Below are positions 1 to 64,000 of a DNA stretch of 64,000 bases, in pieces. The DNA lies in contig NZ_AUWQ01000019.1 of assembly GCF_000455205.1 (NCBI RefSeq), forward strand, positions 1 to 64,000, written 5' to 3'. The notes beneath the pieces were generated by a model that saw only the letters and a list, made by a program, of their open reading frames with translations, made no database searches and was not told where the DNA came from. The stretch's first letter is position 1; every line of letters begins with the position of its first letter. Made by a program: the position numbers and the translations under genes. The stretch is from Mycobacterium sp. UM_CSW. Its GTDB lineage: Bacteria > Actinomycetota > Actinomycetes > Mycobacteriales > Mycobacteriaceae.

Positions 1-14
1 GTCGCCGCCATCGG

Positions 15-452
15 CTAGAGCCAGCGTCGAACGGTTCTGCCGGCGTTCGCCAGGGTGTCGGGGCTCGAACCACCGAGCAGCTGGTCCAGCACACCGGAAC
101 CGGCGAGCGCGTGGTAGCCGCCGATGACGTCGGTGGCCCGGAGCAGGCCGATATCCAGCAGCGCGGCCGCCGCCAGGCTGGACGTGTAGCCCTCGGAGCA
201 CACGATCACCCACTCGACGTCGTCGTCGACGGCCTCCGGCAGCCGGGCGTCGCTGGTCGGGTCGCAGCGCCATTCCAGGACGTTGCGTTCGATCACCAGC
301 GCACCCGGTATCTCGCCCTCGCGGAATCGCTGGGCCTGCGGCCGGATGTCGACCAGCACGGCCCCGCGCCGCAGCGCCTCGGGCACCTCGACGGCGCGAA
401 GGCGGCGAAACCGGCGCCGGGCCGATCTCAGGACGACGTCGATGCGGCTCAT
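15..452 (-). CDS. Rhodanese-like sulfurtransferase
   Basis: A 145-residue single rhodanese domain. The presumed active-site Cys is C85 in the loop VCSEGYTSS, and the entry motif VLVDIRP lies near residue 33. Rhodaneses carry sulfane sulfur as a cysteine persulfide. The ATG at 452 shares its A with the TGA of the upstream cysteine dioxygenase gene (TGATG), so the two are probably translationally coupled. A longer open frame reaches 623 but runs through the dioxygenase gene, so the short start is preferred. The pairing suggests that the protein handles sulfur released from cysteine; the substrate is unknown. Confidence 0.85.
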   Translation of the reverse strand: MSRIDVVLRSARRRFRRLRAVEVPEALRRGAVLVDIRPQAQRFREGEIPGALVIERNVLEWRCDPTSDARLPEAVDDDVEWVIVCSEGYTSSLAAAALLDIGLLRATDVIGGYHALAGSGVLDQLLGGSSPDTLANAGRTVRRWL

Positions 453-1042
453 CAGGGTCCCTCCGGTTGGTCGGTCAGTTCGGTGCGCTGGCGGCGCAGC
501 CGGTTGCGCTCGGAGACTTCGTAATACGACATCGCCGTCAGCGGCGGCGAGTAGGCGTGCACGCTCAGCGTCGGCTGCACCTTGAAGGTGGCCACCGGCT
601 CGGGGACTGGCCTGGGCGCCCACACCACGTCGTGCACCCAGCCGAGCGGGAAGCCGGCCTGATCACCCGCGTCGAGCCGGCGTCTGCGCAAACCCCGCCC
701 GTCCCAACGGAATTCGTTGAGCGATCCGGACACCACGGTCAGCGCGCCCAGCGACCCGCCGTGGTCGTGCAGCTCGGTGGGATGACCGGGGACCCAGCTG
801 ATCAGCCAGACGTCCAGCTCGTCGTCGCCGTGGATGCGGGTGAACCAGCGCTTGGACTCCGGTATCCCGCCCTTGGGCAGCAGGTGGTCGCAGCGCCCGC
901 TGAGGACCTGATCGGCGGCCTGATCGGTGGCATGTAGCAGGTCGGGCACCCGCAGCCGGGTGGGTCCCGAGGACGGCGACGAGACGGTCAGGGGGCGAAG
1001 CGCACCGGAGGCGACAGCACGCGTCGCAACGGGAACAGACAT
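452..1042 (-). CDS. Cysteine dioxygenase family protein
   Basis: A 196-residue cupin. The presumed iron ligands are H92 and H94 in ELHDHGGS and a third histidine near H137 in GWVHDVVW. The family oxidises L-cysteine to cysteine sulfinate with O2 in the cytosol. GGAG lies just before the ATG at 1042. The gene is first in a two-gene unit with the rhodanese and is divergent from lpqV. A related thiol dioxygenase, for example one acting on 3-mercaptopropionate, cannot be excluded from sequence alone. Confidence 0.85.
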   Translation of the reverse strand: MSVPVATRAVASGALRPLTVSSPSSGPTRLRVPDLLHATDQAADQVLSGRCDHLLPKGGIPESKRWFTRIHGDDELDVWLISWVPGHPTELHDHGGSLGALTVVSGSLNEFRWDGRGLRRRRLDAGDQAGFPLGWVHDVVWAPRPVPEPVATFKVQPTLSVHAYSPPLTAMSYYEVSERNRLRRQRTELTDQPEGP

Positions 1043-1151
1043 TGGGGAGCTCCAGGGTGAACGGATCGGGCAAGCGGCGGCGGGTCAGGGCCGACAACAC
1101 TCGCAAAATCCGAAGCGCTCCATCACGGCAGCCAGTGTTGCATAGATTGGG

Positions 1152-1598
1152 ATGGTGCGTTGGTGCGGTCGTTCCCCCGGGCAACGGGGTGGGGTGCTCG
1201 TCGCGGCGTTGTTGGTGGCGGTCACGGGCTGCTCGCAGGGCGCACCCAACGGCGGGGTCGCCGTGCCGTCGGCACGACCGTCGGGCATCCCGGGCGGCCC
1301 CGCGTCGCCGCCGCCCGGCGCGGTCGGCCTCTCGCCGGGCGGGGTGACGACCAGGGTCGATGTGCCCGCGGATTCGACCGAGGAGGAGTATTTCCAGGCC
1401 TGCCACGCCGCGAAGGTCTGGATGGAGGCCCAGCCCAAGACGGATGGGTCGCTGTTCGAGCCGTACCTGCGGATGGTCCAGGCGTCGCAATCGGGCACGG
1501 CCGGCACCTGGAACGCCCGGTGGGCAGACCTGACACCGGCCCGACAGGCGGCCGTGATCACCGCCGCCCGCGCGGCCGCCAACGACGAATGCGGGTAG
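1152..1598 (+). CDS. lpqV: LpqV-like lipoprotein
   Basis: A 148-residue secreted lipoprotein. A basic N-terminus and a hydrophobic stretch lead to the lipobox VAVTGC, with the lipidated Cys at residue 27. A Pro/Gly/Ser-rich linker follows, then a conserved domain with TTRVDVPADSTEEEY and ending AARAAANDECG. This closely matches M. tuberculosis LpqV (Rv1064c) as I remember it. The function is unknown. It is divergent from the cysteine dioxygenase gene and is followed by the patatin gene in the same direction. The long opposite-strand frame over it lacks family features. Confidence 0.85.
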   Translation: MVRWCGRSPGQRGGVLVAALLVAVTGCSQGAPNGGVAVPSARPSGIPGGPASPPPGAVGLSPGGVTTRVDVPADSTEEEYFQACHAAKVWMEAQPKTDGSLFEPYLRMVQASQSGTAGTWNARWADLTPARQAAVITAARAAANDECG

Positions 1599-1687
1599 CG
1601 TTCCGCGCCCCGCGCCAATTGTGATCATGGGTACAAAAACTGCCTCCCCCGCCGCCGAGGGGGGCTTCGGCCGAGCAAAATGAACGC

Positions 1688-2743
1688 ATGCCCGGCGGAC
1701 GTGGCGGAACGGTGACGCGTCGATCTTCGCCGACCCGGGTGGCGCTGGCGCTGGGCAGCGGCGGGGCCCGCGGTTACGCCCACATCGGGGTCATCGAGTC
1801 GCTGTCGGCGCGTGGCTACGAGATCGTCGGCATCACCGGGTCGTCGATGGGTGCGATCATCGGCGGTCTGCAAGCGGCGGGACGCCTCGACGAGTTCGCC
1901 GAGTGGGCGAAGTCGTTGACGCAGCGCACCATCCTGCGCCTGCTGGATCCGTCCATCAGCGCGGCGGGGGTGTTGCGGGCCGAGAAGATTCTGGACGCGG
2001 TGCGCGACATCCTCGGCCCGGTCGCCATCGAGCAACTGCCGATTCCCTACACGGCGGTGGCTACGGACCTGCTGGCGGGCAAGTCGGTGTGGTTTCAGCG
2101 CGGCCCGCTCGACGAGGCGATCCGGGCGTCCATCGCGATTCCCGGCGTGATCGCCCCGCACGAAGTGGGCGGACGCCTGCTCGCCGACGGCGGCATCCTC
2201 GACCCGCTGCCGATGGCCCCGTTGGCCGCGGTCAACGCCGACCTGACGATCGCCGTGGGCGTCAGCGGCAGCGAGGTGATCCCGAAACGAGAGTCGGAGC
2301 CGGGCGCCACCGCCGAATGGTTGAACCGCATGGTGCGCAGCACTTCTGCGCTGCTCGACACGACGGCCGTTAGGTCACTGCTCGACCGGCCGACCGCGCG
2401 CGCCGTGTTGAGCCGATTCGGCGCGGACGCCTGGTCGGATGAATGGGAGGCGGAATCGCCGTCGGGCGCGGGCGGACTCGACGAGACCAGCGTCGTTCCG
2501 AAACTGGGCAGCTTTGAGGTGGTGTACCGCGCGTTCGACATCGCGCAGTCGGCGCTGACCCGCCATACGCTGTCGGCCTATCCGCCCGACCTGCTGATCG
2601 AGGTGCCGCGTTCGACGTGCCGCAGCCTGGATTTTCACCGTGCGGTGGAGGTGATCGCGGCGGGACGCGCCGAGGCCGATCGGGCCCTGGACGCCTTCGA
2701 AACCGATCCGGAACAGACGAGCCCGCCCGCGCTCGAGGGTTGA
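1688..2743 (+). CDS. Patatin-like phospholipase (Rv1063c type)
   Basis: A 351-residue patatin domain. The glycine-rich oxyanion motif GSGGARGYAHIG is near residues 23-34, the nucleophile is S53 in GSSMG, and the catalytic Asp is D167 in LADGG. Patatins are Ser-Asp dyad acyl hydrolases that act on lipids. No signal peptide is visible. The stop codon abuts the stop of the convergent patatin gene with no spacer (TGA then TCA at 2741-2746). The lipid substrate is not known. Confidence 0.88.
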   Translation: MPGGRGGTVTRRSSPTRVALALGSGGARGYAHIGVIESLSARGYEIVGITGSSMGAIIGGLQAAGRLDEFAEWAKSLTQRTILRLLDPSISAAGVLRAEKILDAVRDILGPVAIEQLPIPYTAVATDLLAGKSVWFQRGPLDEAIRASIAIPGVIAPHEVGGRLLADGGILDPLPMAPLAAVNADLTIAVGVSGSEVIPKRESEPGATAEWLNRMVRSTSALLDTTAVRSLLDRPTARAVLSRFGADAWSDEWEAESPSGAGGLDETSVVPKLGSFEVVYRAFDIAQSALTRHTLSAYPPDLLIEVPRSTCRSLDFHRAVEVIAAGRAEADRALDAFETDPEQTSPPALEG

Positions 2744-3610
2744 TCAGGCGCCCAGGAACCGCGCCACGGCCCGCGCCTCGCGGCGGCCTTGTTCGCGCCC
2801 GGCCACCGCGGAGTCGATGCGGCAGCGCGGGTCCAGCGGGTTAGGCCCGAAAGCGGCCAGCGAGTCGTCGTCGGCGAACACCGCGTGGGTCGCGCCGGCG
2901 AACGCGGCGATCTCGGCGGCGGGCCCGGCGCCGAACGGCGCCGGCGCGGGCCCCGACGGGACCAGCACCACGGCGGCGTCGCAATCGCCGGCCACGTCGA
3001 GGTTGACCGAGCTGCCGACGCCGCCGTCCATGTAGCGCCGGTCGCCGATCGTCACCGGCGGCCAGGCCCCCGGCACCGCGCAACTGGCCGCCACCGCGTC
3101 CACCAGCCCGACGCCGGAGTCGCGGTCGAAGACCACCAGTTCGCCGGTGGCGACGTCGATTGCGGTGATCCGCAACGCCCGATCTGGCCAGTCGTGTGAC
3201 GGCAGGCGCTGGGCGATTACCTGGCGCCGGACGGCCTCGGGGACGGTCTGGCTCGCCAGCGCCACGGCCCCGATCCGCCGCATCTGCTGTTCGGTCCTGT
3301 CCAGCGCGTCGTCATAGGGCTGGCCCAAGGCTGTCAAAAAGACCTCGGTGATGTCGTCGACGTCGACGCCGGAATCGATCTCGGCAGACGACTCGGCGAC
3401 CTGCCGGTCGAACAGCGCCTCGATCGGGCAGCCGCTGCCGATCTGGGCGGCGACCGCGGAACCCGCCGAGGTCCCCACCAGCACCTCCGAATCCAGCAGG
3501 AGTCGGGCCACCGCCGGGGACTCGTCGGCGATGCCGCGCAGAACCCCTGTCTCCCAGGCGATTCCGGCTATCCCGCCGCCGGCCAGCACGAGCGCGCGTC
3601 TGGTTGTCAC
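2744..3610 (-). CDS. Patatin-like phospholipase (Rv1062 type)
   Basis: A 288-residue second patatin, only distantly similar to its convergent neighbour. The oxyanion motif is LAGGGIAGIAWE, the nucleophile is S48 in GTSAG and the Asp is D195 in MDGG. A GTG start at 3610 is chosen because it overlaps the stop of the upstream amidotransferase gene by four bases (GTGA) and sits just before the conserved ALVLAGGG strand. The upstream extension to 3817 has no family similarity. It belongs to a tightly packed minus-strand run with the next three genes. Confidence 0.85.
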   Translation of the reverse strand: MTTRRALVLAGGGIAGIAWETGVLRGIADESPAVARLLLDSEVLVGTSAGSAVAAQIGSGCPIEALFDRQVAESSAEIDSGVDVDDITEVFLTALGQPYDDALDRTEQQMRRIGAVALASQTVPEAVRRQVIAQRLPSHDWPDRALRITAIDVATGELVVFDRDSGVGLVDAVAASCAVPGAWPPVTIGDRRYMDGGVGSSVNLDVAGDCDAAVVLVPSGPAPAPFGAGPAAEIAAFAGATHAVFADDDSLAAFGPNPLDPRCRIDSAVAGREQGRREARAVARFLGA

Positions 3611-4476
3611 GCGGATGCACCGGTGTGCTGGGCGCGCCGAACTGACTCGCTGAGATCCTCGCGACGGAGCTGATGGCTCGGCGGGTCGGGCAGCACCAAC
3701 TCTGTGGTGACGCGCAACCCGGCGTCGACGTGGACGAGTTCGCCAGGTGCGATCAGACTCCAGCGTGGGTCCTCGTCCATCCGCTCGGTGGCGAACACCA
3801 CCGAGGACCGGTTGCACAGCGGCTCAGACCATGCGCGAATTCGGTTGGTCTGCATATCGAAACTGGGTGCACCATCGAGTCGCCGGTCCAGGAGATAGAG
3901 CTCGTGGGTGTCGGGGTAGCGCAGCGCCCACATGTCGGTGGCCGTGCTCAGCAGGACGTTGACCGCGTAGATCGGCGCATTCCCGGCGAGCCACCGCACG
4001 GCGTCGACGAGGCCCGCCGTCTCGTCGCCGTCGCGGGCGCGGATCGAGCCGGTGATCAGGGCGAACACCCGCTCGGAATCGGTCTCGCCGAGCACCAGGC
4101 CGTCGGTGCCGAGCTCGCGCAGCCGTTCGTCGATGCCGTCGAGCCCCTCGACCACGCCGTTGTGCGCGAAGATCCGGCCGTCCTGCAGAAACGGGTGGGT
4201 GTTGCGGACGTCGAGCGCACCCGTCGTCGCGTAACGAACGTGGGCGACGAACGTGGTGCCGGTCAATTCGTGCGCCTCGGTGGCGAATTGGGTGTCTTGC
4301 CAGGCCGCGATCGGCTCCTTGTGCAGCTGCGGCCGACCGTGCGCGTCAAACACACCGATGCCGGTGCCGTCCGGGTTCTTGCGGCTCTGCGCGGACAGGC
4401 TGTCCGGAGCGTTCAGCAACCAGAAGGTCGCGGTGCAAACGTCCGTCCCGGCGTGCAAGCCAAAAAGTCGGCACAT
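3607..4476 (-). CDS. Class II glutamine amidotransferase domain protein (Rv1061 type)
   Basis: A 289-residue Ntn-type amidotransferase. The start is fixed by MCRLFG, because Cys2 must become the N-terminal nucleophile after Met removal. Other family motifs are HVRYATTG, NTHPFLQDGRIFAHNG and a GETDSERVF segment. The domain hydrolyses glutamine to release ammonia, but no synthase domain is attached, as in YafJ/EgtC-like proteins. Its stop overlaps the GTG of the patatin gene. The acceptor is unknown. Confidence 0.82.
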   Translation of the reverse strand: MCRLFGLHAGTDVCTATFWLLNAPDSLSAQSRKNPDGTGIGVFDAHGRPQLHKEPIAAWQDTQFATEAHELTGTTFVAHVRYATTGALDVRNTHPFLQDGRIFAHNGVVEGLDGIDERLRELGTDGLVLGETDSERVFALITGSIRARDGDETAGLVDAVRWLAGNAPIYAVNVLLSTATDMWALRYPDTHELYLLDRRLDGAPSFDMQTNRIRAWSEPLCNRSSVVFATERMDEDPRWSLIAPGELVHVDAGLRVTTELVLPDPPSHQLRREDLSESVRRAQHTGASA

Positions 4477-4517
4477 GGTGTCGACCGTACCGAAAGGCCC
4501 GCGACGGCCCCGCGGGG

Positions 4518-5009
4518 TCAGCCCGTCAGCATCGCCGAGAGGTCCCGCAAGGCTTGTCGCGCGTAGCCCTTCCAGATGCGGCCAAACAGCGGCAGGCCCC
4601 AGGATGTCAGCGGCGACCTGGGGTAGATGTCCCAGCGCCAGGTGATCTCGGTCCCGCCCGCCGCCGGGGCGAAAATCCATTCGCCCACAACATGATCGAC
4701 CAGCAGCGCCATGGGACCCCGGATCTTGGTCAACCGGTAGCCGAACGACCGGGGCGGGTCGACGCTGGTCAGCTCCTCGCGCATGCTGGCGCCGCCGGCC
4801 AGGTGCACCACGCGGGTCTGGCCCGCGGCGTCCCATGCGCCGGTCTGCTCGCGCACCTGCCGGACGGGCGGAATCGGGCCGTGCCGGCGCTTGAAAAGCT
4901 CGGGAAGTGGTGCGGGCAGCGTGCGCTGGAAGGCCTCGTCGGCAGGGACAGGTACGACGAGGGATTCGCTGACGACGAGCGATTGTGGCACTGGCATAAC
5001 GTCTTTCAT
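4518..5009 (-). CDS. SRPBCC-fold protein (Rv1060 type)
   Basis: A 163-residue protein with a pattern typical of the START/Bet v1 (SRPBCC) fold: an N-terminal strand after SESLVVPVPADEAFQ, a central FGYRLTKI, then TEITWRWDIYP, and a long C-terminal helix with ARQALRDLSAML. Such proteins bind hydrophobic ligands. The ATG at 5009 directly abuts the stop of the preceding reductase-like gene; a second Met four codons later is also possible. No ligand can be assigned. Confidence 0.7.
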   Translation of the reverse strand: MKDVMPVPQSLVVSESLVVPVPADEAFQRTLPAPLPELFKRRHGPIPPVRQVREQTGAWDAAGQTRVVHLAGGASMREELTSVDPPRSFGYRLTKIRGPMALLVDHVVGEWIFAPAAGGTEITWRWDIYPRSPLTSWGLPLFGRIWKGYARQALRDLSAMLTG

Positions 5010-6068
5010 TCAGCGCGCCAACCCTGGCGCGGCCCGGCCGGTGATCAGCGGCAGGTCGAAAAAGCTTTGAATGCCCGCCGGGGCGGCACAAGTGGCGGGG
5101 ACCGCGTTGACGCAGTGCGCGGCCGTCGCGACGATCCCCGGATTGCTCGCCAACCCCGCCTGCACGCTTTCCGGCTGCCAGCCCTTGACCGTCACGAAGG
5201 TGTCCGGGTTGCCCCGCACCTCGATCTCGTAGCGTTCCCCGCCGGGCCCGAAAGACCAAGGCGGGTCGAGGTTTTCCGATCCCATCAGCCAGTTCACGGT
5301 GATCCGCACCACCACGGTGTCACCCACCAGAGCCTCCCAGTGGAAGCGGCGCCCGGCGACCTGGCCGGGCTCGATCGCCCCGATCGGCGAGTCGATCGGC
5401 GCGGTCGCGACGGCCACCTCCTGCGACGACCGGATCTGCGGATCGGCGGCGAAGCCCAATTGGTCGACGCACAGCCGGACCGACTGGAAAAAGCCGCCGT
5501 CGAGCAGCTTTTGCATGGGCCCGGTCAACGCGCTGTCCGGCGTCCCGCCGAAGCCCATCACATGGCGTAGCACGTCCGGCGCGCCGTAGGTGCGAAGGTC
5601 GGAAAACTCCTCGGCGCGAACGAAGGTCACGCCCGTGGACATCGCCGAGAGCAGCAGCGGGAACAGTTCGGTGGCCGCACCGGGCCCGATGCCGGCGCCG
5701 TGCAGCGTCGCGTTGCCGGCCTGCGCCGCGACTTCCAGTGGGGCGCCTTCCTTTTCGGTCGGGTAGAACCAACCCAGCGGCGTGACCACGTTCTTGCCGG
5801 AGCGCAGCAGCGCGGCGACTTCCTCGACGCTGGGCAGCAGCGGCGCGTAGATGACCGCGTCGGCGGGCTGCGCGAGCACCTCGTCGACGCTGTTGGTCGC
5901 CGTCACGCCCAGCGGCGAGGTGCCGATGATGTCGCCGACGTCCCTGCCGGCCTTGGACTGCGAATGCACCCAGCAGCCAACGAGTTCGAGGTCGGGATGT
6001 TCCAGCACGCCCTTTATCGCCGCCGTTCCGACCGACCCGGTCGCCCACTGAATGACCCGCAGGCTCAT
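5010..6068 (-). CDS. Dihydrodipicolinate reductase-like NAD(P)-binding protein (Rv1059 type)
   Basis: A 352-residue protein with an N-terminal Rossmann segment (VIQWATGSVGTAAIKG). The C-terminal half is of the type seen in the mycobacterial DapB-like family that includes Rv1059. These proteins lack the true DapB catalytic signature, so a role in lysine synthesis is unlikely. It is probably an oxidoreductase of a small ketone or diketone. It lies between fadD14 and the SRPBCC gene on the same strand and abuts the latter, which suggests co-transcription. Confidence 0.78.
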   Translation of the reverse strand: MSLRVIQWATGSVGTAAIKGVLEHPDLELVGCWVHSQSKAGRDVGDIIGTSPLGVTATNSVDEVLAQPADAVIYAPLLPSVEEVAALLRSGKNVVTPLGWFYPTEKEGAPLEVAAQAGNATLHGAGIGPGAATELFPLLLSAMSTGVTFVRAEEFSDLRTYGAPDVLRHVMGFGGTPDSALTGPMQKLLDGGFFQSVRLCVDQLGFAADPQIRSSQEVAVATAPIDSPIGAIEPGQVAGRRFHWEALVGDTVVVRITVNWLMGSENLDPPWSFGPGGERYEIEVRGNPDTFVTVKGWQPESVQAGLASNPGIVATAAHCVNAVPATCAAPAGIQSFFDLPLITGRAAPGLAR

Positions 6069-6089
6069 GAAGACACCTCACCTTCCTCG

Positions 6090-6147
6090 CGAGCAGACGC
6101 AGAATCGCGTAATTTTGCGCCGAAAGATGCGACTTTGCGTCTGCTCG
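6090..6147. repeat. Intergenic inverted repeat, 12-bp perfect arms
   Basis: The arms CGAGCAGACGCA (6090-6101) and TGCGTCTGCTCG (6136-6147) are perfect reverse complements. Pairing continues inward to 6108/6129 with two mismatches, giving a stem of about 19 bp around a 20-base AT-richer loop. It fills most of the 97-base gap between fadD14 and the reductase gene. I recall very similar GCGAGCAGACGCA palindromes scattered between genes in M. avium-complex genomes; that is memory, not a search. It could also act as a transcript-processing hairpin. Confidence 0.75.
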
Positions 6148-6165
6148 TGCACGAGAGCCGCCCCA

Positions 6166-7794
<1,629 letters not shown>

Positions 7795-7911
7795 CGCTGT
7801 ACCGCCTTACCCTCGACGCGGCACCGCCTCGTGTGCGGTCGGGCGAATGTTATCGCCGCACACCGCCAGGAGAAAACGGGTTCCCCCGACAACGCTCGTT
7901 TGCGGGCGCTA

Positions 7912-8991
7912 CTACGCGAGGGCCGGTTCGGCCGGCAGCAGCTCGGGCACTGCCCACTCGGCCGCCGTTTCGCTTTCGGACCCGGAGCCCGCCGCGGTCC
8001 CGACCACGGTGACCGCGCCGGAGTAGTCGGCGATGTAGAGGAACCTGGCGTCGGCGCTTTCGACCACGCACGACGGCTCGTCGCCCACCCGGATGGTGCC
8101 GACGACGTCGTGCGTGTCGGTGGAGAGCACGGTGACGCCGGCGTCGCTGACCAGGTAGGCCCGATCGCCGTCGCGGCTGAGCGTCAGGCGGGTGAGGATG
8201 CCGGAGATCTCGCTGATCTTGCTGGTGCCGATGATCTTGGCGGTGCGGGTGTCGACGGCGTCGATCACCGCCCCCAATTCAGGGGCGCAACTGGCCACGT
8301 AGGCGGTCGCACGGTCGGGGCTGAGGGCGAGGTCGCGGATGGGCAGGCCGATCTCGACGGTGTTCAGCACGCGGGAGGGGGCCGGCGCGTGCGCGTCGAT
8401 GACGACGAGCTGTCCCCCGCCGGGGCCGTTCGTCGCCACGTAGACGCGGCTCCCGTCCGCGCTGGACCGCACGCATTCCGTGGTGGTCCCGGGTCGGCCC
8501 GGCAGGACGATCTCCTCCGTGGCGCCGGTCCGGGTGTCCAGGACCACGACGTCGGGACCGGCGGCGCCGTTGCGGCTGGCGTAGACGTAGTCGCCGTCCG
8601 GGCTGGCCGCCAAGTCGCTGACGCTGAACGCCAGCGGATGCGTCGAGATGACCGTGCTGGACGGCAGGTCGATGACGTCGATCGCGTCATACGCCGGTGT
8701 CGCGGTGCTGACGTAAGCGCGGTTGGTGTCGCGGCGGGCGACGGCGAGCGCGAAGGGCTCCGGCAGACCGGCCACGGTCTGCACGACGCGGCAGGCGTGG
8801 GCGTCGATGACGGAGACGCTGTCGTAGCCGTAGTTGGCCACCATCAGTCGGCCGCCCTCCGGGCTGGCGACGATCCCGCTGATCGGACCCTGGCCCAGGG
8901 CGATCCGCGTGACAATCGGAAATCCCGGTGCCGTGGCCAATTCGATGGGCTGGTCCTTGCCGTTGTGCTTCCGGTGGTTCACGCCGCGCAT
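7912..8991 (-). CDS. YVTN-family beta-propeller protein (Rv1057 type)
   Basis: A 359-residue protein made of about seven repeats with the signature SPDG..YVAN and VVVLDTRTG. It is predicted to be a seven-bladed beta-propeller. No signal peptide is obvious. The M. tuberculosis counterpart Rv1057 is known as a stress-responsive gene controlled by MprAB and TrcRS, from general knowledge. The upstream 8992-9480 region is long and unusually AT-rich, which fits a complex promoter. The biochemical role is unknown. A distant analogue lies at 57.6-58.9 kb. Confidence 0.85.
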   Translation of the reverse strand: MRGVNHRKHNGKDQPIELATAPGFPIVTRIALGQGPISGIVASPEGGRLMVANYGYDSVSVIDAHACRVVQTVAGLPEPFALAVARRDTNRAYVSTATPAYDAIDVIDLPSSTVISTHPLAFSVSDLAASPDGDYVYASRNGAAGPDVVVLDTRTGATEEIVLPGRPGTTTECVRSSADGSRVYVATNGPGGGQLVVIDAHAPAPSRVLNTVEIGLPIRDLALSPDRATAYVASCAPELGAVIDAVDTRTAKIIGTSKISEISGILTRLTLSRDGDRAYLVSDAGVTVLSTDTHDVVGTIRVGDEPSCVVESADARFLYIADYSGAVTVVGTAAGSGSESETAAEWAVPELLPAEPALA

Positions 8992-9480
8992 GCCGGCACC
9001 GCCTTCGCTCGCTCGTGGTACGTCTGGTGCGCCCCGGGACGCGGCTTCGATCAGCCGCTTGTACAGCGCCCGGAGTGATTGCTTTTAACAAATTTTACTG
9101 ACCAAATTCGGGCGCAAAATATTTCCAGGCGGGCGGTGTGATCCACGTCACTCGAATAATCGCGATCGCGCCCGGATCGGGGTCGAACAATTAATAGTGG
9201 TCGATCCGGCGGCGAAAGCAAACCGCCTTGGTGGCCAGGGTGTTTCGGCCATGCAGCTAAAGGCGAAGACGAGTGGACAGGCGTCCATAAATAAGGAAAA
9301 TCTTAAAAAGAATCGGTCAAAGAGGTGAATGTCACATTTCTCGCCTGAGCGCGTCACCGGCCCTAAAGCAATTTATCGACCGCCGTTTTCGTGTTCGCCA
9401 AGGGACCTGTCCGCTGAACCACCGAGCCGCCGGCAACGTCTACCACAAAGACCCGGAATCAACCGGAAGGGCTTGCCACG
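8992..9480. other. AT-rich divergent intergenic region
   Basis: This 489-base region separates the minus-strand propeller gene from the plus-strand methyltransferase gene. The part from about 9079 to 9370 is clearly richer in A/T than the surroundings, for example around ataaataagg and aaaaagaatcgg. It holds a CRP-like site at 9137-9152. No convincing coding frame is seen; short frames here lack codon bias and family features. It probably carries the promoters of both genes. Confidence 0.6.
9137..9152. promoter_or_regulatory. CRP/Cmr-like binding site
   Basis: TGTGA-TCCACG-TCACT matches the mycobacterial CRP consensus TGTGA-N6-TCACA at nine of ten half-site positions. It lies 146 bases upstream of the propeller gene start and about 330 bases before the methyltransferase start, so it more likely serves the former. 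Chance occurrence in a 64-kb window is possible. Confidence 0.4.
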
Positions 9481-10641
9481 ATGACGCTCGACGTAGGTGC
9501 CACGCCGTCAGTACGCAACCGCCCGCAGGACATCCGCCGCGAACGCCGGTTGATGCGCGCCTTCCAGAACCCCATCCTTGGCCCCCTGTTGCGCCGCTTC
9601 GGCGGCCCGGAGGACATCGTCCGGATGGGCATGTCCTTCTGGTCCTCACGACTGATCCTTTCGGCGGTCGAATCGGGCGTTTTCACCGAGTTAGCCAACG
9701 GACCGGCTTCCGAACAGGAACTGGCCGACGCGCTCGGCTGGCACCCGCGTGCCGCAGTCACCGCGCTGGATGCTCTGGTCGCCGCCGGATTGCTGCGACG
9801 CGATCGAGCGGGCCGGTACGCCAACACGATTCGCAGCGCGATGTTCCTCGACCGGACCAAGCCGAGCTATGTCGGTGGGCTGATGGAGTTGTCGAGCAAG
9901 CGTCTCTACGGCCTTTGGTCGAGCCTGGACGATCTCCTGCGCACCGGCCGTCCTGGCGCCGAGGAGGAACGCGGCGATAACGAGTTCTTCTCCATGCTTT
10001 ATCGTGATCCGTTGGCGCTCAAGGGGTTTCTGGCCGGGATGACGGGCATCTCGACCGGGGAGGCGACGCTGCTGGCGGCGCGGTTTCCATGGCAGCGCTT
10101 TCGCACGTTTTGTGACATCGGTTGCGCCCAAGGCGCGTTTCCGGTGCGGGTCGCGTTGACCCACCGTCACCTGCGCGGCACGGGTTTCGATTTTCCCGCG
10201 GTGCGACCGATATTCGAAGAATATGTCCACTCGTTCGGCCTGGACCGCCGATTGAGCTTCGTCGAGGGCGATTTCCTCGAAAATCCGCTGCCGCGCGCCG
10301 ACGTGATTTCGTTCGGTCACGTGTTCCACGGGCGAAACCACGAGATCCGTCAGGAGCTGGTGGCGAAGGCCTACGCGGCCACTCCCCCCGGCGGCGCGAT
10401 CATCGTGTACGACGCGATGATTCAGTCCGGGCGGCACAAGAACCGCCGCAACAATTACCTGAGCCTGTTGTCCAGCCTCAACATCATGATGGAGTCGCGG
10501 GAGGGCTACGAAGCCTCCACCGCCGCCTGTGGGGAGATGCTTCGCGCCGGCGGCTTCACCCGAATCAAGGTGCGACACCTGGTGGGTCCCACCTCGGCGG
10601 TGTTCGGTTACAAGCCGGGCCGGTTGCCGACGTCGGCCTGA
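9481..10641 (+). CDS. SAM-dependent O-methyltransferase-like protein
   Basis: A 386-residue protein. The N-terminal half is a winged-helix-like domain typical of plant/polyketide O-methyltransferases (ELADALGWHPRAAVTALDALVAAGLL). A class I Rossmann domain follows with the SAM motif FCDIGCAQGAFP, then DFPAVRPIF and the acidic strand DVISFGHVFHGRNHE. It probably methylates a hydroxyl on a small aromatic or polyketide molecule. The start ATG follows AAGGG. It stands alone, convergent with glnK, so no pathway is implied. Confidence 0.75.
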   Translation: MTLDVGATPSVRNRPQDIRRERRLMRAFQNPILGPLLRRFGGPEDIVRMGMSFWSSRLILSAVESGVFTELANGPASEQELADALGWHPRAAVTALDALVAAGLLRRDRAGRYANTIRSAMFLDRTKPSYVGGLMELSSKRLYGLWSSLDDLLRTGRPGAEEERGDNEFFSMLYRDPLALKGFLAGMTGISTGEATLLAARFPWQRFRTFCDIGCAQGAFPVRVALTHRHLRGTGFDFPAVRPIFEEYVHSFGLDRRLSFVEGDFLENPLPRADVISFGHVFHGRNHEIRQELVAKAYAATPPGGAIIVYDAMIQSGRHKNRRNNYLSLLSSLNIMMESREGYEASTAACGEMLRAGGFTRIKVRHLVGPTSAVFGYKPGRLPTSA

Positions 10642-10649
10642 CGCACCGC

Positions 10650-12411
<1,762 letters not shown>

Positions 12412-12783
12412 GGTTCAGACACACCTCAATTCGAGCCAGCGGGCTATAAAGCAGCTGCGGTGCGAAGTGACGCCGTAGACGGGTGAAGCCTTTGCCCGGA
12501 ATGTTTCGGGCGTGTGTTCAATTGTTTAAATCCTGATTTCAAGTGCCCTTGCCGTGGCGGCCCCTTGGGGCGTCGCCCGCGTGGGATGTTAGCTGGCCGT
12601 TGCACCACGACCGACACGGCGGGGCACGCGTCGCACGCGGGAATCTCCTTGAGCACCAAGTAATTTCACATGAGTGCAATAGGCCGCCAAGTGACGCCCT
12701 GCTGAACCAATTGTGCCGCAACATCGTCGGAGTTATATAGGCCGGTTCATTCAGGCCCACCAGGGGCCGCATGCTGGACGTCG
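12412..12783. other. Divergent intergenic region, no gene seen
   Basis: This 372-base region separates amtB (minus) from the flavin monooxygenase gene (plus). It contains AT-richer patches around tgttcaattgtttaaatc and gttatatagg that could be promoter elements. No convincing ORF, RNA or strong palindrome was recognised. The short frames here have poor codon bias. A GlnR-type operator would be expected on the amtB side, but no unambiguous match is visible. Confidence 0.5.
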
Positions 12784-14013
12784 GTGGACAGGGAAGCTAT
12801 GCAACGGGATTCGCGGCGCAGCGGTGCGGCGGGCGCGCTAAAGCTTGTCAGGACCGAAACATTGGAGCGCGGCGTCGCCGTCGTCGGCGCAGGCGCCGCT
12901 GGGGTCTCGATGGCCCTCAGCCTGCGCGACCGTGGAGTGCGTCCACTGCTGATCGACCGCGCCGATGCGGTGGCCTCGTCCTGGCGGGGGCGCTACGACA
13001 GGCTGAAACTCAATACGTGCAAGCAGTTTTCGCATCTGCCCGGCCGGCCGTATCCCAAGGACACGCCGGTCTTTCCGACCCGCGATCAAGTTGTCGACCA
13101 CCTCGAAAGGCACGCCCGCGACGACGGGATCGAGTTGCGGCTGGGCACGGAGGTCTGCCGGATCGACCGCGACGGCGACGGCTGGTTGTTGCGGAGCACC
13201 TCTGGCGACATCGCCTGCCGCCAGGTGGTCATGGCGACCGGATACGAGCACACGCCACTGACGCCCGCCTGGCCCGGCCTCGACGGCTTCGAGGGCCGCG
13301 TGCTGCATTCGTCGGCATACCGCAACCCCGTCCCCTACCGCGACGAGCGCGTTCTGGTGGTCGGGGCGGGTTCATCGGCGCTGGAGATCGTCCATGACGT
13401 GGCCACCGGTGGGGCGCGGGAGGCGTGGCTGGCGGTGCGTACGGCACCGAACATCATGCTTCGCTCGTTGCCGGGCGGGCTGCCCTCGGACCTGATCGCG
13501 ACGCCGCTTTTCCGCGCGCCCGTTCGGCTCGCCGATGCGTTGGCGACGCTGGGACGCCGGTTGAGCATTCCAGATCTCGCCGCTTACGGACTGCCGACAC
13601 CCACCGAGGGCGTGTTCGCCCGGGGGATCAGGCTGGGCCGCGCACCCGCGATCGTCGACAGGGACGTGATCGACGCGATCCGCGACGGTTCGTTCGAGGT
13701 GGTCCCGACCATCGAGCGATTCGACGGCCGCGGTGTCCGGTTGGTCGACGGGCGCCGCCTGGAACCGGACACGGTCATCTGCGCGACCGGCTACCGGCGC
13801 GGGCTGGAACCCGTCGTAGGTCACCTCGGGGTGCTCGACGAGCGCGGCCTGCCCGTGGCCACGGGCGCAACACCGGCCGCGGCGGGTCTGCGGTTCATCG
13901 GCTTCCAATCTCGCCCGGGGCTGCTCGGCTACGTCGCCAGGCAGTCCAGAGGCATCGCCCGACGCATCGCCGCGGAACTCGAAACCGCCGCGCCGTCGCG
14001 CCATCCGCGATAA
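12784..14013 (+). CDS. Flavin-containing monooxygenase-like oxidoreductase
   Basis: A 409-residue protein with two dinucleotide-binding motifs: FAD-binding VVGAGAAGVSMAL near residue 33 and NADPH-binding VVGAGSSALEI near residue 195. A conserved VVMATGYEH and a second ATGYRRG lie further on. This arrangement is that of FMO/Baeyer-Villiger-type enzymes or YUCCA-like oxidases. The start is GTG at 12784 or ATG at 12799. The cytochrome P450 gene follows 108 bases later on the same strand, so the two oxidases may share a pathway. Confidence 0.8.
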   Translation: MDREAMQRDSRRSGAAGALKLVRTETLERGVAVVGAGAAGVSMALSLRDRGVRPLLIDRADAVASSWRGRYDRLKLNTCKQFSHLPGRPYPKDTPVFPTRDQVVDHLERHARDDGIELRLGTEVCRIDRDGDGWLLRSTSGDIACRQVVMATGYEHTPLTPAWPGLDGFEGRVLHSSAYRNPVPYRDERVLVVGAGSSALEIVHDVATGGAREAWLAVRTAPNIMLRSLPGGLPSDLIATPLFRAPVRLADALATLGRRLSIPDLAAYGLPTPTEGVFARGIRLGRAPAIVDRDVIDAIRDGSFEVVPTIERFDGRGVRLVDGRRLEPDTVICATGYRRGLEPVVGHLGVLDERGLPVATGATPAAAGLRFIGFQSRPGLLGYVARQSRGIARRIAAELETAAPSRHPR

Positions 14014-14121
14014 CGTTGGCTAACGTGCGATATTCGTATTATGGCTATTTCCAGTATTATTCAACATATGAGCAAAATATTTCGTTGAACTAATCAATGG
14101 TCCGGCTCGTGTCAAGTAGGT
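14014..14121. other. Very AT-rich spacer before the P450 gene
   Basis: The segment tattcgtattatggctatt and its flanks to about 14095 are far lower in GC than the rest of the window. It probably contains the P450 promoter. No ORF is supported. The base composition could mark a former junction or simply a strong promoter. Confidence 0.45.
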
Positions 14122-15513
14122 ATGACGCAATTACAGACGGCGGCCGGGCCGCCCGCGCGAACGGATTTGCCCGAGGCGCGCATACACCGGTTGCGCGACT
14201 GGGCGCGGTCGCTGCGCGTCGGGCTAGACCCCGAGCGTTACTTTCGTCGCTGCGCCGATCGCCGCGACCCGTTTGTGGTGGTGTTCCCGGGCCTCGGTCC
14301 CGTGCACTTCGTCGCTACCGCGCAGGGCGCTCGGCAGCTTTTGACCACGCCACGCGAGACCCTGTGCGCGCCGACGCCCAATCCGATCGAGCCGATCGTG
14401 GGGCCGGATTCGGTGATCTTGACCTCCGGCGAGCACCATCGCAGGCAGCGCCGCCTGTTGTCGCCGGCGTTCCACGGCGCCCAGTTGCGCCGGCGTGCGG
14501 ACGCGATCGCCGGGGCGGTGCTTGCCGAGGTGGAGTCGTGGCGCCCCGGTGACCGGGTGGCGCTGCACCGCACCACCCAGGCGATCACGCTGCGCATCAT
14601 CGTCGAGACGGTGCTGGGCGTGGACCACGAGCGCATCGATGAGTACACCGGCGTGGTGTCCGCGCTGATGAACGCGAACACCGCATCGCTGCTGTTGGTG
14701 CCGGCCCTGCGCAGAAGCTTCGCCGGCCTGGGCCCGTGGGCCCGGCTGGTGCGCCTGCGCGCGGAATTCCAGCGCATGCTCACCGGCCAGATGAACCATG
14801 GCCGCAGCTGCCCCGGCGATGATGCGGTGTTGGGCAACCTGTTGCGCGAAAACGACCACTCGCGACTGGGTCTCGACGACGACGACCTCCAGCAACAGCT
14901 GCGGACCATGGTGATCGCCGGCCACGACACCACGGCCGCGGCGCTGGCGTGGGCGCTGTACCACATTCACCGCGACACTGGCGTCCGCGCGCGACTCGTC
15001 GACGAGCTTGCCGCCGGACCCGCGCCGCACGAGATGCCCGAACTGCCCTATCTGTCCGCGGTCATCAAGGAGACGCTGCGGATGCACCCCGCGGTGCCGA
15101 TCGTGTTGCGCAAGCTCATCGAGCCGCAATCCATCGGCTCGGTGCGTTATCGCGCTGGTGACATCGTCGGGATCGCGCTGCCCGCAATACATTTCAGCGC
15201 CGACCTGTGGGACGACCCCTACCGATTCGATCCCGATCGATTTCTCGTCGACAACCCGACACCGTTCGAGTACCTGCCCTTCGGCGGCGGGCACCGGCGC
15301 TGCCTGGGGGCGGCCTTCGCCAGCCATGAAATGGCCGTCGCGGTGGGCACCATCATGCGCTCGGCGGAGCTGACCATGCCGCGGCGAGAACGCCGCAGGC
15401 ATCCCCCACGTTCGGTGCCGCGCGGCATCGCCGTCGTCCCGCGGCGCGACGTCAAGCTCGTGGTCAGCCGAACTGCGTCTGCGGCCGGGGCAACGCGACG
15501 CCGTCGACGGTGA
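14122..15513 (+). CDS. Cytochrome P450
   Basis: A 463-residue P450 with all core signatures: I-helix AGHDTT, K-helix ETLRMHP (ExxR) and the heme loop FGGGHRRCLG with the thiolate Cys. The early-helix motif GEHHRRQRRLLSPAFHG is typical of the CYP137/CYP138-like class of mycobacterial enzymes with eukaryote-like spacing. It is a heme monooxygenase that needs ferredoxin and reductase encoded elsewhere. The substrate is unknown. The 3' end overlaps the convergent DUF427 gene by 50 bases. Confidence 0.9.
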   Translation: MTQLQTAAGPPARTDLPEARIHRLRDWARSLRVGLDPERYFRRCADRRDPFVVVFPGLGPVHFVATAQGARQLLTTPRETLCAPTPNPIEPIVGPDSVILTSGEHHRRQRRLLSPAFHGAQLRRRADAIAGAVLAEVESWRPGDRVALHRTTQAITLRIIVETVLGVDHERIDEYTGVVSALMNANTASLLLVPALRRSFAGLGPWARLVRLRAEFQRMLTGQMNHGRSCPGDDAVLGNLLRENDHSRLGLDDDDLQQQLRTMVIAGHDTTAAALAWALYHIHRDTGVRARLVDELAAGPAPHEMPELPYLSAVIKETLRMHPAVPIVLRKLIEPQSIGSVRYRAGDIVGIALPAIHFSADLWDDPYRFDPDRFLVDNPTPFEYLPFGGGHRRCLGAAFASHEMAVAVGTIMRSAELTMPRRERRRHPPRSVPRGIAVVPRRDVKLVVSRTASAAGATRRRRR

Positions 15514-16231
15514 TGTCGACCTTCTCGTTGTAGAAGGCCACCAGGCCGGCGATCTGGTAGACCGCCGGCAGCGGGTAGTGATACGTCCACGCGAGATCCG
15601 GATGCGCGGTATCGCCCGCCCGCACCGACCAATAGCCTGATGTCACGCCCTTGTACGGGCAGAGCGTCTGCGTCGGGCTGGGTTCAAGGTGCTCGAACGC
15701 GACGTCGGTCGGGTCGATGTAATACCTTGTGGGCAAGCCGGTTTCGAACAGCAGCACCGGGGATCCGGTGTCGGCGAGAGTGATTCCGTCCAGCTCTACG
15801 CGGACATGGCGGTGCGAGCGCAGAGCGTCGACCCGCGAATACGGATTGCGCGGGTGGCCGTAGATCGGCTCGTCTTCCTCGAACCACCGCAACGGATCCC
15901 ACTCGAATCGCACGGTGCCCGCCACCGGGCCGTCGCCGTCGTCGAACACCCGCGCCGCCGACGGATGGGTCTGGTCCTTGCCGACCAGCGAGTACAGCCG
16001 AGACGGACCGAGCTGCACCTTCTGCGGGTGGTCCTCGTCGCGCAGGAACTCCGTACGGACATCCACCAGCGGCACGTAATACGCTGGGTAGTAAGGCAAT
16101 TCCCACACATAGCGGGCCGCGGTGGTGTCGAAGACCAGGTCGTGGCCGAGATAGCCGCGGACCCGGCGCGGCGCGGGCTCGATGCGCCCGCGGGTGGCGG
16201 CCATCTGCGGGTAGTCCCGCTCGGGGCTCAC
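15464..16231 (-). CDS. DUF427 protein
   Basis: A 255-residue protein that appears to hold two DUF427 modules. The second includes CPYKGVTSGYWSV and the ending VAFYNEKVDITVDG, typical of the family. The function is not established. The GTG start at 16231 overlaps the stop of the upstream DUF6295 gene (GTGA), implying translational coupling. It is the last gene of a three-gene operon with a dienelactone hydrolase, so it may act on a related metabolite. Confidence 0.8.
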   Translation of the reverse strand: MSPERDYPQMAATRGRIEPAPRRVRGYLGHDLVFDTTAARYVWELPYYPAYYVPLVDVRTEFLRDEDHPQKVQLGPSRLYSLVGKDQTHPSAARVFDDGDGPVAGTVRFEWDPLRWFEEDEPIYGHPRNPYSRVDALRSHRHVRVELDGITLADTGSPVLLFETGLPTRYYIDPTDVAFEHLEPSPTQTLCPYKGVTSGYWSVRAGDTAHPDLAWTYHYPLPAVYQIAGLVAFYNEKVDITVDGVALPRPQTQFG

Positions 16232-16503
16232 GGCTGGTCCTTCGAGGCCAGCCCGGCCGGCGCATTCGCGATCGCTTTGTGGATGGCGTCGGCCAGCGCG
16301 AGGGCGCTCTCCTCGGTGAGTTCGAGCGCGACGCGCGCCGCGGGGCCCAGCTCCGGGTTGATCACGTCGATGTTGACCGTGTGGCCGTAGGGCGCGTGGA
16401 CGGGATGGTCGACGTACACCGTGGCGCGGCTCGCGCCGAACCAGCCGCTCTTTCCCTTGCCGCTGCCGTCGATCCGCACGTGTTCGGTGAGGTATGTGCA
16501 CAT
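16228..16503 (-). CDS. DUF6295-like small protein
   Basis: A 91-residue protein beginning MCTYLTEHVRIDGSGKG, a start I associate with DUF6295. A compact alpha/beta region follows with NIDVINPELG and a helical C-terminus. No catalytic motif is evident. The gene sits between the dienelactone hydrolase (11 bases) and the DUF427 gene (4-base overlap). The long open frame extending upstream to 17457 is only the shadow of the hydrolase gene. Confidence 0.7.
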   Translation of the reverse strand: MCTYLTEHVRIDGSGKGKSGWFGASRATVYVDHPVHAPYGHTVNIDVINPELGPAARVALELTEESALALADAIHKAIANAPAGLASKDQP

Positions 16504-16514
16504 GGGCTGGACGC

Positions 16515-17270
16515 CTAGCCTTTCAGGTGGGTGGCGAAGAATTCGTCGATGCGCCGCCAGCCGTCGACGGCGGCCTCCGGCCGGTACGCCGGCCGGTCGA
16601 CGGAGAAGAATGAATGGCCCGCACCCTCGTAGGAGTGAAACTCGTGGGGCTTGTCGAACTTGGTCAGCTCGGCGTCCAGGGTGGCCACGGCGGGCGGCGC
16701 CGGGAACCTGTCGTCGGCCCCGAACAGCCCAAGGAGCGGGCAGCTCAGCTTCGGCGCCAGGTGCAGGATCGGCTGCATGGCCTTGGGCATGCCCTCCGGT
16801 AGGTCCTCCACGATGAACGCGCCGTAGCAGTCCACCGCGGCGTCGAACGGCAGCGAGCACGCCGCCAGGTATGCGTGCCGCCCGCCCGAGCAGTGCCCGA
16901 TGACGCCGAACTTCCCGTTGGCGCCCGGCAAGGATCGCAGGTGCTCGACCGCGCCGGCGACGTCGCCGACCAGACGCTCGTCGGGCACCCCGCCGGCGGC
17001 CCGCACCGTCGCGGCGGCATCGTCGGGCGCGGCGCCCGGCGCCTCGCGCGAATACAGGTTGGGGGCGACGGCGTGATAGCCGCTGACCGCGAGCCGCCGC
17101 ACGAACTCCTTGGTTTCCCGGTCGTAGCCGGGCATGTGGTGGATCCACACGATGCCGCCGCGCGACCCTTCGGCCAGTGGCGACGCACGGTAGGCCTCGA
17201 TCTCGTCGCCGCCGTGGCCGGTGATGGTGATGGTTTCCGCACGGATCGCGTCCGGGCTGGGTGCGTTCAT
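16515..17270 (-). CDS. Dienelactone hydrolase family protein
   Basis: A 251-residue alpha/beta hydrolase. The nucleophile is Cys in IGHCSGGRHA, as in dienelactone hydrolases, and the acid and base candidates are in GADDRFP and GAGHSFF. The family hydrolyses lactones or other strained esters, often in aromatic degradation. It starts at ATG 17270 and heads an operon with the DUF6295 and DUF427 genes. The true substrate is unknown. Confidence 0.82.
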   Translation of the reverse strand: MNAPSPDAIRAETITITGHGGDEIEAYRASPLAEGSRGGIVWIHHMPGYDRETKEFVRRLAVSGYHAVAPNLYSREAPGAAPDDAAATVRAAGGVPDERLVGDVAGAVEHLRSLPGANGKFGVIGHCSGGRHAYLAACSLPFDAAVDCYGAFIVEDLPEGMPKAMQPILHLAPKLSCPLLGLFGADDRFPAPPAVATLDAELTKFDKPHEFHSYEGAGHSFFSVDRPAYRPEAAVDGWRRIDEFFATHLKG

Positions 17271-17461
17271 CGCAACTCCTCGAGGGGCTGGCTCCGACGG
17301 AACCCAACGTAGCCGAGTCGCGCCATGGCAGAGCCGACCCCGTCCTGACTACGCGGAATGTCAGGCGTCGCCACCCGCCTCCATGGCCCGCGTAATTGCT
17401 GGAAAACGGACAAAGCAAGGGGCAAGATGGTTCCTCAGCGGCGATGCGGAAGGACACTGCA

Positions 17462-18154
17462 TTGACAACGGAAACAAGCGCCGCCGAGGCGGGCAGCGAG
17501 CCGGCCCCGCTGCGCGCGGTAGTGGCCGACGACGAAACCCTGCTTCGGGAGGGACTCGCCAGCCTGCTGGACCGCTCCGGATTCAGTGTCGTCGGTCAGG
17601 TGGGCAACGCGGTCGAGCTGCTGGCGCTGGTGCGCAACACCACTCCTGACGTGGTGGTGGTGGACATCCGGATGCCGCCCACGCACACGACGGAAGGTCT
17701 CGAGGCCGCACGGGTGATCCACGAGGAACTCCCCGACACCGGGATCCTGGTGCTGTCGGCGCATGTGGATGTGGAGCACGCGATGGAGTTGCTCGCCAGC
17801 GGTCGCGGCATCGGCTATCTGCTCAAGAGCCGCGTCACCGATGTCGCCGACTTTGTCGACACCTTGCAGCGGATCGCCAAAGGCGCTTCGGTGGTCGACC
17901 CCGCGGTGGTGCAGGAGCTGGTGTCCGGGCGGCGCCGAGACGATCCGCTGTCGGCGTTGTCCCCGCGCGAGTTGGAGGTGCTGGAGCTGATGGCCGAGGG
18001 CCGCTCCAACGCCGGCATTGCCCGACGGCTCTGGGTGACGGAGGGCACGGTGGAAAAGCACGTCCGCAGCATCCTCACCAAACTCGGGCTGCCGGAAACC
18101 GACGACGACCACCGTCGCGTCCGCGCGGTCATCACATTTCTCGACTCACGCTGA
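17462..18154 (+). CDS. NarL/LuxR-family response regulator
   Basis: A two-domain regulator. The receiver has the acidic pair in VVADDE, the phospho-acceptor Asp in VVVVDIRMPP and the Lys in LLKSR. The C-terminal LuxR helix-turn-helix is LSPRELEVLELMAEG through TVEKHVRSILTKLGL. A TTG start at 17462 is chosen because GGAAGGA lies seven bases upstream; in-frame alternatives are ATG 17444 and TTG 17396. No kinase gene adjoins it, but two GAF kinases of the partner class (20.8 and 36.7 kb) are in the window. It is a candidate to bind the palindromes described below. Confidence 0.88.
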   Translation: MTTETSAAEAGSEPAPLRAVVADDETLLREGLASLLDRSGFSVVGQVGNAVELLALVRNTTPDVVVVDIRMPPTHTTEGLEAARVIHEELPDTGILVLSAHVDVEHAMELLASGRGIGYLLKSRVTDVADFVDTLQRIAKGASVVDPAVVQELVSGRRRDDPLSALSPRELEVLELMAEGRSNAGIARRLWVTEGTVEKHVRSILTKLGLPETDDDHRRVRAVITFLDSR

Positions 18155-18156
18155 CG

Positions 18157-18765
18157 TTACGCCGTTTGCACCAGTTCCCTTGACGCGTGGCGGACTTGGC
18201 CGTGGCGCGACTGACCGAGCATCCCGCGCAGCCGCCGCCGTCCCCGATGCAGTCGGGACACAACTGTGCCGACCGGTGCGTTCATCATCTCGGCAATCTC
18301 CTTGCATGGCATGCCCTGCACATCCGCGTAGTACACCGTGGCGCGGAACTGCTCGGGCAGGGCACGCATCGCAGCGATGACGTCCTGATCGCCGAAGCGC
18401 TTGAGGGCCTGATCTTCCGCCGAGGGCAGACCCGTGCCCGAGTGTGCGGCGCTCGTTAGGTAGTGGATATCCGTAATTCCCTCGGGCAGATGCTGCACCG
18501 GCCGGCGTTGCGCCTTGCGGCAGTTGCTGATGTGGGTGTTGGCCAGGATGCGATACAGCCAGGCCGAGATGTTGCTCTCCGGCCGGAAGGAGTCAAAGGC
18601 CGCGAAGGCCTTCGCCATCGTGTCCTGGACGAGATCCTCCGCGTCGGCGTGGTGCCGGGTCATCCGCAGCGCATGCCGGTGCAGGTCGCCGAGCAGGGGC
18701 GTGACTTGGCTTTCGAACCCGGCCCCGGGCTCTGCATGGGCAGTCAATTCCGCTGGCAGGGTCAT
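18157..18765 (-). CDS. ECF sigma factor, SigH-like
   Basis: A 202-residue group 4 sigma factor. Region 2 contains ALRMTRHHADAEDLVQDT and NISAWLYRILANTHISN; region 4 contains LPEQFRATVYYADVQG and the helix-turn-helix ending GTVVSRLHRGRRRLRG. It closely resembles M. tuberculosis SigH as remembered. SigH is normally followed by its anti-sigma gene rshA; here the stop lies two bases from the stop of the convergent regulator, so no anti-sigma partner adjoins. The ATG at 18765 is preferred over an extension to 18912. Confidence 0.87.
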   Translation of the reverse strand: MTLPAELTAHAEPGAGFESQVTPLLGDLHRHALRMTRHHADAEDLVQDTMAKAFAAFDSFRPESNISAWLYRILANTHISNCRKAQRRPVQHLPEGITDIHYLTSAAHSGTGLPSAEDQALKRFGDQDVIAAMRALPEQFRATVYYADVQGMPCKEIAEMMNAPVGTVVSRLHRGRRRLRGMLGQSRHGQVRHASRELVQTA

Positions 18766-18893
18766 GGTGCGCCTTTCGTGTCGCGGGCTGAACGGCGCCT
18801 TATCGGCTCCACGCCTTACGATTGCCGTTGTGCCGACCCGCGTCTGCACCGCTGGCAACCGTAGGGGGTTGCCGTCAGCCGCAGTCCAGGCAT

Positions 18894-18908
18894 TACCGGT
18901 AGCCGGTA
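18894..18908. promoter_or_regulatory. Putative regulon palindrome, 15 bp
   Basis: TACCGGTAGCCGGTA lies between the divergent sigma factor gene (start 18765, 129 bases) and the single-domain receiver gene (start about 19018, 110 bases). Both outer half-sites TACC and GGTA are intact. It is one of the recurrent TACC-GCTAGC-GGTA palindromes of this window and could control either gene. Confidence 0.6.
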
Positions 18909-19017
18909 GCAATTGGCCGACTCACGACGCCGTCCCGGCGAAACCTTCCCGAACCGCCATAGATTTCCTGCTAGCCTCCATGCGATCTGGCCGCGGCTAT
19001 CCCACACTGGACTGGTG

Positions 19018-19398
19018 GTGACTGCTGGCGCGCGAACGCGTTGCGTGATTGTCGATGACAATCGCGACTTCCTCGATGCCGCGACGCGGTTGCTCGAGCA
19101 CCAGGGAATCGACGTGGTCGCCGTGGCAAACTCCTCCGCGGAAGGGCTCAAATGTGTCGAGGACCTTCGGCCCGACGTGACGCTCGTCGATATCGATCTG
19201 GGCGAGGAGAGCGGTTTCGAGGTCGTCGAGCTACTGCACAGCAATGGGTTTGGCTTCGAGGTGCCGACCATCCTGATCTCCACACACGCCGAAGAGGATT
19301 TCTCTGAGCTGGTCGCGGCCAGTCCGGCCTTGGCTTTCATTCCCAAGGCGGCCCTGTCAGGTGCCGCGATCCGCGACGTCCTGGGGCTTGCCGGCTAG
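19018..19398 (+). CDS. Single-domain receiver protein
   Basis: A protein of about 126 residues with only a CheY-like receiver: acidic pair in VIVDDN, phospho-acceptor Asp in VTLVDIDLGEESG, Thr/Ser in LISTHA and Lys in FIPKAALS. No output domain follows. The GTG codons at 19015 or 19018 precede the first beta strand; the frame extending to 18913 covers the palindrome at 18894 and is unlikely to be translated. It may relay phosphate or act by protein contact, possibly with the divergent sigma factor. Confidence 0.8.
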   Translation: MTAGARTRCVIVDDNRDFLDAATRLLEHQGIDVVAVANSSAEGLKCVEDLRPDVTLVDIDLGEESGFEVVELLHSNGFGFEVPTILISTHAEEDFSELVAASPALAFIPKAALSGAAIRDVLGLAG

Positions 19399-19399
19399 T

Positions 19400-19416
19400 T
19401 ACCCGCTAGCGCGGTA
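19400..19416. promoter_or_regulatory. Putative regulon palindrome before htrA, 17 bp
   Basis: TACCCGCTAGCGCGGTA keeps the GCTAGC core with TACC and GGTA ends. It begins two bases after the receiver gene stop and lies 140 bases before the HtrA start at 19556, a spacing similar to several other copies. Confidence 0.6.
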
Positions 19417-19555
19417 GCGGAATGGACGGTGGCGGTAACGACAGCCGCGCTCTCAGCCGCGATCCTGGACATGAGCGGTTCCAGCGCGCACAGCGCCGAA
19501 CCGATGTCGTTGCGCCCCATGGCCTTCGACGTATTCGAGGTGAGGACAAGGACTC

Positions 19556-20749
19556 ATGTCTGTTGATGACGGCTGCTACTGCCTGTTGCCGCCGTCCGGC
19601 CGACACTCGTCGCACCGGGTGCCCCGGCGCCGGAAGCGGTTGGTGCGCGGCGGGTTGTTGCTGCTGCGTGGAGCGGAGGTCGCGTTGTTTGTCGCGACGA
19701 TCTTCGCCGCCGTCGCGTTGCTTGCCCACCCGCCCGCGGTCGGCAGGTCGTCAGTAGATTCCAGTTTCGCGTTGGCTTTGCCTAATTCCGGGCCTAATTC
19801 CGGCGCGTTCTCTGTCCAGGAGGTGGCCGCGAAGGTGTTGCCCAGCGTGGTGACGCTGAAATTCAATGACGGCAACCGCTCTCAGCTCGGTTCAGGCGTG
19901 ATCCTCACCGCCGACGGGCTGATCATGACCAATAACCACGTCGTGGCACCGATGAGCGGTGGCCGTCGGCCGCCGGCGGACACCGAGGTGACCCTCAGCG
20001 ACGGCCGCACCGCGGCGTTCGACCTGATCGCCACCGACCCGAGGAGCGACATTGCGATCGGGCGGGCTCGGGACGTGTCCGGCCTCACCCCGATCTCGGT
20101 CGGCTCGTCGGCGGAGCTGCGTGTCGGTCAGCCCGTCGCGGCGGTGGGGTCTCCACTGGGGCTGCGCGGCACCGTCACCGCGGGCATCGTCAGCGCGCTG
20201 AATCGGTTGGTAAGTCCCGCGATTGACCCGGGCGGGCCGCTGAGCGCGTATTACGCCATCCAAACCGACGCGGCGATCAATCCGGGTAATTCCGGTGGTG
20301 CACTCGTCGACATGAATGGCGCGCTGGTCGGCATCAACGCCGCCGAGGCGGTGCTGCCCGCCGCGGAGGGTGCGGGCAGCACAGCACACGGATCGATCGG
20401 TCTCAACTATGCGATTCCCGTCGACCACGCCGCACGCATCGCCGCCGAACTGGCCACGACCGGCCAGGCATCGCATGGCTGGCTGGGCGTGCAAGCCACC
20501 GGCGACGCCGGTGTCCTCGGCGCCAAGATCACCGGGGTGGACGCCGGAAGCCCCGGTGCGGCGGCCGGATTGACGGTCGGCGCTGTCGTCACCAAGGTCG
20601 ATGACCAGATCATCGACAGCGGAGCCACCTTGGTGGCGGCCGTGCAATCCAGGGAACCCGGGGCCTCGGTCGCGCTCGCGTTCGTGCACAGTTCGGGTCT
20701 GCCGATGACGGCGCGGGTCACCCTCGGCACCGACCAGGGTCGGCAGTAG
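19556..20749 (+). CDS. HtrA/DegP-type serine protease with PDZ domain
   Basis: A 397-residue protein. One membrane helix (about residues 38-57) is followed by a trypsin-like domain with the triad His in TNNHVV, Asp in SDIAIG and Ser in NPGNSGGAL. A C-terminal PDZ domain (from about residue 300) includes GWLGVQATGD and GSPGAAAGL. HtrA enzymes degrade misfolded proteins outside the membrane. It resembles mycobacterial PepD-class proteases but has a short N-terminus. Its place between regulators and a histidine kinase suggests a cell-envelope stress role. Confidence 0.9.
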   Translation: MSVDDGCYCLLPPSGRHSSHRVPRRRKRLVRGGLLLLRGAEVALFVATIFAAVALLAHPPAVGRSSVDSSFALALPNSGPNSGAFSVQEVAAKVLPSVVTLKFNDGNRSQLGSGVILTADGLIMTNNHVVAPMSGGRRPPADTEVTLSDGRTAAFDLIATDPRSDIAIGRARDVSGLTPISVGSSAELRVGQPVAAVGSPLGLRGTVTAGIVSALNRLVSPAIDPGGPLSAYYAIQTDAAINPGNSGGALVDMNGALVGINAAEAVLPAAEGAGSTAHGSIGLNYAIPVDHAARIAAELATTGQASHGWLGVQATGDAGVLGAKITGVDAGSPGAAAGLTVGAVVTKVDDQIIDSGATLVAAVQSREPGASVALAFVHSSGLPMTARVTLGTDQGRQ

Positions 20750-20787
20750 CGAGCTGCATCGAGACTGTGAACTGACGCGCTGGCCGT

Positions 20788-22338
20788 TCAGACCGGCACG
20801 CAAGGGATTTCGGCCGCGAGCGTAGTGCCCTCGCTGTGGCCGCTGGCGACATCCAACCGACCGCCCAGCGCCTCCGCCCGGTCCCTGAGCCCGATCAGCC
20901 CGGATCCCCGCGGATCGGCGCCACCGATGCCGTCGTCAGATATCCACAGGCGCACCCGCCCGTCATCGGCCTCCACGGCGACAATGACACGGGACGCGTG
21001 CGCGTGTTTGGCGGCGTTTGTGAGCGCCTCCGCGACAACGTAATACACCGCCACCTCGACGGTTTTGGGCAATCGCCGCGGGACGTCGACGCGCAGCTCG
21101 ACGGGCATGGCGAAACGGCGGCACAGGGCACGCAGCGCGGGGCCCAGGCCGGCATTGGACAGCACGGCCGGATGGATGCCGCGGGAGAGCTGACGTAGTT
21201 CCTCGCTCGCCGCCGCGACTTCGTCGGCGAGTTCGACGATCTCGTGGTGCAGCCGGCCGTCGGGGGGCAGGGAGGCCTGCAGGGCCTGAAGGCGCAGCCG
21301 CAACGTGACGAGGCGCTGCTGCGCACCGTCGTGCAGGTTGCGTTCGATGCGACGCCTGGCCTCGTCACCGGCGGCGACGATGCGGGCCCGTGAAGCCATC
21401 AGCTCATCGCGCGCCTGTGCATTGGCGATCGCGGTCGCGACCAGCTCGGCGAAATCCGCCAGCTGCTCCTCGGTATGGGGCGGGTGCGGGTCGGGTCCCG
21501 AGGAGGCGATGACAGCCGCGCCCCAGAGCCGGCCGTCCACCTCGATGGGGGCGCCCACCGCCGAACGAATGCCCACGCCGCGGACCACGGCGGCGATCGG
21601 GCCGGCCGCATGCTCGTGGCTGTCCATCCGGGCGGTCGTGCCGCTCTGAAACACCATCGCCGCGACGTTGTCGCCGTCGAGCGGGAACACCCCGCCGACC
21701 GGGATCTTGTCCAAATGGGCCTTGTCGTGGGCGGCGACCAGCTCACACGAGCCGTTCCCCAAGTAGCGGACCAACACGCAGTTCTGCACCCGCAACGCGC
21801 GGGCGACCTCTTCGGCGACCGCGGTGAAGACCTCGGCCGGCGAAACACCGCGGGCGACGAGCGTCGCCACCCGGCGCAGGGACGTCTGGCGTTGCGCCAA
21901 TTGGCTGACCTGATTCGCCGCCCGTCGGGTTTCCGCCGTGCGTAGCCGGGCCCGGCCCGCCAGCACATTCGTCAGGATGCCGAGGGGCAGAAAAACCGCG
22001 AGCGGGAGAAGCTGCGCCGGGTGCGACGGCAGCGCGCCGAGGCCGGCGTCGAGGTGGATCTGCAGGTATACCACCGCGCTGACCAGCGTCGTCAACACCG
22101 CCAGACCGATGTTCCAGAACGACGAGATGACCAGGACGCCAAAGAGATACAGCGCGCCCAAGGTGCTGTGGGGTGCAACCGCGGAAAGCAGCCGGACCAT
22201 GATGGTTTCGGCGACGATCAAGGTGGCGGCAACGATTATCCCGAGCCATGGTGGACTACTCGGCGCCACCGACGACCGCCCGTGGCGGCGTTTGGCTCCG
22301 GGCCGGAAGGGAATCGTCGACCATTCGTTGGATGTCAT
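20788..22338 (-). CDS. GAF-domain sensor histidine kinase
   Basis: The N-terminus has membrane helices of the DUF4118 type (about residues 30-120). A GAF domain follows (RRVATLVARGVSPAEVFTAVAEE onward), then a HisKA_3 dimerisation region with the phospho-acceptor His in RNLHDGAQQRL, then an ATPase with ALTNAAKHA and SDDGIGG. HisKA_3 kinases pair with NarL/LuxR regulators such as that at 17.5 kb. The ATG at 22338 is chosen; 22398 is possible. A perfect regulon palindrome lies upstream at 22585, suggesting autoregulation. Confidence 0.88.
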   Translation of the reverse strand: MTSNEWSTIPFRPGAKRRHGRSSVAPSSPPWLGIIVAATLIVAETIMVRLLSAVAPHSTLGALYLFGVLVISSFWNIGLAVLTTLVSAVVYLQIHLDAGLGALPSHPAQLLPLAVFLPLGILTNVLAGRARLRTAETRRAANQVSQLAQRQTSLRRVATLVARGVSPAEVFTAVAEEVARALRVQNCVLVRYLGNGSCELVAAHDKAHLDKIPVGGVFPLDGDNVAAMVFQSGTTARMDSHEHAAGPIAAVVRGVGIRSAVGAPIEVDGRLWGAAVIASSGPDPHPPHTEEQLADFAELVATAIANAQARDELMASRARIVAAGDEARRRIERNLHDGAQQRLVTLRLRLQALQASLPPDGRLHHEIVELADEVAAASEELRQLSRGIHPAVLSNAGLGPALRALCRRFAMPVELRVDVPRRLPKTVEVAVYYVVAEALTNAAKHAHASRVIVAVEADDGRVRLWISDDGIGGADPRGSGLIGLRDRAEALGGRLDVASGHSEGTTLAAEIPCVPV

Positions 22339-22584
22339 CGCACGCACGGCTCGATCGGTAGTGCGTCCAGCCGACGGCGCCGGCGCACAGGCGATCACGG
22401 CTTCTCTGGCTTACGCGTGAACTGGGCGACGGTGCTGCCGTGTTGCGGTGACTGGCGCGATTCCACAACAAAACTCCATCCCGCCGACTTCGGCAGTGGC
22501 GGCGCTTGATTGTTTCGGGGGGCGCCTCAATCCAGTGTCGCCAAGGGTCAGCCGCTTCACATCGCTGCTGGCTTCAACCGCGCA

Positions 22585-22600
22585 TACCGGCTAGCGGGTA
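22585..22600. promoter_or_regulatory. Putative regulon palindrome, 16 bp
   Basis: TACCGGCTAGCGGGTA is a 7-2-7 inverted repeat with a single mismatched pair. An identical copy occurs at 56035. It lies 247 bases before the histidine kinase start at 22338 and just downstream of the AhpD-like gene, so it most likely serves the kinase gene. Confidence 0.68.
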
Positions 22601-22632
22601 GGGCGTCCGAACCACCGCCGCACGCCGAGCGC

Positions 22633-23226
22633 TTAGCCGGGCGCGGGTATCTCGAAGGCGTTGAGGATCGCGCACACGGTGTGGTAGATGCCGGTCAGGA
22701 CGGCGGCCTCCATCACCCCTGCCGGGCCAAGCGTCGCCTCCGCCGCACGATATAGCGTGTCGTCGAGGCGGTGCTCGACCGACAGTGCGCGGGCGACAAG
22801 GTGGGCAACGGCCTCGTCCTTGGTCAGATCGTCCGGAAGTCCGCCGTCGGCCAGTGTGCGCACCGCCTTATCGGGGAGCCCGGCCTGCCCGGCGACCGCG
22901 CAATGCGCATACAGCTCATAGGGGGCCCGCCATACCGCGCCGACCGACAGGATGATGACCTCCCTGCAGCGTTTGCTCAGCGAGGTGTTCGTCTGCTCGG
23001 TCACCGCGAGTTGCACGAAGGCTGACGAGATGGCCGGGGTCAGCAGCGCTGGGTTGAAGGGACCGATCAGCCGGCCCGCATCGGTGCGCGCCCGGAACTT
23101 TGCGGCCTCCGCCCATGGCACCGCAACATTCGTGAGCCAGTCGAAGAGCTCCCGCTGGGCCGGATCGAGCGCCGCACGCTCGTACAGCCGAAGACGACCG
23201 CCCAGCCCGCCGCCATCAACCGCCAT
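22633..23226 (-). CDS. Carboxymuconolactone decarboxylase (AhpD-like) family protein
   Basis: A 197-residue all-helical protein. Its core SKRCREVIILSVGAVWRAPYELYAHCAVAG matches the CMD/AhpD fold, where the glutamate/histidine region lies in a helix. The CxxC peroxidatic pair of true AhpD is missing: only one Cys precedes AVAG. It is therefore closer to PcaC-like or uncharacterised members. The ATG at 23226 is preferred over 23289. A palindrome at 23303 lies 77 bases upstream. Confidence 0.78.
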   Translation of the reverse strand: MAVDGGGLGGRLRLYERAALDPAQRELFDWLTNVAVPWAEAAKFRARTDAGRLIGPFNPALLTPAISSAFVQLAVTEQTNTSLSKRCREVIILSVGAVWRAPYELYAHCAVAGQAGLPDKAVRTLADGGLPDDLTKDEAVAHLVARALSVEHRLDDTLYRAAEATLGPAGVMEAAVLTGIYHTVCAILNAFEIPAPG

Positions 23227-23302
23227 GAGTCCTCCTACGTTTGGGCCTGGCCTGTCACGAACCACCTGCCTTAAGCATGCCGCCATCAAACCCTGATGTC
23301 GT

Positions 23303-23317
23303 TACCGCTAACCGGAA
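23303..23317. promoter_or_regulatory. Putative regulon palindrome (variant)
   Basis: TACCGCTAACCGGAA aligns with the 15-bp members TACCGGTAGCCGGTA and TACCGCTGGCTGGTA. It is 77 bases upstream of the AhpD-like gene start. Its right end is GGAA, not GGTA. Confidence 0.45.
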
Positions 23318-23408
23318 TCGACCCGCCAGGACAGCCCATCTCGCAATGAACCACGCTGCGCCGCAGCGACGGTCGCAAAGGAGCGGCTGGCGAGCCGGTC
23401 AAAGTAAT

Positions 23409-23423
23409 TACAGCTAGCCAGAA
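23409..23423. promoter_or_regulatory. Putative regulon palindrome before PE gene (variant)
   Basis: TACAGCTAGCCAGAA keeps the GCTAGC core and is 134 bases before the PE start, a spacing like that of the strongest sites, but its outer half-sites are degenerate. It is the weakest member counted. Confidence 0.35.
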
Positions 23424-23556
23424 GTCAAAGGGGACGCTAGCGCGGACGACAGCTGCGCCGGCCTCGGCAATGCTACGAGTTGAGCTTGGCTGCCGAGATG
23501 CTCGCATGTCCCGTGCCAGTGAACCAAGTCACCAAATCCGGATCGGGAGAACAAAA

Positions 23557-23856
23557 ATGTCGTTCGTCACCACACGGCCCGAAGCGCTGACCGCCACCGC
23601 GGGACAGCTGGCGGCAATCGGGTCGGCGATGACTGCTTCGAATTCTGCTGTGGCACAATCCGTAACCGGTCTGGTTCCGGCTGCCGCCGACGAGGTGTCG
23701 GCACTGACCGCGGCCGCGTTCACCGCGCACGGCGTTTTGTATAAGGAGATCGGCGCGCAGGCCGTGGCCATGCATCAACTGTTCGTGGCCACCTTGCAGA
23801 ACTCCGCCGGCTCCTATGCAGCCACCGACGCCGCCAATGCGGCCAGCGCCCGCTGA
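23557..23856 (+). CDS. PE family protein
   Basis: A 99-residue protein that is essentially a bare PE domain: MSFVTTRPEALTATAGQLAAIGSAM, with the helical hairpin expected to pair with a PPE partner. The start ATG 23557 is preceded by GGGAGA and matches the usual PE N-terminus; an in-frame upstream extension does not. PE proteins are exported by ESX (type VII) systems as PE-PPE dimers. The PPE gene follows 15 bases later, so the pair is very probably co-expressed. Confidence 0.93.
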   Translation: MSFVTTRPEALTATAGQLAAIGSAMTASNSAVAQSVTGLVPAAADEVSALTAAAFTAHGVLYKEIGAQAVAMHQLFVATLQNSAGSYAATDAANAASAR

Positions 23857-23871
23857 GAGCCGGTCGGACAC

Positions 23872-25002
23872 ATGGACTTCGGAGCACTACCGCCGGAAAT
23901 CAACAGCGGCAGAATTTATTCCGGCCCCGGACCGGAGTCGATGTTGGCCGCCGCGACCGCTTGGGAAAAGCTGGCCGCGGACCTGTACTCGACGGCCTCC
24001 TCGTACGCCGCGGTGGTGTCCGGACTGACCTCCGACGGCTGGCAGGGCCCGGCATCGGCCTCGATGGCGGCCGCGGCGGAGACCTACGTGACCTGGTTGG
24101 GTACCACGGCATCGCAGGCTGGGCAGGCGGCAAATCAGGCGCACGCCGCCGCGGCGGCGTTCGAGGCGGCGTTCGCGGCCATGGTGCCACCGCCGCTCAT
24201 CGCCGCCAACCGCGCGCAGTTGGCAACGCTGGTTGAGACGAACTTCTTGGGCATCAATACCGCGACCATCATGGCGACCGAGGCCCAGTATGCCGAGATG
24301 TGGGCTCAGGACGCCGCCGCCATGTACTCGTATGCCGGGTCTTCGGCCGCCGCGGCGACGCTCACGCCGTTCACCGCGCCGCCCCAAAACACCAACCCGG
24401 CCGGTGTGGGCACGCAAAGCGCCGCGGTCAGCAATTCCACCGGGTCGACCCTGCCGTCGATCGACACGATCGTCCAGCTGATCGCCGACGACATCAACAA
24501 CGCGCTGGCGCCCGACCACATCAACTCCGGAATCAGCGCGTTCGCGACGATCCCCTCGATCATCTTGGCGGCGGCCTCCTTGTTTTCGAGTTCCGGCACT
24601 AGCGCCGCCGACTCAACGGCGGCGGCATTGACCGACGTGAGCACCGGGCTCGGCCAGGTGGCGAGCACCCTCGGATCGGTGGGCTCCGCCTTCGGCCCGG
24701 TCCAGCTGGGCGGATCGGTGTCCGCCGAGATGGGTCGGGCGGCCGGTTTGGGCGCGCTGTCGGTCCCACAGAGCTGGGGCACGCTCACTTCCGCGGCGTC
24801 CGGCTCGCCGAAAGCGTTGCCAGTCAATCTCGTCAGCGAAACCGACCTCGGGGAGATGGCCCCGCCGGTCAGCCTGGCGGGCGCCCCGGCGACCCTGGCG
24901 GCCGGAGGGGCCGCCCGGGGCAGGTCGATCGCGCCCGACGGAACGACCGTGCGGTCGTTGATGCGGCCCACCGTGCTTCCGCGTCAAAGGTATATCGGAT
25001 AG
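23872..25002 (+). CDS. PPE family protein, SVP subfamily
   Basis: A 376-residue protein with the N-terminal PPE domain ([20 protein letters not shown], WxG in DGWQGPAS). The C-terminal part contains the SVP signature ALSVPQSWG. It should form a heterodimer with the preceding PE protein and be secreted by ESX-5 or a related system, which is typical of SVP members. A variant palindrome lies 134 bases before the PE start, and so may control this pair. Confidence 0.93.
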
Positions 25003-25124
25003 CGCGACAGCACGCCCGCGCCAAGCGCCTCCGACGACGTTGGGCCACCGGCTATTTCGGCGCGTCCGCGCTGCGACCAGTACCCATGGCGGCGGCCGTC
25101 ACACGTGCGGACTGGGCGCGCCGG

Positions 25125-25229
25125 TCATCGCCGCGGGAATCCCGTGTGCCGCTCGACGACAGTGCGACTGTCATGCAGGGCCCACGCGAGGGTGCTCAAT
25201 AACAGCATTGCCAGCAATACGGTCAACAT
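25125..25229 (-). CDS. Possible 34-residue membrane peptide
   Basis: The sequence starts MLTVLLAMLLLSTLAWAL, one strong membrane helix, and ends with a basic tail RHTGFPRR. AGGGCAGG precedes the ATG at 25229. Similar one-helix small proteins are common in mycobacteria, but no family is assigned. It lies antisense to no known gene, between the PPE gene and a P450 remnant. The longer frame to 25526 runs over the P450 remnant and is not supported. Confidence 0.4.
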   Translation of the reverse strand: MLTVLLAMLLLSTLAWALHDSRTVVERHTGFPRR

Positions 25230-25299
25230 CGGCGATACCTGCCCTTCTCGGTCGTTCCCGTCCAGACCGGCCGCCGCGTCCGACGAGACTGTCCCACAA

Positions 25300-25643
25300 A
25301 CGCTTTGGCCACCATCGCGGCGGGTTGCCGGGCGAAGGTAAACGCGCCGCCCGGCAGTTACCACTTCAGCATCGCCCGCGACGGCCGACATGTCGTCCCT
25401 GCTGGCCGCCGCAGCCACCCCCGGGTAGCTGTACATCGCCACGTCCGCACCCCGACACCTCGGCTTCGGCAATGGCGCGCACGCGTGTACCGGCCGGGCC
25501 CGGGGCCGGAGCGAGACGGTGGCCACGCTGCGGGCGCTGATCGACCGTGTCGACCGGTCCGCCTCAGTGGCCGTCCGACCCGGGTAGTCAACAACATCAT
25601 CCGCCTGCAGCGATCGCTATCCGTCAGCCTCGAAGCGGCGTGA
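25300..25643 (+). pseudogene. Cytochrome P450 C-terminal remnant
   Basis: The plus-strand frame at 25453-25494 reads RHLGFGNGAHACTG, a textbook P450 heme loop (FGxGxHxCxG). It continues with ETVATLRALIDRVDR until a stop near 25585. A neighbouring frame then reads RVVNNIIRLQRSLSV, a typical P450 C-terminus, to the stop at 25643. At least one frameshift or stop separates the two, and no N-terminal half with I-helix or ExxR motif is recognised. This is a decayed P450. Confidence 0.75.
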
Positions 25644-25648
25644 CTAGG

Positions 25649-26248
25649 TCAGTTCAGCGGGAACTGCGCACTATTGAGGCTTTCGCGCAGCATGCGCCGG
25701 TAGCGTGACCACACCGGCACGTAGAGGCCGAGCTCCTTGCGGGCTGCCTGCACCACGTCCTGACGCCTGACCTTAACGTCCTCGTACGTCCTAAGGGCCG
25801 CTCGTTGCCCTTCGGGCATATTGTCCAGCCACATGTCGAGTCGCCCGGTCAAACCCTCGTCGGTTTCCACCTGCCTTACCCACTCCGCCAGCTGAACGGA
25901 CTGCTGGTACGCGTAAGCGATGGCGAGATCTGCGGTCTTGAAGTTCCCGGTGAGCGCGAGCTCGCTGATCACCCGATCGATCGCTTCGGCCTTTTCAGCG
26001 AGGGCTTCCCTTCGGACGTCGGGCGGCAGCGCCTTGAGAATCTCCAGATCCCTGCCGATCCTGAGGGCTTCGGCGTAGAGCTGCTTCATCTCCTCGTAGT
26101 GGAAGCGCTTATGCTCTGACCTCCGGTCGAGCGAACCCGTACCGAACGCGATGATGCCCGCCAGGACGACGAAGGCGCCGCCCAGCAGGGTTCCCTGTCC
26201 CGGAGTTACGTTGTGCCAGAGGTCCATCCACCCGCTCACATTTGCCAC
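25649..26248 (-). CDS. Membrane-anchored coiled-coil protein, unknown
   Basis: A 199-residue protein. One membrane helix (about residues 17-37, GTLLGGAFVVLAGIIAFGTG) is followed by a long, charged, helical cytosolic region with EEMKQLYAEALRIGRDLEIL and later basic helices. No family is recognised. It follows the propeller gene by 20 bases on the same strand and may be the last gene of the aromatic-degradation transcript, although no metabolic function is suggested. Confidence 0.6.
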   Translation of the reverse strand: MANVSGWMDLWHNVTPGQGTLLGGAFVVLAGIIAFGTGSLDRRSEHKRFHYEEMKQLYAEALRIGRDLEILKALPPDVRREALAEKAEAIDRVISELALTGNFKTADLAIAYAYQQSVQLAEWVRQVETDEGLTGRLDMWLDNMPEGQRAALRTYEDVKVRRQDVVQAARKELGLYVPVWSRYRRMLRESLNSAQFPLN

Positions 26249-26268
26249 CTTTCACCACGGCGAGCAGA

Positions 26269-27165
26269 TCAAGTCTGGGCAAGCGCGAGGCCCGTGAGCC
26301 CGAAGCCCAGGTGCACGAGTTCAGTGTCAACGCCGGTGTCGAGGTTGACGTAGCGGATGCCGCCACCCAGATCACCCACATAGAACTCCGACTCGGACAC
26401 CGCGGCGACGCCGATCGCCTCGTGGTACCCGCGAGACACGATCTCCGGTGCACCGATCGTCGGCTGCACCGCCGCGCGGTTGAGCGTGTTGCCGTCGGGT
26501 TCGGCGCCGCGATCGGTCCACAGCATCGTCGTGCCCCCGAGCAGGTGCAGATCGATGGGTTCCGGGAGACCCCGCCACAGCAGTTCGATGTCCTCGCGAT
26601 GCCGCGGACTGACATCTGCCGGCAGATCCAGCGGCGCCCGAAAGATCCTGCCCTCACCGGCCTTTGGTGCACCCTTCTGCGTCCAGTACAGCAGGCGGCG
26701 CTCCAGGTCGACGGCGATGCCGACGCAATGGTTCGCGATCGTTTGCGCGTCCTCGTCGCCTACCCCGGTCACCACCAGGGGCCGCAGGCCGCTGCCGTCG
26801 AGGTTGCAGGTCAGCACTTGCATGCCCTCACGGTCGCACCAATACAGCACGCCCGCTTGCCAATCGGCCGCGAGCTGCTTGCCCGTGGTGAAGGCGCCGC
26901 GCGGCACGATCGTGACGCGGTTGGTTCCGTCCAGATCCGCGCGCTCCAGCGATCCGTTGCGGGCGTAGGCAACTTCCGAACGTGGGTCGCCTCCGGGATC
27001 GGGGGCGCCCATGTTCGTCCAGTAGATGTGGCCGCGTTCCTGGTCGACGACGAGACCGTCGGGCCTCTCGTCCAGCCCGGCGATCAGGGTCCGCACCCGG
27101 GCACCGTCCAACGACACCGCCTGCATCTCCTGCTTGCCGTCGTTGAGCACCAGCAGCTCGGTCAT
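26269..27165 (-). CDS. YWTD-repeat beta-propeller protein
   Basis: A 298-residue protein with repeated IYWTN, LYWCD, LYWTQ and MLWTD motifs, characteristic of six-bladed LDL-receptor-type propellers and related to SMP-30/NHL folds. No signal peptide is seen, so it is probably cytosolic. The ATG overlaps the stop of the preceding hydroxylase gene (TGATG), indicating translational coupling. In this operon it could be a lactonase or a ligand-binding accessory, but no catalytic residues can be assigned with confidence. Confidence 0.75.
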   Translation of the reverse strand: MTELLVLNDGKQEMQAVSLDGARVRTLIAGLDERPDGLVVDQERGHIYWTNMGAPDPGGDPRSEVAYARNGSLERADLDGTNRVTIVPRGAFTTGKQLAADWQAGVLYWCDREGMQVLTCNLDGSGLRPLVVTGVGDEDAQTIANHCVGIAVDLERRLLYWTQKGAPKAGEGRIFRAPLDLPADVSPRHREDIELLWRGLPEPIDLHLLGGTTMLWTDRGAEPDGNTLNRAAVQPTIGAPEIVSRGYHEAIGVAAVSESEFYVGDLGGGIRYVNLDTGVDTELVHLGFGLTGLALAQT

Positions 27166-28745
27166 CAGCGCTCGCTTTCGGTTTCCGCGGCAGCGCCGAC
27201 GGAGAACGACGGCACCGCATCGCACAGCGTACGAATGTTCTTGCCGGCCTGCATGACCGCGCCGTCCGGTCGGACGATTGCCGCGGTCGCCCGGCCTCCC
27301 CGGAGCCACTTGCCGAGCTGGCTCTCGCGAGTGACGGAGACCACCACGGCCCCGCGGTCGTCGAGCTCCTTCTGCTGCGTCGGGCTCAACCACGCCGACG
27401 TGACCAGCGCGAAGCGGTTGCCGACGACCTGGTCGAGGTGCAGCCCGTCGCGCAGGACCGGGTTGGGGCACAGCGTTCCCGCCAGGCCGCCCGGAACACG
27501 CGACTTGATCACCATCTCCGACCGGTGCAACCCGGGCGCGACGCCGTCGGCGGCGCTGGTGCGGGTGCCCGGCAGGCGTAGGTTCTGCAGCCGCGGGAAG
27601 ACCACCTTGCGGACGAGGTCGCCGACCGTGCCGCCGCCCGTCATCGCTGCTCCGACCGACACGGCCATCATGATCATGGCCGCGGCGTGGGCCTTGCGCT
27701 CCTGCTCGTAGGTGTCCAGCACGCTTTCGGGCAGGGAATTGCCTAGCACGCCAGCCACTTTCCAGGTCAGGTTCAGCGCGTCACGCAGGCCGGCCGCCAT
27801 CCCCTGGCCGACGAACGGCGGCGTCAGGTGGGCCGCGTCGCCGAGCACGAACACGTTGCCTTCGCGCCAGCTGCTGGCCACCTGCGCGCGGAAGGTGTAG
27901 GCGGTGACGCGGACCAGGCGCAACTGCTCCGCCGGCACCTCGCCCAGCCATGGCTTGATCAACGGCTCGATCTGCTCGATGGTCTGGTAATCCGCGGCGC
28001 TCTCCCCATCGAGAAGCCGGAATTCCCAACGGTAGCGGGTCTGCCCGACGCGCATGTACGTGCCGGCACGCTCCAGGCTGCACAGCTGGTGGCAGCCCTC
28101 CCACTGGTCGAGGTCGGCGTCGGTGTCGACGTCGATGACGATCCACTCCTGCTGGAACGGCAGCCCGTACATGTGCGAGCCGATCGAAGCCCGAACGATG
28201 CTGTTTGCGCCGTCGCAGCCCAGCACGTAGCTGGCATCGACGGACTGCTGTCCGCCGCGCACCCGATCAAGGAAGCTGACCCGCACCTTCCCGTGCTTGT
28301 TCTGGGTGAGGCTGGTGACCTCGACGTCACCGTGCAGCGTGACGTGCGGGTAGCGCTTGAGGTTGGTGCGCATCATCGCTTCCAGCTCCGGCTGGTCGAA
28401 CATGTTCATCTGCGGGTAGCCGTTGGCGCTGGGGTCGGTGCTGCGCTTGAGCTCCGCCAGCACCCGAAACTCCTTGTCCAGCAGACGAAGTCCGTGCGCG
28501 GGCCGCCGGTGGGCGGCGAACTCGTCGCCCACGCCCAGGCGTGCCAGGATCCGGTAGATCTCGTCGTCGGCGTGCACCGCCCGCGGCAGCGGGTAGACGG
28601 TTTCGTGCCTGTCGAGCACCAGCGTCGGGATGCCGTACTGCCCCAGCAGCGTGGCTGCGGTGATGCCGGTCGGGCCGGCGCCGACGATGATCACCGGCAC
28701 GAAGTCCGGCAGGGACGCCGCGGCGCCGTTGGAGTGTGCGTTCAT
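27165..28745 (-). CDS. FAD-dependent aromatic monooxygenase (MhpA-like)
   Basis: A 526-residue class A flavoprotein hydroxylase. The FAD motif is VIIVGAGPTGITAATLLGQYG near residue 18, then YVLGCDGANSIVR, and the second FAD motif is FVLGDAAHLTPPFVGQGM. Length and motifs resemble 3-(3-hydroxyphenyl)propionate hydroxylase MhpA. It would place a second hydroxyl beside a phenolic OH, giving the catechol cleaved by the operon's dioxygenase. Its ATG overlaps the hydrolase stop by four bases. The actual substrate, including steroid-like rings, is not determined. Confidence 0.87.
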   Translation of the reverse strand: MNAHSNGAAASLPDFVPVIIVGAGPTGITAATLLGQYGIPTLVLDRHETVYPLPRAVHADDEIYRILARLGVGDEFAAHRRPAHGLRLLDKEFRVLAELKRSTDPSANGYPQMNMFDQPELEAMMRTNLKRYPHVTLHGDVEVTSLTQNKHGKVRVSFLDRVRGGQQSVDASYVLGCDGANSIVRASIGSHMYGLPFQQEWIVIDVDTDADLDQWEGCHQLCSLERAGTYMRVGQTRYRWEFRLLDGESAADYQTIEQIEPLIKPWLGEVPAEQLRLVRVTAYTFRAQVASSWREGNVFVLGDAAHLTPPFVGQGMAAGLRDALNLTWKVAGVLGNSLPESVLDTYEQERKAHAAAMIMMAVSVGAAMTGGGTVGDLVRKVVFPRLQNLRLPGTRTSAADGVAPGLHRSEMVIKSRVPGGLAGTLCPNPVLRDGLHLDQVVGNRFALVTSAWLSPTQQKELDDRGAVVVSVTRESQLGKWLRGGRATAAIVRPDGAVMQAGKNIRTLCDAVPSFSVGAAAETESER

Positions 28746-29659
28746 CGGTAAACCACCTTGTTGCGTTGCGTGCCGAGGTCGAGGGCGCCGTCGTCGGTGG
28801 CCACCGTGGCCTCCACGACGTCCCCGTGGTGCAGGTAGTTGGGGTTCTTCGCCTGGTCGGCGAGGAACGTCATCAGGTCCATCTGGTGCGGGTTCTCGAC
28901 TCCCCGCGCGGTGAGCGCGGTGCCGACCGGGGTCCCCGTGAGGATCAGGTCGCCGGCTTCCACCTTCTGGAACCTGGCCAGCGTCTGCAGAGCCTCGACG
29001 GGCGAGTACAGCATGTCGCCCTCCACCACCATGTTCTGCCGCAGCTCGCCGTTGACCCGCAGCTGCAGCCGAAGGTCGCCGAAGCGCTTGAGCTCGTCGG
29101 CGTCGACCAGCACCACGGCCGGCCCGAGCGGGGTGAACGTCGGGTACGACTTCGACTCGAAGAACTGCTGTTTGGTCAGCTGCACGTCGCGCGCCGACAC
29201 GTCGTTGGTCACGACCAGCCCGTGAACGAACTCGGCCAGGTTGGCCTCCGTCACCTCGGTGCCCACCGGGATCTCGCGGCCGATCAGCAGACCGATCTCG
29301 AGTTCGTAGTCCAGCAGCTTCACGTGGGGTGGCTTGACGATGTCGTCGAACGGACCGGTGACCGAACCGGAGGCCTTGCGGAAGAAGGTCAGCGGCGTCT
29401 TGGCCGGGTCGCGCCCGACGTCGCGCACGTGCGAGGCGTAGTTGGTGGCCTGGGCCACCAGCCGGCACGGCGTGGTGACCGGCGAGACCAGCGCGAGGTT
29501 CGCCACCGGCACCGTGTCGGCGGAGTGGGCGGCGTCGTCGATGGCGTGGCGGTCGGCCAGCACGCCGGCGGTGGTGGTCGCGTCGGTGCGGATGCGGGCG
29601 GCGCCGTTGGGCGTCTGCACCCACCACGCGTCGGCGGTGCGCAGGATCGAGATGGTCAT
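28742..29659 (-). CDS. Fumarylacetoacetate hydrolase family protein
   Basis: A 305-residue protein with the FAH fold. Metal-binding acidic residues appear in LLDYELEIGLLIGREI, and the family core VTNDVSARDVQ and ILTGTPVGTA are present. The family cleaves or hydrates acylpyruvate-type products that follow aromatic ring opening. It sits between the extradiol dioxygenase and the hydroxylase genes and overlaps the latter. It may act as a hydratase or decarboxylase in place of an MhpC/MhpD-type enzyme, which is not present here. Confidence 0.86.
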   Translation of the reverse strand: MTISILRTADAWWVQTPNGAARIRTDATTTAGVLADRHAIDDAAHSADTVPVANLALVSPVTTPCRLVAQATNYASHVRDVGRDPAKTPLTFFRKASGSVTGPFDDIVKPPHVKLLDYELEIGLLIGREIPVGTEVTEANLAEFVHGLVVTNDVSARDVQLTKQQFFESKSYPTFTPLGPAVVLVDADELKRFGDLRLQLRVNGELRQNMVVEGDMLYSPVEALQTLARFQKVEAGDLILTGTPVGTALTARGVENPHQMDLMTFLADQAKNPNYLHHGDVVEATVATDDGALDLGTQRNKVVYR

Positions 29660-29697
29660 TGCGGGGATCCTTACTTTCTCTTGGTGGATGGTGGGTG

Positions 29698-30843
29698 TCA
29701 GGAGTTGCCGACCGCGAACAGCCCGCGCAGGGCGGACAGGTCGAACTCGTTGTCGTGGCGCAGCGCGTCGACCATCAGGGCGACTTCGCGCGCGGTCTCG
29801 CTCGGCGAGCCGACGCCCAGGAAGTCCCGGCTCGGCGGCGGGCCCCATTGGTACAGGCCGGAGGCAGTCAGCGGCGCCCAGCCGGGCTCGAGCGTGTTGT
29901 CGAACATGTCGCCGTCGGCGTAGTGCTCGACGAGGAAGTCGCCCTCCGGGTCCCGCCAGTAATCGAAGAGCTGGCTGCCCTGGATGTGGCGGCCGATGCC
30001 CCACGAGCGGAAATACCCTTGCTCGCGCAGGTATTCGCCGCCGGCGGCCAGCGCGTCGAGGTCGGCGACCTGATAGGCCGAGTGCACGTAGCGGTGGGTC
30101 GGCCCCAACGCCATCGCCAGCGTGTGGTGGTCGGCGGGCACCGAGCCGCGGTCGCAGCGGATGAAGCTCATGACGGGGCCCCGCTCGCGCTGGCCCGGGT
30201 AGTAGCAGAAGTCGCTGACGATCAGGCCGAGGTGCTCCAGGTACCAGTTCAGCGCCTCGATGTACTTCGGGGTCTGCAGCACGATGTGCCCGAGCCGCTG
30301 GACCGTGGCGGGCACGCGCGGGGGCCGCTGGGTGGAGTTGGCCCGGACGGTCCGGCGGCTGGGGCCGAAGTTGAACACGTGCGGCTGCTGGGAGGGCAGC
30401 TCCTCGAACTCGTAGACGCCCGAAACCACCTTCAGCGGAATGCCGCTCGGGTCGACGAGGTGGATCGCCACCCCACCGAGGGTCTCGGGCAGCGGCCGCA
30501 CCGTCGTCCCGGTCGCGCCGGCCAACCGCAGCAGGTCGGAGTACTCGGCGGCCACAAAGGCGGGGCCGATGAACCGCGACCGCGCGCCGCGGCGGATCAG
30601 GACGCACGGCGCACCGGCGTCACTGCCGCGCAGGTGTAGCTCGTCTTCGGTGCGCAGCGCGACGCTGAACCCGAACGCCACCGCGAATTCCTCGGCCTTA
30701 TTCAGGTCGGGCTTCTCGAACTCCAGCCAGATGACGTCGTGGACTTTGATGACCGGGTTGGCGCAGCGTCCGGGATGCTCACCCGGCAGGCCGCCCTGCT
30801 CGCTGTGCAGCCCGTTATGGGCACCGATGAGTTGGTCGGTCAT
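29698..30843 (-). CDS. Extradiol ring-cleavage dioxygenase (VOC type)
   Basis: A 381-residue type I extradiol dioxygenase with two vicinal-oxygen-chelate modules. Candidate Fe ligands are His in RLGHIVLQT, His in HRYVHSAYQV and Glu in FLVEHYADGD. It cleaves a catechol next to the diol. It is the first gene of a run that continues with FAH, hydroxylase and propeller genes. A 17-bp regulon palindrome lies 134 bases upstream at 30977. Substrate identity is open. Confidence 0.85.
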   Translation of the reverse strand: MTDQLIGAHNGLHSEQGGLPGEHPGRCANPVIKVHDVIWLEFEKPDLNKAEEFAVAFGFSVALRTEDELHLRGSDAGAPCVLIRRGARSRFIGPAFVAAEYSDLLRLAGATGTTVRPLPETLGGVAIHLVDPSGIPLKVVSGVYEFEELPSQQPHVFNFGPSRRTVRANSTQRPPRVPATVQRLGHIVLQTPKYIEALNWYLEHLGLIVSDFCYYPGQRERGPVMSFIRCDRGSVPADHHTLAMALGPTHRYVHSAYQVADLDALAAGGEYLREQGYFRSWGIGRHIQGSQLFDYWRDPEGDFLVEHYADGDMFDNTLEPGWAPLTASGLYQWGPPPSRDFLGVGSPSETAREVALMVDALRHDNEFDLSALRGLFAVGNS

Positions 30844-30976
30844 TGGTCGCTCCTCAGACAAGATGAAAGACATGAATTGGCAAGGCTTTCGGCGGCGCAC
30901 GCGTCCGCTTACCGCACTCGCCATCAAGCATGGCGCCGTGGTGACCGCCTGTCCTTGCGGCTGACGCCACTCGGCA

Positions 30977-30993
30977 TACCCTGCTAGCGGGTA
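30977..30993. promoter_or_regulatory. Putative regulon palindrome, 17 bp
   Basis: TACCCTGCTAGCGGGTA has one extra base in the left arm compared with the 16-bp copies, with the GCTAGC core and GGGTA intact. It lies 134 bases upstream of the extradiol dioxygenase start. It could also affect the divergent mmpS gene 244 bases away. Confidence 0.6.
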
Positions 30994-31180
30994 TCCGCGG
31001 TTCTGACTATTCGTCACTGTTGTGTTGGATGACAACGCAACTCGGTCAACGACGAGCCGATGCCCCCCAAGAATCGCCGTTAGATTGCGCAACTAATTCA
31101 TATAGCGCTCTTCGCTTTTTAGCGTTTACTATGCACACACAACCGAATCTGACGGTCCAGGAAAGGTCGAAAGACCCGCC

Positions 31181-31198
31181 TTGGAGGCTTGCCTCCAA
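31181..31198. promoter_or_regulatory. Perfect 18-bp palindrome upstream of mmpS
   Basis: TTGGAGGCTTGCCTCCAA is an exact 8-bp inverted repeat with a 2-base centre. It lies 38 bases before the mmpS ATG. mmpS/mmpL pairs are commonly controlled by TetR- or MarR-type repressors, and a short perfect palindrome in this place fits an operator; a leader hairpin is the alternative. No repressor gene adjoins. Confidence 0.5.
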
Positions 31199-31236
31199 TA
31201 GTGCGCGCGTGGTGAACGATCCGGAGGAGGATCGGC

Positions 31237-31695
31237 ATGAGCACTAGACGCAAAGGGCGAGGAAACATAAGCGCCCTCGGTAAACTTTGGCGGCCCCTCG
31301 TCATTGTGGCCGTCCTCGCGGTCGTCGCTTACGGCGTCAACATCGTCCGGAATAACAGCGAGGCCATCAGCCATCCGGCCACGACGAGCTCCCTCCCGGC
31401 CACCGTCGTCCAGATCAACCCCAAGAACGTCACCTACGAGGCATTCGGCACGCTCGGCGAGGGCGGCAAGGTCGTCTACGCGAACCTTGACAGCCAGCCG
31501 GTCGAAGTCCGGCTGACAGCCCTGCCCTGGTCGGTGTCTGAGACGACGATGTCGCCCTCGGCGACCTTGAGCCTCGTGATGCAGGTCGACGGGGACTCGG
31601 CCGGGTGCCGCATCCTCGTCGACGGCAAGGTCCGGGACGAGCACCTCGTGTCCCACCAGAGCGCCGCCGTCGCGTGCACGGTGACCGCGGCATGA
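31237..31695 (+). CDS. MmpS-family membrane accessory protein
   Basis: A 152-residue protein with a basic cytosolic N-terminus, one membrane helix (about residues 18-37, LWRPLVIVAVLAVVAYGVN) and a small periplasmic beta domain with the family features VTYEAFGTLGEGGKVVYANLDSQPVEV and a conserved Cys pair near the end. MmpS proteins assist MmpL transporters in lipid or siderophore export. GGAGGA lies before the ATG. Its stop overlaps the mmpL start (ATGA). Confidence 0.92.
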   Translation: MSTRRKGRGNISALGKLWRPLVIVAVLAVVAYGVNIVRNNSEAISHPATTSSLPATVVQINPKNVTYEAFGTLGEGGKVVYANLDSQPVEVRLTALPWSVSETTMSPSATLSLVMQVDGDSAGCRILVDGKVRDEHLVSHQSAAVACTVTAA

Positions 31696-34625
31696 ACGAC
31701 GAGGCGCCCACCGGGCCCATCGAGACCGAAGAACCGGTCCCGGCCGACGAACCGGTCAAGCGACCCCTCCTCGCGAGATTGTGCCGCCAGTTCGCACTGC
31801 CGATCGTCTTGTTCTGGGTGGTGCTGGGCGTCGTGGTGAACGTCTTCGTCCCCTCCATCGAGGAGAACACCAAGGCCAACGCCAAGGCGCTCGTCCCCCG
31901 GGATTCGCCGTCGTCGCAGGCCGCACTGGTGCAGGGGAACGCTTTCCGCGAGTCCGACTACACGAGCGCCGTCGTCGTCCTTCTCGAAACGGACGGCCGC
32001 AAGCTCGACGACCAGGACCACAAGTTCTATAACGAGCTGGTCCGCCGGTTGCGCGAAGACAAGCAGCACGTGCAGTCACTGCTGGACCTCTGGGGCAAGC
32101 CGGTGACGAAGTCGGGGCAGCAGAGCGCCGACGCCGAGGCGGCCACGTTGACCGTCCGCCCGACCGGGGACACCGGTGACGCCACGTCGAGCCGCTCGAT
32201 CGACGCCATCCGGGACATCGTGGCCAAGGTCCCGAAACCGCACGGCCTCAGGACCTATGTCACCGGACCGGCCGCGCTGAACACCGACACGCTCGACGCC
32301 GCCGACGCCAGCATGTTCACGCTCACGATCGTGTCGGTGATCGTGATCATCATCATGCTGCTGCTCGCCTACCGCTCGGTGGCCCGAGCCCTTATCCCGC
32401 TGGTGGGTGTGCTCCTCATCTTGGCGACGGCCCGAGGCGTCGTCTCGTTCCTCGTCGGCCTGCACGTTCTGGGGATCTCGTCATTCGCGATGAACATGCT
32501 CGTCGCGTTGGTTCTGGGCGTCGCCACCGACTACGGCATCTTCTTCATCGGCCGATACAACGAGGCGCGCCGGGCGGGACACGACAAGGAATCCGCCTAC
32601 TACGAGTCGGTCGCGAACACGCAGCACGTCATCCTCGGGTCGGGCATGGCGATCTCCGGGTCGACGCTGTGCCTGAGCCTGACCAAACTGAACTACTTCC
32701 GCACCCTGGGCCCGCCTTGCTTCGTGGGGATGGTCGTGGCGGTCGTCGCCGCGCTCACGTTGGGGCCCGCGATGCTCGCGCTGGGGGGCCGCATCAAGTG
32801 GCTGCAGCAAATCAGCCCGACGAGCCCGATGTGGCGCCGACTGGGGACCGCGATCACCCGGTGGCCGGCCGCATTCATCTTCGTCGCCCTCCTCGTCGTC
32901 CCGCTCTGCGTCATGAATCTCGCCACCTACAAGGTGAGTTACAACGACCGGGACTTCGCGCCTGCGACGGTCGAGTCGGTCGAAGGCTACGCTGCCTCGG
33001 ACCGGCACTTCCCGAAGAGCCAGTTGTCCGTCGACAACCTCTACGTCAGTGCGGATCACGACATGCGCAACACGACCGACCTGATCTCCCTGGACCGGAT
33101 CGCCAAGACCATCCTGCGGGTTGCCGGCATCTCCATGGTGCAGGGCATCACCCGGCCGAACGGCCGGCCCCTGGAACACGCTTCACTTCCCTACTCCATG
33201 GGGTCGATGGGAACGAAGATCGGCGAGAACCTCGCCTTCTTTAAGGATCGGGTCGCCGACATCGACACGACGGCAGACCACATGGGCAAGCTCATCGAGG
33301 AAACCACCCAGCTTGAACAGCTCACCGGCCGGCTTGAGGATCTCACCAGCCAGCTGACCGGGGGCACTCACCTCTCGCGCGAAGCGACCGACCGGATGCG
33401 AGCGATCACCGACGAAGTCCGGGACAACCTCGCGAACGTCGACGACTTCTTCCGGCCGCTGCGCAGCTACCTGTACTGGGAGAGGCACTGTTACGACATC
33501 CCGATCTGCTGGGCCATCCGGTCGCTTAACGAGACGGTCGACAACGTCGACCAGGTGAGCGAACAGCTCGGCAACTTGGTGAAGGGCCTGGCCATCATCG
33601 ACACGGTCACTCCGCAGATGGTTCCCCAGATGCACGCCATGGCCGAACACATGGGGACGATGGTCAAGGAAATGCGGGCGATGCAGTCGCTGACGCTGAG
33701 TACGCAAAGCACTCTGCACGCCATGATTCCGCAGATGGAAGTCATGATTCATCCGATGATCGACATGGCGCAGGCATTCGACAACGCGAAGAACGACGAC
33801 TTCTTCTTTCTGCCGCCAGAGTCGCTCCAAACCGAGAATTTCAAGGTCGGTCTCGAGTTCTTCATGACTCCTGACGGAAAAGGCGCGCGCTTCTCGATTT
33901 TCCATGAGGGCGAGGCGATGAGCCCGGCGGGCATTCAGCAGACGAGAAATGCAACGGCCGCCGCACACGAGGCCATCAAACAAACGGCGCTATCGAACGC
34001 GAAATTGGACATGGCAGGCGCCTCGCCGACCTACCGCGACGTGGAGGACTTCTCCCACAACGACCTCATCCTCATGATGCTGGCGACTTTCGGGTTGGTA
34101 TTCGTCATCGTCTTGGTCATCACCAGGGCACTCGTTGGCTCAATCCTGGTCCTGGTCGTCGTCGTGCTTTCGTTCGCTGGTTCATTGGGTTTGGCGTCCT
34201 TGATCTGGGAGACGTTGCTCGGCACCCAACTGCATTGGCTGAACGTCCCCATCGCGTTCATCGTGCTCGTGGGAGTGGGTTGTGACTACAACCTGCTGCT
34301 GCTCTCCCGGTACCGGGAAGAGCTCGACGCCGGCATCGCGACCGGCATGATCCGCGCAATCGCGGGTTCCCTGAGCGTGGCGGTCACTGCGGCCCTCGTC
34401 CTCGCCGGCACGATGCTGGCGCTGCTTTCCAGCGACGTGAAGAACATCGGGCAGGCCGGGTCGACGATCGCGATCGGACTGATCTTCGACATGTTCATCA
34501 TGCGGCTGTGCCTCGTCATGCCGATCGCCCGAATACTCGGCCCGTGGTTCTGGTGGCCGCAGCGGGTGCTGAGCCGGCCCAGGGCTGCGGCCGGTGTTCG
34601 GTCCGCGGCCGTTCCGCCGCTGTAG
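31692..34625 (+). CDS. MmpL-family RND transporter (MmpL4/5-like)
   Basis: A 977-residue RND exporter with about 12 membrane helices and two periplasmic loops; the second loop holds a long Met/His-rich helical insert (MVPQMHAMAEHMGTMVKEM), as in MmpL4/5. The proton-relay signatures VATDYGIFFIGRYNE and GVGCDYNLLLLSRYRE are present. It is paired with MmpS by a four-base overlap. The cargo is a lipid or siderophore-like molecule, not determined. The stretch around 33.8-34.2 kb is slightly less GC-biased than the rest. Confidence 0.93.
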   Translation: MNDEAPTGPIETEEPVPADEPVKRPLLARLCRQFALPIVLFWVVLGVVVNVFVPSIEENTKANAKALVPRDSPSSQAALVQGNAFRESDYTSAVVVLLETDGRKLDDQDHKFYNELVRRLREDKQHVQSLLDLWGKPVTKSGQQSADAEAATLTVRPTGDTGDATSSRSIDAIRDIVAKVPKPHGLRTYVTGPAALNTDTLDAADASMFTLTIVSVIVIIIMLLLAYRSVARALIPLVGVLLILATARGVVSFLVGLHVLGISSFAMNMLVALVLGVATDYGIFFIGRYNEARRAGHDKESAYYESVANTQHVILGSGMAISGSTLCLSLTKLNYFRTLGPPCFVGMVVAVVAALTLGPAMLALGGRIKWLQQISPTSPMWRRLGTAITRWPAAFIFVALLVVPLCVMNLATYKVSYNDRDFAPATVESVEGYAASDRHFPKSQLSVDNLYVSADHDMRNTTDLISLDRIAKTILRVAGISMVQGITRPNGRPLEHASLPYSMGSMGTKIGENLAFFKDRVADIDTTADHMGKLIEETTQLEQLTGRLEDLTSQLTGGTHLSREATDRMRAITDEVRDNLANVDDFFRPLRSYLYWERHCYDIPICWAIRSLNETVDNVDQVSEQLGNLVKGLAIIDTVTPQMVPQMHAMAEHMGTMVKEMRAMQSLTLSTQSTLHAMIPQMEVMIHPMIDMAQAFDNAKNDDFFFLPPESLQTENFKVGLEFFMTPDGKGARFSIFHEGEAMSPAGIQQTRNATAAAHEAIKQTALSNAKLDMAGASPTYRDVEDFSHNDLILMMLATFGLVFVIVLVITRALVGSILVLVVVVLSFAGSLGLASLIWETLLGTQLHWLNVPIAFIVLVGVGCDYNLLLLSRYREELDAGIATGMIRAIAGSLSVAVTAALVLAGTMLALLSSDVKNIGQAGSTIAIGLIFDMFIMRLCLVMPIARILGPWFWWPQRVLSRPRAAAGVRSAAVPPL

Positions 34626-34671
34626 AGTCAGCCGCCGTGATGCGGCCGCCGGAGCTCACGCCGCCCGAGGC

Positions 34672-34977
34672 TCACAGGGGCCGGAAACACATGCACTGTT
34701 CGACGGTCTTGAAATTCTGCCCGCAGTAGATGCACCGCATTCGGCCCGAGCGGCCGATCCTGGCCAGAGAAGCCCGCACCCACTTGCGGTAGTGGAACGT
34801 GCACACCGGCTGATGACCACCGCAGGGCTGGTGGCGCAGCGCGAGCCAACTCGCCGGCCGCTCACACCCGTACGCGCTTTCACAACGCACCGGCTCGGCC
34901 CATGCGGACACCACGGCGTCGAATGAGTCGGCCGTTTCGGGCGGGACGGCATCCGACGTCTCGGGACGCGGGGTCAT
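34672..34977 (-). CDS. Cys-rich small protein, probable zinc ribbon
   Basis: A 101-residue protein. The cysteines are spaced CESAYGCERPASW...CGGHQPVCTFH...CIYCGQNF...CMCF, so it probably binds zinc. The pattern C-x-R-P-A-x-W and final CxxC is shared with the small protein at 49319-49576, so the two seem to be relatives. It sits beside the mmpL gene in convergent orientation. The start ATG 34977 is chosen; it could begin upstream at 35010. No function is known. Confidence 0.6.
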   Translation of the reverse strand: MTPRPETSDAVPPETADSFDAVVSAWAEPVRCESAYGCERPASWLALRHQPCGGHQPVCTFHYRKWVRASLARIGRSGRMRCIYCGQNFKTVEQCMCFRPL

Positions 34978-35106
34978 GCCGGTGCCTATACCCTCCGCCG
35001 CTCTCGTCAATCGCCGCGGCGGGATACTTTCGCGGGGCGGATATCGGAGTCAGACGCGCTCAGACGGGTTCACGCCAGCCGGTAGGTGCCGCTGGTGGCT
35101 TTCCGC

Positions 35107-35121
35107 AACCGGCTATGGGTG
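35107..35121. promoter_or_regulatory. Weak palindrome-like sequence before ndh
   Basis: AACCGGCTATGGGTG resembles TACCGGCTAGCGGGTA with one base deleted and both ends altered. It is 144 bases before the ndh start, a spacing like other sites, but the match alone is not convincing. Confidence 0.25.
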
Positions 35122-35264
35122 CCAGCGGTGATGTGTTTTCCAGCGTCAATCTCGATCATTGACACGCACGGACCCACTCCGCGCGCCGGTTTGTTCCGCG
35201 GCGCGGAACCGTGCGGAGCAAGTGCAACGCGAGATGGCGACTAGAAACGACTGAAGGAAGTGAA

Positions 35265-36599
35265 GTGGGAGTGGAACAACGGCATCGCGTTGTAGTGATC
35301 GGTTCCGGGTTCGGCGGGCTGACCGCCGTCAAGGCACTCAAGCACGCTGCCCTCGACGTCACGATGATCGCCCGCACCCAGCACCACCTGTTCCAGCCAC
35401 TCCTGTATCAAGTGGCGACCGGCATCATCTCGGAGGGCGAAATCGCCCCCGCCACCCGAGTGATCCTGCGGAAGCAGAAGAACGCCAAGGTGTTGCTGGG
35501 CGACGTGGTGCACATCGACCTCGAAGGCCGCCACGTGGTCTCCGAAGTGCTCGGGCGTCGCTATACGTGCGAGTACGACACATTGATCGTTGCGGCGGGG
35601 GCGGGCCAATCCTATTTCGGCAACGACCATTTCGCCGAGTTCGCCCCCGGCATGAAGACCATCGACGACGCGCTGGAGTTGCGCGGGCGCATCCTCGGGG
35701 CGTTTGAGCAGGCGGAGCTCTCCAGCGATCCGGCGCACCGGCAGAGGCTGTTGACCTTCACCGTCGTGGGTGGTGGTCCGACGGGTGTGGAGATGGCGGG
35801 TCAAATCGCTGAACTGGCCCGCGAGACGCTGAAAGGCTCGTTCCGGAACATCGACTCCGCCACGGCGCGGGTGATCTTACTGGACGCCGGCGATGCGGTG
35901 CTCCGACCGATGGGACCAAAACTCGGCAGGAAGGCCCAGGACCGGCTGCAGAAGATGGGGGTCGAGATTCAGCTGGGCACGATCGTCACCGACGTCGACC
36001 ACAGTGGCCTGATGGTCAAGGACGCTGACGGGACCGTCCGCCGCATCGAATCGCAATGCAAGGTGTGGTCGGCGGGCGTATCGGCTAGCCCGTTGGGCCA
36101 GGACATCGCCGACCAGTCCGCGGCCGAGATCGACCGTGCCGGACGCGTCAAGGTGCTGCGGGACTTGTCGATTCCGGGCTACCCGAACGTGTTCGTGATC
36201 GGCGATATGGCGTATGTGGAAGGCGTGCCCGGCATGGCCCAGGGCGCGATCCAGGGCGCCAAGTACGTGGCTGCAGTGATCAAGACGGAACTCAAGGGCG
36301 CCGGCGACGCCGAACGGAAGCCGTTCAGCTACTTCGACAAAGGATCGATGGCCACGGTGTCGCGGTGCTCGGCGGTGGCCAAGGTCGGCCCGATCGAGTT
36401 CGGCGGGTTCATCGCCTGGTTGGCTTGGTTGTTCCTGCACCTGGTGTACCTGGTGGACTTCAAAAGCAGGACCACAACACTGGTTTCGTGGATCCTGACG
36501 TTCTTGAGCACGCGTCGCGGCCAGCTGACGATCACCGAGCAGCAGGCCACCGCCAGCGTCACGCCTCAACAGCTGGCGGACATCGCTGCGGCGAGTTGA
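35265..36599 (+). CDS. ndh: Type II NADH dehydrogenase
   Basis: A 444-residue non-proton-pumping NADH:menaquinone oxidoreductase. The FAD motif VVVIGSGFGGLTAVKAL is at the N-terminus, LIVAAGAGQSYFGNDHFAEF and the NADH motif TVVGGGPTGVEMAG follow, and an amphipathic C-terminal membrane-binding segment ends at TRRGQLTITEQQA. The match to M. tuberculosis Ndh is very close. GAAGGAAG precedes two possible GTG starts at 35265 and 35271. The enzyme feeds electrons to menaquinone at the inner face of the membrane. Confidence 0.92.
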   Translation: MGVEQRHRVVVIGSGFGGLTAVKALKHAALDVTMIARTQHHLFQPLLYQVATGIISEGEIAPATRVILRKQKNAKVLLGDVVHIDLEGRHVVSEVLGRRYTCEYDTLIVAAGAGQSYFGNDHFAEFAPGMKTIDDALELRGRILGAFEQAELSSDPAHRQRLLTFTVVGGGPTGVEMAGQIAELARETLKGSFRNIDSATARVILLDAGDAVLRPMGPKLGRKAQDRLQKMGVEIQLGTIVTDVDHSGLMVKDADGTVRRIESQCKVWSAGVSASPLGQDIADQSAAEIDRAGRVKVLRDLSIPGYPNVFVIGDMAYVEGVPGMAQGAIQGAKYVAAVIKTELKGAGDAERKPFSYFDKGSMATVSRCSAVAKVGPIEFGGFIAWLAWLFLHLVYLVDFKSRTTTLVSWILTFLSTRRGQLTITEQQATASVTPQQLADIAAAS

Positions 36600-36656
36600 G
36601 ACGAACAGGTTTTTCGCCCCGCCCGTTCAGAAGCCTTGCCTTGCAGCGCTTTACCC

Positions 36657-39600
36657 TCATTCGGCTCGGCTGGTGTGGTGCGGGATGGTGATGTCGAGGG
36701 CGGTGCCCCCTCCCAGGGGGCTGGCCACCCGCATCCAGCCGCCGAGCACCTCGATGCGGTCCTTGAGGCCGATCAGACCGGAGCCCTTACCCGAGTCCGC
36801 CCCGCCGACGCCGTCGTCCGAGATGAGCAGGGTGAGGTTCATGTCGTCGGCGTGCGCCCGCACCCTCACCTCGGATGCCTGAGCGTGTTTGGCCGCGTTG
36901 GTCAACGCCTCCGCGACCACGTAGTACGCGGCGACCTCAACGGAGTCGGGCAATCGGTGGTCAATCGCGACATCGAGGTCGACGGGCACCGACGAGCGAC
37001 GGGCCAGCGTCTTGAGCGCCGCAGACAGACCGCCGGTCGACAGCACCGCCGGATGGATGCCCCGGGAAATCTCCTGCAGCTCGGTGAATACGTCGGTCAG
37101 GCCCGAAACCGCCTCGGAAAGCTCGTGTTTCAGGGCATCGGACTCGGGTGGCACCGACTCCTGCGCGAGACGGAGTTTCAGGCCCAGGGAGACGATCCGT
37201 TGCTGGGCTCCGTCGTGGATGTCTCGTTCCAGGCGGCGACGGGCATCGTCGGCGGCCGCCACGATCCGGGCCCGCGACGCGATCAGCTCCTCGCGGGTGG
37301 TCGCGGCCGCGATCGCCGTCGCCACCAGTTCGGCGAATTCGACGATGCGCGCTTCGGTGTCGGGCGGCAACGGATCTTGGTCGGTGGTGGCAACCACGGC
37401 CAACCCCCACAGCCGCTCGTCCACCACGATCGGCGCCCCGACCCGCGACCGAACACCCAACTCCCGAACACGCTCGGCGATGGGGCCGTCAGCGCCCTCC
37501 CAGCTGTCCATCCGCGCCGCGCGCCGCGTATGCAACACCCTCGCGGCGACGTTGTCGCCCTCGGTGCCCAGGCGCTCCCCCACCTCCAAATGCGCCACTC
37601 CGGGCGCCGCATGGGAGGCCACGACGAAGATCGCCGCGCCGTCGTCCTCGAAACGGAGCACCTCGGCGCTCCCCACATCCAGGCAGTCGGCCATCTCCTC
37701 GGCCACCGCCGAGAACACCTCCGCCGGACTGACCCCTTGTGCGACCAGCGTCGCCACGCGCCGCAGCGCCGTCTGCTGCCTGGCCAGCACGCTCAGGTTG
37801 TCGGCGAGTTCGCGCAGGCTATCGCGGCTGGCCTGCAACTCAGATCTGGTGGCGGCGTTGGCAATTGAGGTGCCCACCAGATCCGCGAAGTCCGCCATGC
37901 GCGACTCGGTGTCGGGCGGCAAGGGTCCCGTTCGCGACGCCACGCCGACCGCACCCCAGACATGGCCACCGACGACGACGGGGACCGCGACCATGGATTG
38001 GATGCCGAGATCACGGATGAAGGCAGCCGTCGAGCCAGCCGCGCCGTCGTGGGTGTCCATGCGGGCGGGCCTCCCGGTGCGCAGCACCATCGGCGCGACG
38101 TGGTCGCCGCCCAGCGAGAAACGCTGGCCGGCCGTCGGCGCGCTCATGTCCAACTCCTCCACGCGCCCGACTGCCTCCACGACGATGTCGTCACCGTCGA
38201 AACGAATCACGGTCGTGTTGTAGACGTCCAGGCATTCCCCTAGCTGCTCGGCGACCGCGTTGAAGACCTCGGCGGGCGCCGCCTCGCGGGCAACGAGTTC
38301 GGCCACCAGGCGCAGCGCCGTCTGCTGGCCAGCGAGGTCGCGCAGGCTGTCACGGCTGGCTTGAAGTTCAACCCTGGTGGCGGCGTTAGCGATTGACGTG
38401 GCCACCAGATCCGCGAAATCGGAGATGCGCGCCTCGGTGTCGGGCGGCAGTGGGTCGTTGCGCGACGCCGCGGCGAGCACGCCCCACACGTGCGCCCCGA
38501 CGGTGATGGGCACGCCTACCATGCACCGCACCCCGGCATCGCGAATGCGTGCGGCCGTCACGCCCGCCGCATGGTCGTGGCTGTCAATTCGGGCGGGGCG
38601 ACCGGTGCGCCGGATGATTGGCCCGATGTGGTCGCCGGTCAGGGGGAGCCGCTCGCCGATCGCCGGCGGGTTCGGCAGTTCCGGCTCGGCGCGGCCAAGG
38701 GCCTCGATGACGATGGCATCGTCATCGAACCGGCCGACGGTCGTGTTGTGGACGTCCAGGCAGCCTGCGGTTTCCTCGGCCACCGCCCGGAATACCTGGC
38801 GAGGCGGCGCCTCGCGCGCCACCAGTTCGGCCACCCGCCGCAGCGCCGTCTGGTGTCGGGCGAGGTCGCGCAAACTGTCGCGGCTCGCCCGAAGCTGTTC
38901 CCTGGTGGCCGCGTTGGCGATCGCGGTGGCGACCAGGTCGGCGAAATCGGCCATGCGGGCTTCGGTCTCAGGAGGCATGGGCGTGATCCGCGACGCGACC
39001 GCAAGCACTCCCCACAGATCTGAGCCGACAACGATGGGGACACCGACGACTGATTGCAGCCCGCCCGCACGGATGCGTGCGGCCCACGCGCCCGAAGCGT
39101 TCTCGTAGTCATCAATTCGCGCCGGTCGACCGTCTCGCCGAACCATTAGGGCGATGTTGTCCCCCTCCATCACGAACCGTTCCCCGACCACCGGAAGGTT
39201 CGGCATCGCGGAATCGGCCCGCGCGACGGCCTCCACGATCGTCGCGTCGTCGTCGTAGCGGACCACGGTCGCATTCTGGACGTCGAGGATGCTGGCGATT
39301 TCCTCCGCGACCGCGTGGAACACTGCTGCCGGCTGCGCCTCACGCGCGACCAGTTCCGCCACCCGGCGCAGCGCCGATTGGCGTCGCGCGAGCTCGCGCA
39401 GGCTGCTGCGGCTGGAATTCAGCTGTTCACGAGCCGCCGCATTGGCGATCGCGGTCGCAACCAGATCGGCGAAGTCGGCGATGCCCACCTCGGTGTCGGC
39501 CGGCAGGGGATCGCCCCGCGAGGCCACGGCGGCCACCCCCCACAGTTGTTCGCCGACCATGATCGGGACGCCGACCATCGATCGGATGCCCATCTCCCTC

Positions 39601-40622
39601 AGGCGTGCCGCCGAAACGCCCACCGCGTGCTCGTGGTTGTCGACCCGCGCGGGCCGTCCCGTGCGCCGAACGATCGCAGCGACGTCGTCGCCGCCGAGTG
39701 GAAACCGCTCGCCCACCGCCGGCGGATTCGGCAGGTCGATCTCCGGACGCCCAAGCGCCGCGGTGACGATTTCATCGCCTTCGTAACGACCCACCGTCGC
39801 GTTGTAGACGTCCAGAATATTGGCCATCTCCTCGGCCACGGCGTTGAACACGTCGGCAGGCTCGGCATCGCGGGCGACCAGTTCGGCCACCCGACGCAGC
39901 GCCGTCTGATGCCGGGCGAGCTGACGCAGGCGGTCCCGGCTCGCCCGCAGCCGCTCCTGGCTGGTCTCGAGCATGGTCCGGATTTCGCGGAGTTGCTCTT
40001 CTTCCGCGCGTTGCCCGGTGACATCGCGGCCGACGGCATAAAACAACCCGTCGTGCGGCGTGACGCTCCATTCGATCCACCGCGAAGAACCATCACGTCT
40101 AATCGCCCGGTTTTCGAAGCGAACCGGCCCACGGCCCTCGGTCAGATCTTTTATCGGCTCACGGAGCCGATCCATGTCTTCGGGCGGTACCAATTCGAAT
40201 GGGGCGGCCATCAAATCGTCCATCGTGTAACCCAGCGTCTTTTCGAAGGCCGGATTGACCTTCAGCAATTGGCCCTGATCGGAAATGACCATGAGGTCGG
40301 AAGTAAGTTCGAAGAACTGTTCCAATCCGTGCGGGCTGTCGTCCGATCCGTTGCTGACCTTCCCGCGGTGGCTGGCGGCGGCGAAGACGGCGGCCACAAA
40401 GTTGCCGACGAGGGCCACGCCCAACAGAACCGCGTAGATCGTCCCCGTCGGGTCGTCCGGTGCCACTTGCTCGAGGAGAACGACCAGCACTGCCGCGACG
40501 ACCGAGAACCCCGCCGCGGCGGTGACCGCAAACCCGGGCGCCGGAACTGCCCGCAGCCGAACCGACGCTTTTGGGGGCGCAACCGTTGACGTGCGGGCGG
40601 CGCGCCGACGTCTGGGCGACAT
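36657..40622 (-). CDS. Giant sensor histidine kinase with PAS and five tandem GAF domains
   Basis: A 1321-residue kinase. Two membrane helices near the N-terminus are followed by a PAS domain (DLMVISDQGQLLKVNPAFEKTLGY), five GAF domains, a HisKA_3 region with the phospho-acceptor His in RDIHDGAQQR, and an ATPase with ALTNAAKHA and SDDGVGG. The GAF units start at similar RRVAELVARxAxP segments spaced exactly 528 bases three times and then 549. The last GAF-kinase part resembles the 20.8-kb kinase. ATG at 40622 is chosen. No regulator adjoins. Confidence 0.9.
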   Translation of the reverse strand: MSPRRRRAARTSTVAPPKASVRLRAVPAPGFAVTAAAGFSVVAAVLVVLLEQVAPDDPTGTIYAVLLGVALVGNFVAAVFAAASHRGKVSNGSDDSPHGLEQFFELTSDLMVISDQGQLLKVNPAFEKTLGYTMDDLMAAPFELVPPEDMDRLREPIKDLTEGRGPVRFENRAIRRDGSSRWIEWSVTPHDGLFYAVGRDVTGQRAEEEQLREIRTMLETSQERLRASRDRLRQLARHQTALRRVAELVARDAEPADVFNAVAEEMANILDVYNATVGRYEGDEIVTAALGRPEIDLPNPPAVGERFPLGGDDVAAIVRRTGRPARVDNHEHAVGVSAARLREMGIRSMVGVPIMVGEQLWGVAAVASRGDPLPADTEVGIADFADLVATAIANAAAREQLNSSRSSLRELARRQSALRRVAELVAREAQPAAVFHAVAEEIASILDVQNATVVRYDDDATIVEAVARADSAMPNLPVVGERFVMEGDNIALMVRRDGRPARIDDYENASGAWAARIRAGGLQSVVGVPIVVGSDLWGVLAVASRITPMPPETEARMADFADLVATAIANAATREQLRASRDSLRDLARHQTALRRVAELVAREAPPRQVFRAVAEETAGCLDVHNTTVGRFDDDAIVIEALGRAEPELPNPPAIGERLPLTGDHIGPIIRRTGRPARIDSHDHAAGVTAARIRDAGVRCMVGVPITVGAHVWGVLAAASRNDPLPPDTEARISDFADLVATSIANAATRVELQASRDSLRDLAGQQTALRLVAELVAREAAPAEVFNAVAEQLGECLDVYNTTVIRFDGDDIVVEAVGRVEELDMSAPTAGQRFSLGGDHVAPMVLRTGRPARMDTHDGAAGSTAAFIRDLGIQSMVAVPVVVGGHVWGAVGVASRTGPLPPDTESRMADFADLVGTSIANAATRSELQASRDSLRELADNLSVLARQQTALRRVATLVAQGVSPAEVFSAVAEEMADCLDVGSAEVLRFEDDGAAIFVVASHAAPGVAHLEVGERLGTEGDNVAARVLHTRRAARMDSWEGADGPIAERVRELGVRSRVGAPIVVDERLWGLAVVATTDQDPLPPDTEARIVEFAELVATAIAAATTREELIASRARIVAAADDARRRLERDIHDGAQQRIVSLGLKLRLAQESVPPESDALKHELSEAVSGLTDVFTELQEISRGIHPAVLSTGGLSAALKTLARRSSVPVDLDVAIDHRLPDSVEVAAYYVVAEALTNAAKHAQASEVRVRAHADDMNLTLLISDDGVGGADSGKGSGLIGLKDRIEVLGGWMRVASPLGGGTALDITIPHHTSRAE

Positions 40623-40839
40623 CTGTTCAGTATGTATCGTTCGGACGTTCAGCAAAGCCCCACCGTTGCTTTTTTGCACTCCGCTTATCTCGCGTCGACC
40701 TTGCCACCACGCAGCGGCGAAGCCGACCAGCACACCTGGCAGAGTTCTCTCAAAAGGCGAGATGAACGGCTTTGTCGCATGCCCTGCGCGTTGCCGGAGA
40801 TGTGATGACGGCCAACGCTTACAGCATTACGCTCATCCG

Positions 40840-42351
40840 ATGGCGGAAACGTCGTACGCATTCTGCGGCGATTTGAGCCTTGCCTATCAAGTATTCGGCG
40901 ACGGGCCCATCGAGCTGGTCCTCATCCCGCCTTACGTCAGCCACGTCGAGCTGTTCTGGACGCAGCCGGAGTACAAAGCGTTTTTCGAGCGTCTCGGGAC
41001 CTTTTGCCGCGTCGTGGTGTTCGATAAGGCCGGCGTCGGATTGTCGGACCCGGTCCCCAAGGTTCGCTCGGTGGACGATCGAGCCGCCGAGATCGAGGCC
41101 GTCATGGACACCGTTGGCTTCGATAAGGCCGTCCTTCTTGCGTTGAGCGAGGGTGGCCCCGCGGCCATTGTCTGGGCGGCACGCCGACCGGAGCGAACGC
41201 GGGCGCTGATCCTCCACGGCACGTACGCCACCCTGGGCGGTCTGGAGTGGGACGACTTGGATCGCAGCACGGAGGAGGTCCGAGCGCGTATCGTTCGCGA
41301 ACTCGGTGACGAGTACGCGCCGACGATTCAGCAGCTCGAACGCTGGCAGGACTTTGGCGACGCTGTCCGCTCGGATTGGGGCGACGGTAGGGCGGTCAAG
41401 TGTCTGGTGCCGTCAGTTCGTTCGATCCGCCAGCTCGGAATGATGGAGCGGATGTGCGCGAGCCCCGGAATGGCGCGGGCAACCGTCGAAGCGTCGTTCG
41501 GCATCGACGTTCGGCCGATCCTGCCGACCCTCAACGTCCCGACGCTCATCGTCCACGCCCGCGGAGACCCCGGGGTGCCGGTGCAGTATGGGCGATACCT
41601 CGCCGACCACATTTCCGGTTCTCAGATCATCGAGGTCGAGGGCGTGGACCATGCGCCCTGGTTCACCGAGCCCGAAAGAACCACGACGGCGATCGAGGAG
41701 TTCCTGACCGGCAGCCATGCAGCGCCGCCGCGATCGCGTCGCGCCCTGCGCACCGTGCTGTTTACGGACATGGTCGCCTCGACACAGCACGTCGCGGAGA
41801 CGGGCGATGATCATTTTCGTGCGATCCTGCAGCGCTTCGACGGCAGCGTGCTCAAGAGCACCGGTGACGGCCACCTCGCCACGTTCGACGGCCCGACGCA
41901 AGCGATCCGCTGTGCCGAGGCGTTGCGCGATGACGCTGAAACACTTGGCATCCGGATCCGCAGCGCCATCCATACGGGCGAGTGCGAACTGCTCGACGGA
42001 GACATCACCGGAATTGCGGTACACGTCGCGGCGCGGATCCTTGAGCAGGCCGGTGCCGGCGAAATCCTCGTCTCCCGCACCGTGCGTGACCTTGTCATCG
42101 GCTCGGGCACAGGCTTCGACGACCGGGGCACCGTCGAACTGCGCGGGGTGCCTGGCACGTGGCAACTGCTGGCGGTCGACCGGCGCGGCGCGCGGGCCGG
42201 AACGGCTGAGGCCACACTGGCGTCAATGCCCACGCCCGGCCCGCGCACCGGGATGCGCCGATCGGACCGCGCCGTAGAGGCCATCGCCAGGAGAGCACCG
42301 TGGATCCTGCGGGGGTTGGCCTATTTGGCCCCAGGCGTCGACCGCAAATGA
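40840..42351 (+). CDS. Alpha/beta hydrolase-class III cyclase fusion
   Basis: A 503-residue protein. Residues 1-290 are an alpha/beta hydrolase with FDKAGVGLSDP and a Ser in LALSEGGPAA. Residues 300-460 are a class III nucleotide cyclase with metal Asp candidates D310 in LFTDMVAST and D343 in STGDG. The two Asp are only 33 residues apart, some ten fewer than usual, so a segment of the first helix region is shortened. Such fusions, with the hydrolase as sensor, are frequent in mycobacteria. It is divergent from the giant kinase. ATG 40840 follows no strong ribosome site. Confidence 0.8.
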   Translation: MAETSYAFCGDLSLAYQVFGDGPIELVLIPPYVSHVELFWTQPEYKAFFERLGTFCRVVVFDKAGVGLSDPVPKVRSVDDRAAEIEAVMDTVGFDKAVLLALSEGGPAAIVWAARRPERTRALILHGTYATLGGLEWDDLDRSTEEVRARIVRELGDEYAPTIQQLERWQDFGDAVRSDWGDGRAVKCLVPSVRSIRQLGMMERMCASPGMARATVEASFGIDVRPILPTLNVPTLIVHARGDPGVPVQYGRYLADHISGSQIIEVEGVDHAPWFTEPERTTTAIEEFLTGSHAAPPRSRRALRTVLFTDMVASTQHVAETGDDHFRAILQRFDGSVLKSTGDGHLATFDGPTQAIRCAEALRDDAETLGIRIRSAIHTGECELLDGDITGIAVHVAARILEQAGAGEILVSRTVRDLVIGSGTGFDDRGTVELRGVPGTWQLLAVDRRGARAGTAEATLASMPTPGPRTGMRRSDRAVEAIARRAPWILRGLAYLAPGVDRK

Positions 42352-42412
42352 TCGCACCAATAGTTGCTCGGCTGAAAGCCCTACGCGCACAAACCCTTCG
42401 GTCACGAGGGGA

Positions 42413-42643
42413 TCAGTTGACGCAGATGGTCCCACTGAGATGGGTGCCGTCGCCGGTGAGGCATCCGTTCGGGGGGTCCTTCGGCAGGCCGGGCGGCAGG
42501 CAGTTCTGCCGATAGTTGTCCCAGTACCAACCCTGGGGGCAGTCGGCGAGACTCGGACCCGCCGAGGGTACCAGCAGCGGGGCCAAGCCAAGACCGGCCA
42601 CCGCCAACCAGGCCGCGGATAGCGCGATTCTGAGGTTCTTCAT
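42413..42643 (-). CDS. Small secreted Cys-containing protein
   Basis: A 76-residue protein with a signal peptide (MKNLRIALSAAWLAVAGLGL, cleavage near SLA-DC). The mature part has four Cys in DCPQGWYWDNYRQNCLP...NGCLTG...TICVN, suited to two disulfides. The segment CPQGWYWDNYRQNCLPPG occurs, as I recall, in several short mycobacterial exported proteins of unknown function. It is convergent with the hydrolase-cyclase gene. Confidence 0.7.
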   Translation of the reverse strand: MKNLRIALSAAWLAVAGLGLAPLLVPSAGPSLADCPQGWYWDNYRQNCLPPGLPKDPPNGCLTGDGTHLSGTICVN

Positions 42644-43020
42644 GTTCCCTTGCGTCCTTTCATGTTTCGACACGCTTGCCACAAGTGTGACGATGATCGA
42701 CGCCGAAGCGCTGCACGCCAGCTACCAATCCGCGTACCGGCCAGCACCAACACACTCCCGAAATGACTCTTCGGGCACGCGTCCAAACGCGTTGTAAACC
42801 GGCGCAATACTGACGGTCCGTCAGAAAGTCACCGCATCGGCCGACATTACCGCTGGCTGGTATATCCATTTGCCGGTGGCGGTAACGACATGTCCTCGCG
42901 ACGGCCGCATCCTGAGATCAACCCCGCGACAGCAAAGGCTGCGCGTAATCGCTTGCAGAAAAAGAAGTTACAAGCCAAGCAGCGGTGCGGAGCCGCTCGG
43001 AGACAATTGGAGGAACAACC
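42644..43020. other. Divergent intergenic region before aldehyde dehydrogenase
   Basis: This 377-base region separates the small secreted protein from the aldehyde dehydrogenase gene. It contains the palindrome at 42848-42862 and a nearby imperfect copy TGCCGGTGGCGGTA at 42871-42884, giving a double site. No ORF is supported. Confidence 0.5.
42848..42862. promoter_or_regulatory. Putative regulon palindrome, 15 bp
   Basis: TACCGCTGGCTGGTA has both outer ends intact. It lies 159 bases before the aldehyde dehydrogenase start, and a partial second copy follows nine bases later at 42871. It would drive the dehydrogenase-decarboxylase pair. Confidence 0.55.
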
Positions 43021-44409
43021 ATGGCATACCGGACAGTCAACCCGTTCAACAACGAGGTTGTCGCCACCTTCGACGACCTGACCGACGCGGAGGCGATGAA
43101 CCTTCTTGACCAGGCGCAGAAGACATTTGAGTCCTGGAGCCAGACGTCCTACGCCGAGCGCGCCGCGTTGTGCCGGCGTGCCGCCGCCATCCTCACCGAG
43201 CGGCCCGACGAGTTCGCCCGCCTGCTGACGCTGGAGATGGGCAAGCTGTACAAGGAGGCGCTGGGCGAGGTGGCGCTGAGCGCGCACATCTTCGCGTACT
43301 ACGCGGAGAACGCCGAGAAGTTCCTGGCGCCCGAGCGCATCGACACGATCAGCGTCAACGACAACGCGATGCTCGTCAGCCAACCGCTCGGCGTGATCCT
43401 GGGCGTGCAGCCGTGGAACTTCCCGTTCTACCAGCTGGCGCGCGTGGCGGCCCCGAACCTGATGGCGGGCAACGTCGTGATGGTCAAGCACGCCTCCAAC
43501 GTCCCGCAGGCCGCGGCGGCCTTCGAGCGGTTGCTGCTCGAGGCGGGCTTCCCCGAGGGCGCCTACACCAACCTGTTCGCGACCAAGGACCAGATCAACC
43601 TGCTGATCGACGACCCGCGGGTGCGCGGTGTGTCGCTGACCGGCAGCGAGGGCGCCGGCAGCGTCGTCGCGGCCCGGGCCGGCAAGAACCTGAAGAAGTC
43701 GACCATGGAGCTGGGCGGTTCGGACGCGCTGATCGTGCTGGACGACGCAGACCTCGACAAGACCGTCCCGTGGGCGGTGTGGGGCCGGATGAACAACGGC
43801 GGGCAGTGCTGCGTGGCGTCCAAGCGGATCATCGTCGCCGAGGAGATCGCCGACGAGTTCTTGGAGAGGTTCTCCGCCGCACTGGCCGAGCTCAAGGCCG
43901 GCGACCCGTTCGACGAGACGACGACCCTGCCGCCGATGTCGAGCCAGGGTGCGGCCGACGAACTGAACGACAAGATCAAGGCCGCGGTCGAGGCCGGCGC
44001 GACGGCCATCACGCTCGGAGAGCCGGTGCCCACGACGGGTGCGTTCGTGCAGCCGACGATCCTGACCGACCTGACCCCGGACAACCCCGCGTACTACCAG
44101 GAGTTCTTCGGGCCGGTGGCGCTCTTCTTCCGCGCCACGAGCGAGGACGACGCCGTCCGGCTGGCCAACGACTCGCACTTCGGGCTCGGCGGTTCGGTGT
44201 TCACCCAGGACCCCGAGCGCGGGGTCGAGGTGGCCAAGCGGATCGAGACCGGCATGGTGTTCGTCAACCACCCCACCTGGACCAAGCCGGACCTGCCCTT
44301 CGGCGGGGTCAAGCTGTCGGGCTACGGGCACGAACTCTCCGGTATCGGCATTGCAGAGTTCGTCAATAAGAAGCTGATCAACGTCGTGCCGATCGACGCG
44401 CCCGAGTAA
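43021..44409 (+). CDS. NAD(P)-dependent aldehyde dehydrogenase
   Basis: A 462-residue ALDH. The general-base Glu is in TMELGGSDA and the catalytic Cys is in NNGGQCCVASKR; QPWNFPFYQ and EEFFGPV-like EFFGPVALFF are present. It resembles succinate-semialdehyde dehydrogenase-type enzymes. GGAGGAACAACC precedes the ATG. A decarboxylase that releases an aldehyde is encoded 40 bases downstream, so this enzyme probably oxidises that aldehyde to the acid. The palindrome at 42848 may regulate the pair. Confidence 0.88.
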   Translation: MAYRTVNPFNNEVVATFDDLTDAEAMNLLDQAQKTFESWSQTSYAERAALCRRAAAILTERPDEFARLLTLEMGKLYKEALGEVALSAHIFAYYAENAEKFLAPERIDTISVNDNAMLVSQPLGVILGVQPWNFPFYQLARVAAPNLMAGNVVMVKHASNVPQAAAAFERLLLEAGFPEGAYTNLFATKDQINLLIDDPRVRGVSLTGSEGAGSVVAARAGKNLKKSTMELGGSDALIVLDDADLDKTVPWAVWGRMNNGGQCCVASKRIIVAEEIADEFLERFSAALAELKAGDPFDETTTLPPMSSQGAADELNDKIKAAVEAGATAITLGEPVPTTGAFVQPTILTDLTPDNPAYYQEFFGPVALFFRATSEDDAVRLANDSHFGLGGSVFTQDPERGVEVAKRIETGMVFVNHPTWTKPDLPFGGVKLSGYGHELSGIGIAEFVNKKLINVVPIDAPE

Positions 44410-44448
44410 TCCAATTCCCCAGTGGCTCAACGTAAAAGGAAGGCAATC

Positions 44449-46149
44449 ATGGCTGACTTCACCGTGGGGAAGTACCTCGCGAAGCGGTTCGAGCAGATCG
44501 GGCTGAAGCACTACTTCATGGTCCCCGGGGACTACAACCTCGTCCTGCTCGACGAGCTGCTGGAGAACGAGAACCTCGAGCAGATCGGCTGCTGCAACGA
44601 GCTGAACGCCGCCTATGCGGCCGAGGGCTACGCCCGGGTGAACGGCGTCGGCGCCGTGCTCACCACGTTCAACGTCGGGGCGTACTCGGCGCTGAACGGG
44701 GTGGCCGGCGCCCACGCCGAACGCCTGCCGGTGATCATGGTGTCCTCGAGCCCCAATACCAACGATGCGGGCGAGAACCACATTTTGCACCACACCGTGG
44801 GCACGCACGATTTCACCGCGCAATACGAGGTGTTCCGGCAGGTGACTTGCGCGGCAGTGCGCATCCAGCACCCCGACAACGCACCGGCCATGATCGATCA
44901 CGCGATCAGCACCGCGTTGCGCGAGCGCAAGCCCGCCTACATCGAGATCCCGTGCAACCTGTCGGCCGCGCCGTGTGCGGCACCCGCGCCGTTCTCGGAG
45001 TTGCCGGCCTGGCAGCCGAGCAACGCGCGGACGCTGGCCGACGCCGTCGCGCGGGCCACCGACCTCATCGCCGGGGCGAAGAAGCCAATCCTGTTGGCCG
45101 GCGTGCATCTGCGCGCCTACGGCGCGATCGACGCCTTCCGCGAACTGGCCGAGGCGCTGGGCTGCGCGGTGGCGGTGATGCCGAACGCCAAGGGCTTCTT
45201 CCCCGAAGACCACCCGCAATACGCCGGGATCTACTGGGGCGAGGTGAGCAGCCCGCAGTGCCAAGCCATCGTGGACTGGGCCGACCTGATCGTGGCCGCC
45301 GGTCCGGTGTTCAACGACTACACCACGGTCGGCTACAGCGCCATGCCGCCGCGCAAGCGGATGATCAACGCCGAGCCCCGGGTGGTGCGGTTCCCCGACT
45401 CCGAGTTCACCGGCGTGTCGCTGGCGGACTTCCTGTCCGACCTGGCGAAGAAGGTGCAGGCCAACGACGCCACCCTGACCCAGTACAAGCGGCTGCGGGG
45501 GACGGCGTCGGTGGCGCCGCGGCCGGCCGCCGAGGACCCGTCGGCGCCGCTGAGCCGGGTCGAGATGTGGCGGCAGATCGAGGAGGAACTCGACTCCGAC
45601 ACCACCCTGCTGGTGGAGACCGGTGACTCCTGGCTCAACGGCATGTACACGCGGCTGCCCGGTGGTGCCCGGTTCGAGATCGAGATGCAGTGGGGCTCGA
45701 TCGGCTGGTCCGTGCCCGCCAGCTTCGGGTACGCGATGGGGCTGGAAGAGGGCCGCCGGCTGGTCTCGGTGATCGGCGACGGGTCGTTTCAGCTCACGGC
45801 CCAGGAGGTCTCGAACATGATCCGCCACCGCCAGGAGATCCTGATCTTCCTGGTCAACAACCGCGGCTACGTGATCGAGTCGGCGATCCACGACGGTCCC
45901 TACAACTACTACAAGAACTGGGACTACGCCGGGCTGGTCGACGCGTTCAACGCCGAGGACGGCGCCGGGCTGGGGCTGAAGGCAACCACCGCAACGGAAT
46001 TGGCCGCGGCGATCGAGAAGGCCCGCGCCCACACGGGTGGTCCGGTCCTGATCGAGTGTGAGATACCGAATGACGACGCCAGCCCCGAGTTGATCTCTTG
46101 GGGATCGAAGGTGGCACGCGTCAATTCCCGCCCGGATCCGCGGTTCTGA
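44449..46149 (+). CDS. Pyruvate decarboxylase-like thiamine-diphosphate enzyme
   Basis: A 566-residue ThDP enzyme of the pyruvate/indolepyruvate decarboxylase family. It has the active-site histidine pair in ENHILHHTVGTHDF, the ThDP motif GDGSFQLTAQEVSNMI...VNNRGY, and EIPCNLS. Length equals bacterial pyruvate decarboxylase (Zymomonas-like) and the region IHDGPYNYYKNWDY also fits. The reaction is a 2-keto acid to an aldehyde plus CO2. AAAAGGAAGG precedes the ATG. It is the second gene after the aldehyde dehydrogenase and ends at a strong hairpin. Keto-acid specificity is not certain. Confidence 0.87.
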   Translation: MADFTVGKYLAKRFEQIGLKHYFMVPGDYNLVLLDELLENENLEQIGCCNELNAAYAAEGYARVNGVGAVLTTFNVGAYSALNGVAGAHAERLPVIMVSSSPNTNDAGENHILHHTVGTHDFTAQYEVFRQVTCAAVRIQHPDNAPAMIDHAISTALRERKPAYIEIPCNLSAAPCAAPAPFSELPAWQPSNARTLADAVARATDLIAGAKKPILLAGVHLRAYGAIDAFRELAEALGCAVAVMPNAKGFFPEDHPQYAGIYWGEVSSPQCQAIVDWADLIVAAGPVFNDYTTVGYSAMPPRKRMINAEPRVVRFPDSEFTGVSLADFLSDLAKKVQANDATLTQYKRLRGTASVAPRPAAEDPSAPLSRVEMWRQIEEELDSDTTLLVETGDSWLNGMYTRLPGGARFEIEMQWGSIGWSVPASFGYAMGLEEGRRLVSVIGDGSFQLTAQEVSNMIRHRQEILIFLVNNRGYVIESAIHDGPYNYYKNWDYAGLVDAFNAEDGAGLGLKATTATELAAAIEKARAHTGGPVLIECEIPNDDASPELISWGSKVARVNSRPDPRF

Positions 46150-46163
46150 GGTTCCCTCCGATA

Positions 46164-46211
46164 GAGCCGGCCGGTCGTGCGAGGTTGCTCAGGCGCACGA
46201 CTGGCCGGCTC
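46164..46211 (+). terminator. Strong hairpin terminator after the decarboxylase gene
   Basis: The arms 46164-46181 and 46194-46211 (18 bases each, GAGCCGGCCGGTCGTGCG and its complement) pair with one mismatch, around a 12-base loop. It begins 15 bases after the decarboxylase stop. No U-tract follows, which is common for mycobacterial terminators. Confidence 0.75.
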
Positions 46212-46262
46212 TCCATTGCGACGGACTGGCGCTCGAACCATTCTGCGCGAGAGCTGATTCCC

Positions 46263-46658
46263 TCAGCCGCCCGGTGAGACGGTCGGCAACCCTTGCGATT
46301 CTGCCGCATCGAGAAGCCTCCGATCGTAGGCGCAGAACGCTGTCAGACCGCGTCGGTGGGCGTGCGCGGTAGCCAGGTGTATCGCATCGAGAGTGCGCAG
46401 CTCGGCGGGCTGGATGGTTGCCGCGGCGGCCGCGATCGCGTCCGTCAACACGAGGGTGTCAATCGAGGCGGCGACATTTCGCGCCCTGGCCATAGCATCG
46501 GGCCCGATCCGCGCGACCGCGCGAATAAGTTCGATGTGACCGATAGCGCTCGTCGCCAGGTCATCTTCCAGACGGGCATTGAGCCATTCGACCAATGCTG
46601 CTGACTCCTCCTCAGCGGCAATAAGTTTCACGGTGGCCGACGTATCAAGGTAGATCAT
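46263..46658 (-). CDS. vapC: VapC-type PIN-domain toxin
   Basis: A 131-residue PIN domain. Acidic metal-binding residues are in MIYLDTSATVKL (Asp5), a Glu in IGHIELIRA, and Asp in LRTLDAIHLA and CAYDRRLL. VapC toxins are Mg-dependent ribonucleases, often cutting tRNA. Its ATG overlaps the stop of the upstream antitoxin gene by four bases. All four expected acidic positions are present, so the toxin looks intact. Confidence 0.88.
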   Translation of the reverse strand: MIYLDTSATVKLIAAEEESAALVEWLNARLEDDLATSAIGHIELIRAVARIGPDAMARARNVAASIDTLVLTDAIAAAAATIQPAELRTLDAIHLATAHAHRRGLTAFCAYDRRLLDAAESQGLPTVSPGG

Positions 46659-46924
46659 CGGTCGGCGCGCTGGTCCTCCAGTATCGAACTGAGTGAACGG
46701 CCTTCGACGAGATCGGCCATGCTGAGTGGAAGGCGTGGCGCTGTCGCGGGGACCAACTGCCCTTCGGCGATCAGCTTCTCGCGCACTTGCTCCCCGGGAG
46801 TGAGCGGCACCAAGCGGGCCACAGGCCGGCCGCGTTCGGTGATTTGGATAATCACGCCAGCCTTCGCCTTCGCTACCCAAACACTGGCGTTCTGGCGTAG
46901 TTCACGAATCCCGATTACTTCCAT
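46655..46924 (-). CDS. vapB: VapB-type antitoxin
   Basis: An 89-residue protein. The N-terminal DNA-binding part reads VIGIRELRQNASVWVAKAKAG, of the Phd/YefM-like fold, then VIIQITERGRPVARLVP. The disordered C-terminal part ends in LEDQRADR and would wrap the PIN toxin. It is encoded first, which fits autorepression at the palindrome immediately upstream (46933-46953). Confidence 0.86.
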   Translation of the reverse strand: MEVIGIRELRQNASVWVAKAKAGVIIQITERGRPVARLVPLTPGEQVREKLIAEGQLVPATAPRLPLSMADLVEGRSLSSILEDQRADR

Positions 46925-46932
46925 CGAGACAG

Positions 46933-46953
46933 TGTAGCACCTAATGTGCTACA
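46933..46953. promoter_or_regulatory. VapBC operator palindrome
   Basis: TGTAGCAC-CTAAT-GTGCTACA is a perfect 8-bp inverted repeat with a 5-base spacer. It begins nine bases before the antitoxin ATG, so it probably overlaps the promoter and is bound by the VapB-VapC complex. Confidence 0.7.
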
Positions 46954-47001
46954 TGCTGCTCCGGCGACGCCCAGGTTGACGTCGCGTGGTGTTCGCACTG
47001 C

Positions 47002-48249
47002 TTAGGAGTTGATGCTCACCGCGCCGCTGAGCACCCGCTGCTCGATCAGGTCGGCACCGCGGGCCACACCGCCGGTTGCCCGGAAACCGCCCGCCACCAG
47101 GCGGGCGCCGGCCGACATGGTCATCGCCTGCTGCACCTTGGCCGAAAGCCGTTTCGCGGTGAGCTTTTTCGCCGGCAGGCGGGTACCGCACCGCGCCACC
47201 TCGACCCGCCGTGCGACCTCGAACTGGTCGCGTCCGAACGGCACCACACACACCGGGACTCCGCGAGCAAGGGCCTTCTGGGTGCCCCCCATGCCGCCGT
47301 GCGTGATCGCGCACACCGCGCGGTCGAGCACCGGGCCGTGCGGCACGAACTGAACCACCGTCGCGTTGCGGGTGGGGGGAATGTCCCCGGGCAGGCCCGC
47401 GGGCAGCGTCGCCACCACATGCACCGGCAAGTCGGCCAGGGCGGTTATCGCGGTCCTGACGAGTCGCTCGTCGGCCTGTTGTTGCGACGAGGTCGTCACC
47501 AGGACGATCGGCCGGTCGATGGCCTCGAGCCACTCGGGCACCTCGTGCATGGCCGGTTCGAACATGCACGGGCCGATCATTTGCACGGCGTCGCCCCACT
47601 CGGTTTGCGGGTACTCGAACGGCTTGCCGCTGGCCACCAGCATCAGCGGAGCCCGCCGGAAGAACCCGTCCGCCGACGTGACCGGCGGTGCGCCGGCGCT
47701 CGCGCGAATCTTGTTGCCCGCCGGCAGAACCGCCCGCTCCATCATGCCCATCACGATCGGCCGCAGCGCGGCGTCGCGGGCCCGGCCCAGCGGGCCGGCC
47801 AACGGAGCCAGACCCAACCCGAAGGGCGGGACCCCGCGCGACTGCAGCGGCGGCGTGTACGGCGAGAAGCATGCCCACGGGGTGTCGCCCGCGTCAGCGA
47901 CCGATAGGGCGCCCCAGCAGTTGACGTCGACGATCAGGGCATCGGGACGCGTGCGGGCCACCGCGTCAGCGAAGTCGGCGACTTCGTAAGCGGCCCGGCG
48001 GCAGAACACGTCGACGGCCCGCTTGAGGGCACCTCGCGGGCTGGACGCCTTCCAGTCGTCGTTGACCGTCGCCTCGATCCGGGGATCGATGATGTCGGTG
48101 ATAAAACCCAGCTCCCGCGCCATCTCCACGCCGGTGGAGAGGGTGCGCAGGTGCACCTCGTGGCCGCGGGCCGAAAGTTCGAGCAGCAGCGCGCTGAACG
48201 GGAACAGATGGCCGAGCGCCGGCGACGTGTAAGCCAAGATTCTTGCCAT
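47002..48249 (-). CDS. GT1-family glycosyltransferase
   Basis: A 415-residue UGT/MGT-type enzyme. The N-terminal acceptor domain starts MARILAYTSPALGHLFPFSALLLELSARGHEV. The C-terminal donor site has VQFVPHGPVLDRAVCAITHGGMGGTQKALARGVPVCVVPFGRDQ, with the conserved HGG(M)GG motif. It transfers a sugar from a nucleotide donor to a lipid or small molecule. A GAP-family membrane protein is divergently encoded, as in loci for glycosylated surface lipids, but the acceptor is unknown. Confidence 0.85.
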   Translation of the reverse strand: MARILAYTSPALGHLFPFSALLLELSARGHEVHLRTLSTGVEMARELGFITDIIDPRIEATVNDDWKASSPRGALKRAVDVFCRRAAYEVADFADAVARTRPDALIVDVNCWGALSVADAGDTPWACFSPYTPPLQSRGVPPFGLGLAPLAGPLGRARDAALRPIVMGMMERAVLPAGNKIRASAGAPPVTSADGFFRRAPLMLVASGKPFEYPQTEWGDAVQMIGPCMFEPAMHEVPEWLEAIDRPIVLVTTSSQQQADERLVRTAITALADLPVHVVATLPAGLPGDIPPTRNATVVQFVPHGPVLDRAVCAITHGGMGGTQKALARGVPVCVVPFGRDQFEVARRVEVARCGTRLPAKKLTAKRLSAKVQQAMTMSAGARLVAGGFRATGGVARGADLIEQRVLSGAVSINS

Positions 48250-48546
48250 TTGTGTTTTCCCATCCTCTGGGCGCGTGATGAATATCGGGTGTCTCACATT
48301 GTTTCCGATCAAACGTCGCGCGTCAGTAGGGCAGGCCACCATATGCCTTGGGTGCCAACAGCTATTCGCGGTGTGGTCTCCGGCTTTGGTGAATAGTGCT
48401 GACAGGAAGTGCAAATGGCGGCCAGCTGTACCGACGGCGATCGCTTCGTCAGCGACACTGTAGCCATGTGGGCAGCAACCCTACTGATGCTTCGTTGCGG
48501 TGTGTTCCCGTTTCGCACGGCTCGTTTCGAACTGGCGTAGGCGCCG
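48250..48546. other. Intergenic region, no gene seen
   Basis: This 297-base region lies between the glycosyltransferase (minus) and the GAP-family gene (plus). It should hold both promoters. No repeat, palindrome of note or RNA was recognised. Confidence 0.4.
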
Positions 48547-49275
48547 ATGTCTAGCGCGGTCATTCTCTTGTCGCTCGTCGCGGCTATCGACCCCGTGCGG
48601 ATCGGCATCACCGCGCTGTTGATCTCCCGACCGAAGCCCATGCTGAATCTCTTCGTCTTCTGGCTCGGAGGCATGGTGATGGGCATCGGCGCGGCGCTCG
48701 CCGTGGTGCTCTTCCTGCGCGACGTCACGCTCTCCGCCATGCAAACGGTGATTTCGACCACGAACTCCCCCATGGCGGCCTACGTTCAGGTCGCAATCGG
48801 CTTGCTCGCAGTATCTTTCGCCGCCCGGCGCCTGGCGCGTTCGGGAGCACAACAGCGCCCACCCGTGCCGGCGACCGCTGGCGAATCCTCGGTGCTGCTG
48901 TTGGAACCGGACGCACCACCGCCCGCCTCTCGGCTGTCGATTCGGGGCCGGCTGGAATCCGGATCGTCATTGGTGGCGTTCGTCGCGGGGGTTGCCCTGG
49001 CAACCCCGCCGGTCGAGTACATGGCGGCGATCCTGGCCATCCTGGCGTCCGAGCCCGCGGCGGCTGGGCAGCTGGGCGCGGCGCTCTTCTTCACCGTGGT
49101 CGCGTTTGCGGTCGTCGAGGTTCCGCTCGTCACCTATCTCACCGCGCCGACGCAGACGCTTGCCGTCGTGCAGCGGCTGAACGGCTGGATGAGCGCGCGT
49201 CGTCCTGCCATCCCCGCCGTGGTCGTCGCCGTCTTGGGTCTCTCACTGTTGGCTTCCGGCATGGGCCGGCTCTAG
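48547..49275 (+). CDS. GAP (Sap) family integral membrane protein
   Basis: A 242-residue protein with about six membrane helices. The N-terminus SAVILLSLVAAIDPVRIGITALLISRPKP and the central VALATPPVEYMAAI repeat are typical of the GPL-addressing-protein family, which resembles LysE-like exporters. The cytosolic loop between helices 3 and 4 is Pro/Ser-rich. The family is linked with transport or surface display of glycopeptidolipids in fast- and slow-growing mycobacteria. The divergent glycosyltransferase supports a glycolipid connection. Confidence 0.82.
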   Translation: MSSAVILLSLVAAIDPVRIGITALLISRPKPMLNLFVFWLGGMVMGIGAALAVVLFLRDVTLSAMQTVISTTNSPMAAYVQVAIGLLAVSFAARRLARSGAQQRPPVPATAGESSVLLLEPDAPPPASRLSIRGRLESGSSLVAFVAGVALATPPVEYMAAILAILASEPAAAGQLGAALFFTVVAFAVVEVPLVTYLTAPTQTLAVVQRLNGWMSARRPAIPAVVVAVLGLSLLASGMGRL

Positions 49276-49318
49276 CGGACTCGACGCGCCGCGGCGACCC
49301 GATCAGTAAGTGGCGCGG

Positions 49319-49576
49319 TCAGATTCGCGACCAGCGCAGCACCGAGACAGCAAGTTTGCAGCGCTCGCACGTCCCGACGACGTCGCGATGCTTGCGGCAC
49401 GAGAGCATGACGGCGCCGCAGCAGTCGTTCCGGGTGGCCCAGCGGGCGGGTCTCTTGCAGCGCCACAGCATGATCGGTCGGGCCAGCTTCAGCGCGGCGA
49501 ACAGGTCGCACGGAAGGTCGAACCTCAACTGGTCGAGAATCGCTGCCTCGGGGCCATTCTGGCGGCCGGTTCTCAT
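49319..49576 (-). CDS. Cys-rich small protein, relative of the 34.7-kb protein
   Basis: An 85-residue protein with RCKRPARWATRNDCCGAVMLSCRKHRD and CERCK. Cysteine and histidine spacing suits a zinc ribbon. The motif C-x-R-P-A-x-W and end CxxC match the protein at 34672-34977. AGGTGG precedes the ATG at 49576. It lies close to the second mmpL gene. No function is assigned. Confidence 0.5.
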   Translation of the reverse strand: MRTGRQNGPEAAILDQLRFDLPCDLFAALKLARPIMLWRCKRPARWATRNDCCGAVMLSCRKHRDVVGTCERCKLAVSVLRWSRI

Positions 49577-49972
49577 CGCGCCACCTCGGGCCGGGCGGCG
49601 GTCGCATAGTCCACGGCGCTTCGGTCAGAGCATGTCGTCGAATCCCCTGGGACATGCGAATGACGGTCACAAATGATCTCGGCCGACGTGCTTCGCCGGT
49701 CGAATTGCCCTGTCAGGTCGAGCATTTCCCACCACTTCGCCGTACGCGCTTCACTACCCACACCCTCAAGGGTGAATGTCACTCACCGGGAAGTCATCGG
49801 CGCTGGCGCCTATCAATGACTGTCGGGCAACCTCAGTGCCGCATACTCGCCAGCTGCAATCGTCTGCCGCTTACTTGCGTGCGTCGACCTGAACAACGGG
49901 CGTGTTTTGACGCCGAAAGGACAGATCTGCGCTCAGAATCGATGCCGCTTCAGGCTCGACGCGAACAGCCCC
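49577..49972. other. Intergenic region downstream of MmpL, no gene seen
   Basis: This 396-base stretch contains a palindrome-like GGTGAATGTCACTCACC at 49771-49787 and a weak match to the regulon motif (TACTCGCCAGCTGCAA, 49844-49859). No coding frame with mycobacterial codon bias is found. Its role is unclear. Confidence 0.4.
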
Positions 49973-52213
49973 TTACTGGGCTTCCAATGCGTACGCCGGT
50001 TGACGGCCCACCGCTGGACGCTCGGGATGCGAGACGGCAACGCCGGTCTTGTGCCGATGGCGCAACCGCGTAACCCATTGTGGCGCCCACCAGTTGGCCC
50101 GCCCCATCACGCGCATGAACGCCGGGACGAGCAACATGCGGACCAGGGTCGCGTCGGACAGCACCGCCAGCGTCAGCCCGACACCGAACATCCGCATGAA
50201 CGACACCTGCGCTGCGATCAGCGCGGCGAACGAGATCGACATGATCAACGCGGCGGCGGTGATCACACGCCCGGTTCTGGCCAGGCCGAGCGCCACGCTG
50301 TGGTCGTTGCCGGCGGCAGTCCGGTCCGATGCCAGCCAGTACTCGTAGATCCTCGACACCAGGAAGACCTCGTAGTCCATCGACAGGCCGAAAGCGATGC
50401 AGAACAACACGACCGGCATGGTGAGCACGAGCGTGCCGGTAGCGGTGGTGCCCAGCCCGCCGAGGTGGCCGTCCTGGAAGATCCAGACGAGCGCCCCGAA
50501 GGAGGCGGTCAACGACAGGCCGCTGAGCAGCAACGTCTTCAGGGGCAACACCACACTGCCGGTGAGCCGGAACATCACCACCAACGTGATCAACGCGATG
50601 GCCGCCAGGACGAGCGAGAGCCGCGAGGTGATCGCGTTGGCGGTGTCGCGGTTGACTTGGGCGGTCCCGGTGATCAGCACCTGCGCGCCGCCGGGACCCG
50701 CGACCGCGTGCAGCCGGTCCAGCTGGGTGTTGGAAGCATCCGAGAAAAGCGGGGCGCTGCTGGCCACGGTCAGGAACGCGCTGCCGTCGGCGACCCCCGC
50801 TTCGGCGACGGGGGGTCCGACGCGGGTCCCGGCGACGAACGTCCCACTCGGTGCCGACACCGACGGCACGTCGGGCACCATCGACAGCTGAGAGGCGTAG
50901 TCCGCCAAGGCATTCGGAGTCAGCCCGCGGGCATCGGGGACCACCACGGTCAGGCTCGACGCCACGTCCGCGCTGAACTGCGTGCGCAGCTGGTCGCCAA
51001 CCTGGCGCGCCGTGCTAGAGGTTGGCAGCACACGATCGTCCGGAATGCCAACCTTCATCCCGAACAACGGCATCCCCAGCGCGACCAGCACGACGGTTAG
51101 GCCAAGCCCGATCGGAACCGCCCGGCGCATCACGAAGTGGGCCAGCCGGTAGAAGAACGTCTGCTCGACGGGGCGGGCGGAGCCCGCGCGCGAATCCACT
51201 CGCTTTCCCAGCAGCACAATGGCGGCGGGTGTCACGATGATCGCCGCGCCGACCGCCAGAGCCACCACCGCGACCGCGGCGTAGGCGAACGACTTCAGGA
51301 ACGGCATCGGGAAGAACATCAGGGCCGACATGGACAACGACACGGTCATCGCGGAGAAGAGCACGCTGCGGCCGGCGCTGGTCATCGTGCGAACGATTGC
51401 CGCGTTCCGCTCTGTGCCGCTGGCGATCTCGTCCCGGAATCGGCTCAGGAGCAGCAATGTGTAGTCGATCGCCAACGCCAGGCCCATCGCGAGCAGCAGG
51501 TTGAGCGCGAAGATCGAGACATCGGTGACGCAAGTGAGCGCGCGCAGCACGGCCATCGACCCGAAGATCGCAATACCGCCGACGGCCAAAGGAATCGCTG
51601 CCGCCAGGAATCCGCCGAACACCCAGACCAACACCAGGAAGCTCACCGGAACCGCGATGGTTTCCATGACTTTTAGGTCGTCCCGGGTCTGGCTGGTGAT
51701 CTGCGCATCGACCATGGCCTGCCCGCCGGCGCGCACCGTCACGCCGTCGCGGCTGCGCACGACCTGGTCGCTAAGCGTCTCGGCGTGCTGTCCGGCCGCG
51801 TTGGTCCCGCCGGTGATGCTGGCGACGATCAGACCGACCTTGCCGTCTTTGCTGACCAGTCCGGTCGACGCCGCCGGCGGCGCCGCCCAGGGCGAGGCCA
51901 CCCGTGCCACGTATGGCGAATCGTGCAGCTGGCGCACGATGTCCGTGCCGACCCGCTCGGCGGCGCCGCTCTGAATGCCGTCGTCCGAGGAGACGGTGAT
52001 CAACAGCTCGGTGTCACCCCGGTGGAATCGGTTGGCCAACATGTCCGTCGCCCGGGACGATTCCGCGCTCGGATCCCGAAAGCCGCCGGCGGACAGGCTG
52101 TGAATCACCGGTAAGCCGACCACCGCCGTCGCCACCATGGCGAACAGCGACAGCGCAATGATCCGCCGCGGCGCGCGGATTGCCAGTCGGGCGAGCCGCT
52201 CCAAGGCGTTCAA
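49973..52213 (-). CDS. MmpL-family transporter of the PKS cluster
   Basis: A 746-residue RND exporter with about 12 membrane helices. The signatures LAIDYTLLLLSRFRDE and LSMDYEVFLVSRIYEYW carry the proton-relay Asp-Tyr. It is shorter than the MmpS-linked type and resembles the MmpL11/13-like class. Its start overlaps the stop of the type III PKS gene by four bases, so it very probably exports the product of that enzyme. It ends the ACP-FAAL-PKS-MmpL operon. Confidence 0.9.
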   Translation of the reverse strand: MNALERLARLAIRAPRRIIALSLFAMVATAVVGLPVIHSLSAGGFRDPSAESSRATDMLANRFHRGDTELLITVSSDDGIQSGAAERVGTDIVRQLHDSPYVARVASPWAAPPAASTGLVSKDGKVGLIVASITGGTNAAGQHAETLSDQVVRSRDGVTVRAGGQAMVDAQITSQTRDDLKVMETIAVPVSFLVLVWVFGGFLAAAIPLAVGGIAIFGSMAVLRALTCVTDVSIFALNLLLAMGLALAIDYTLLLLSRFRDEIASGTERNAAIVRTMTSAGRSVLFSAMTVSLSMSALMFFPMPFLKSFAYAAVAVVALAVGAAIIVTPAAIVLLGKRVDSRAGSARPVEQTFFYRLAHFVMRRAVPIGLGLTVVLVALGMPLFGMKVGIPDDRVLPTSSTARQVGDQLRTQFSADVASSLTVVVPDARGLTPNALADYASQLSMVPDVPSVSAPSGTFVAGTRVGPPVAEAGVADGSAFLTVASSAPLFSDASNTQLDRLHAVAGPGGAQVLITGTAQVNRDTANAITSRLSLVLAAIALITLVVMFRLTGSVVLPLKTLLLSGLSLTASFGALVWIFQDGHLGGLGTTATGTLVLTMPVVLFCIAFGLSMDYEVFLVSRIYEYWLASDRTAAGNDHSVALGLARTGRVITAAALIMSISFAALIAAQVSFMRMFGVGLTLAVLSDATLVRMLLVPAFMRVMGRANWWAPQWVTRLRHRHKTGVAVSHPERPAVGRQPAYALEAQ

Positions 52214-53322
52214 AATCGAAGCACCGCACCTTCAATGGTCAGGCCGGGGCCGAACGCCAGGAGCACTCCGTGCTCGCCGCGGCGAGGCTTGTCGACGCGC
52301 AGGATGTTCTCCAGCACGAGCAGCACGGTGGCCGAGGCACAGTTGCCGGCGTTGGCCAGGACATCCCAGCTGGCGCGCAGCTGCTCCGGCTGCAAGCCGA
52401 GTTGCTTACCCAGCTTGCGGACGATCTTCGGGCCGCCCGGGTGAATACCCCAATGGGTGACGTCGTCCTTCGAAAGGCCAAGCGGGGTCAGCAGTTTGGC
52501 GAGGAAGCCCTCGATGTTCTCCTCGAGGACCGCCGGCACGCCGGCGGCCAGGGTCATCCAGAACGACCGGTTGCCGATGTTCAGGCTCATCATGGTGTGC
52601 TGGTCGTATAACTGCTCGGTGTGGGTGCGCAGGAACTGCACCCCGGCGCCGTCAGGGGCCGAGCCCATCAGCATCGACACGCTGGCATCGCCGAACAGCG
52701 CCTGCGTGATGAGCGCTTCCACCGGGTCCTCCCCGGGCATCAAACTTTCCCGGATGTGCGCCGAGCTCAATTCGGTGTTGTTGCAGATCACCAGTTCGCC
52801 GGGCCGGGCGGCGACGCTGTCCATCGCGACCTTGATGACGTTGAGCGCCGCGTAGCAACCCATGTGACCGATGAAGGTGCGACGCAGATCCGACCGCAAA
52901 CCAAGCTCTTTCGCGAGCATGAGGTCGGGTCCGGGGTTGACGTACCCGGTCGAGCAGGCCATCACGAAACTGCCGATTCGCTGCGTGTCGAAGTCGCCGA
53001 TGGCTTCCTTGAGGGAACGGCCGGCGACATCGATGACGGCCTCGCTGTGGGCCGCCATCCGGTCGCCCGTGAGCAGGCCGGCGGCCTCCACGAGATTGTC
53101 GGGGTGCCACATGATGTGGCGCTTCCGGACCTTGGTCGATTCGACGATTCGCTTCACGAAACGCACCGAGGACACCCGCTCGAAGAACTGTGTGGTCTCT
53201 TCCTGAGTCACCTCGAACGGCGGGTGGGCCGATGCGATGCCCAGCAGGGTGGGACGTTGGCGCACGGCGCCGTTCGTCACGTGCGACGGCGCCAGCACGT
53301 CGAAGGGATCTGCAAGATACAT
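52210..53322 (-). CDS. Type III polyketide synthase
   Basis: A 370-residue chalcone-synthase-like enzyme with the Cys-His-Asn triad C156 (GHMGCYAAL), H294 (GIHPGGPK) and N327 (ANAGNCASA), and the loop FGPGLTIEG at the C-terminus. It extends an acyl starter with malonyl-CoA to make an alkylpyrone or alkylresorcinol-type product. M. tuberculosis Pks10/11/18 are the known relatives. A free ACP and FAAL upstream suggest that the starter is delivered as acyl-ACP. A signature in the cluster for tailoring enzymes was not seen. Confidence 0.92.
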   Translation of the reverse strand: MYLADPFDVLAPSHVTNGAVRQRPTLLGIASAHPPFEVTQEETTQFFERVSSVRFVKRIVESTKVRKRHIMWHPDNLVEAAGLLTGDRMAAHSEAVIDVAGRSLKEAIGDFDTQRIGSFVMACSTGYVNPGPDLMLAKELGLRSDLRRTFIGHMGCYAALNVIKVAMDSVAARPGELVICNNTELSSAHIRESLMPGEDPVEALITQALFGDASVSMLMGSAPDGAGVQFLRTHTEQLYDQHTMMSLNIGNRSFWMTLAAGVPAVLEENIEGFLAKLLTPLGLSKDDVTHWGIHPGGPKIVRKLGKQLGLQPEQLRASWDVLANAGNCASATVLLVLENILRVDKPRRGEHGVLLAFGPGLTIEGAVLRF

Positions 53323-53343
53323 TGGCTGACTTCCTTACTCGCT

Positions 53344-55113
53344 CTACCCGACGAATCGGTTCTTCTTGCGTCGTGCCAGCGCTGCACGAGCGTGGAGGAC
53401 TTCCCCATTGGCCGCCTGCACCAACAACCGTGCCGCGGTGACCTTTTTGGGTGCGGACAACCGACCCGTCTGCCATTGCGTGAGCGCCTCGCGTCGGCGA
53501 AGCTTGCCGCTGCTCGTGCGCGGCAACGTGCCGGGCTCGAGTAGCTCCACGTGCGCCGGCAGGATGCCCGTGTGTTGCTGCACGCGCACCGCGACGTCGT
53601 GGGCCAGGCCGGGCCCGGCGTCGGGAGCCGTCTCGACGAGCAGCGCGAGCGCCTCGTCTTCCTCGCCCGGCGGCACGAATCCCACCGCGACGGCGCATCC
53701 GGTGCGCACGCCCGGCAGCCCGTCCAAAGCGGCCTCGAACTCCTCGGGGGCGTGATTGGCGCCGCGCACGATGACGATGTCCTTTTGGCGTCCGCACACG
53801 TAGAGCTCGCCCTCGTGGACGAAGCCTCGGTCGCCCGTGTGCAGCCAGCCGTCGTGCAGAGCCTGGTCGGTGAGGTCGGGGCGACCGAAGTAGCCGGCCA
53901 TGATGCTGGGGCCCGCGACGAAGATGTGCCCGGCCCGGCCCGGCGGCAGCGCCTTCCCGTGGTCGTCGCGGATCTCGACCGCCATGCCGGCCAGCGGACG
54001 CCCCACGCTGACAATCTCTTTGCCGCCCGGTTCGACGACGCCTTCCGCCGCCAGCCTGTCACCATCCACGCCGAGGGCCTTGAAGGAGGTATCCGCCGGC
54101 TTGAAGGTGACGGCCAGGGATGCCTCCGCCATGCCGTAGCACGGCGTGAACGAGGACGCCCGGAATCCCCAGCGCCCGAAGCGCTCGCTGAACCGCCGCT
54201 GCGCTTCGGCGCTGACCGCCTCGGCGCCGTTGAGGCAGATGTTCCACGAGGACAGGTCCACGCCGTCGAGCTCGTCATCGCGGATGCGCTTGAGGCACAG
54301 CCCGAAAGCGAAACTCGGCGCCGCCGTGATGGTGCCCCGGTGTCGCGAGACGGCTCGCAGCCAGGCCCCGGGCACCGCGACGAACAGCTCGGGTGGCAAC
54401 AGGACCAGCTTCCCCGGAACGTAGAACGCGCTCAGCAGGTTTCCGATGAGGCCCATGTCGTGATAGAGGGGCAGCCAGGTGACGCCAACGGGATACGGGG
54501 CGCCGTCCGTGGTGATGTACTGCTCGAGGCTCGCCAGGTTGGACAGCAGGTTCGCGTGGGTCAGCGCCACCGGTTTGGGGTCGTTGGTGGTGCCCGACGA
54601 GAACTGGATGACCGCGATGTCGTCGGAACGGACTTCGACGGCCTCCGCTGCCGGGCCCGTCAGGCTCGACGCCGTGACGCATCCCAGCGGCGGGGCCGTG
54701 CTGGCGACCGACACCCCAAGGAAGCGCCGGATGCGCTCGTCCGTCACGACCATGGCGGCGTCCACCGCGCTGAGCATGGCAGTCGTCCTACGGTGGTACT
54801 CGTCGAGCTTGCCCAACCGCAGCGGCGGATAGAGCGGGACGGGGATCGCGCCGGCGCACAGCACGCCGAAGAAGCATTGCACGAATTCCGGCGAGGTCGG
54901 CAGCACCAGCGCGACGCGGTCGCCCTTGCGAATTCCGCGGCGGATCAGGTCACCCGCCACCGCCAGCGCCTCCTCGCGGATCCGGGCGAAAGGCACGTCG
55001 TGGTCTTGCTCCTTCTTGTCCACGAAAACCAGTCCGAGCTCCGATTGCGCGGCCCCATCGAGCATTTCGATCAGTGACGCATGCTTGGGCACGATCGCCG
55101 GCGCCCCTTTCAC
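53344..55113 (-). CDS. Fatty acyl-AMP ligase (FAAL)
   Basis: A 589-residue ANL enzyme. The P-loop is QFSSGTTNDPKPVALTH and the FAAL-like TWLPLYHDMGLIGN and PCYGMAEASLAVTF follow; the C-terminal Lys motif is RTSSGKLRRRE. FAALs transfer acyl-AMP to an acyl carrier protein and not to CoA, and an ACP gene overlaps this one upstream by four bases (stop of ACP at 55110). It would load the ACP that feeds the type III PKS. Family calls rest on motif similarity. Confidence 0.85.
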   Translation of the reverse strand: MKGAPAIVPKHASLIEMLDGAAQSELGLVFVDKKEQDHDVPFARIREEALAVAGDLIRRGIRKGDRVALVLPTSPEFVQCFFGVLCAGAIPVPLYPPLRLGKLDEYHRRTTAMLSAVDAAMVVTDERIRRFLGVSVASTAPPLGCVTASSLTGPAAEAVEVRSDDIAVIQFSSGTTNDPKPVALTHANLLSNLASLEQYITTDGAPYPVGVTWLPLYHDMGLIGNLLSAFYVPGKLVLLPPELFVAVPGAWLRAVSRHRGTITAAPSFAFGLCLKRIRDDELDGVDLSSWNICLNGAEAVSAEAQRRFSERFGRWGFRASSFTPCYGMAEASLAVTFKPADTSFKALGVDGDRLAAEGVVEPGGKEIVSVGRPLAGMAVEIRDDHGKALPPGRAGHIFVAGPSIMAGYFGRPDLTDQALHDGWLHTGDRGFVHEGELYVCGRQKDIVIVRGANHAPEEFEAALDGLPGVRTGCAVAVGFVPPGEEDEALALLVETAPDAGPGLAHDVAVRVQQHTGILPAHVELLEPGTLPRTSSGKLRRREALTQWQTGRLSAPKKVTAARLLVQAANGEVLHARAALARRKKNRFVG

Positions 55114-55376
55114 GGCAGCTCTCCCATGCGACCGACGACCAAGTTGGCCAGGTCGCCGACTGTGCGGAGATCGTCGGCGTCTTCCTCTTGCAATTCGATG
55201 TCGTAGTGCGCCTCGATCTTGAAGACGATCGACATGAACTTGAGGGAATCGAGGCCGATGTCGGCGAGGTTCGACTCCGCCGTCGGAGCGGCTTCATCGG
55301 CTTCCTTCTTGACGAAGTCGATGATCTCCTGCGTGATGATCTCGAGTATTTCGGAATCTTGTGCTGAGACGGTCAT
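55110..55376 (-). CDS. Acyl carrier protein
   Basis: An 88-residue ACP. The phosphopantetheine Ser is in DIGLDSLKFMS, and the helices flanking it, EIITQEIIDFVKKEADEAAPTAES and DDLRTVGDLANLVV, match the carrier fold. The ATG at 55376 is chosen; the longer frame to 55493 lacks ACP features. It is the first gene of the operon and probably carries the acyl starter between the FAAL and the type III PKS. Two palindromes upstream (55435, 55562) may control it. Confidence 0.87.
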   Translation of the reverse strand: MTVSAQDSEILEIITQEIIDFVKKEADEAAPTAESNLADIGLDSLKFMSIVFKIEAHYDIELQEEDADDLRTVGDLANLVVGRMGELP

Positions 55377-55434
55377 GCCCAGAAGTCTTGTCGGAGCGAC
55401 CTCAAAAAGCGTCCCCGCCAACACGACTCGTCTT

Positions 55435-55450
55435 TTCTGGTTAGCACCAA
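55435..55450. promoter_or_regulatory. Putative regulon palindrome (variant)
   Basis: TTCTGGTTAGCACCAA matches the other strand of the 56565 site at 11-12 of 16 positions. It is 59 bases before the ACP start, near where a promoter would lie. Confidence 0.4.
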
Positions 55451-55561
55451 TCCTCAAGTTAGCCGTCGCGGGGCCAAAGAAGTTGTGGTGCAACGTGCTA
55501 GGCCGCGTGTGGCAAGCGTGCCACCACCAATCCTTGATTACCGGCTGTGCGACTGACCGGA

Positions 55562-55577
55562 TTCCGGCCAGCTGGAA
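55562..55577. promoter_or_regulatory. Putative regulon palindrome (variant)
   Basis: TTCCGGCCAGCTGGAA is a nearly perfect inverted repeat with the same 16-base length and 7-2-7 shape. It lies 186 bases before the ACP start. Its ends are TTCC/GGAA, so it may belong to the family or be an independent site. Confidence 0.4.
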
Positions 55578-55597
55578 GACAGCTGACCGGCGCGCTT

Positions 55598-55747
55598 TCA
55601 GGAAGCTTTGAGGCCGTACTTCGGGCCGAGCGTGGTGACGGCATTTTTGAGCTGTTCGCCGAGTTCGTCGAGGCGGTCCGCTTGTGAGGCGTCGACGGCC
55701 GCGCTGACCGCCGCGATCAGACTGCGGTCCGGGGCGAGCAGCCGCAC
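55598..55747 (-). CDS. Possible small protein, 49 residues
   Basis: A GTG-start frame with a helical, acidic sequence ending GEQLKNAVTTLGPKYGLKAS and an internal DASQADRLDELGEQL. The codon choice looks mycobacterial, but no family is recognised. It lies 22 bases after the 46-residue frame upstream on the same strand and could be the frame-shifted continuation of it. Confidence 0.3.
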   Translation of the reverse strand: MRLLAPDRSLIAAVSAAVDASQADRLDELGEQLKNAVTTLGPKYGLKAS

Positions 55748-55769
55748 CGGGCGCTGGTGCGCCCAGGAA

Positions 55770-55910
55770 TCACTTCCCGGCCCGCGACATCAAGTTCCGC
55801 AGCCCGCTGGGCGCATCGGTCTCCGCCGTGCCGGGATGAGACACCATCACGTAGCCGGCGTAACCCCACATCATCGGTATTGCGGCCAGTACGCCATACA
55901 TCGCTGTCAT
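55770..55910 (-). CDS. Possible 46-residue membrane peptide
   Basis: The protein starts MTAMYGVLAAIPMMWGYAGYVMV, a Met-rich helix, and ends PSGLRNLMSRAGK. GGAGGT lies just before the ATG at 55910 on the coding strand. A perfect regulon palindrome (56035) is 125 bases upstream, the same spacing as at the dioxygenase operon. It was missed by a length cut-off because it is so short. Expression is plausible but not shown. Confidence 0.5.
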   Translation of the reverse strand: MTAMYGVLAAIPMMWGYAGYVMVSHPGTAETDAPSGLRNLMSRAGK

Positions 55911-56033
55911 GACGTCACCTCCTGAAGTACCAGGGCCTCAACGCGTTGTTGATGTGTTAAGCCTTGCCCCGCGGGGCGCTGACGTCGCCGTGGCTGGCAC
56001 CCATCAGGGGGTCCCACCAGTCGGGATCTTCGC

Positions 56034-56498
56034 CTACCGGCTAGCGGGTATGCGGGGTGCGGCCGGTTCCTCAGCGGGCACGCTGACGTCCGGGAAGGCA
56101 TTGATGAGGGCGCGGGCCCGTGCGTGATTCCAACGCCGGATGGTACCGGCGGCATGAGCCGCGACCAGGCCGCAGACGAGGCCCAGGTTGGCGAGCAGGG
56201 CCACGCTCAGCAGAAAAGCGATCAGGCGGGCACCGGCGTTACGGGCATCCACGTCCTCGAAGAGGATGACCGAAATGGCCTCGGCGGCCAGCAGGGTTTG
56301 GACGACGACGAATACCGCCGCCGGCAGGATCGCGCGCTTGACTGCATCGGCCGCTTCGGTGGCCGGAATGGAAGCCGCCTTCCGGGCGATGATCGGCACG
56401 TCCGTGTACCCCTTAACTGCGTGCTGGGTCCGTCGTTGACCAGTCTGACGAAACACCGGCAGACCCGCATTGCCGCTAGCGGCCGGATCGTGATTCAT
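56034..56498 (-). CDS. Two-helix membrane protein, unknown
   Basis: A 154-residue protein with two membrane helices (VFVVVQTLLAAEAISVILF and LIAFLLSVALLANLGLVCGLVAA) separated by a short acidic loop. The basic N- and C-terminal tails are likely cytosolic. The last codons (IPASR and stop) are formed by the palindrome at 56035, so that site overlaps the coding end. ATG 56498 is chosen; other starts cannot be excluded. No family is recognised. Confidence 0.55.
   Translation of the reverse strand: MNHDPAASGNAGLPVFRQTGQRRTQHAVKGYTDVPIIARKAASIPATEAADAVKRAILPAAVFVVVQTLLAAEAISVILFEDVDARNAGARLIAFLLSVALLANLGLVCGLVAAHAAGTIRRWNHARARALINAFPDVSVPAEEPAAPRIPASR
56035..56050. promoter_or_regulatory. Putative regulon palindrome, 16 bp, identical to 22585 site
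   Basis: TACCGGCTAGCGGGTA is the same 16-mer as the site before the GAF kinase gene 33.4 kb away. It overlaps the last codons of the two-helix membrane protein gene and lies 125 bases before the 46-residue ORF, so it probably controls the latter. Confidence 0.65.
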
Positions 56499-56564
56499 GC
56501 TGGCGGGGGCCGATGATCCCGAGACCAGCCAAATCAGCTGCGGCACAACTTGATCGGATGAGCC

Positions 56565-56580
56565 TTCCGGCTAACCAGTA
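56565..56580. promoter_or_regulatory. Putative regulon palindrome (variant)
   Basis: TTCCGGCTAACCAGTA matches the 16-bp consensus at 12 positions. It lies between the divergent two-helix protein (67 bases) and the lipase (111 bases) and could serve both. Confidence 0.45.
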
Positions 56581-56690
56581 GTGCGCCGCCCCTGCGAACC
56601 CGACCATCAGACTGCGGCTGGCAATGAAGACCCGCGACGCCCAGGACCGCCATTGTCGACGTGATACGCGTTATCCGAAGGCGGTGGGAC

Positions 56691-57530
56691 ATGGTGCAGG
56701 CGCAGCCGACAGTGCGGCAACTGACACGCGGGCTCGGGGGCGCCCGGACGGCATTTCAGACGGCGGTACGCGTCGCGAAGGTCCAGGCGCGCGAGGTTGC
56801 GCTGATGTTGTCGGTGCCCGCGACGGCGCCAGTGCGCCTCATCCGCGGCGACTACGAAACCGCGAACGCCGTGGAGTCGCAGCCGCCAGCGCGCGCCTCG
56901 GCGCAGCCGCCGGTGCTGCTCGTGCACGGCTTCGGCGGTGGCAAGTCCAGCTGGTCCTCGGTGGCGCAGGCCCTGCGCGCGCGGGGCCTGAGCGTGGACG
57001 CGATGGCATACGCACCGGCCGGAAACTCGGTGGAGCAGCTCGCCGGCCGGCTCGTCGACCACGTGCAAACGATGCTGTTCTCCACCGGCGCGGCCAAGGT
57101 GCATCTGGTCGGGCACAGCCTGGGCGGCGTCATCATCGCGCAGGCGATTTCGGACCCGCGCTTGCGCGGACGAGTCGATACCGTGATTACGCTGGGCTCG
57201 CCGTTCGGTGGGTCGCCGTGGGCGGACGCGCTGCCGGTTGTCGACATGGTCCGGGCGCTGCGGGCGGGATCACCGCTGTTGAGCCGCTTGGCGTCCACAC
57301 CCTTACCCGAGGGGGTGCGCTGGCTGTCGGTGACGGCCGCGCTAGACATCGTCGTGCCGGGCCTGCGGTCGGTGCCTCCCCACCCGCAGGCGAAGACCGT
57401 CACGATCAGCGGCGTGGGGCATCTCGGGATGCTCCTGAGCCCCCACGTAATTCGATACATCACGGCCGCATTGTGCGCGGAACCTTCGGCGACCGACGCC
57501 GAGCCGGCCGTGTTGCAGAACGCCTCTTGA
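56691..57530 (+). CDS. Secreted or membrane-associated lipase (alpha/beta hydrolase)
   Basis: A 279-residue alpha/beta hydrolase similar to EstA/triacylglycerol lipases and PGAP1-like proteins. The oxyanion motif is LLVHGFGGGKSSWSS and the nucleophile Ser is in VGHSLGGVI; Asp and His candidates are in ALDIVVPG and ISGVGHLGM. It starts at ATG 56691 after GGTGGGAC, or GTG 56661. No obvious signal peptide. It probably hydrolyses lipid esters. The palindrome at 56565 is upstream. Confidence 0.78.
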   Translation: MVQAQPTVRQLTRGLGGARTAFQTAVRVAKVQAREVALMLSVPATAPVRLIRGDYETANAVESQPPARASAQPPVLLVHGFGGGKSSWSSVAQALRARGLSVDAMAYAPAGNSVEQLAGRLVDHVQTMLFSTGAAKVHLVGHSLGGVIIAQAISDPRLRGRVDTVITLGSPFGGSPWADALPVVDMVRALRAGSPLLSRLASTPLPEGVRWLSVTAALDIVVPGLRSVPPHPQAKTVTISGVGHLGMLLSPHVIRYITAALCAEPSATDAEPAVLQNAS

Positions 57531-57568
57531 CCATCACCTTATCCATCCACCCCCAACTGGGAGGACCG

Positions 57569-58897
57569 TTGAGCAACTCGCACATCGACCCCAACGCCGA
57601 CCCCAGCAGGCGTGCGTGGTTGGCATGCCCGAATTGTTTTCACGGCGCCGGCTGCGCCGAATGCCACAATCGACGGAACTGCGATACGCACTGGCAATAT
57701 CTGCTGAAAAGCACTGCGACGCGGGTCTTTTTGCAATGCCCGACATGCCACTGCGTGTGGACGGTCGACACATCGGAGCGGGCCCGGCGGGCGGCCACGA
57801 TGATACTCGGGAAGACTGGCCGTGGCGCCGCCCCGGAACCCATGGCGACGAGCGACCGCGAGTGCGACGGCGCGGTCATCGCCACGGTGGCGCTCGGCAA
57901 CGGCGCGCGCGACATCGTGACAAGCCCGAGCGGCGAGCTGGTCTACGTGCTGACCACCGATGCGGTCAAGGCCATCAATGATCGGCACCAAGTCGTCGCG
58001 TCGGTTCCGATCCCAGCGGAGGAACCGAAGCAGATGATGATGAGCTCGGACGGCAGCCGCATTTACGTCACCGGATACGACGCCGCGCTGTCGATCATCG
58101 ATACCGCCCGCATGACCGCGAAAAGCGTTGCCAAGCAGCGCACCACGGCGGCCGCGGTCAGCCCGGACGGCAATCACATTTACCTAGCCCACGGTGACGG
58201 TGGCAGCGCCTGGGTGTCGGCCGTCCGCGCGGACGGGTCCGCCGTCGCTTTCGCCGCGGTCGACGGGTTCAGCACCGGGATGGCCGTCAGCCCGAACGGA
58301 CGTCGCCTGTATGTCGCGTCCGCTTGTCTCAACCCTCAGGGCGGGGCTGGCAGCATCACCGTCATCGACACGGCCAGTTTCAAATCCGTTGACTCGATCG
58401 CGGTTGGCGGGGCCCCGGACGCAGTCTCGATAGACGCCGAAGGCCTGCTCTACGTCACCCACTTCCACACCAACACCGTCACCGTGGTCGATCCCGGCAC
58501 CCATTGCGGCATAGCGATAGAACTGAACGACGCCCCGATGGAAGTAGCGGCCCGCCCACAAACCGAATTCATCTACACGGCCAACTCGCACTCCGTGACC
58601 TCGATCGATACGACGACCTCAGCAACCACCAGCATCATGCTCGGTGAGCTACCGCGGCGCCTCGCGATCAGCAACGACGGGCGACGTTTGTATGCAACCG
58701 ATTTCGCGCACGGGACGCTATGGTGTGTCGACACCTCGAACAACGCCGTCCTCGCCACCCTCGAGGTCTGCGCCCACCCGGCAGCGGTGCACCTCAGCGC
58801 AGATGGCGAGTTCCTGTATGTGACAGACTCGCGTGACGGGACCCTGACCGTCGTCGCAACGGCGATGCTGCAAATCAATTCGCCCGAGGCGAGATGA
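57569..58897 (+). CDS. Zinc-ribbon/YVTN beta-propeller protein
   Basis: A 442-residue protein. The first 70 residues carry CPNCFHGAGCAECHNRRNC and CPTCHCVW, a probable zinc-binding unit. The remainder is a YVTN-type propeller with repeats such as SSDGSRIYVTG, SPNGRRLYVAS and SADGEFLYVTD. A TTG at 57569 with GGGAGGA three bases upstream is the best start; the spacing is short. It relates to the propeller at 7.9 kb but has the extra zinc module. It follows the lipase by 38 bases. Function unknown. Confidence 0.75.
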   Translation: MSNSHIDPNADPSRRAWLACPNCFHGAGCAECHNRRNCDTHWQYLLKSTATRVFLQCPTCHCVWTVDTSERARRAATMILGKTGRGAAPEPMATSDRECDGAVIATVALGNGARDIVTSPSGELVYVLTTDAVKAINDRHQVVASVPIPAEEPKQMMMSSDGSRIYVTGYDAALSIIDTARMTAKSVAKQRTTAAAVSPDGNHIYLAHGDGGSAWVSAVRADGSAVAFAAVDGFSTGMAVSPNGRRLYVASACLNPQGGAGSITVIDTASFKSVDSIAVGGAPDAVSIDAEGLLYVTHFHTNTVTVVDPGTHCGIAIELNDAPMEVAARPQTEFIYTANSHSVTSIDTTTSATTSIMLGELPRRLAISNDGRRLYATDFAHGTLWCVDTSNNAVLATLEVCAHPAAVHLSADGEFLYVTDSRDGTLTVVATAMLQINSPEAR

Positions 58898-59054
58898 GGT
58901 TCATGCCGGCATGCACCGAACGGGTTTGGGGGCTAACTCTGACACTCGCCCAGGAACGGGCGGGCGGAACCGCGCCCGACGGACGGAGCGGACGCAGGTC
59001 GGTGACGGTTTTGCGGCGGCGCCGATCGCGTATCGAGCGAGCCTTCGAGCTGCC

Positions 59055-59810
59055 TTAGGAGATGAGCTGGGCGACGAACATGGGGTGCACCAGTAACGCG
59101 ATACCGAGGACGACCAGCGTCGCCGCCGTGAGACGGCGTAGCTGATCGCCGAACGGGGCGATCTTTTCCAGCCAGATGACCACCGACAGCGCCAGCATCC
59201 ATCCCAATTGCATTGTGCCAAAGGTGATCAGCAGCAGCATCAGCATCCAACAGGAACCGAGACAGTAGATGCCGTAGCGCCCTCCGGCAAGCATCGCCCC
59301 CGAGCGGCGGTGGGCATGTTCGCCCGGCGCGCCGGGCGCGAATATGGGGCGACGGCAGTGGTGCAGGCATATTGACTTGAACCGGGTGAGCTGATGCAGA
59401 CCGGCGAGCACCGCGACCGTGCCTGCGACCCGACCCGCCCACGGGCAGCTGTGCACCACCGGGTTCAGGCGGTTCGATACCACGAACGCCGGCACGCCCA
59501 CCACGCTCCACACGGCCAGGTAGCCCGCGACGAAGAGGACCGCTGCAACGACGTTGCCGGCGGCGGCGCGAACGTAGCGACCGACAACGGGCAGTACCGC
59601 GGGAAGCATCATCGCCGCCATCATCGCCACCCACGCCACGAGGAATGCGGCCAACGGCATCGTGGATTCGGTGTCCACCGGCATTGGGTCGCCGCGCATG
59701 CCCGCGGCACTGACCATCGACCACCACCAGCCCAGTCCGGCCAAAACCAGCAGCAATGCCGGCAACCAGATTTGAGTCCGCGACCGCCCACGTCCCTGGC
59801 CGTTGTCCAC
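59055..59810 (-). CDS. DUF2182 metal-binding membrane protein
   Basis: A 251-residue protein with about six membrane helices and conserved family features: WVAMMAAMMLPAVLP and CLHHCRRP. DUF2182 proteins are predicted metal-binding integral membrane proteins. It starts at GTG 59810 and is divergent from the csoR operon, with the CsoR operator between them at 59857, so it is probably copper-regulated. M. tuberculosis has an integral membrane gene in the csoR-ctpV locus, though arranged differently. Confidence 0.78.
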   Translation of the reverse strand: MDNGQGRGRSRTQIWLPALLLVLAGLGWWWSMVSAAGMRGDPMPVDTESTMPLAAFLVAWVAMMAAMMLPAVLPVVGRYVRAAAGNVVAAVLFVAGYLAVWSVVGVPAFVVSNRLNPVVHSCPWAGRVAGTVAVLAGLHQLTRFKSICLHHCRRPIFAPGAPGEHAHRRSGAMLAGGRYGIYCLGSCWMLMLLLITFGTMQLGWMLALSVVIWLEKIAPFGDQLRRLTAATLVVLGIALLVHPMFVAQLIS

Positions 59811-59856
59811 TAAAGCCGCTCCCTTCGATTGCTCCCAAACCGCGATTGAGTCCCAC

Positions 59857-59882
59857 TACCCCACCCCGGGTGGGGTGGGGTA
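59857..59882. promoter_or_regulatory. CsoR operator and overlapping promoter
   Basis: Arms TACCCCACCCC and GGGGTGGGGTA (11 bp) flank the 4-base spacer GGGT. This matches the known CsoR box of GTAGCCCACCCC.. and its complement, in general terms. The right end overlaps TATGAT (59881-59886), a good -10 element, so repressor binding would block the csoR promoter. It also lies close to the divergent DUF2182 gene start at 59810. Confidence 0.8.
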
Positions 59883-59920
59883 TGATGGGTCGTGACCGGC
59901 ATTGACAGGAGTTGTGGGTT

Positions 59921-60280
59921 ATGGACGAAGATTTGACGGCCAAAAAGCACGCGGCGCTCAACCGACTCAAGACGGTTCGGGGCCACCTCGACGGCATCAT
60001 TCGGATGCTGGAGTCCGACGCGTATTGCGTGGACGTGATGAAGCAGATTTCGGCCGTGCAGTCCTCGTTGGAGCGGGCGAACCGCGTGATGTTGCACAAC
60101 CACCTGGAGACGTGTTTTTCGTCGGCGGTGCTCGATGGGCGTGGCCAAGCGGCCATCGAGGAATTGATCGATGCCGTCAAGTTCACTCCGGCATTGACCG
60201 GCCCGCAGGCCGTGCTGGGCGGTGCGGCGGTGGGCGAACCTGCCGACAAAGAACCGGCCGCGGCAGGCCGCCGGGGGTAA
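59921..60280 (+). CDS. csoR: Copper-sensing repressor CsoR
   Basis: A 119-residue DUF156-family repressor. The Cu(I) ligands are C36 (YCVDVM), H61 and C65 (NHLETC), the same positions as in M. tuberculosis CsoR. The helical core is KTVRGHLDGIIRMLESDAYC. The ATG at 59921 is preferred over TTG 59912. It releases DNA upon Cu(I) binding. The operator at 59857 is immediately upstream, and the copper exporter operon follows. Confidence 0.93.
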   Translation: MDEDLTAKKHAALNRLKTVRGHLDGIIRMLESDAYCVDVMKQISAVQSSLERANRVMLHNHLETCFSSAVLDGRGQAAIEELIDAVKFTPALTGPQAVLGGAAVGEPADKEPAAAGRRG

Positions 60281-60362
60281 CGGCCGCCGGTTTTTCTTAG
60301 GGCGCGATTGGCTATGCACGCCGCCGCACGGCGCGGCGACGAAATGAAAGGAAGCGTTGAAG

Positions 60363-60638
60363 ATGGTTGCGTTGCATGGATTTATGGCCAAGGCGGTGCC
60401 CACCGTGGTGACCGGAGCGGTGGGTGTCGCGGCCTACGAGGCAGTGCGCAAGGGGGTGGCCAAAGTTCCGTTGCGCGCGGCGACCGTCAGCCTCACCGCC
60501 TGGGGCATGCGCGTAGCCCGCGAGGCCGAGCGCAAGGCCGGCGAAAGCGCCGAGCGGGCGCGGTTAACGGCCGCCGACCTGATCGCCGAGGCCAAAGAAC
60601 GCGTCGGTGACGAGGCCCCAGCGGCGGGGACGAGCTGA
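60363..60638 (+). CDS. DUF1490-family small protein (Rv0968 type)
   Basis: A 91-residue protein that begins [21 protein letters not shown] and continues as a helical, Ala/Glu-rich sequence with [21 protein letters not shown]. Members sit between csoR and ctpV in M. tuberculosis (Rv0968). GAAAGGAAG lies eight bases before the ATG. Function unknown, but copper-linked by context. Confidence 0.8.
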
Positions 60639-60648
60639 GGAAACACCC

Positions 60649-63078
60649 ATGACCACTGAAACCGTAACTGACGGCGACGTCGCGCTCAGAGTTGTCTCCG
60701 CCGCTTCCGGGCGAATGCGCGTGCGTGCCACAGGGTTTCACTTCGACGAGGTTCGGGCCGTCGCGATCGAGGACACGGTCGCGAAGGTGACCGGCGTGCG
60801 CGCGGTGTATGCCTATCCGCGGACGGCGTCGGTGGTGATCTCGTATTCGCCCGAAAGCTGCGACACCGCTGCAGTTTTGACGGCAATCGCCGACGCGCAG
60901 CACATTCCCGCGGAATCAGTGCCCGCACGTGCCCCCCACTCGGCCGACGTCGGCAACACCGACGTGATGCGAAAGATCACGGACGGCATTCGTCGCATGT
61001 TCGGCCGCTCACCGGATGGTGATAAGCCGACCATGACCGGTGGCGGCTGTTCATCAGGTCAGTCTAGCTGCGGTCAGCTGTCGCCGCGCGAGGACAACCA
61101 ACGTCAGCGGCGCACGTGGCTGCGGCGGCTGTGGCTGGCCATGCCGCTGGGGCTACTGGCGTCAGGCGTTTCGATGTTTTTCGGCGCTCACCCCTGGGCG
61201 GGGTGGTTGGCCTTCGCCGCGACGCTACCGGTGCAGTTCGTCGCGGGATGGCCGTTCCTCAAGGGGGCCGTCCAGCAGGCACGGGCATTGACTGCCAACA
61301 TGGACACGCTGATCACGCTAGGCACTCTGACCGCGTTCTTTTACTCCACCTATGAGCTAATCGCCGGTGGGCCACTGTTTTTCGACACCGCGGCGTTGAT
61401 CATCGCCTTCGTGGTGCTGGGCCGCTATTTCGAGGCCAGGGCCACGGGCAAGGCATCTGAGGCAATCAGCAGGCTGTTGGAGATGGGCGCCAAGGAAGCC
61501 TGCCTGCTCGTGGACGGCCAGGAACTCCTCGTCCCTGTCGATCGGGTGCAAGTCGGAGACCTGGTGCGGGTGAGGCCGGGAGAGAAAATCCCGGTTGACG
61601 GTCAGGTGGTCGACGGACGCGCCGCCGTGGATGAGTCGATGCTGACCGGCGAGTCGGTCCCCGTCGAGAAGACCCTGGGCGACCAAGTCGCCGGGGCAAC
61701 GGTCAACCTCGATGGAGTCCTCACGGTGCGCGCCACCGCCGTCGGGGCCGACACCGCGCTGGCCCAGATCGTTCGTCTGGTCGAGCAAGCCCAGGGCGGC
61801 AAGGCTCCCGTGCAGCGCTTGGCCGACCGGGTCTCGGCGGTGTTCGTCCCGGCCGTCGTCGGGGTTGCGGTTGCGACGTTCGCCGGGTGGACGCTGCTCG
61901 CTGCCAACCCGGTCGCCGGCATGACCGCAGCGGTGGCGGTGCTGATCATCGCGTGCCCGTGTGCGCTGGGCCTCGCCACCCCCACCGCGATCACGGTCGG
62001 CACCGGGCGGGGTGCCGACGTGGGGATCCTGGTCAAGGGCGGTGAAGTGCTGGAAACCTCCAAGAAGATCGACACCGTGGTGTTCGACAAGACCGGCACC
62101 CTCACCCGCGCCCAAATGCGGCTCACCGACGTGGTTCCCGGCAAGCGCCGACAGCCCGATCACGTCCTGCGGATCGCCGCCGCGGTCGAGTCAGGCTCCG
62201 AACATCCCATCGGCGCCGCCATTGTCGCCGGTGCCCGCGAACGGGAATTGCAGATACCGGCCGCGACCGCGTTCGCCAACCTGGCCGGCCACGGGGTGCG
62301 AGCCGAAATCGATGGCCACCCGGTACTCGTCGGGCGGCGCAAGCTTATCGACGAGGAGGGTCTGGAATTGCCCGACCACCTTGCAGACGCGGCCACCGAG
62401 CTCGAAGAGCAAGGTCGCACCGCGGTTTTCGTCGGCCGCGACAGCCAGGTGGTCGGTGTGCTTGCGGTCGCCGACACGGTCAAACACGACGCCACCGACG
62501 TCGTCGCTCAGCTACACGCAATGGGGCTGCAAGTCGCGATGATCACCGGCGACAACGCCCGCACGGCTGCGGCGATCGCCCAGCAGGTCGGCATCGACCG
62601 AGTGCTCGCTGAGGTCTTGCCCGAAGACAAGGTCACCGCGATTCGGGCACTCCAGGGCGAGGGCCGGGTGGTCGCGATGGTCGGCGATGGCGTCAACGAC
62701 GCGCCGGCGCTGGTGCAGGCCGATTTGGGAATCGCGATCGGCACCGGTACCGACGTGGCCATCGAGGCCTCCGACATCACGCTGATGTCGGGCCGGCTCG
62801 ACGGGGTCGTGCAGGCGATCGAGCTGTCCAGGCAGACCCTGCGCACGATCTATCAGAACCTCGGCTGGGCGTTCGGATACAACACCGCCGCTATCCCCCT
62901 TGCCGCGCTCGGCTTGCTCAATCCCGTAATCGCCGGCGCCGCGATGGGATTCTCCTCGGTCAGCGTGGTGACCAACTCGCTACGGTTACGCCGCTTCGGG
63001 CGCAACACGCGACCGCTCACACGGGCCACGGATCTGGTTGGGGCAGAACATAACAACGCAATTGCTGCTGGATTTTAG
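60649..63078 (+). CDS. ctpV: Copper-exporting P1B-type ATPase CtpV
   Basis: An 809-residue P-type ATPase. It has an N-terminal heavy-metal-associated-like region, a Cys-rich patch ([12 protein letters not shown]), the metal site CPC in [14 protein letters not shown], the phosphorylated Asp in [11 protein letters not shown], the HP motif in SGSEHPIGA and the nucleotide motif [10 protein letters not shown]. It exports Cu(I) across the plasma membrane with ATP. The order csoR-DUF1490-ctpV matches M. tuberculosis Rv0967-Rv0969. Confidence 0.93.
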
Positions 63079-63089
63079 GAGGAAATGCG

Positions 63090-63332
63090 ATGACGACGTG
63101 GTTCAGCGGACACGGCTGGGGCTGGTGCAACATGATGGTCAATGCTCCGGCCATGGTGCTGATATGGGGCGCCCTGATCACCATCTTAGTCCTTGCGTTG
63201 CGCACCGCCTTCACCCGGCCTGGCGATCCGGCGGCCCCGACGGGCGCCGTCGCCGCTCGGCATGAAGGCGTGGCGGTCGCTCCCAGCACTCGAAGCGAAT
63301 TCGATGACAACTATCACCGCCGGTTGATGTGA
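63090..63332 (+). CDS. Small membrane protein of the copper operon
   Basis: An 80-residue protein with one membrane helix (MVLIWGALITILVLALRTAF) and N-terminal GHGWGWCNMM, whose His, Trp and Met residues could bind metal. The C-terminal tail EFDDNYHRRLM fits a SHOCT-like ending. AGGAGGAAA precedes the ATG, 12 bases after ctpV. Probably co-transcribed with ctpV. Confidence 0.7.
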   Translation: MTTWFSGHGWGWCNMMVNAPAMVLIWGALITILVLALRTAFTRPGDPAAPTGAVAARHEGVAVAPSTRSEFDDNYHRRLM

Positions 63333-63402
63333 TTGCCAGCAAGGCTTGGGCGCCAACCTTATTCGTGCAGGGAAGTTATCGCGCTGACCAGGAGGTCATC
63401 AC

Positions 63403-63981
63403 ATGGCTAAATACACTCGACGGGCAGCGCTCGCCTTCCTCGGTGCCGGCACGGTGATGGGTATCGGGTACGCGCTTCGCGGAACCCTCGGGTTACCGGT
63501 CCTACGCATCCGGCTGACCGATGGCGGCATGATGGGTGCCAGTCCGGCGGACATGAGCCTCTACATGGACATGTTCAACCGCCACACGGAGATCACCCGC
63601 ACGGTCGAGGAGATTCCCGGCGGCGTCCGCACCACCACGCAGTCGAACGCGGCTGATCTCGCCGCCCAACTGCACGCACACGTGTCGAGCATGTATTCCC
63701 ACCTTGACGGCGGCTCCGAAGTGATGTGCATGAGCCAAAGCCTGCCGACGCTATTCCGGAACGCCGGCGGATACCGACGCCAATTGACCTTCACGCCAAC
63801 GGGCGTCGTCGCCGAGGAAACGTCGGACGATCCCGCCCTGACCGAAGCCATCCGTGCACACGCCCGCGAAGTCACCGGGTTCGTGCGCGACGGAATGCCC
63901 GCAATGATGCAGGGCATGATGGGCGGTTCCGGGGGAATGATGGGGCCCGGCGGCATGATGGGACCAGGCACACGACCATAG
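63403..63981 (+). CDS. Exported Met-rich, copper-linked protein
   Basis: A 192-residue protein. The N-terminus KYTRRAALAFLGAG resembles a twin-arginine signal. The mature part has MGASPADMSLYMDMFNRH, and the C-terminus is rich in Met-Met-Gly (MMQGMMGGSGGMMGPGGMMG), well suited to Cu(I) binding. CAGGAGG precedes the ATG. It follows the copper ATPase operon by 70 bases and could buffer or deliver copper outside the membrane. The family is not recognised. Confidence 0.65.
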   Translation: MAKYTRRAALAFLGAGTVMGIGYALRGTLGLPVLRIRLTDGGMMGASPADMSLYMDMFNRHTEITRTVEEIPGGVRTTTQSNAADLAAQLHAHVSSMYSHLDGGSEVMCMSQSLPTLFRNAGGYRRQLTFTPTGVVAEETSDDPALTEAIRAHAREVTGFVRDGMPAMMQGMMGGSGGMMGPGGMMGPGTRP

Positions 63982-64000
63982 GCGTGCCGCTCAGCCGACC

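Follow-up and report, generated by a model that had tools for sequence, protein, structure and literature searches.

Does the inverted repeat that recurs in a 64-kb stretch of Mycobacterium sp. UM_CSW (contig NZ_AUWQ01000019.1, positions 1 to 64,000, hereafter the window) mark the operator of a regulator encoded there? The original prediction described a palindrome with TACC/GGTA ends and a GCTAGC core at six positions, and tentatively attributed it to the response regulator encoded at 17462. We searched the window for TACC-N5-11-GGTA and obtained 6 matches, against a mean of 0.75 and a maximum of 4 in 100 shuffles; these are the only matches and they are the six sites listed, with correct coordinates. 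The gaps between TACC and GGTA are 7, 9, 8, 9, 7 and 8 bp, and the sites at 22585 and 56035, 33 kb apart, are indeed the same 16-mer. The GCTAGC core is present in four of the six sites, but the argument drawn from its rarity is weaker than first put forward: taken by itself, the core shows no enrichment in the window (9 occurrences for 6.3 expected, with at least 9 in 18 of 100 shuffles). The 7-2-7 palindrome was retained and the strict TACC/GGTA ends were not; a better consensus is the 18-mer ATTCCNGC-TA-GCNGGAAT, with TACC and TTGC variants, in a NarL-like 7-2-7 geometry.

The window was then scored with a palindrome model (weight matrix) trained exclusively on loci of other genomes. With this held-out model, 10 sites reach 12 bits, against 0.36 predicted from their density in 360 kb of the same genome. 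Abundance of good sites elsewhere, which would have weakened the proposal, was not seen: the 360 kb sampled outside the window held 2 sites of at least 12 bits and none of at least 15 bits, against 8 of the latter in the window. In agreement with the mostly intergenic location first proposed, nine of the ten sites are intergenic by our own gene calls, which class 84% of the window as coding; the exception, at 56042, overlaps a small predicted ORF at its stop codon. The sites initially taken as weaker, at 23303, 23409, 55435, 55562 and 56565, scored 18.3, 18.4, 11.0, 18.0 and 13.1 bits. Counting over the whole genome, as had been suggested, revealed no excess of TACC..GGTA sites (146 versus 364 for the reversed control), of TACCNGCTAGCNNGTA with at most two mismatches (28, below the control, 54) or of the composite pattern with at most two mismatches (68 versus 118 for its control). 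With at most one mismatch, the composite pattern has 7 matches in this genome, 4 of them inside the window. The remainder of the contig (C19:64001-83378) contains no site above 10.7 bits. The distinctive feature of the motif is the clustering of its good matches in the window.

The proposed owner of the operator is a NarL/LuxR-type response regulator (17462..18154, + strand) in which Pfam Response_reg (6.9e-18) is followed by GerE (1.4e-14), the order found in the NarL/FixJ family, together with the phosphoacceptor Asp and the Lys/Ser switch residues. Among 65 orthologous sequences, residues D23 (93%), D24, D68, S99 and K122 are conserved, D68 and the HTH helix (EGTVEKHVRS) being nearly invariant, and a search of its own genome gave one match at E<=1e-60. 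The same region encodes an ECF sigma factor, SigH-like and below the model cut-off (18157..18765, - strand), a stand-alone receiver, or REC-only, protein (19015..19398, + strand) with conserved D14, D15, D59, S89 and K111, and a DUF4118-GAF-HisKA_3-HATPase sensor kinase (20788..22398, - strand; start codon uncertain, 22398 or 22221). Start codons throughout are those of our own gene caller. A second kinase, with PAS, five GAF and HisKA_3 domains (36657..40490, - strand), is 57% identical to the first over about 375 C-terminal residues and is possibly a second sensor for the 17462 regulator.

In other genomes, the palindrome precedes a stand-alone receiver gene that neighbours an orthologue of the 17462 regulator, and a GAF histidine kinase is usually encoded there too; in S. 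clavuligerus and R. qingshengii, the regulator, REC-only and histidine kinase genes are grouped together. The regulator was found in 24 of the 296 genomes sampled in the class, 19 of these 24 being outside the genus. Sites scoring 12 bits or more occur at 34/34 Mycobacterium orthologue loci, which formed the training set, and at 18 of the 19 loci outside the genus, which did not belong to it; a REC-only gene is present at all 19 and a kinase of this family at 17. L239 has a REC-only gene and no site. Loci of paralogues (52-62% identical) gave 4 sites in 20 loci, one of them intergenic. Of the 84 sites at the 43 training loci, 71 fall between genes in DNA that is 86% coding; outside the genus, our gene caller places 23 of 36 sites between genes.

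We also compared 248 genomes sampled in the genus, 101 of which carry the regulator, defined by at least 63% identity. The strict motif occurs in 60/101 genomes with the regulator versus 12/147 without (p 1.4e-18) and the composite pattern in 27/101 versus 3/147 (p 3.5e-9), by Fisher tests that treat related genomes as independent and so overstate their independence. The reversed control motif gave 34/101 versus 33/147 (p 0.06) and the composite control 9/101 versus 11/147. Adding two genomes at 60-62% identity changed the presence/absence result little, and the strict pattern is absent from 41 of the 101 regulator-carrying genomes. The site columns are more conserved than the comparison columns in two relatives (90% versus 75% identity in L141, 90% versus 70% in L143), the nearest relative, L036, being uninformative (96% versus 94%); a lack of conservation in related mycobacteria, which would have spoken against the proposal, was not seen. 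The linkage to orthologues and the co-occurrence in 248 genomes support the prediction of a NarL-type 7-2-7 operator, of an undescribed regulon and of the 17462 regulator as its probable owner; the geometry of the sites fits such an operator as well.

Two promoter arrangements appear among the sites. At type I promoters, the palindrome lies 42-44 bp ahead of a possibly leaderless start, with no evident -35 box and a near-exact distance to the -10. Outside the genus, an in-frame start of the REC gene follows the palindrome centre at 42-43 bp in 18/19 loci, a fixed spacing which, together with the sites at 18 of 19 loci, further argues for ownership by the 17462-type regulator. At type II promoters, a distal palindrome is followed by a half-site/-35 element at +20 and a -10 at +53. 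The second element is exactly at +20 in 45 of 423 oriented sites, with further peaks at +43 (14), +44 (22) and +57 (14), and among 40 composite sites outside the window NANNCT is found at +53 (19) or +54 (6) and nowhere else between +46 and +70. In the window, 5 of 30 oriented sites have a second element of at least 11.9 bits, with about 0.06 expected above 6 bits, by a consensus first derived partly from the window itself and L042. Type I flags concern 5 of the 30 oriented sites, for about 2.7 by chance; the window data alone do not establish this class.

The palindrome between the sigma factor and REC genes (18892..18909, no strand assigned, 17.5 bits) was first assumed to be a sigma-gene promoter; this assumption was dropped because neither promoter type is recognised there. 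The REC gene has its own type I palindrome (18964..18981, + strand, 15.3 bits) with a -10 CACACT at 19003-19008 (1.3 bits) and a GTG start at 19015, which puts 42 bp between the palindrome centre and the start codon. From the list of targets originally proposed, the receiver gene is the most consistent with the predicted operator and the sigma factor is not retained, while the lipase and the type III PKS are weak candidates. The HtrA-like serine protease (19556..20749, + strand) would depend on a type II promoter whose distal palindrome (19399..19416, + strand) scores 6.2 bits with a 1-base misfit; this site, listed at 19400, was kept because of its downstream elements, a second element at 19428-19443 and a -10 GATCCT at 19461-19466. 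The kinase gene has a predicted type II promoter (22584..22601, - strand, 19.2 bits; second element 22572-22557, -10 GACACT 22539-22534). A type I palindrome (23301..23318, - strand, 18.3 bits; -10 CATGCT 23279-23274) precedes the gene at 22633-23226, whose product resembles carboxymuconolactone decarboxylase (the Pfam CMD match is below cut-off).

Type II promoters were also recognised before the PE/PPE genes (23407..23424, + strand, 18.4 bits; second element 23436-23451, -10 AATGCT 23469-23474, 1.3 bits), the ring-cleavage genes (30977..30994, - strand, 12.1 bits; second element 30965-30950, -10 CATGCT 30932-30927), which encode an extradiol dioxygenase, an FAA hydrolase and an FAD monooxygenase from 30843 to 27165, and the aldehyde dehydrogenase - TPP decarboxylase genes at 43021-46149 (42846..42863, + strand, 22.4 bits; second element 42875-42890, -10 CATCCT 42908-42913, 2.7 bits). 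The -10 scores are low at 18972 (1.3), 23415 (1.3) and 42854 (2.7), but these hexamers nonetheless match NANNCT. Before the ACP/AMP-ligase/type III PKS/MMPL genes lie a weaker palindrome flagged as type I (55434..55451, - strand, 11.0 bits) and another whose promoter type is not recognised (55561..55578, no strand, 18.0 bits). The second copy of the 22585 16-mer (56034..56051, no strand, 20.7 bits) has no recognised promoter and overlaps the stop codon of the small ORF; a weak palindrome (56469..56486, - strand, 11.4 bits; -10 CAGACT 56447-56442) is possibly type I, before a small ORF of unknown function, and the target of the last one (56564..56581, no strand, 13.1 bits) is uncertain. The sites at 18900, 55569, 56042 and 56572 fit neither promoter type.

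Other origins of the palindrome were weighed. Palindromes with TACC/GGTA ends suit other regulator families too, and the owner was assigned here by sequence comparison; the sites could then be operators of another regulator, nearby or elsewhere, such as a TetR-type repressor, the response-regulator link being mere neighbourhood. We find this unlikely: the 19 loci outside the genus all combine the regulator and the REC-only gene, with the family kinase in 17 and the site in 18, motif and regulator co-occur across the 248 genomes, the regulator is the DNA-binding member among these three proteins, and a 7-2-7 geometry suits NarL-type proteins. A metal regulator box of the RicR/CsoR type (TACCC-N5-GGGTA) shares the outer letters, and would match the CsoR-like gene (59921-60280) and P-type ATPase at 59.9-63 kb. 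It is nevertheless highly improbable, as none of the six sites fits this box (the TACC-GGTA gaps are 7-9 bp and four have the GCTAGC core), none lies beside the CsoR-like gene, nothing between 56.6 and 62.2 kb reaches 9 bits with the held-out model, and the motif follows a two-component regulator across genomes.

The identical 16-mers 33 kb apart might also suggest a dispersed repeat, REP-like or left by a mobile element, rather than an operator. The flanks of the sites have solely the promoter elements in common, the site keeps its place ahead of one particular gene in distant genomes, and its distance to the -10 is constant, which makes such a repeat barely credible. There is a small though appreciable probability that the regulator acts mainly as a repressor at these sites, since NarL-type proteins can repress and the -42 site overlaps the -35 region. 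The absence of an evident -35 box with a near-exact site-to-minus-10 distance at type I promoters, and the location of type II palindromes upstream of a -35-like element, as activation predicts, argue against it without being decisive. We consider it very probable that the palindrome is the operator of the 17462-18154 regulator and belongs to an undescribed, autoregulated actinobacterial two-component regulon.

This system resembles several known ones. As in E. coli NarL, a NarL/FixJ-type regulator with receiver and GerE domains is associated with inverted heptamers 2 bp apart, and the T(A/T)CC.. half-site recalls the NarL consensus TACYYMT; it differs by its T(T/A)CCNGC half-site, TA centre, GAF kinase, stand-alone receiver partner and other regulon genes. 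With DosS/DosT-DosR (DevR) it shares kinases of the GAF/HisKA_3 type, perhaps two of them serving a single NarL-type regulator, and the type II promoters recall DevR, which uses a primary site and a weaker secondary site beside the -35. The DevR box is of the GGGACT type, unlike the motif described here, and the regulator does not score as a DevR orthologue, its phmmer score with DevR (3c3w, 81.2 bits) being no better than with VraR (81.1) and little above NarL (75.4); only the ATPase part of the 20788..22398 kinase matched DevS/DosT structures. BphS-BphT and BpdS-BpdT of Rhodococcus likewise pair a kinase with a NarL-type regulator, for aromatic metabolism in actinobacteria. A 24-bp promoter element is reported for such a system (PMC11881993). 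Judged by the L301 pair (AAA-ATPase kinase and regulator), taken as BphST-like, the system described here is not a BphS-BphT pair, the identities being 32.5% and 31.6%; all four palindromes that reach 9 bits at the L301 locus are inside annotated genes. MnoS-MnoR of M. smegmatis is another mycobacterial two-component system with a palindromic target, located before an alcohol dehydrogenase gene and single-copy in its genome according to the accessible text (PMC11303327); compared by this description only, its motif may be the same. In RsfSR, the kinase is of the CHASE3 type and its partner is a PP2C protein (PMC10950880). The best-scoring named two-component models (NCBIfam) were MadR/MadS and MctR/MctS, far below cut-off for the regulator (120 of 300 bits for MadR, 108 of 300 for MctR) and for the kinase (107 of 700 for MctS).

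From the computed motif, its clustering, its linkage to the regulator, its conservation and its spacing, we infer a scheme for signal response, phosphotransfer, binding, activation, start points and the role of the REC protein. The GAF histidine kinase (20788-22398), and perhaps the multi-GAF kinase (36657-40490), would phosphorylate the regulator, a dimer of which would bind ATTCCNGC-TA-GCNGGAAT. At type I promoters (the REC-only gene and probably the AhpD-like gene), the dimer would replace the -35 box, its site lying about 42 bp ahead of the start point. Where the promoter is of type II (genes for HtrA, the kinase, PE/PPE, ring cleavage and ALDH-decarboxylase), a dimer on the distal palindrome (about -65) would help a second one onto a degenerate half-site at about -42, which adjoins an ACGACA -35 and lies 17 bp ahead of the NANNCT -10. 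The regulator would therefore activate its own kinase and REC partner, and the REC-only protein would probably drain or buffer phosphate as feedback. Over 38 kb of this species' genome, genes for stress and for aromatic/aldehyde metabolism would have been collected into the regulon.

A broader reading, which we put forward tentatively and as a whole rate somewhat below even chances, is that of a widespread, undescribed actinobacterial module of a GAF kinase, a NarL-type regulator and a stand-alone receiver. The receiver gene would be expressed from a promoter that is deeply conserved and possibly leaderless, the operator always lying 42-44 bp upstream. Its product would act as a phosphate sink or branch, obligatory and co-induced, that sets how long the response lasts; in this Mycobacterium lineage, the operator would have been recruited, along with a second half-site placed at a constant 23 bp, into the 38 kb stress/aromatic/aldehyde/type III polyketide region. 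A literature search over titles and the beginnings of abstracts, subscription papers being mostly beyond reach, yielded no description of the motif or of the three-protein module that we recognised. Neither is described in the accessible parts of the articles on MnoSR (PMC11303327), RsfSR (PMC10950880), PdtaSR (PMC11537054), BphST (PMC11881993, PMC10282184) and TpdR (PMC6099782), or of the S. coelicolor two-component review (PMC9739842).

An unnamed two-component system thereby gains a defined candidate operator, a promoter grammar and a list of candidate targets, and its regulon therefore becomes predictable in genomes that carry it. It also offers an opportunity to test the role of a conserved stand-alone receiver beside a kinase-regulator pair. 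In a mycobacterium, a single switch would connect the PE/PPE genes with those for HtrA and ring cleavage, and perhaps with a type III polyketide cluster.

The window occupies bases 1-64000 of contig C19 (83378 bases), in a genome of 6.39 Mb. It contains six TACC..GGTA inverted repeats, as described in the original prediction, and only these six, with 0.75 expected. Parts of the enrichment argument are weak: the GCTAGC core by itself is not enriched in the window, and the genome-wide count of TACC..GGTA (146) is below that of the reversed control (364). TACCNGCTAGCNNGTA with at most two mismatches was also found fewer times in the genome than its control (28 versus 54); in this genome-wide search contig C19 held both exact matches and five more two-mismatch places. 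In Rhodococcus, M. moriokaense and many Mycobacterium genomes, palindromes of the same form are found next to GAF kinase orthologues. We trained a palindromic weight matrix on 43 loci, with the window and the seven loci nearest to it (L036 and L141-L146) left out, and obtained the half-site T(T/A)CCNGCT. The training loci contain 84 sites of at least 12 bits, 71 of them intergenic, in DNA of which 86% is called coding by our own simple gene caller. With this held-out matrix, 10 sites in the window reach 12 bits, versus 0.36 predicted from 360 kb sampled elsewhere in the genome; 8 reach 15 bits, a score that no site in those 360 kb attains. A separate metal cluster at 59055-63332 (copper-chaperone-like, CsoR-like and P-type ATPase genes) carries no palindrome.

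The NarL-type regulator at 17462-18154, proposed from the start as the owner of the palindrome, is its probable owner, as argued by gene linkage, genome co-occurrence and the comparison of orthologue with paralogue loci. Its relatives are found in S. clavuligerus (75.5% identity), Nonomuraea (71.6%) and R. qingshengii (65.3%); in both annotated records of these relatives it lies next to genes for a receiver-only protein and a histidine kinase, with the palindrome likewise at the receiver gene. The window has the same arrangement (receiver-only gene 19015-19398, kinase 20788-22398). A response regulator of 50% identity is also encoded by MT835671.1 (3121-3777); the record is labelled Bacteriophage sp., its source being human faecal samples, and is possibly bacterial DNA. 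Among 248 genomes of the genus, 101 were regulator-positive (at least 63% identity, one being a partial match), and the strict pattern TNCCNGCTAGCNGGNA occurs in 60 of them versus 12 of the 147 others (Fisher p 1.4e-18); its reversed control occurs in 34 and 33, respectively (p 0.06), both p values being optimistic owing to kinship among the genomes. When two genomes at 60-62% identity were moved to the positives, the pattern was found in 61/103 versus 11/145.

Sites reaching 12 bits are present in all 34 orthologue loci of the genus, which belong to the training set, and in 18 of 19 orthologue loci outside the genus, which were not used in training (of these 19, 18 belong to other families and one to a different genus within the same family). 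In contrast, 20 paralogue control loci (52-62% identical) gave four such sites, one intergenic. The 19 outside loci all have the receiver-only gene, 17 have a kinase of the GAF kinase family, and 23 of their 36 sites are intergenic. At E<=1e-80 the regulator was detected in 24 of 296 genomes of the class, five of them within the genus; it is therefore sporadic outside Mycobacterium.

The receiver gene has an upstream site of at least 9 bits in 67 of 70 loci searched, the window and near relatives included; two of the exceptions have no receiver match and one has no site. In 18/19 loci outside the genus, an in-frame start codon follows the site centre at 42-43 bp; in the genus, some loci have a start at 42-44 bp, and in others the sole start is about 20 nt further downstream. 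In many of these loci a NANNCT hexamer lies about 30 bp from the site centre, a position that would make the transcripts of such type I promoters leaderless.

At type II promoters the palindrome is distal. Among 423 oriented sites, GYYAGCRGYRRYGACA with at least 12/16 matches lies at exactly +20 in 45 cases, versus 0-9 at other offsets from +9 to +57, save for peaks at +43 (14), +44 (22) and +57 (14); this consensus was first read from sites of the window and of locus L042, and the window's share of the +20 peak is partly circular. The 40 composite sites outside the window were selected without regard to NANNCT, which in them is found at +53 (19) or +54 (6) and nowhere else within +46 to +70. 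This position gives ACGACA and NANNCT, as -35 and -10, a spacing of 17 bp and makes the distance from the half-site GCYAGC to the -10 equal to that from the type I palindrome to its -10. Such an equality suggests that two regulator dimers, 23 bp apart, would occupy type II promoters. DevR has primary and secondary binding sites, which the proposed scheme resembles. The exact composite pattern occurs in 27/101 regulator-positive versus 3/147 other genomes (36 matches), its reversed control in 9/101 versus 11/147 (20 matches). Two genomes lacking the regulator share a similar match (G029 C1:3608703 and G105 C1:2928864), possibly an unrelated conserved locus.

We then scored the window with models of the second element and the -10, built from 30 composite sites that lie outside the near relatives. 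Five of its 30 oriented sites have a type II element (11.9-18.6 bits), all with NANNCT at +53 and three with a -10 above 3 bits. They precede HtrA (19407, +), the kinase (22592, -), PE/PPE (23415, +), an extradiol dioxygenase/FAA hydrolase/FAD monooxygenase group (30985, -) and aldehyde dehydrogenase/TPP decarboxylase (42854, +). Type I is weaker than type II in the window, five oriented sites exceeding the cut versus about 2.7 expected. It was assigned to the AhpD-like gene (23309, -; 7.2 bits), flagged in L036 and L141 too, tentatively to a small ORF (56477, -), and, by comparison with the relatives, to the receiver gene (18972, +), whose own -10 scores only 1.3. Since sites 18900, 55569, 56042 and 56572 fit neither promoter model, the sigma factor, the type III PKS and the lipase stay candidate targets. 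The sigma factor (18157-18765) is ECF and SigH-like, with counterparts in L223 (123-752) and L099 (854-1420), and no anti-sigma gene was seen among its Pfam-scanned neighbours. In two other genomes, type II sites precede sigma genes. The type III PKS (DpgA-like, below cut-off), with AMP ligase, ACP and MMPL transporter genes, forms a possible small polyketide/lipid cluster at 49973-55376.

In relatives of the window, site columns are identical to it more often than other aligned intergenic columns: 90 versus 75% in L141, 82 versus 74% in L142, 90 versus 70% in L143 and, for 16 site columns, 94 versus 62% in L144. Mycobacterium sp. E796 (L036), the nearest named relative found (kinase 96% identical), is too close to discriminate (96 versus 94%). 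In L143 a PE gene lies directly 3' of the receiver gene, and it and a ring-cleavage dioxygenase gene retain a site though gene order differs.

We have filed the system as a putative NarL-type two-component regulon. In agreement with the prediction that it is undescribed, none of the named NCBIfam two-component models listed for the regulator and the kinases passed its cut-off, and searches of an open-access library gave no description of the motif or module, a comparison that did not extend to the BphT and MnoR box sequences. The regulator matches DevR, VraR and NarL with similar scores; a BphST-like pair is 32% identical to the regulator and kinase, and no site of 9 bits or more lies between genes at its locus. 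We regard the system as distinct among NarL-type two-component regulons because of its conserved receiver partner and composite promoter.

The phosphorylation residues are kept in both the regulator and the receiver-only protein, so that the latter can probably take phosphate; it could act as a phosphate sink or branch. The GAF kinase combines a DUF4118 part with a single GAF domain. A large HisKA_3 kinase with PAS and five GAF domains is encoded at 36657-40490, its C-terminal part being 57% identical to the 20788 kinase, and in some relatives (e.g. G058 C108, G240 C25) a second kinase of this kind shares the contig; two sensors may feed one regulator.

Under type I/II sites of other loci, eight cases of a 49-54 aa protein without known function were found. 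In family f21, another actinobacterial family, a site separates the regulator and receiver genes in 10/10 loci (L225-L234), and this protein is called under a type II site in eight; the two scanned have no Pfam family, and four sequences share LSTxDLxxMLNVPLxAxPxVVxExGRLL. Module excluded, a domain scan of protein-cluster representatives gave, among the called targets, catalase (2), molybdenum aldehyde/xanthine oxidoreductase (5), TPP decarboxylases (2), cutinase (2), sigma factor (2), one bicupin and one catechol dioxygenase, together with HD-domain, lactonase-like, MIP, PrsW, aldo/keto reductase, alpha/beta hydrolase and RibD_C proteins. The target theme suggests a response to oxidative, aldehyde or aromatic stress.
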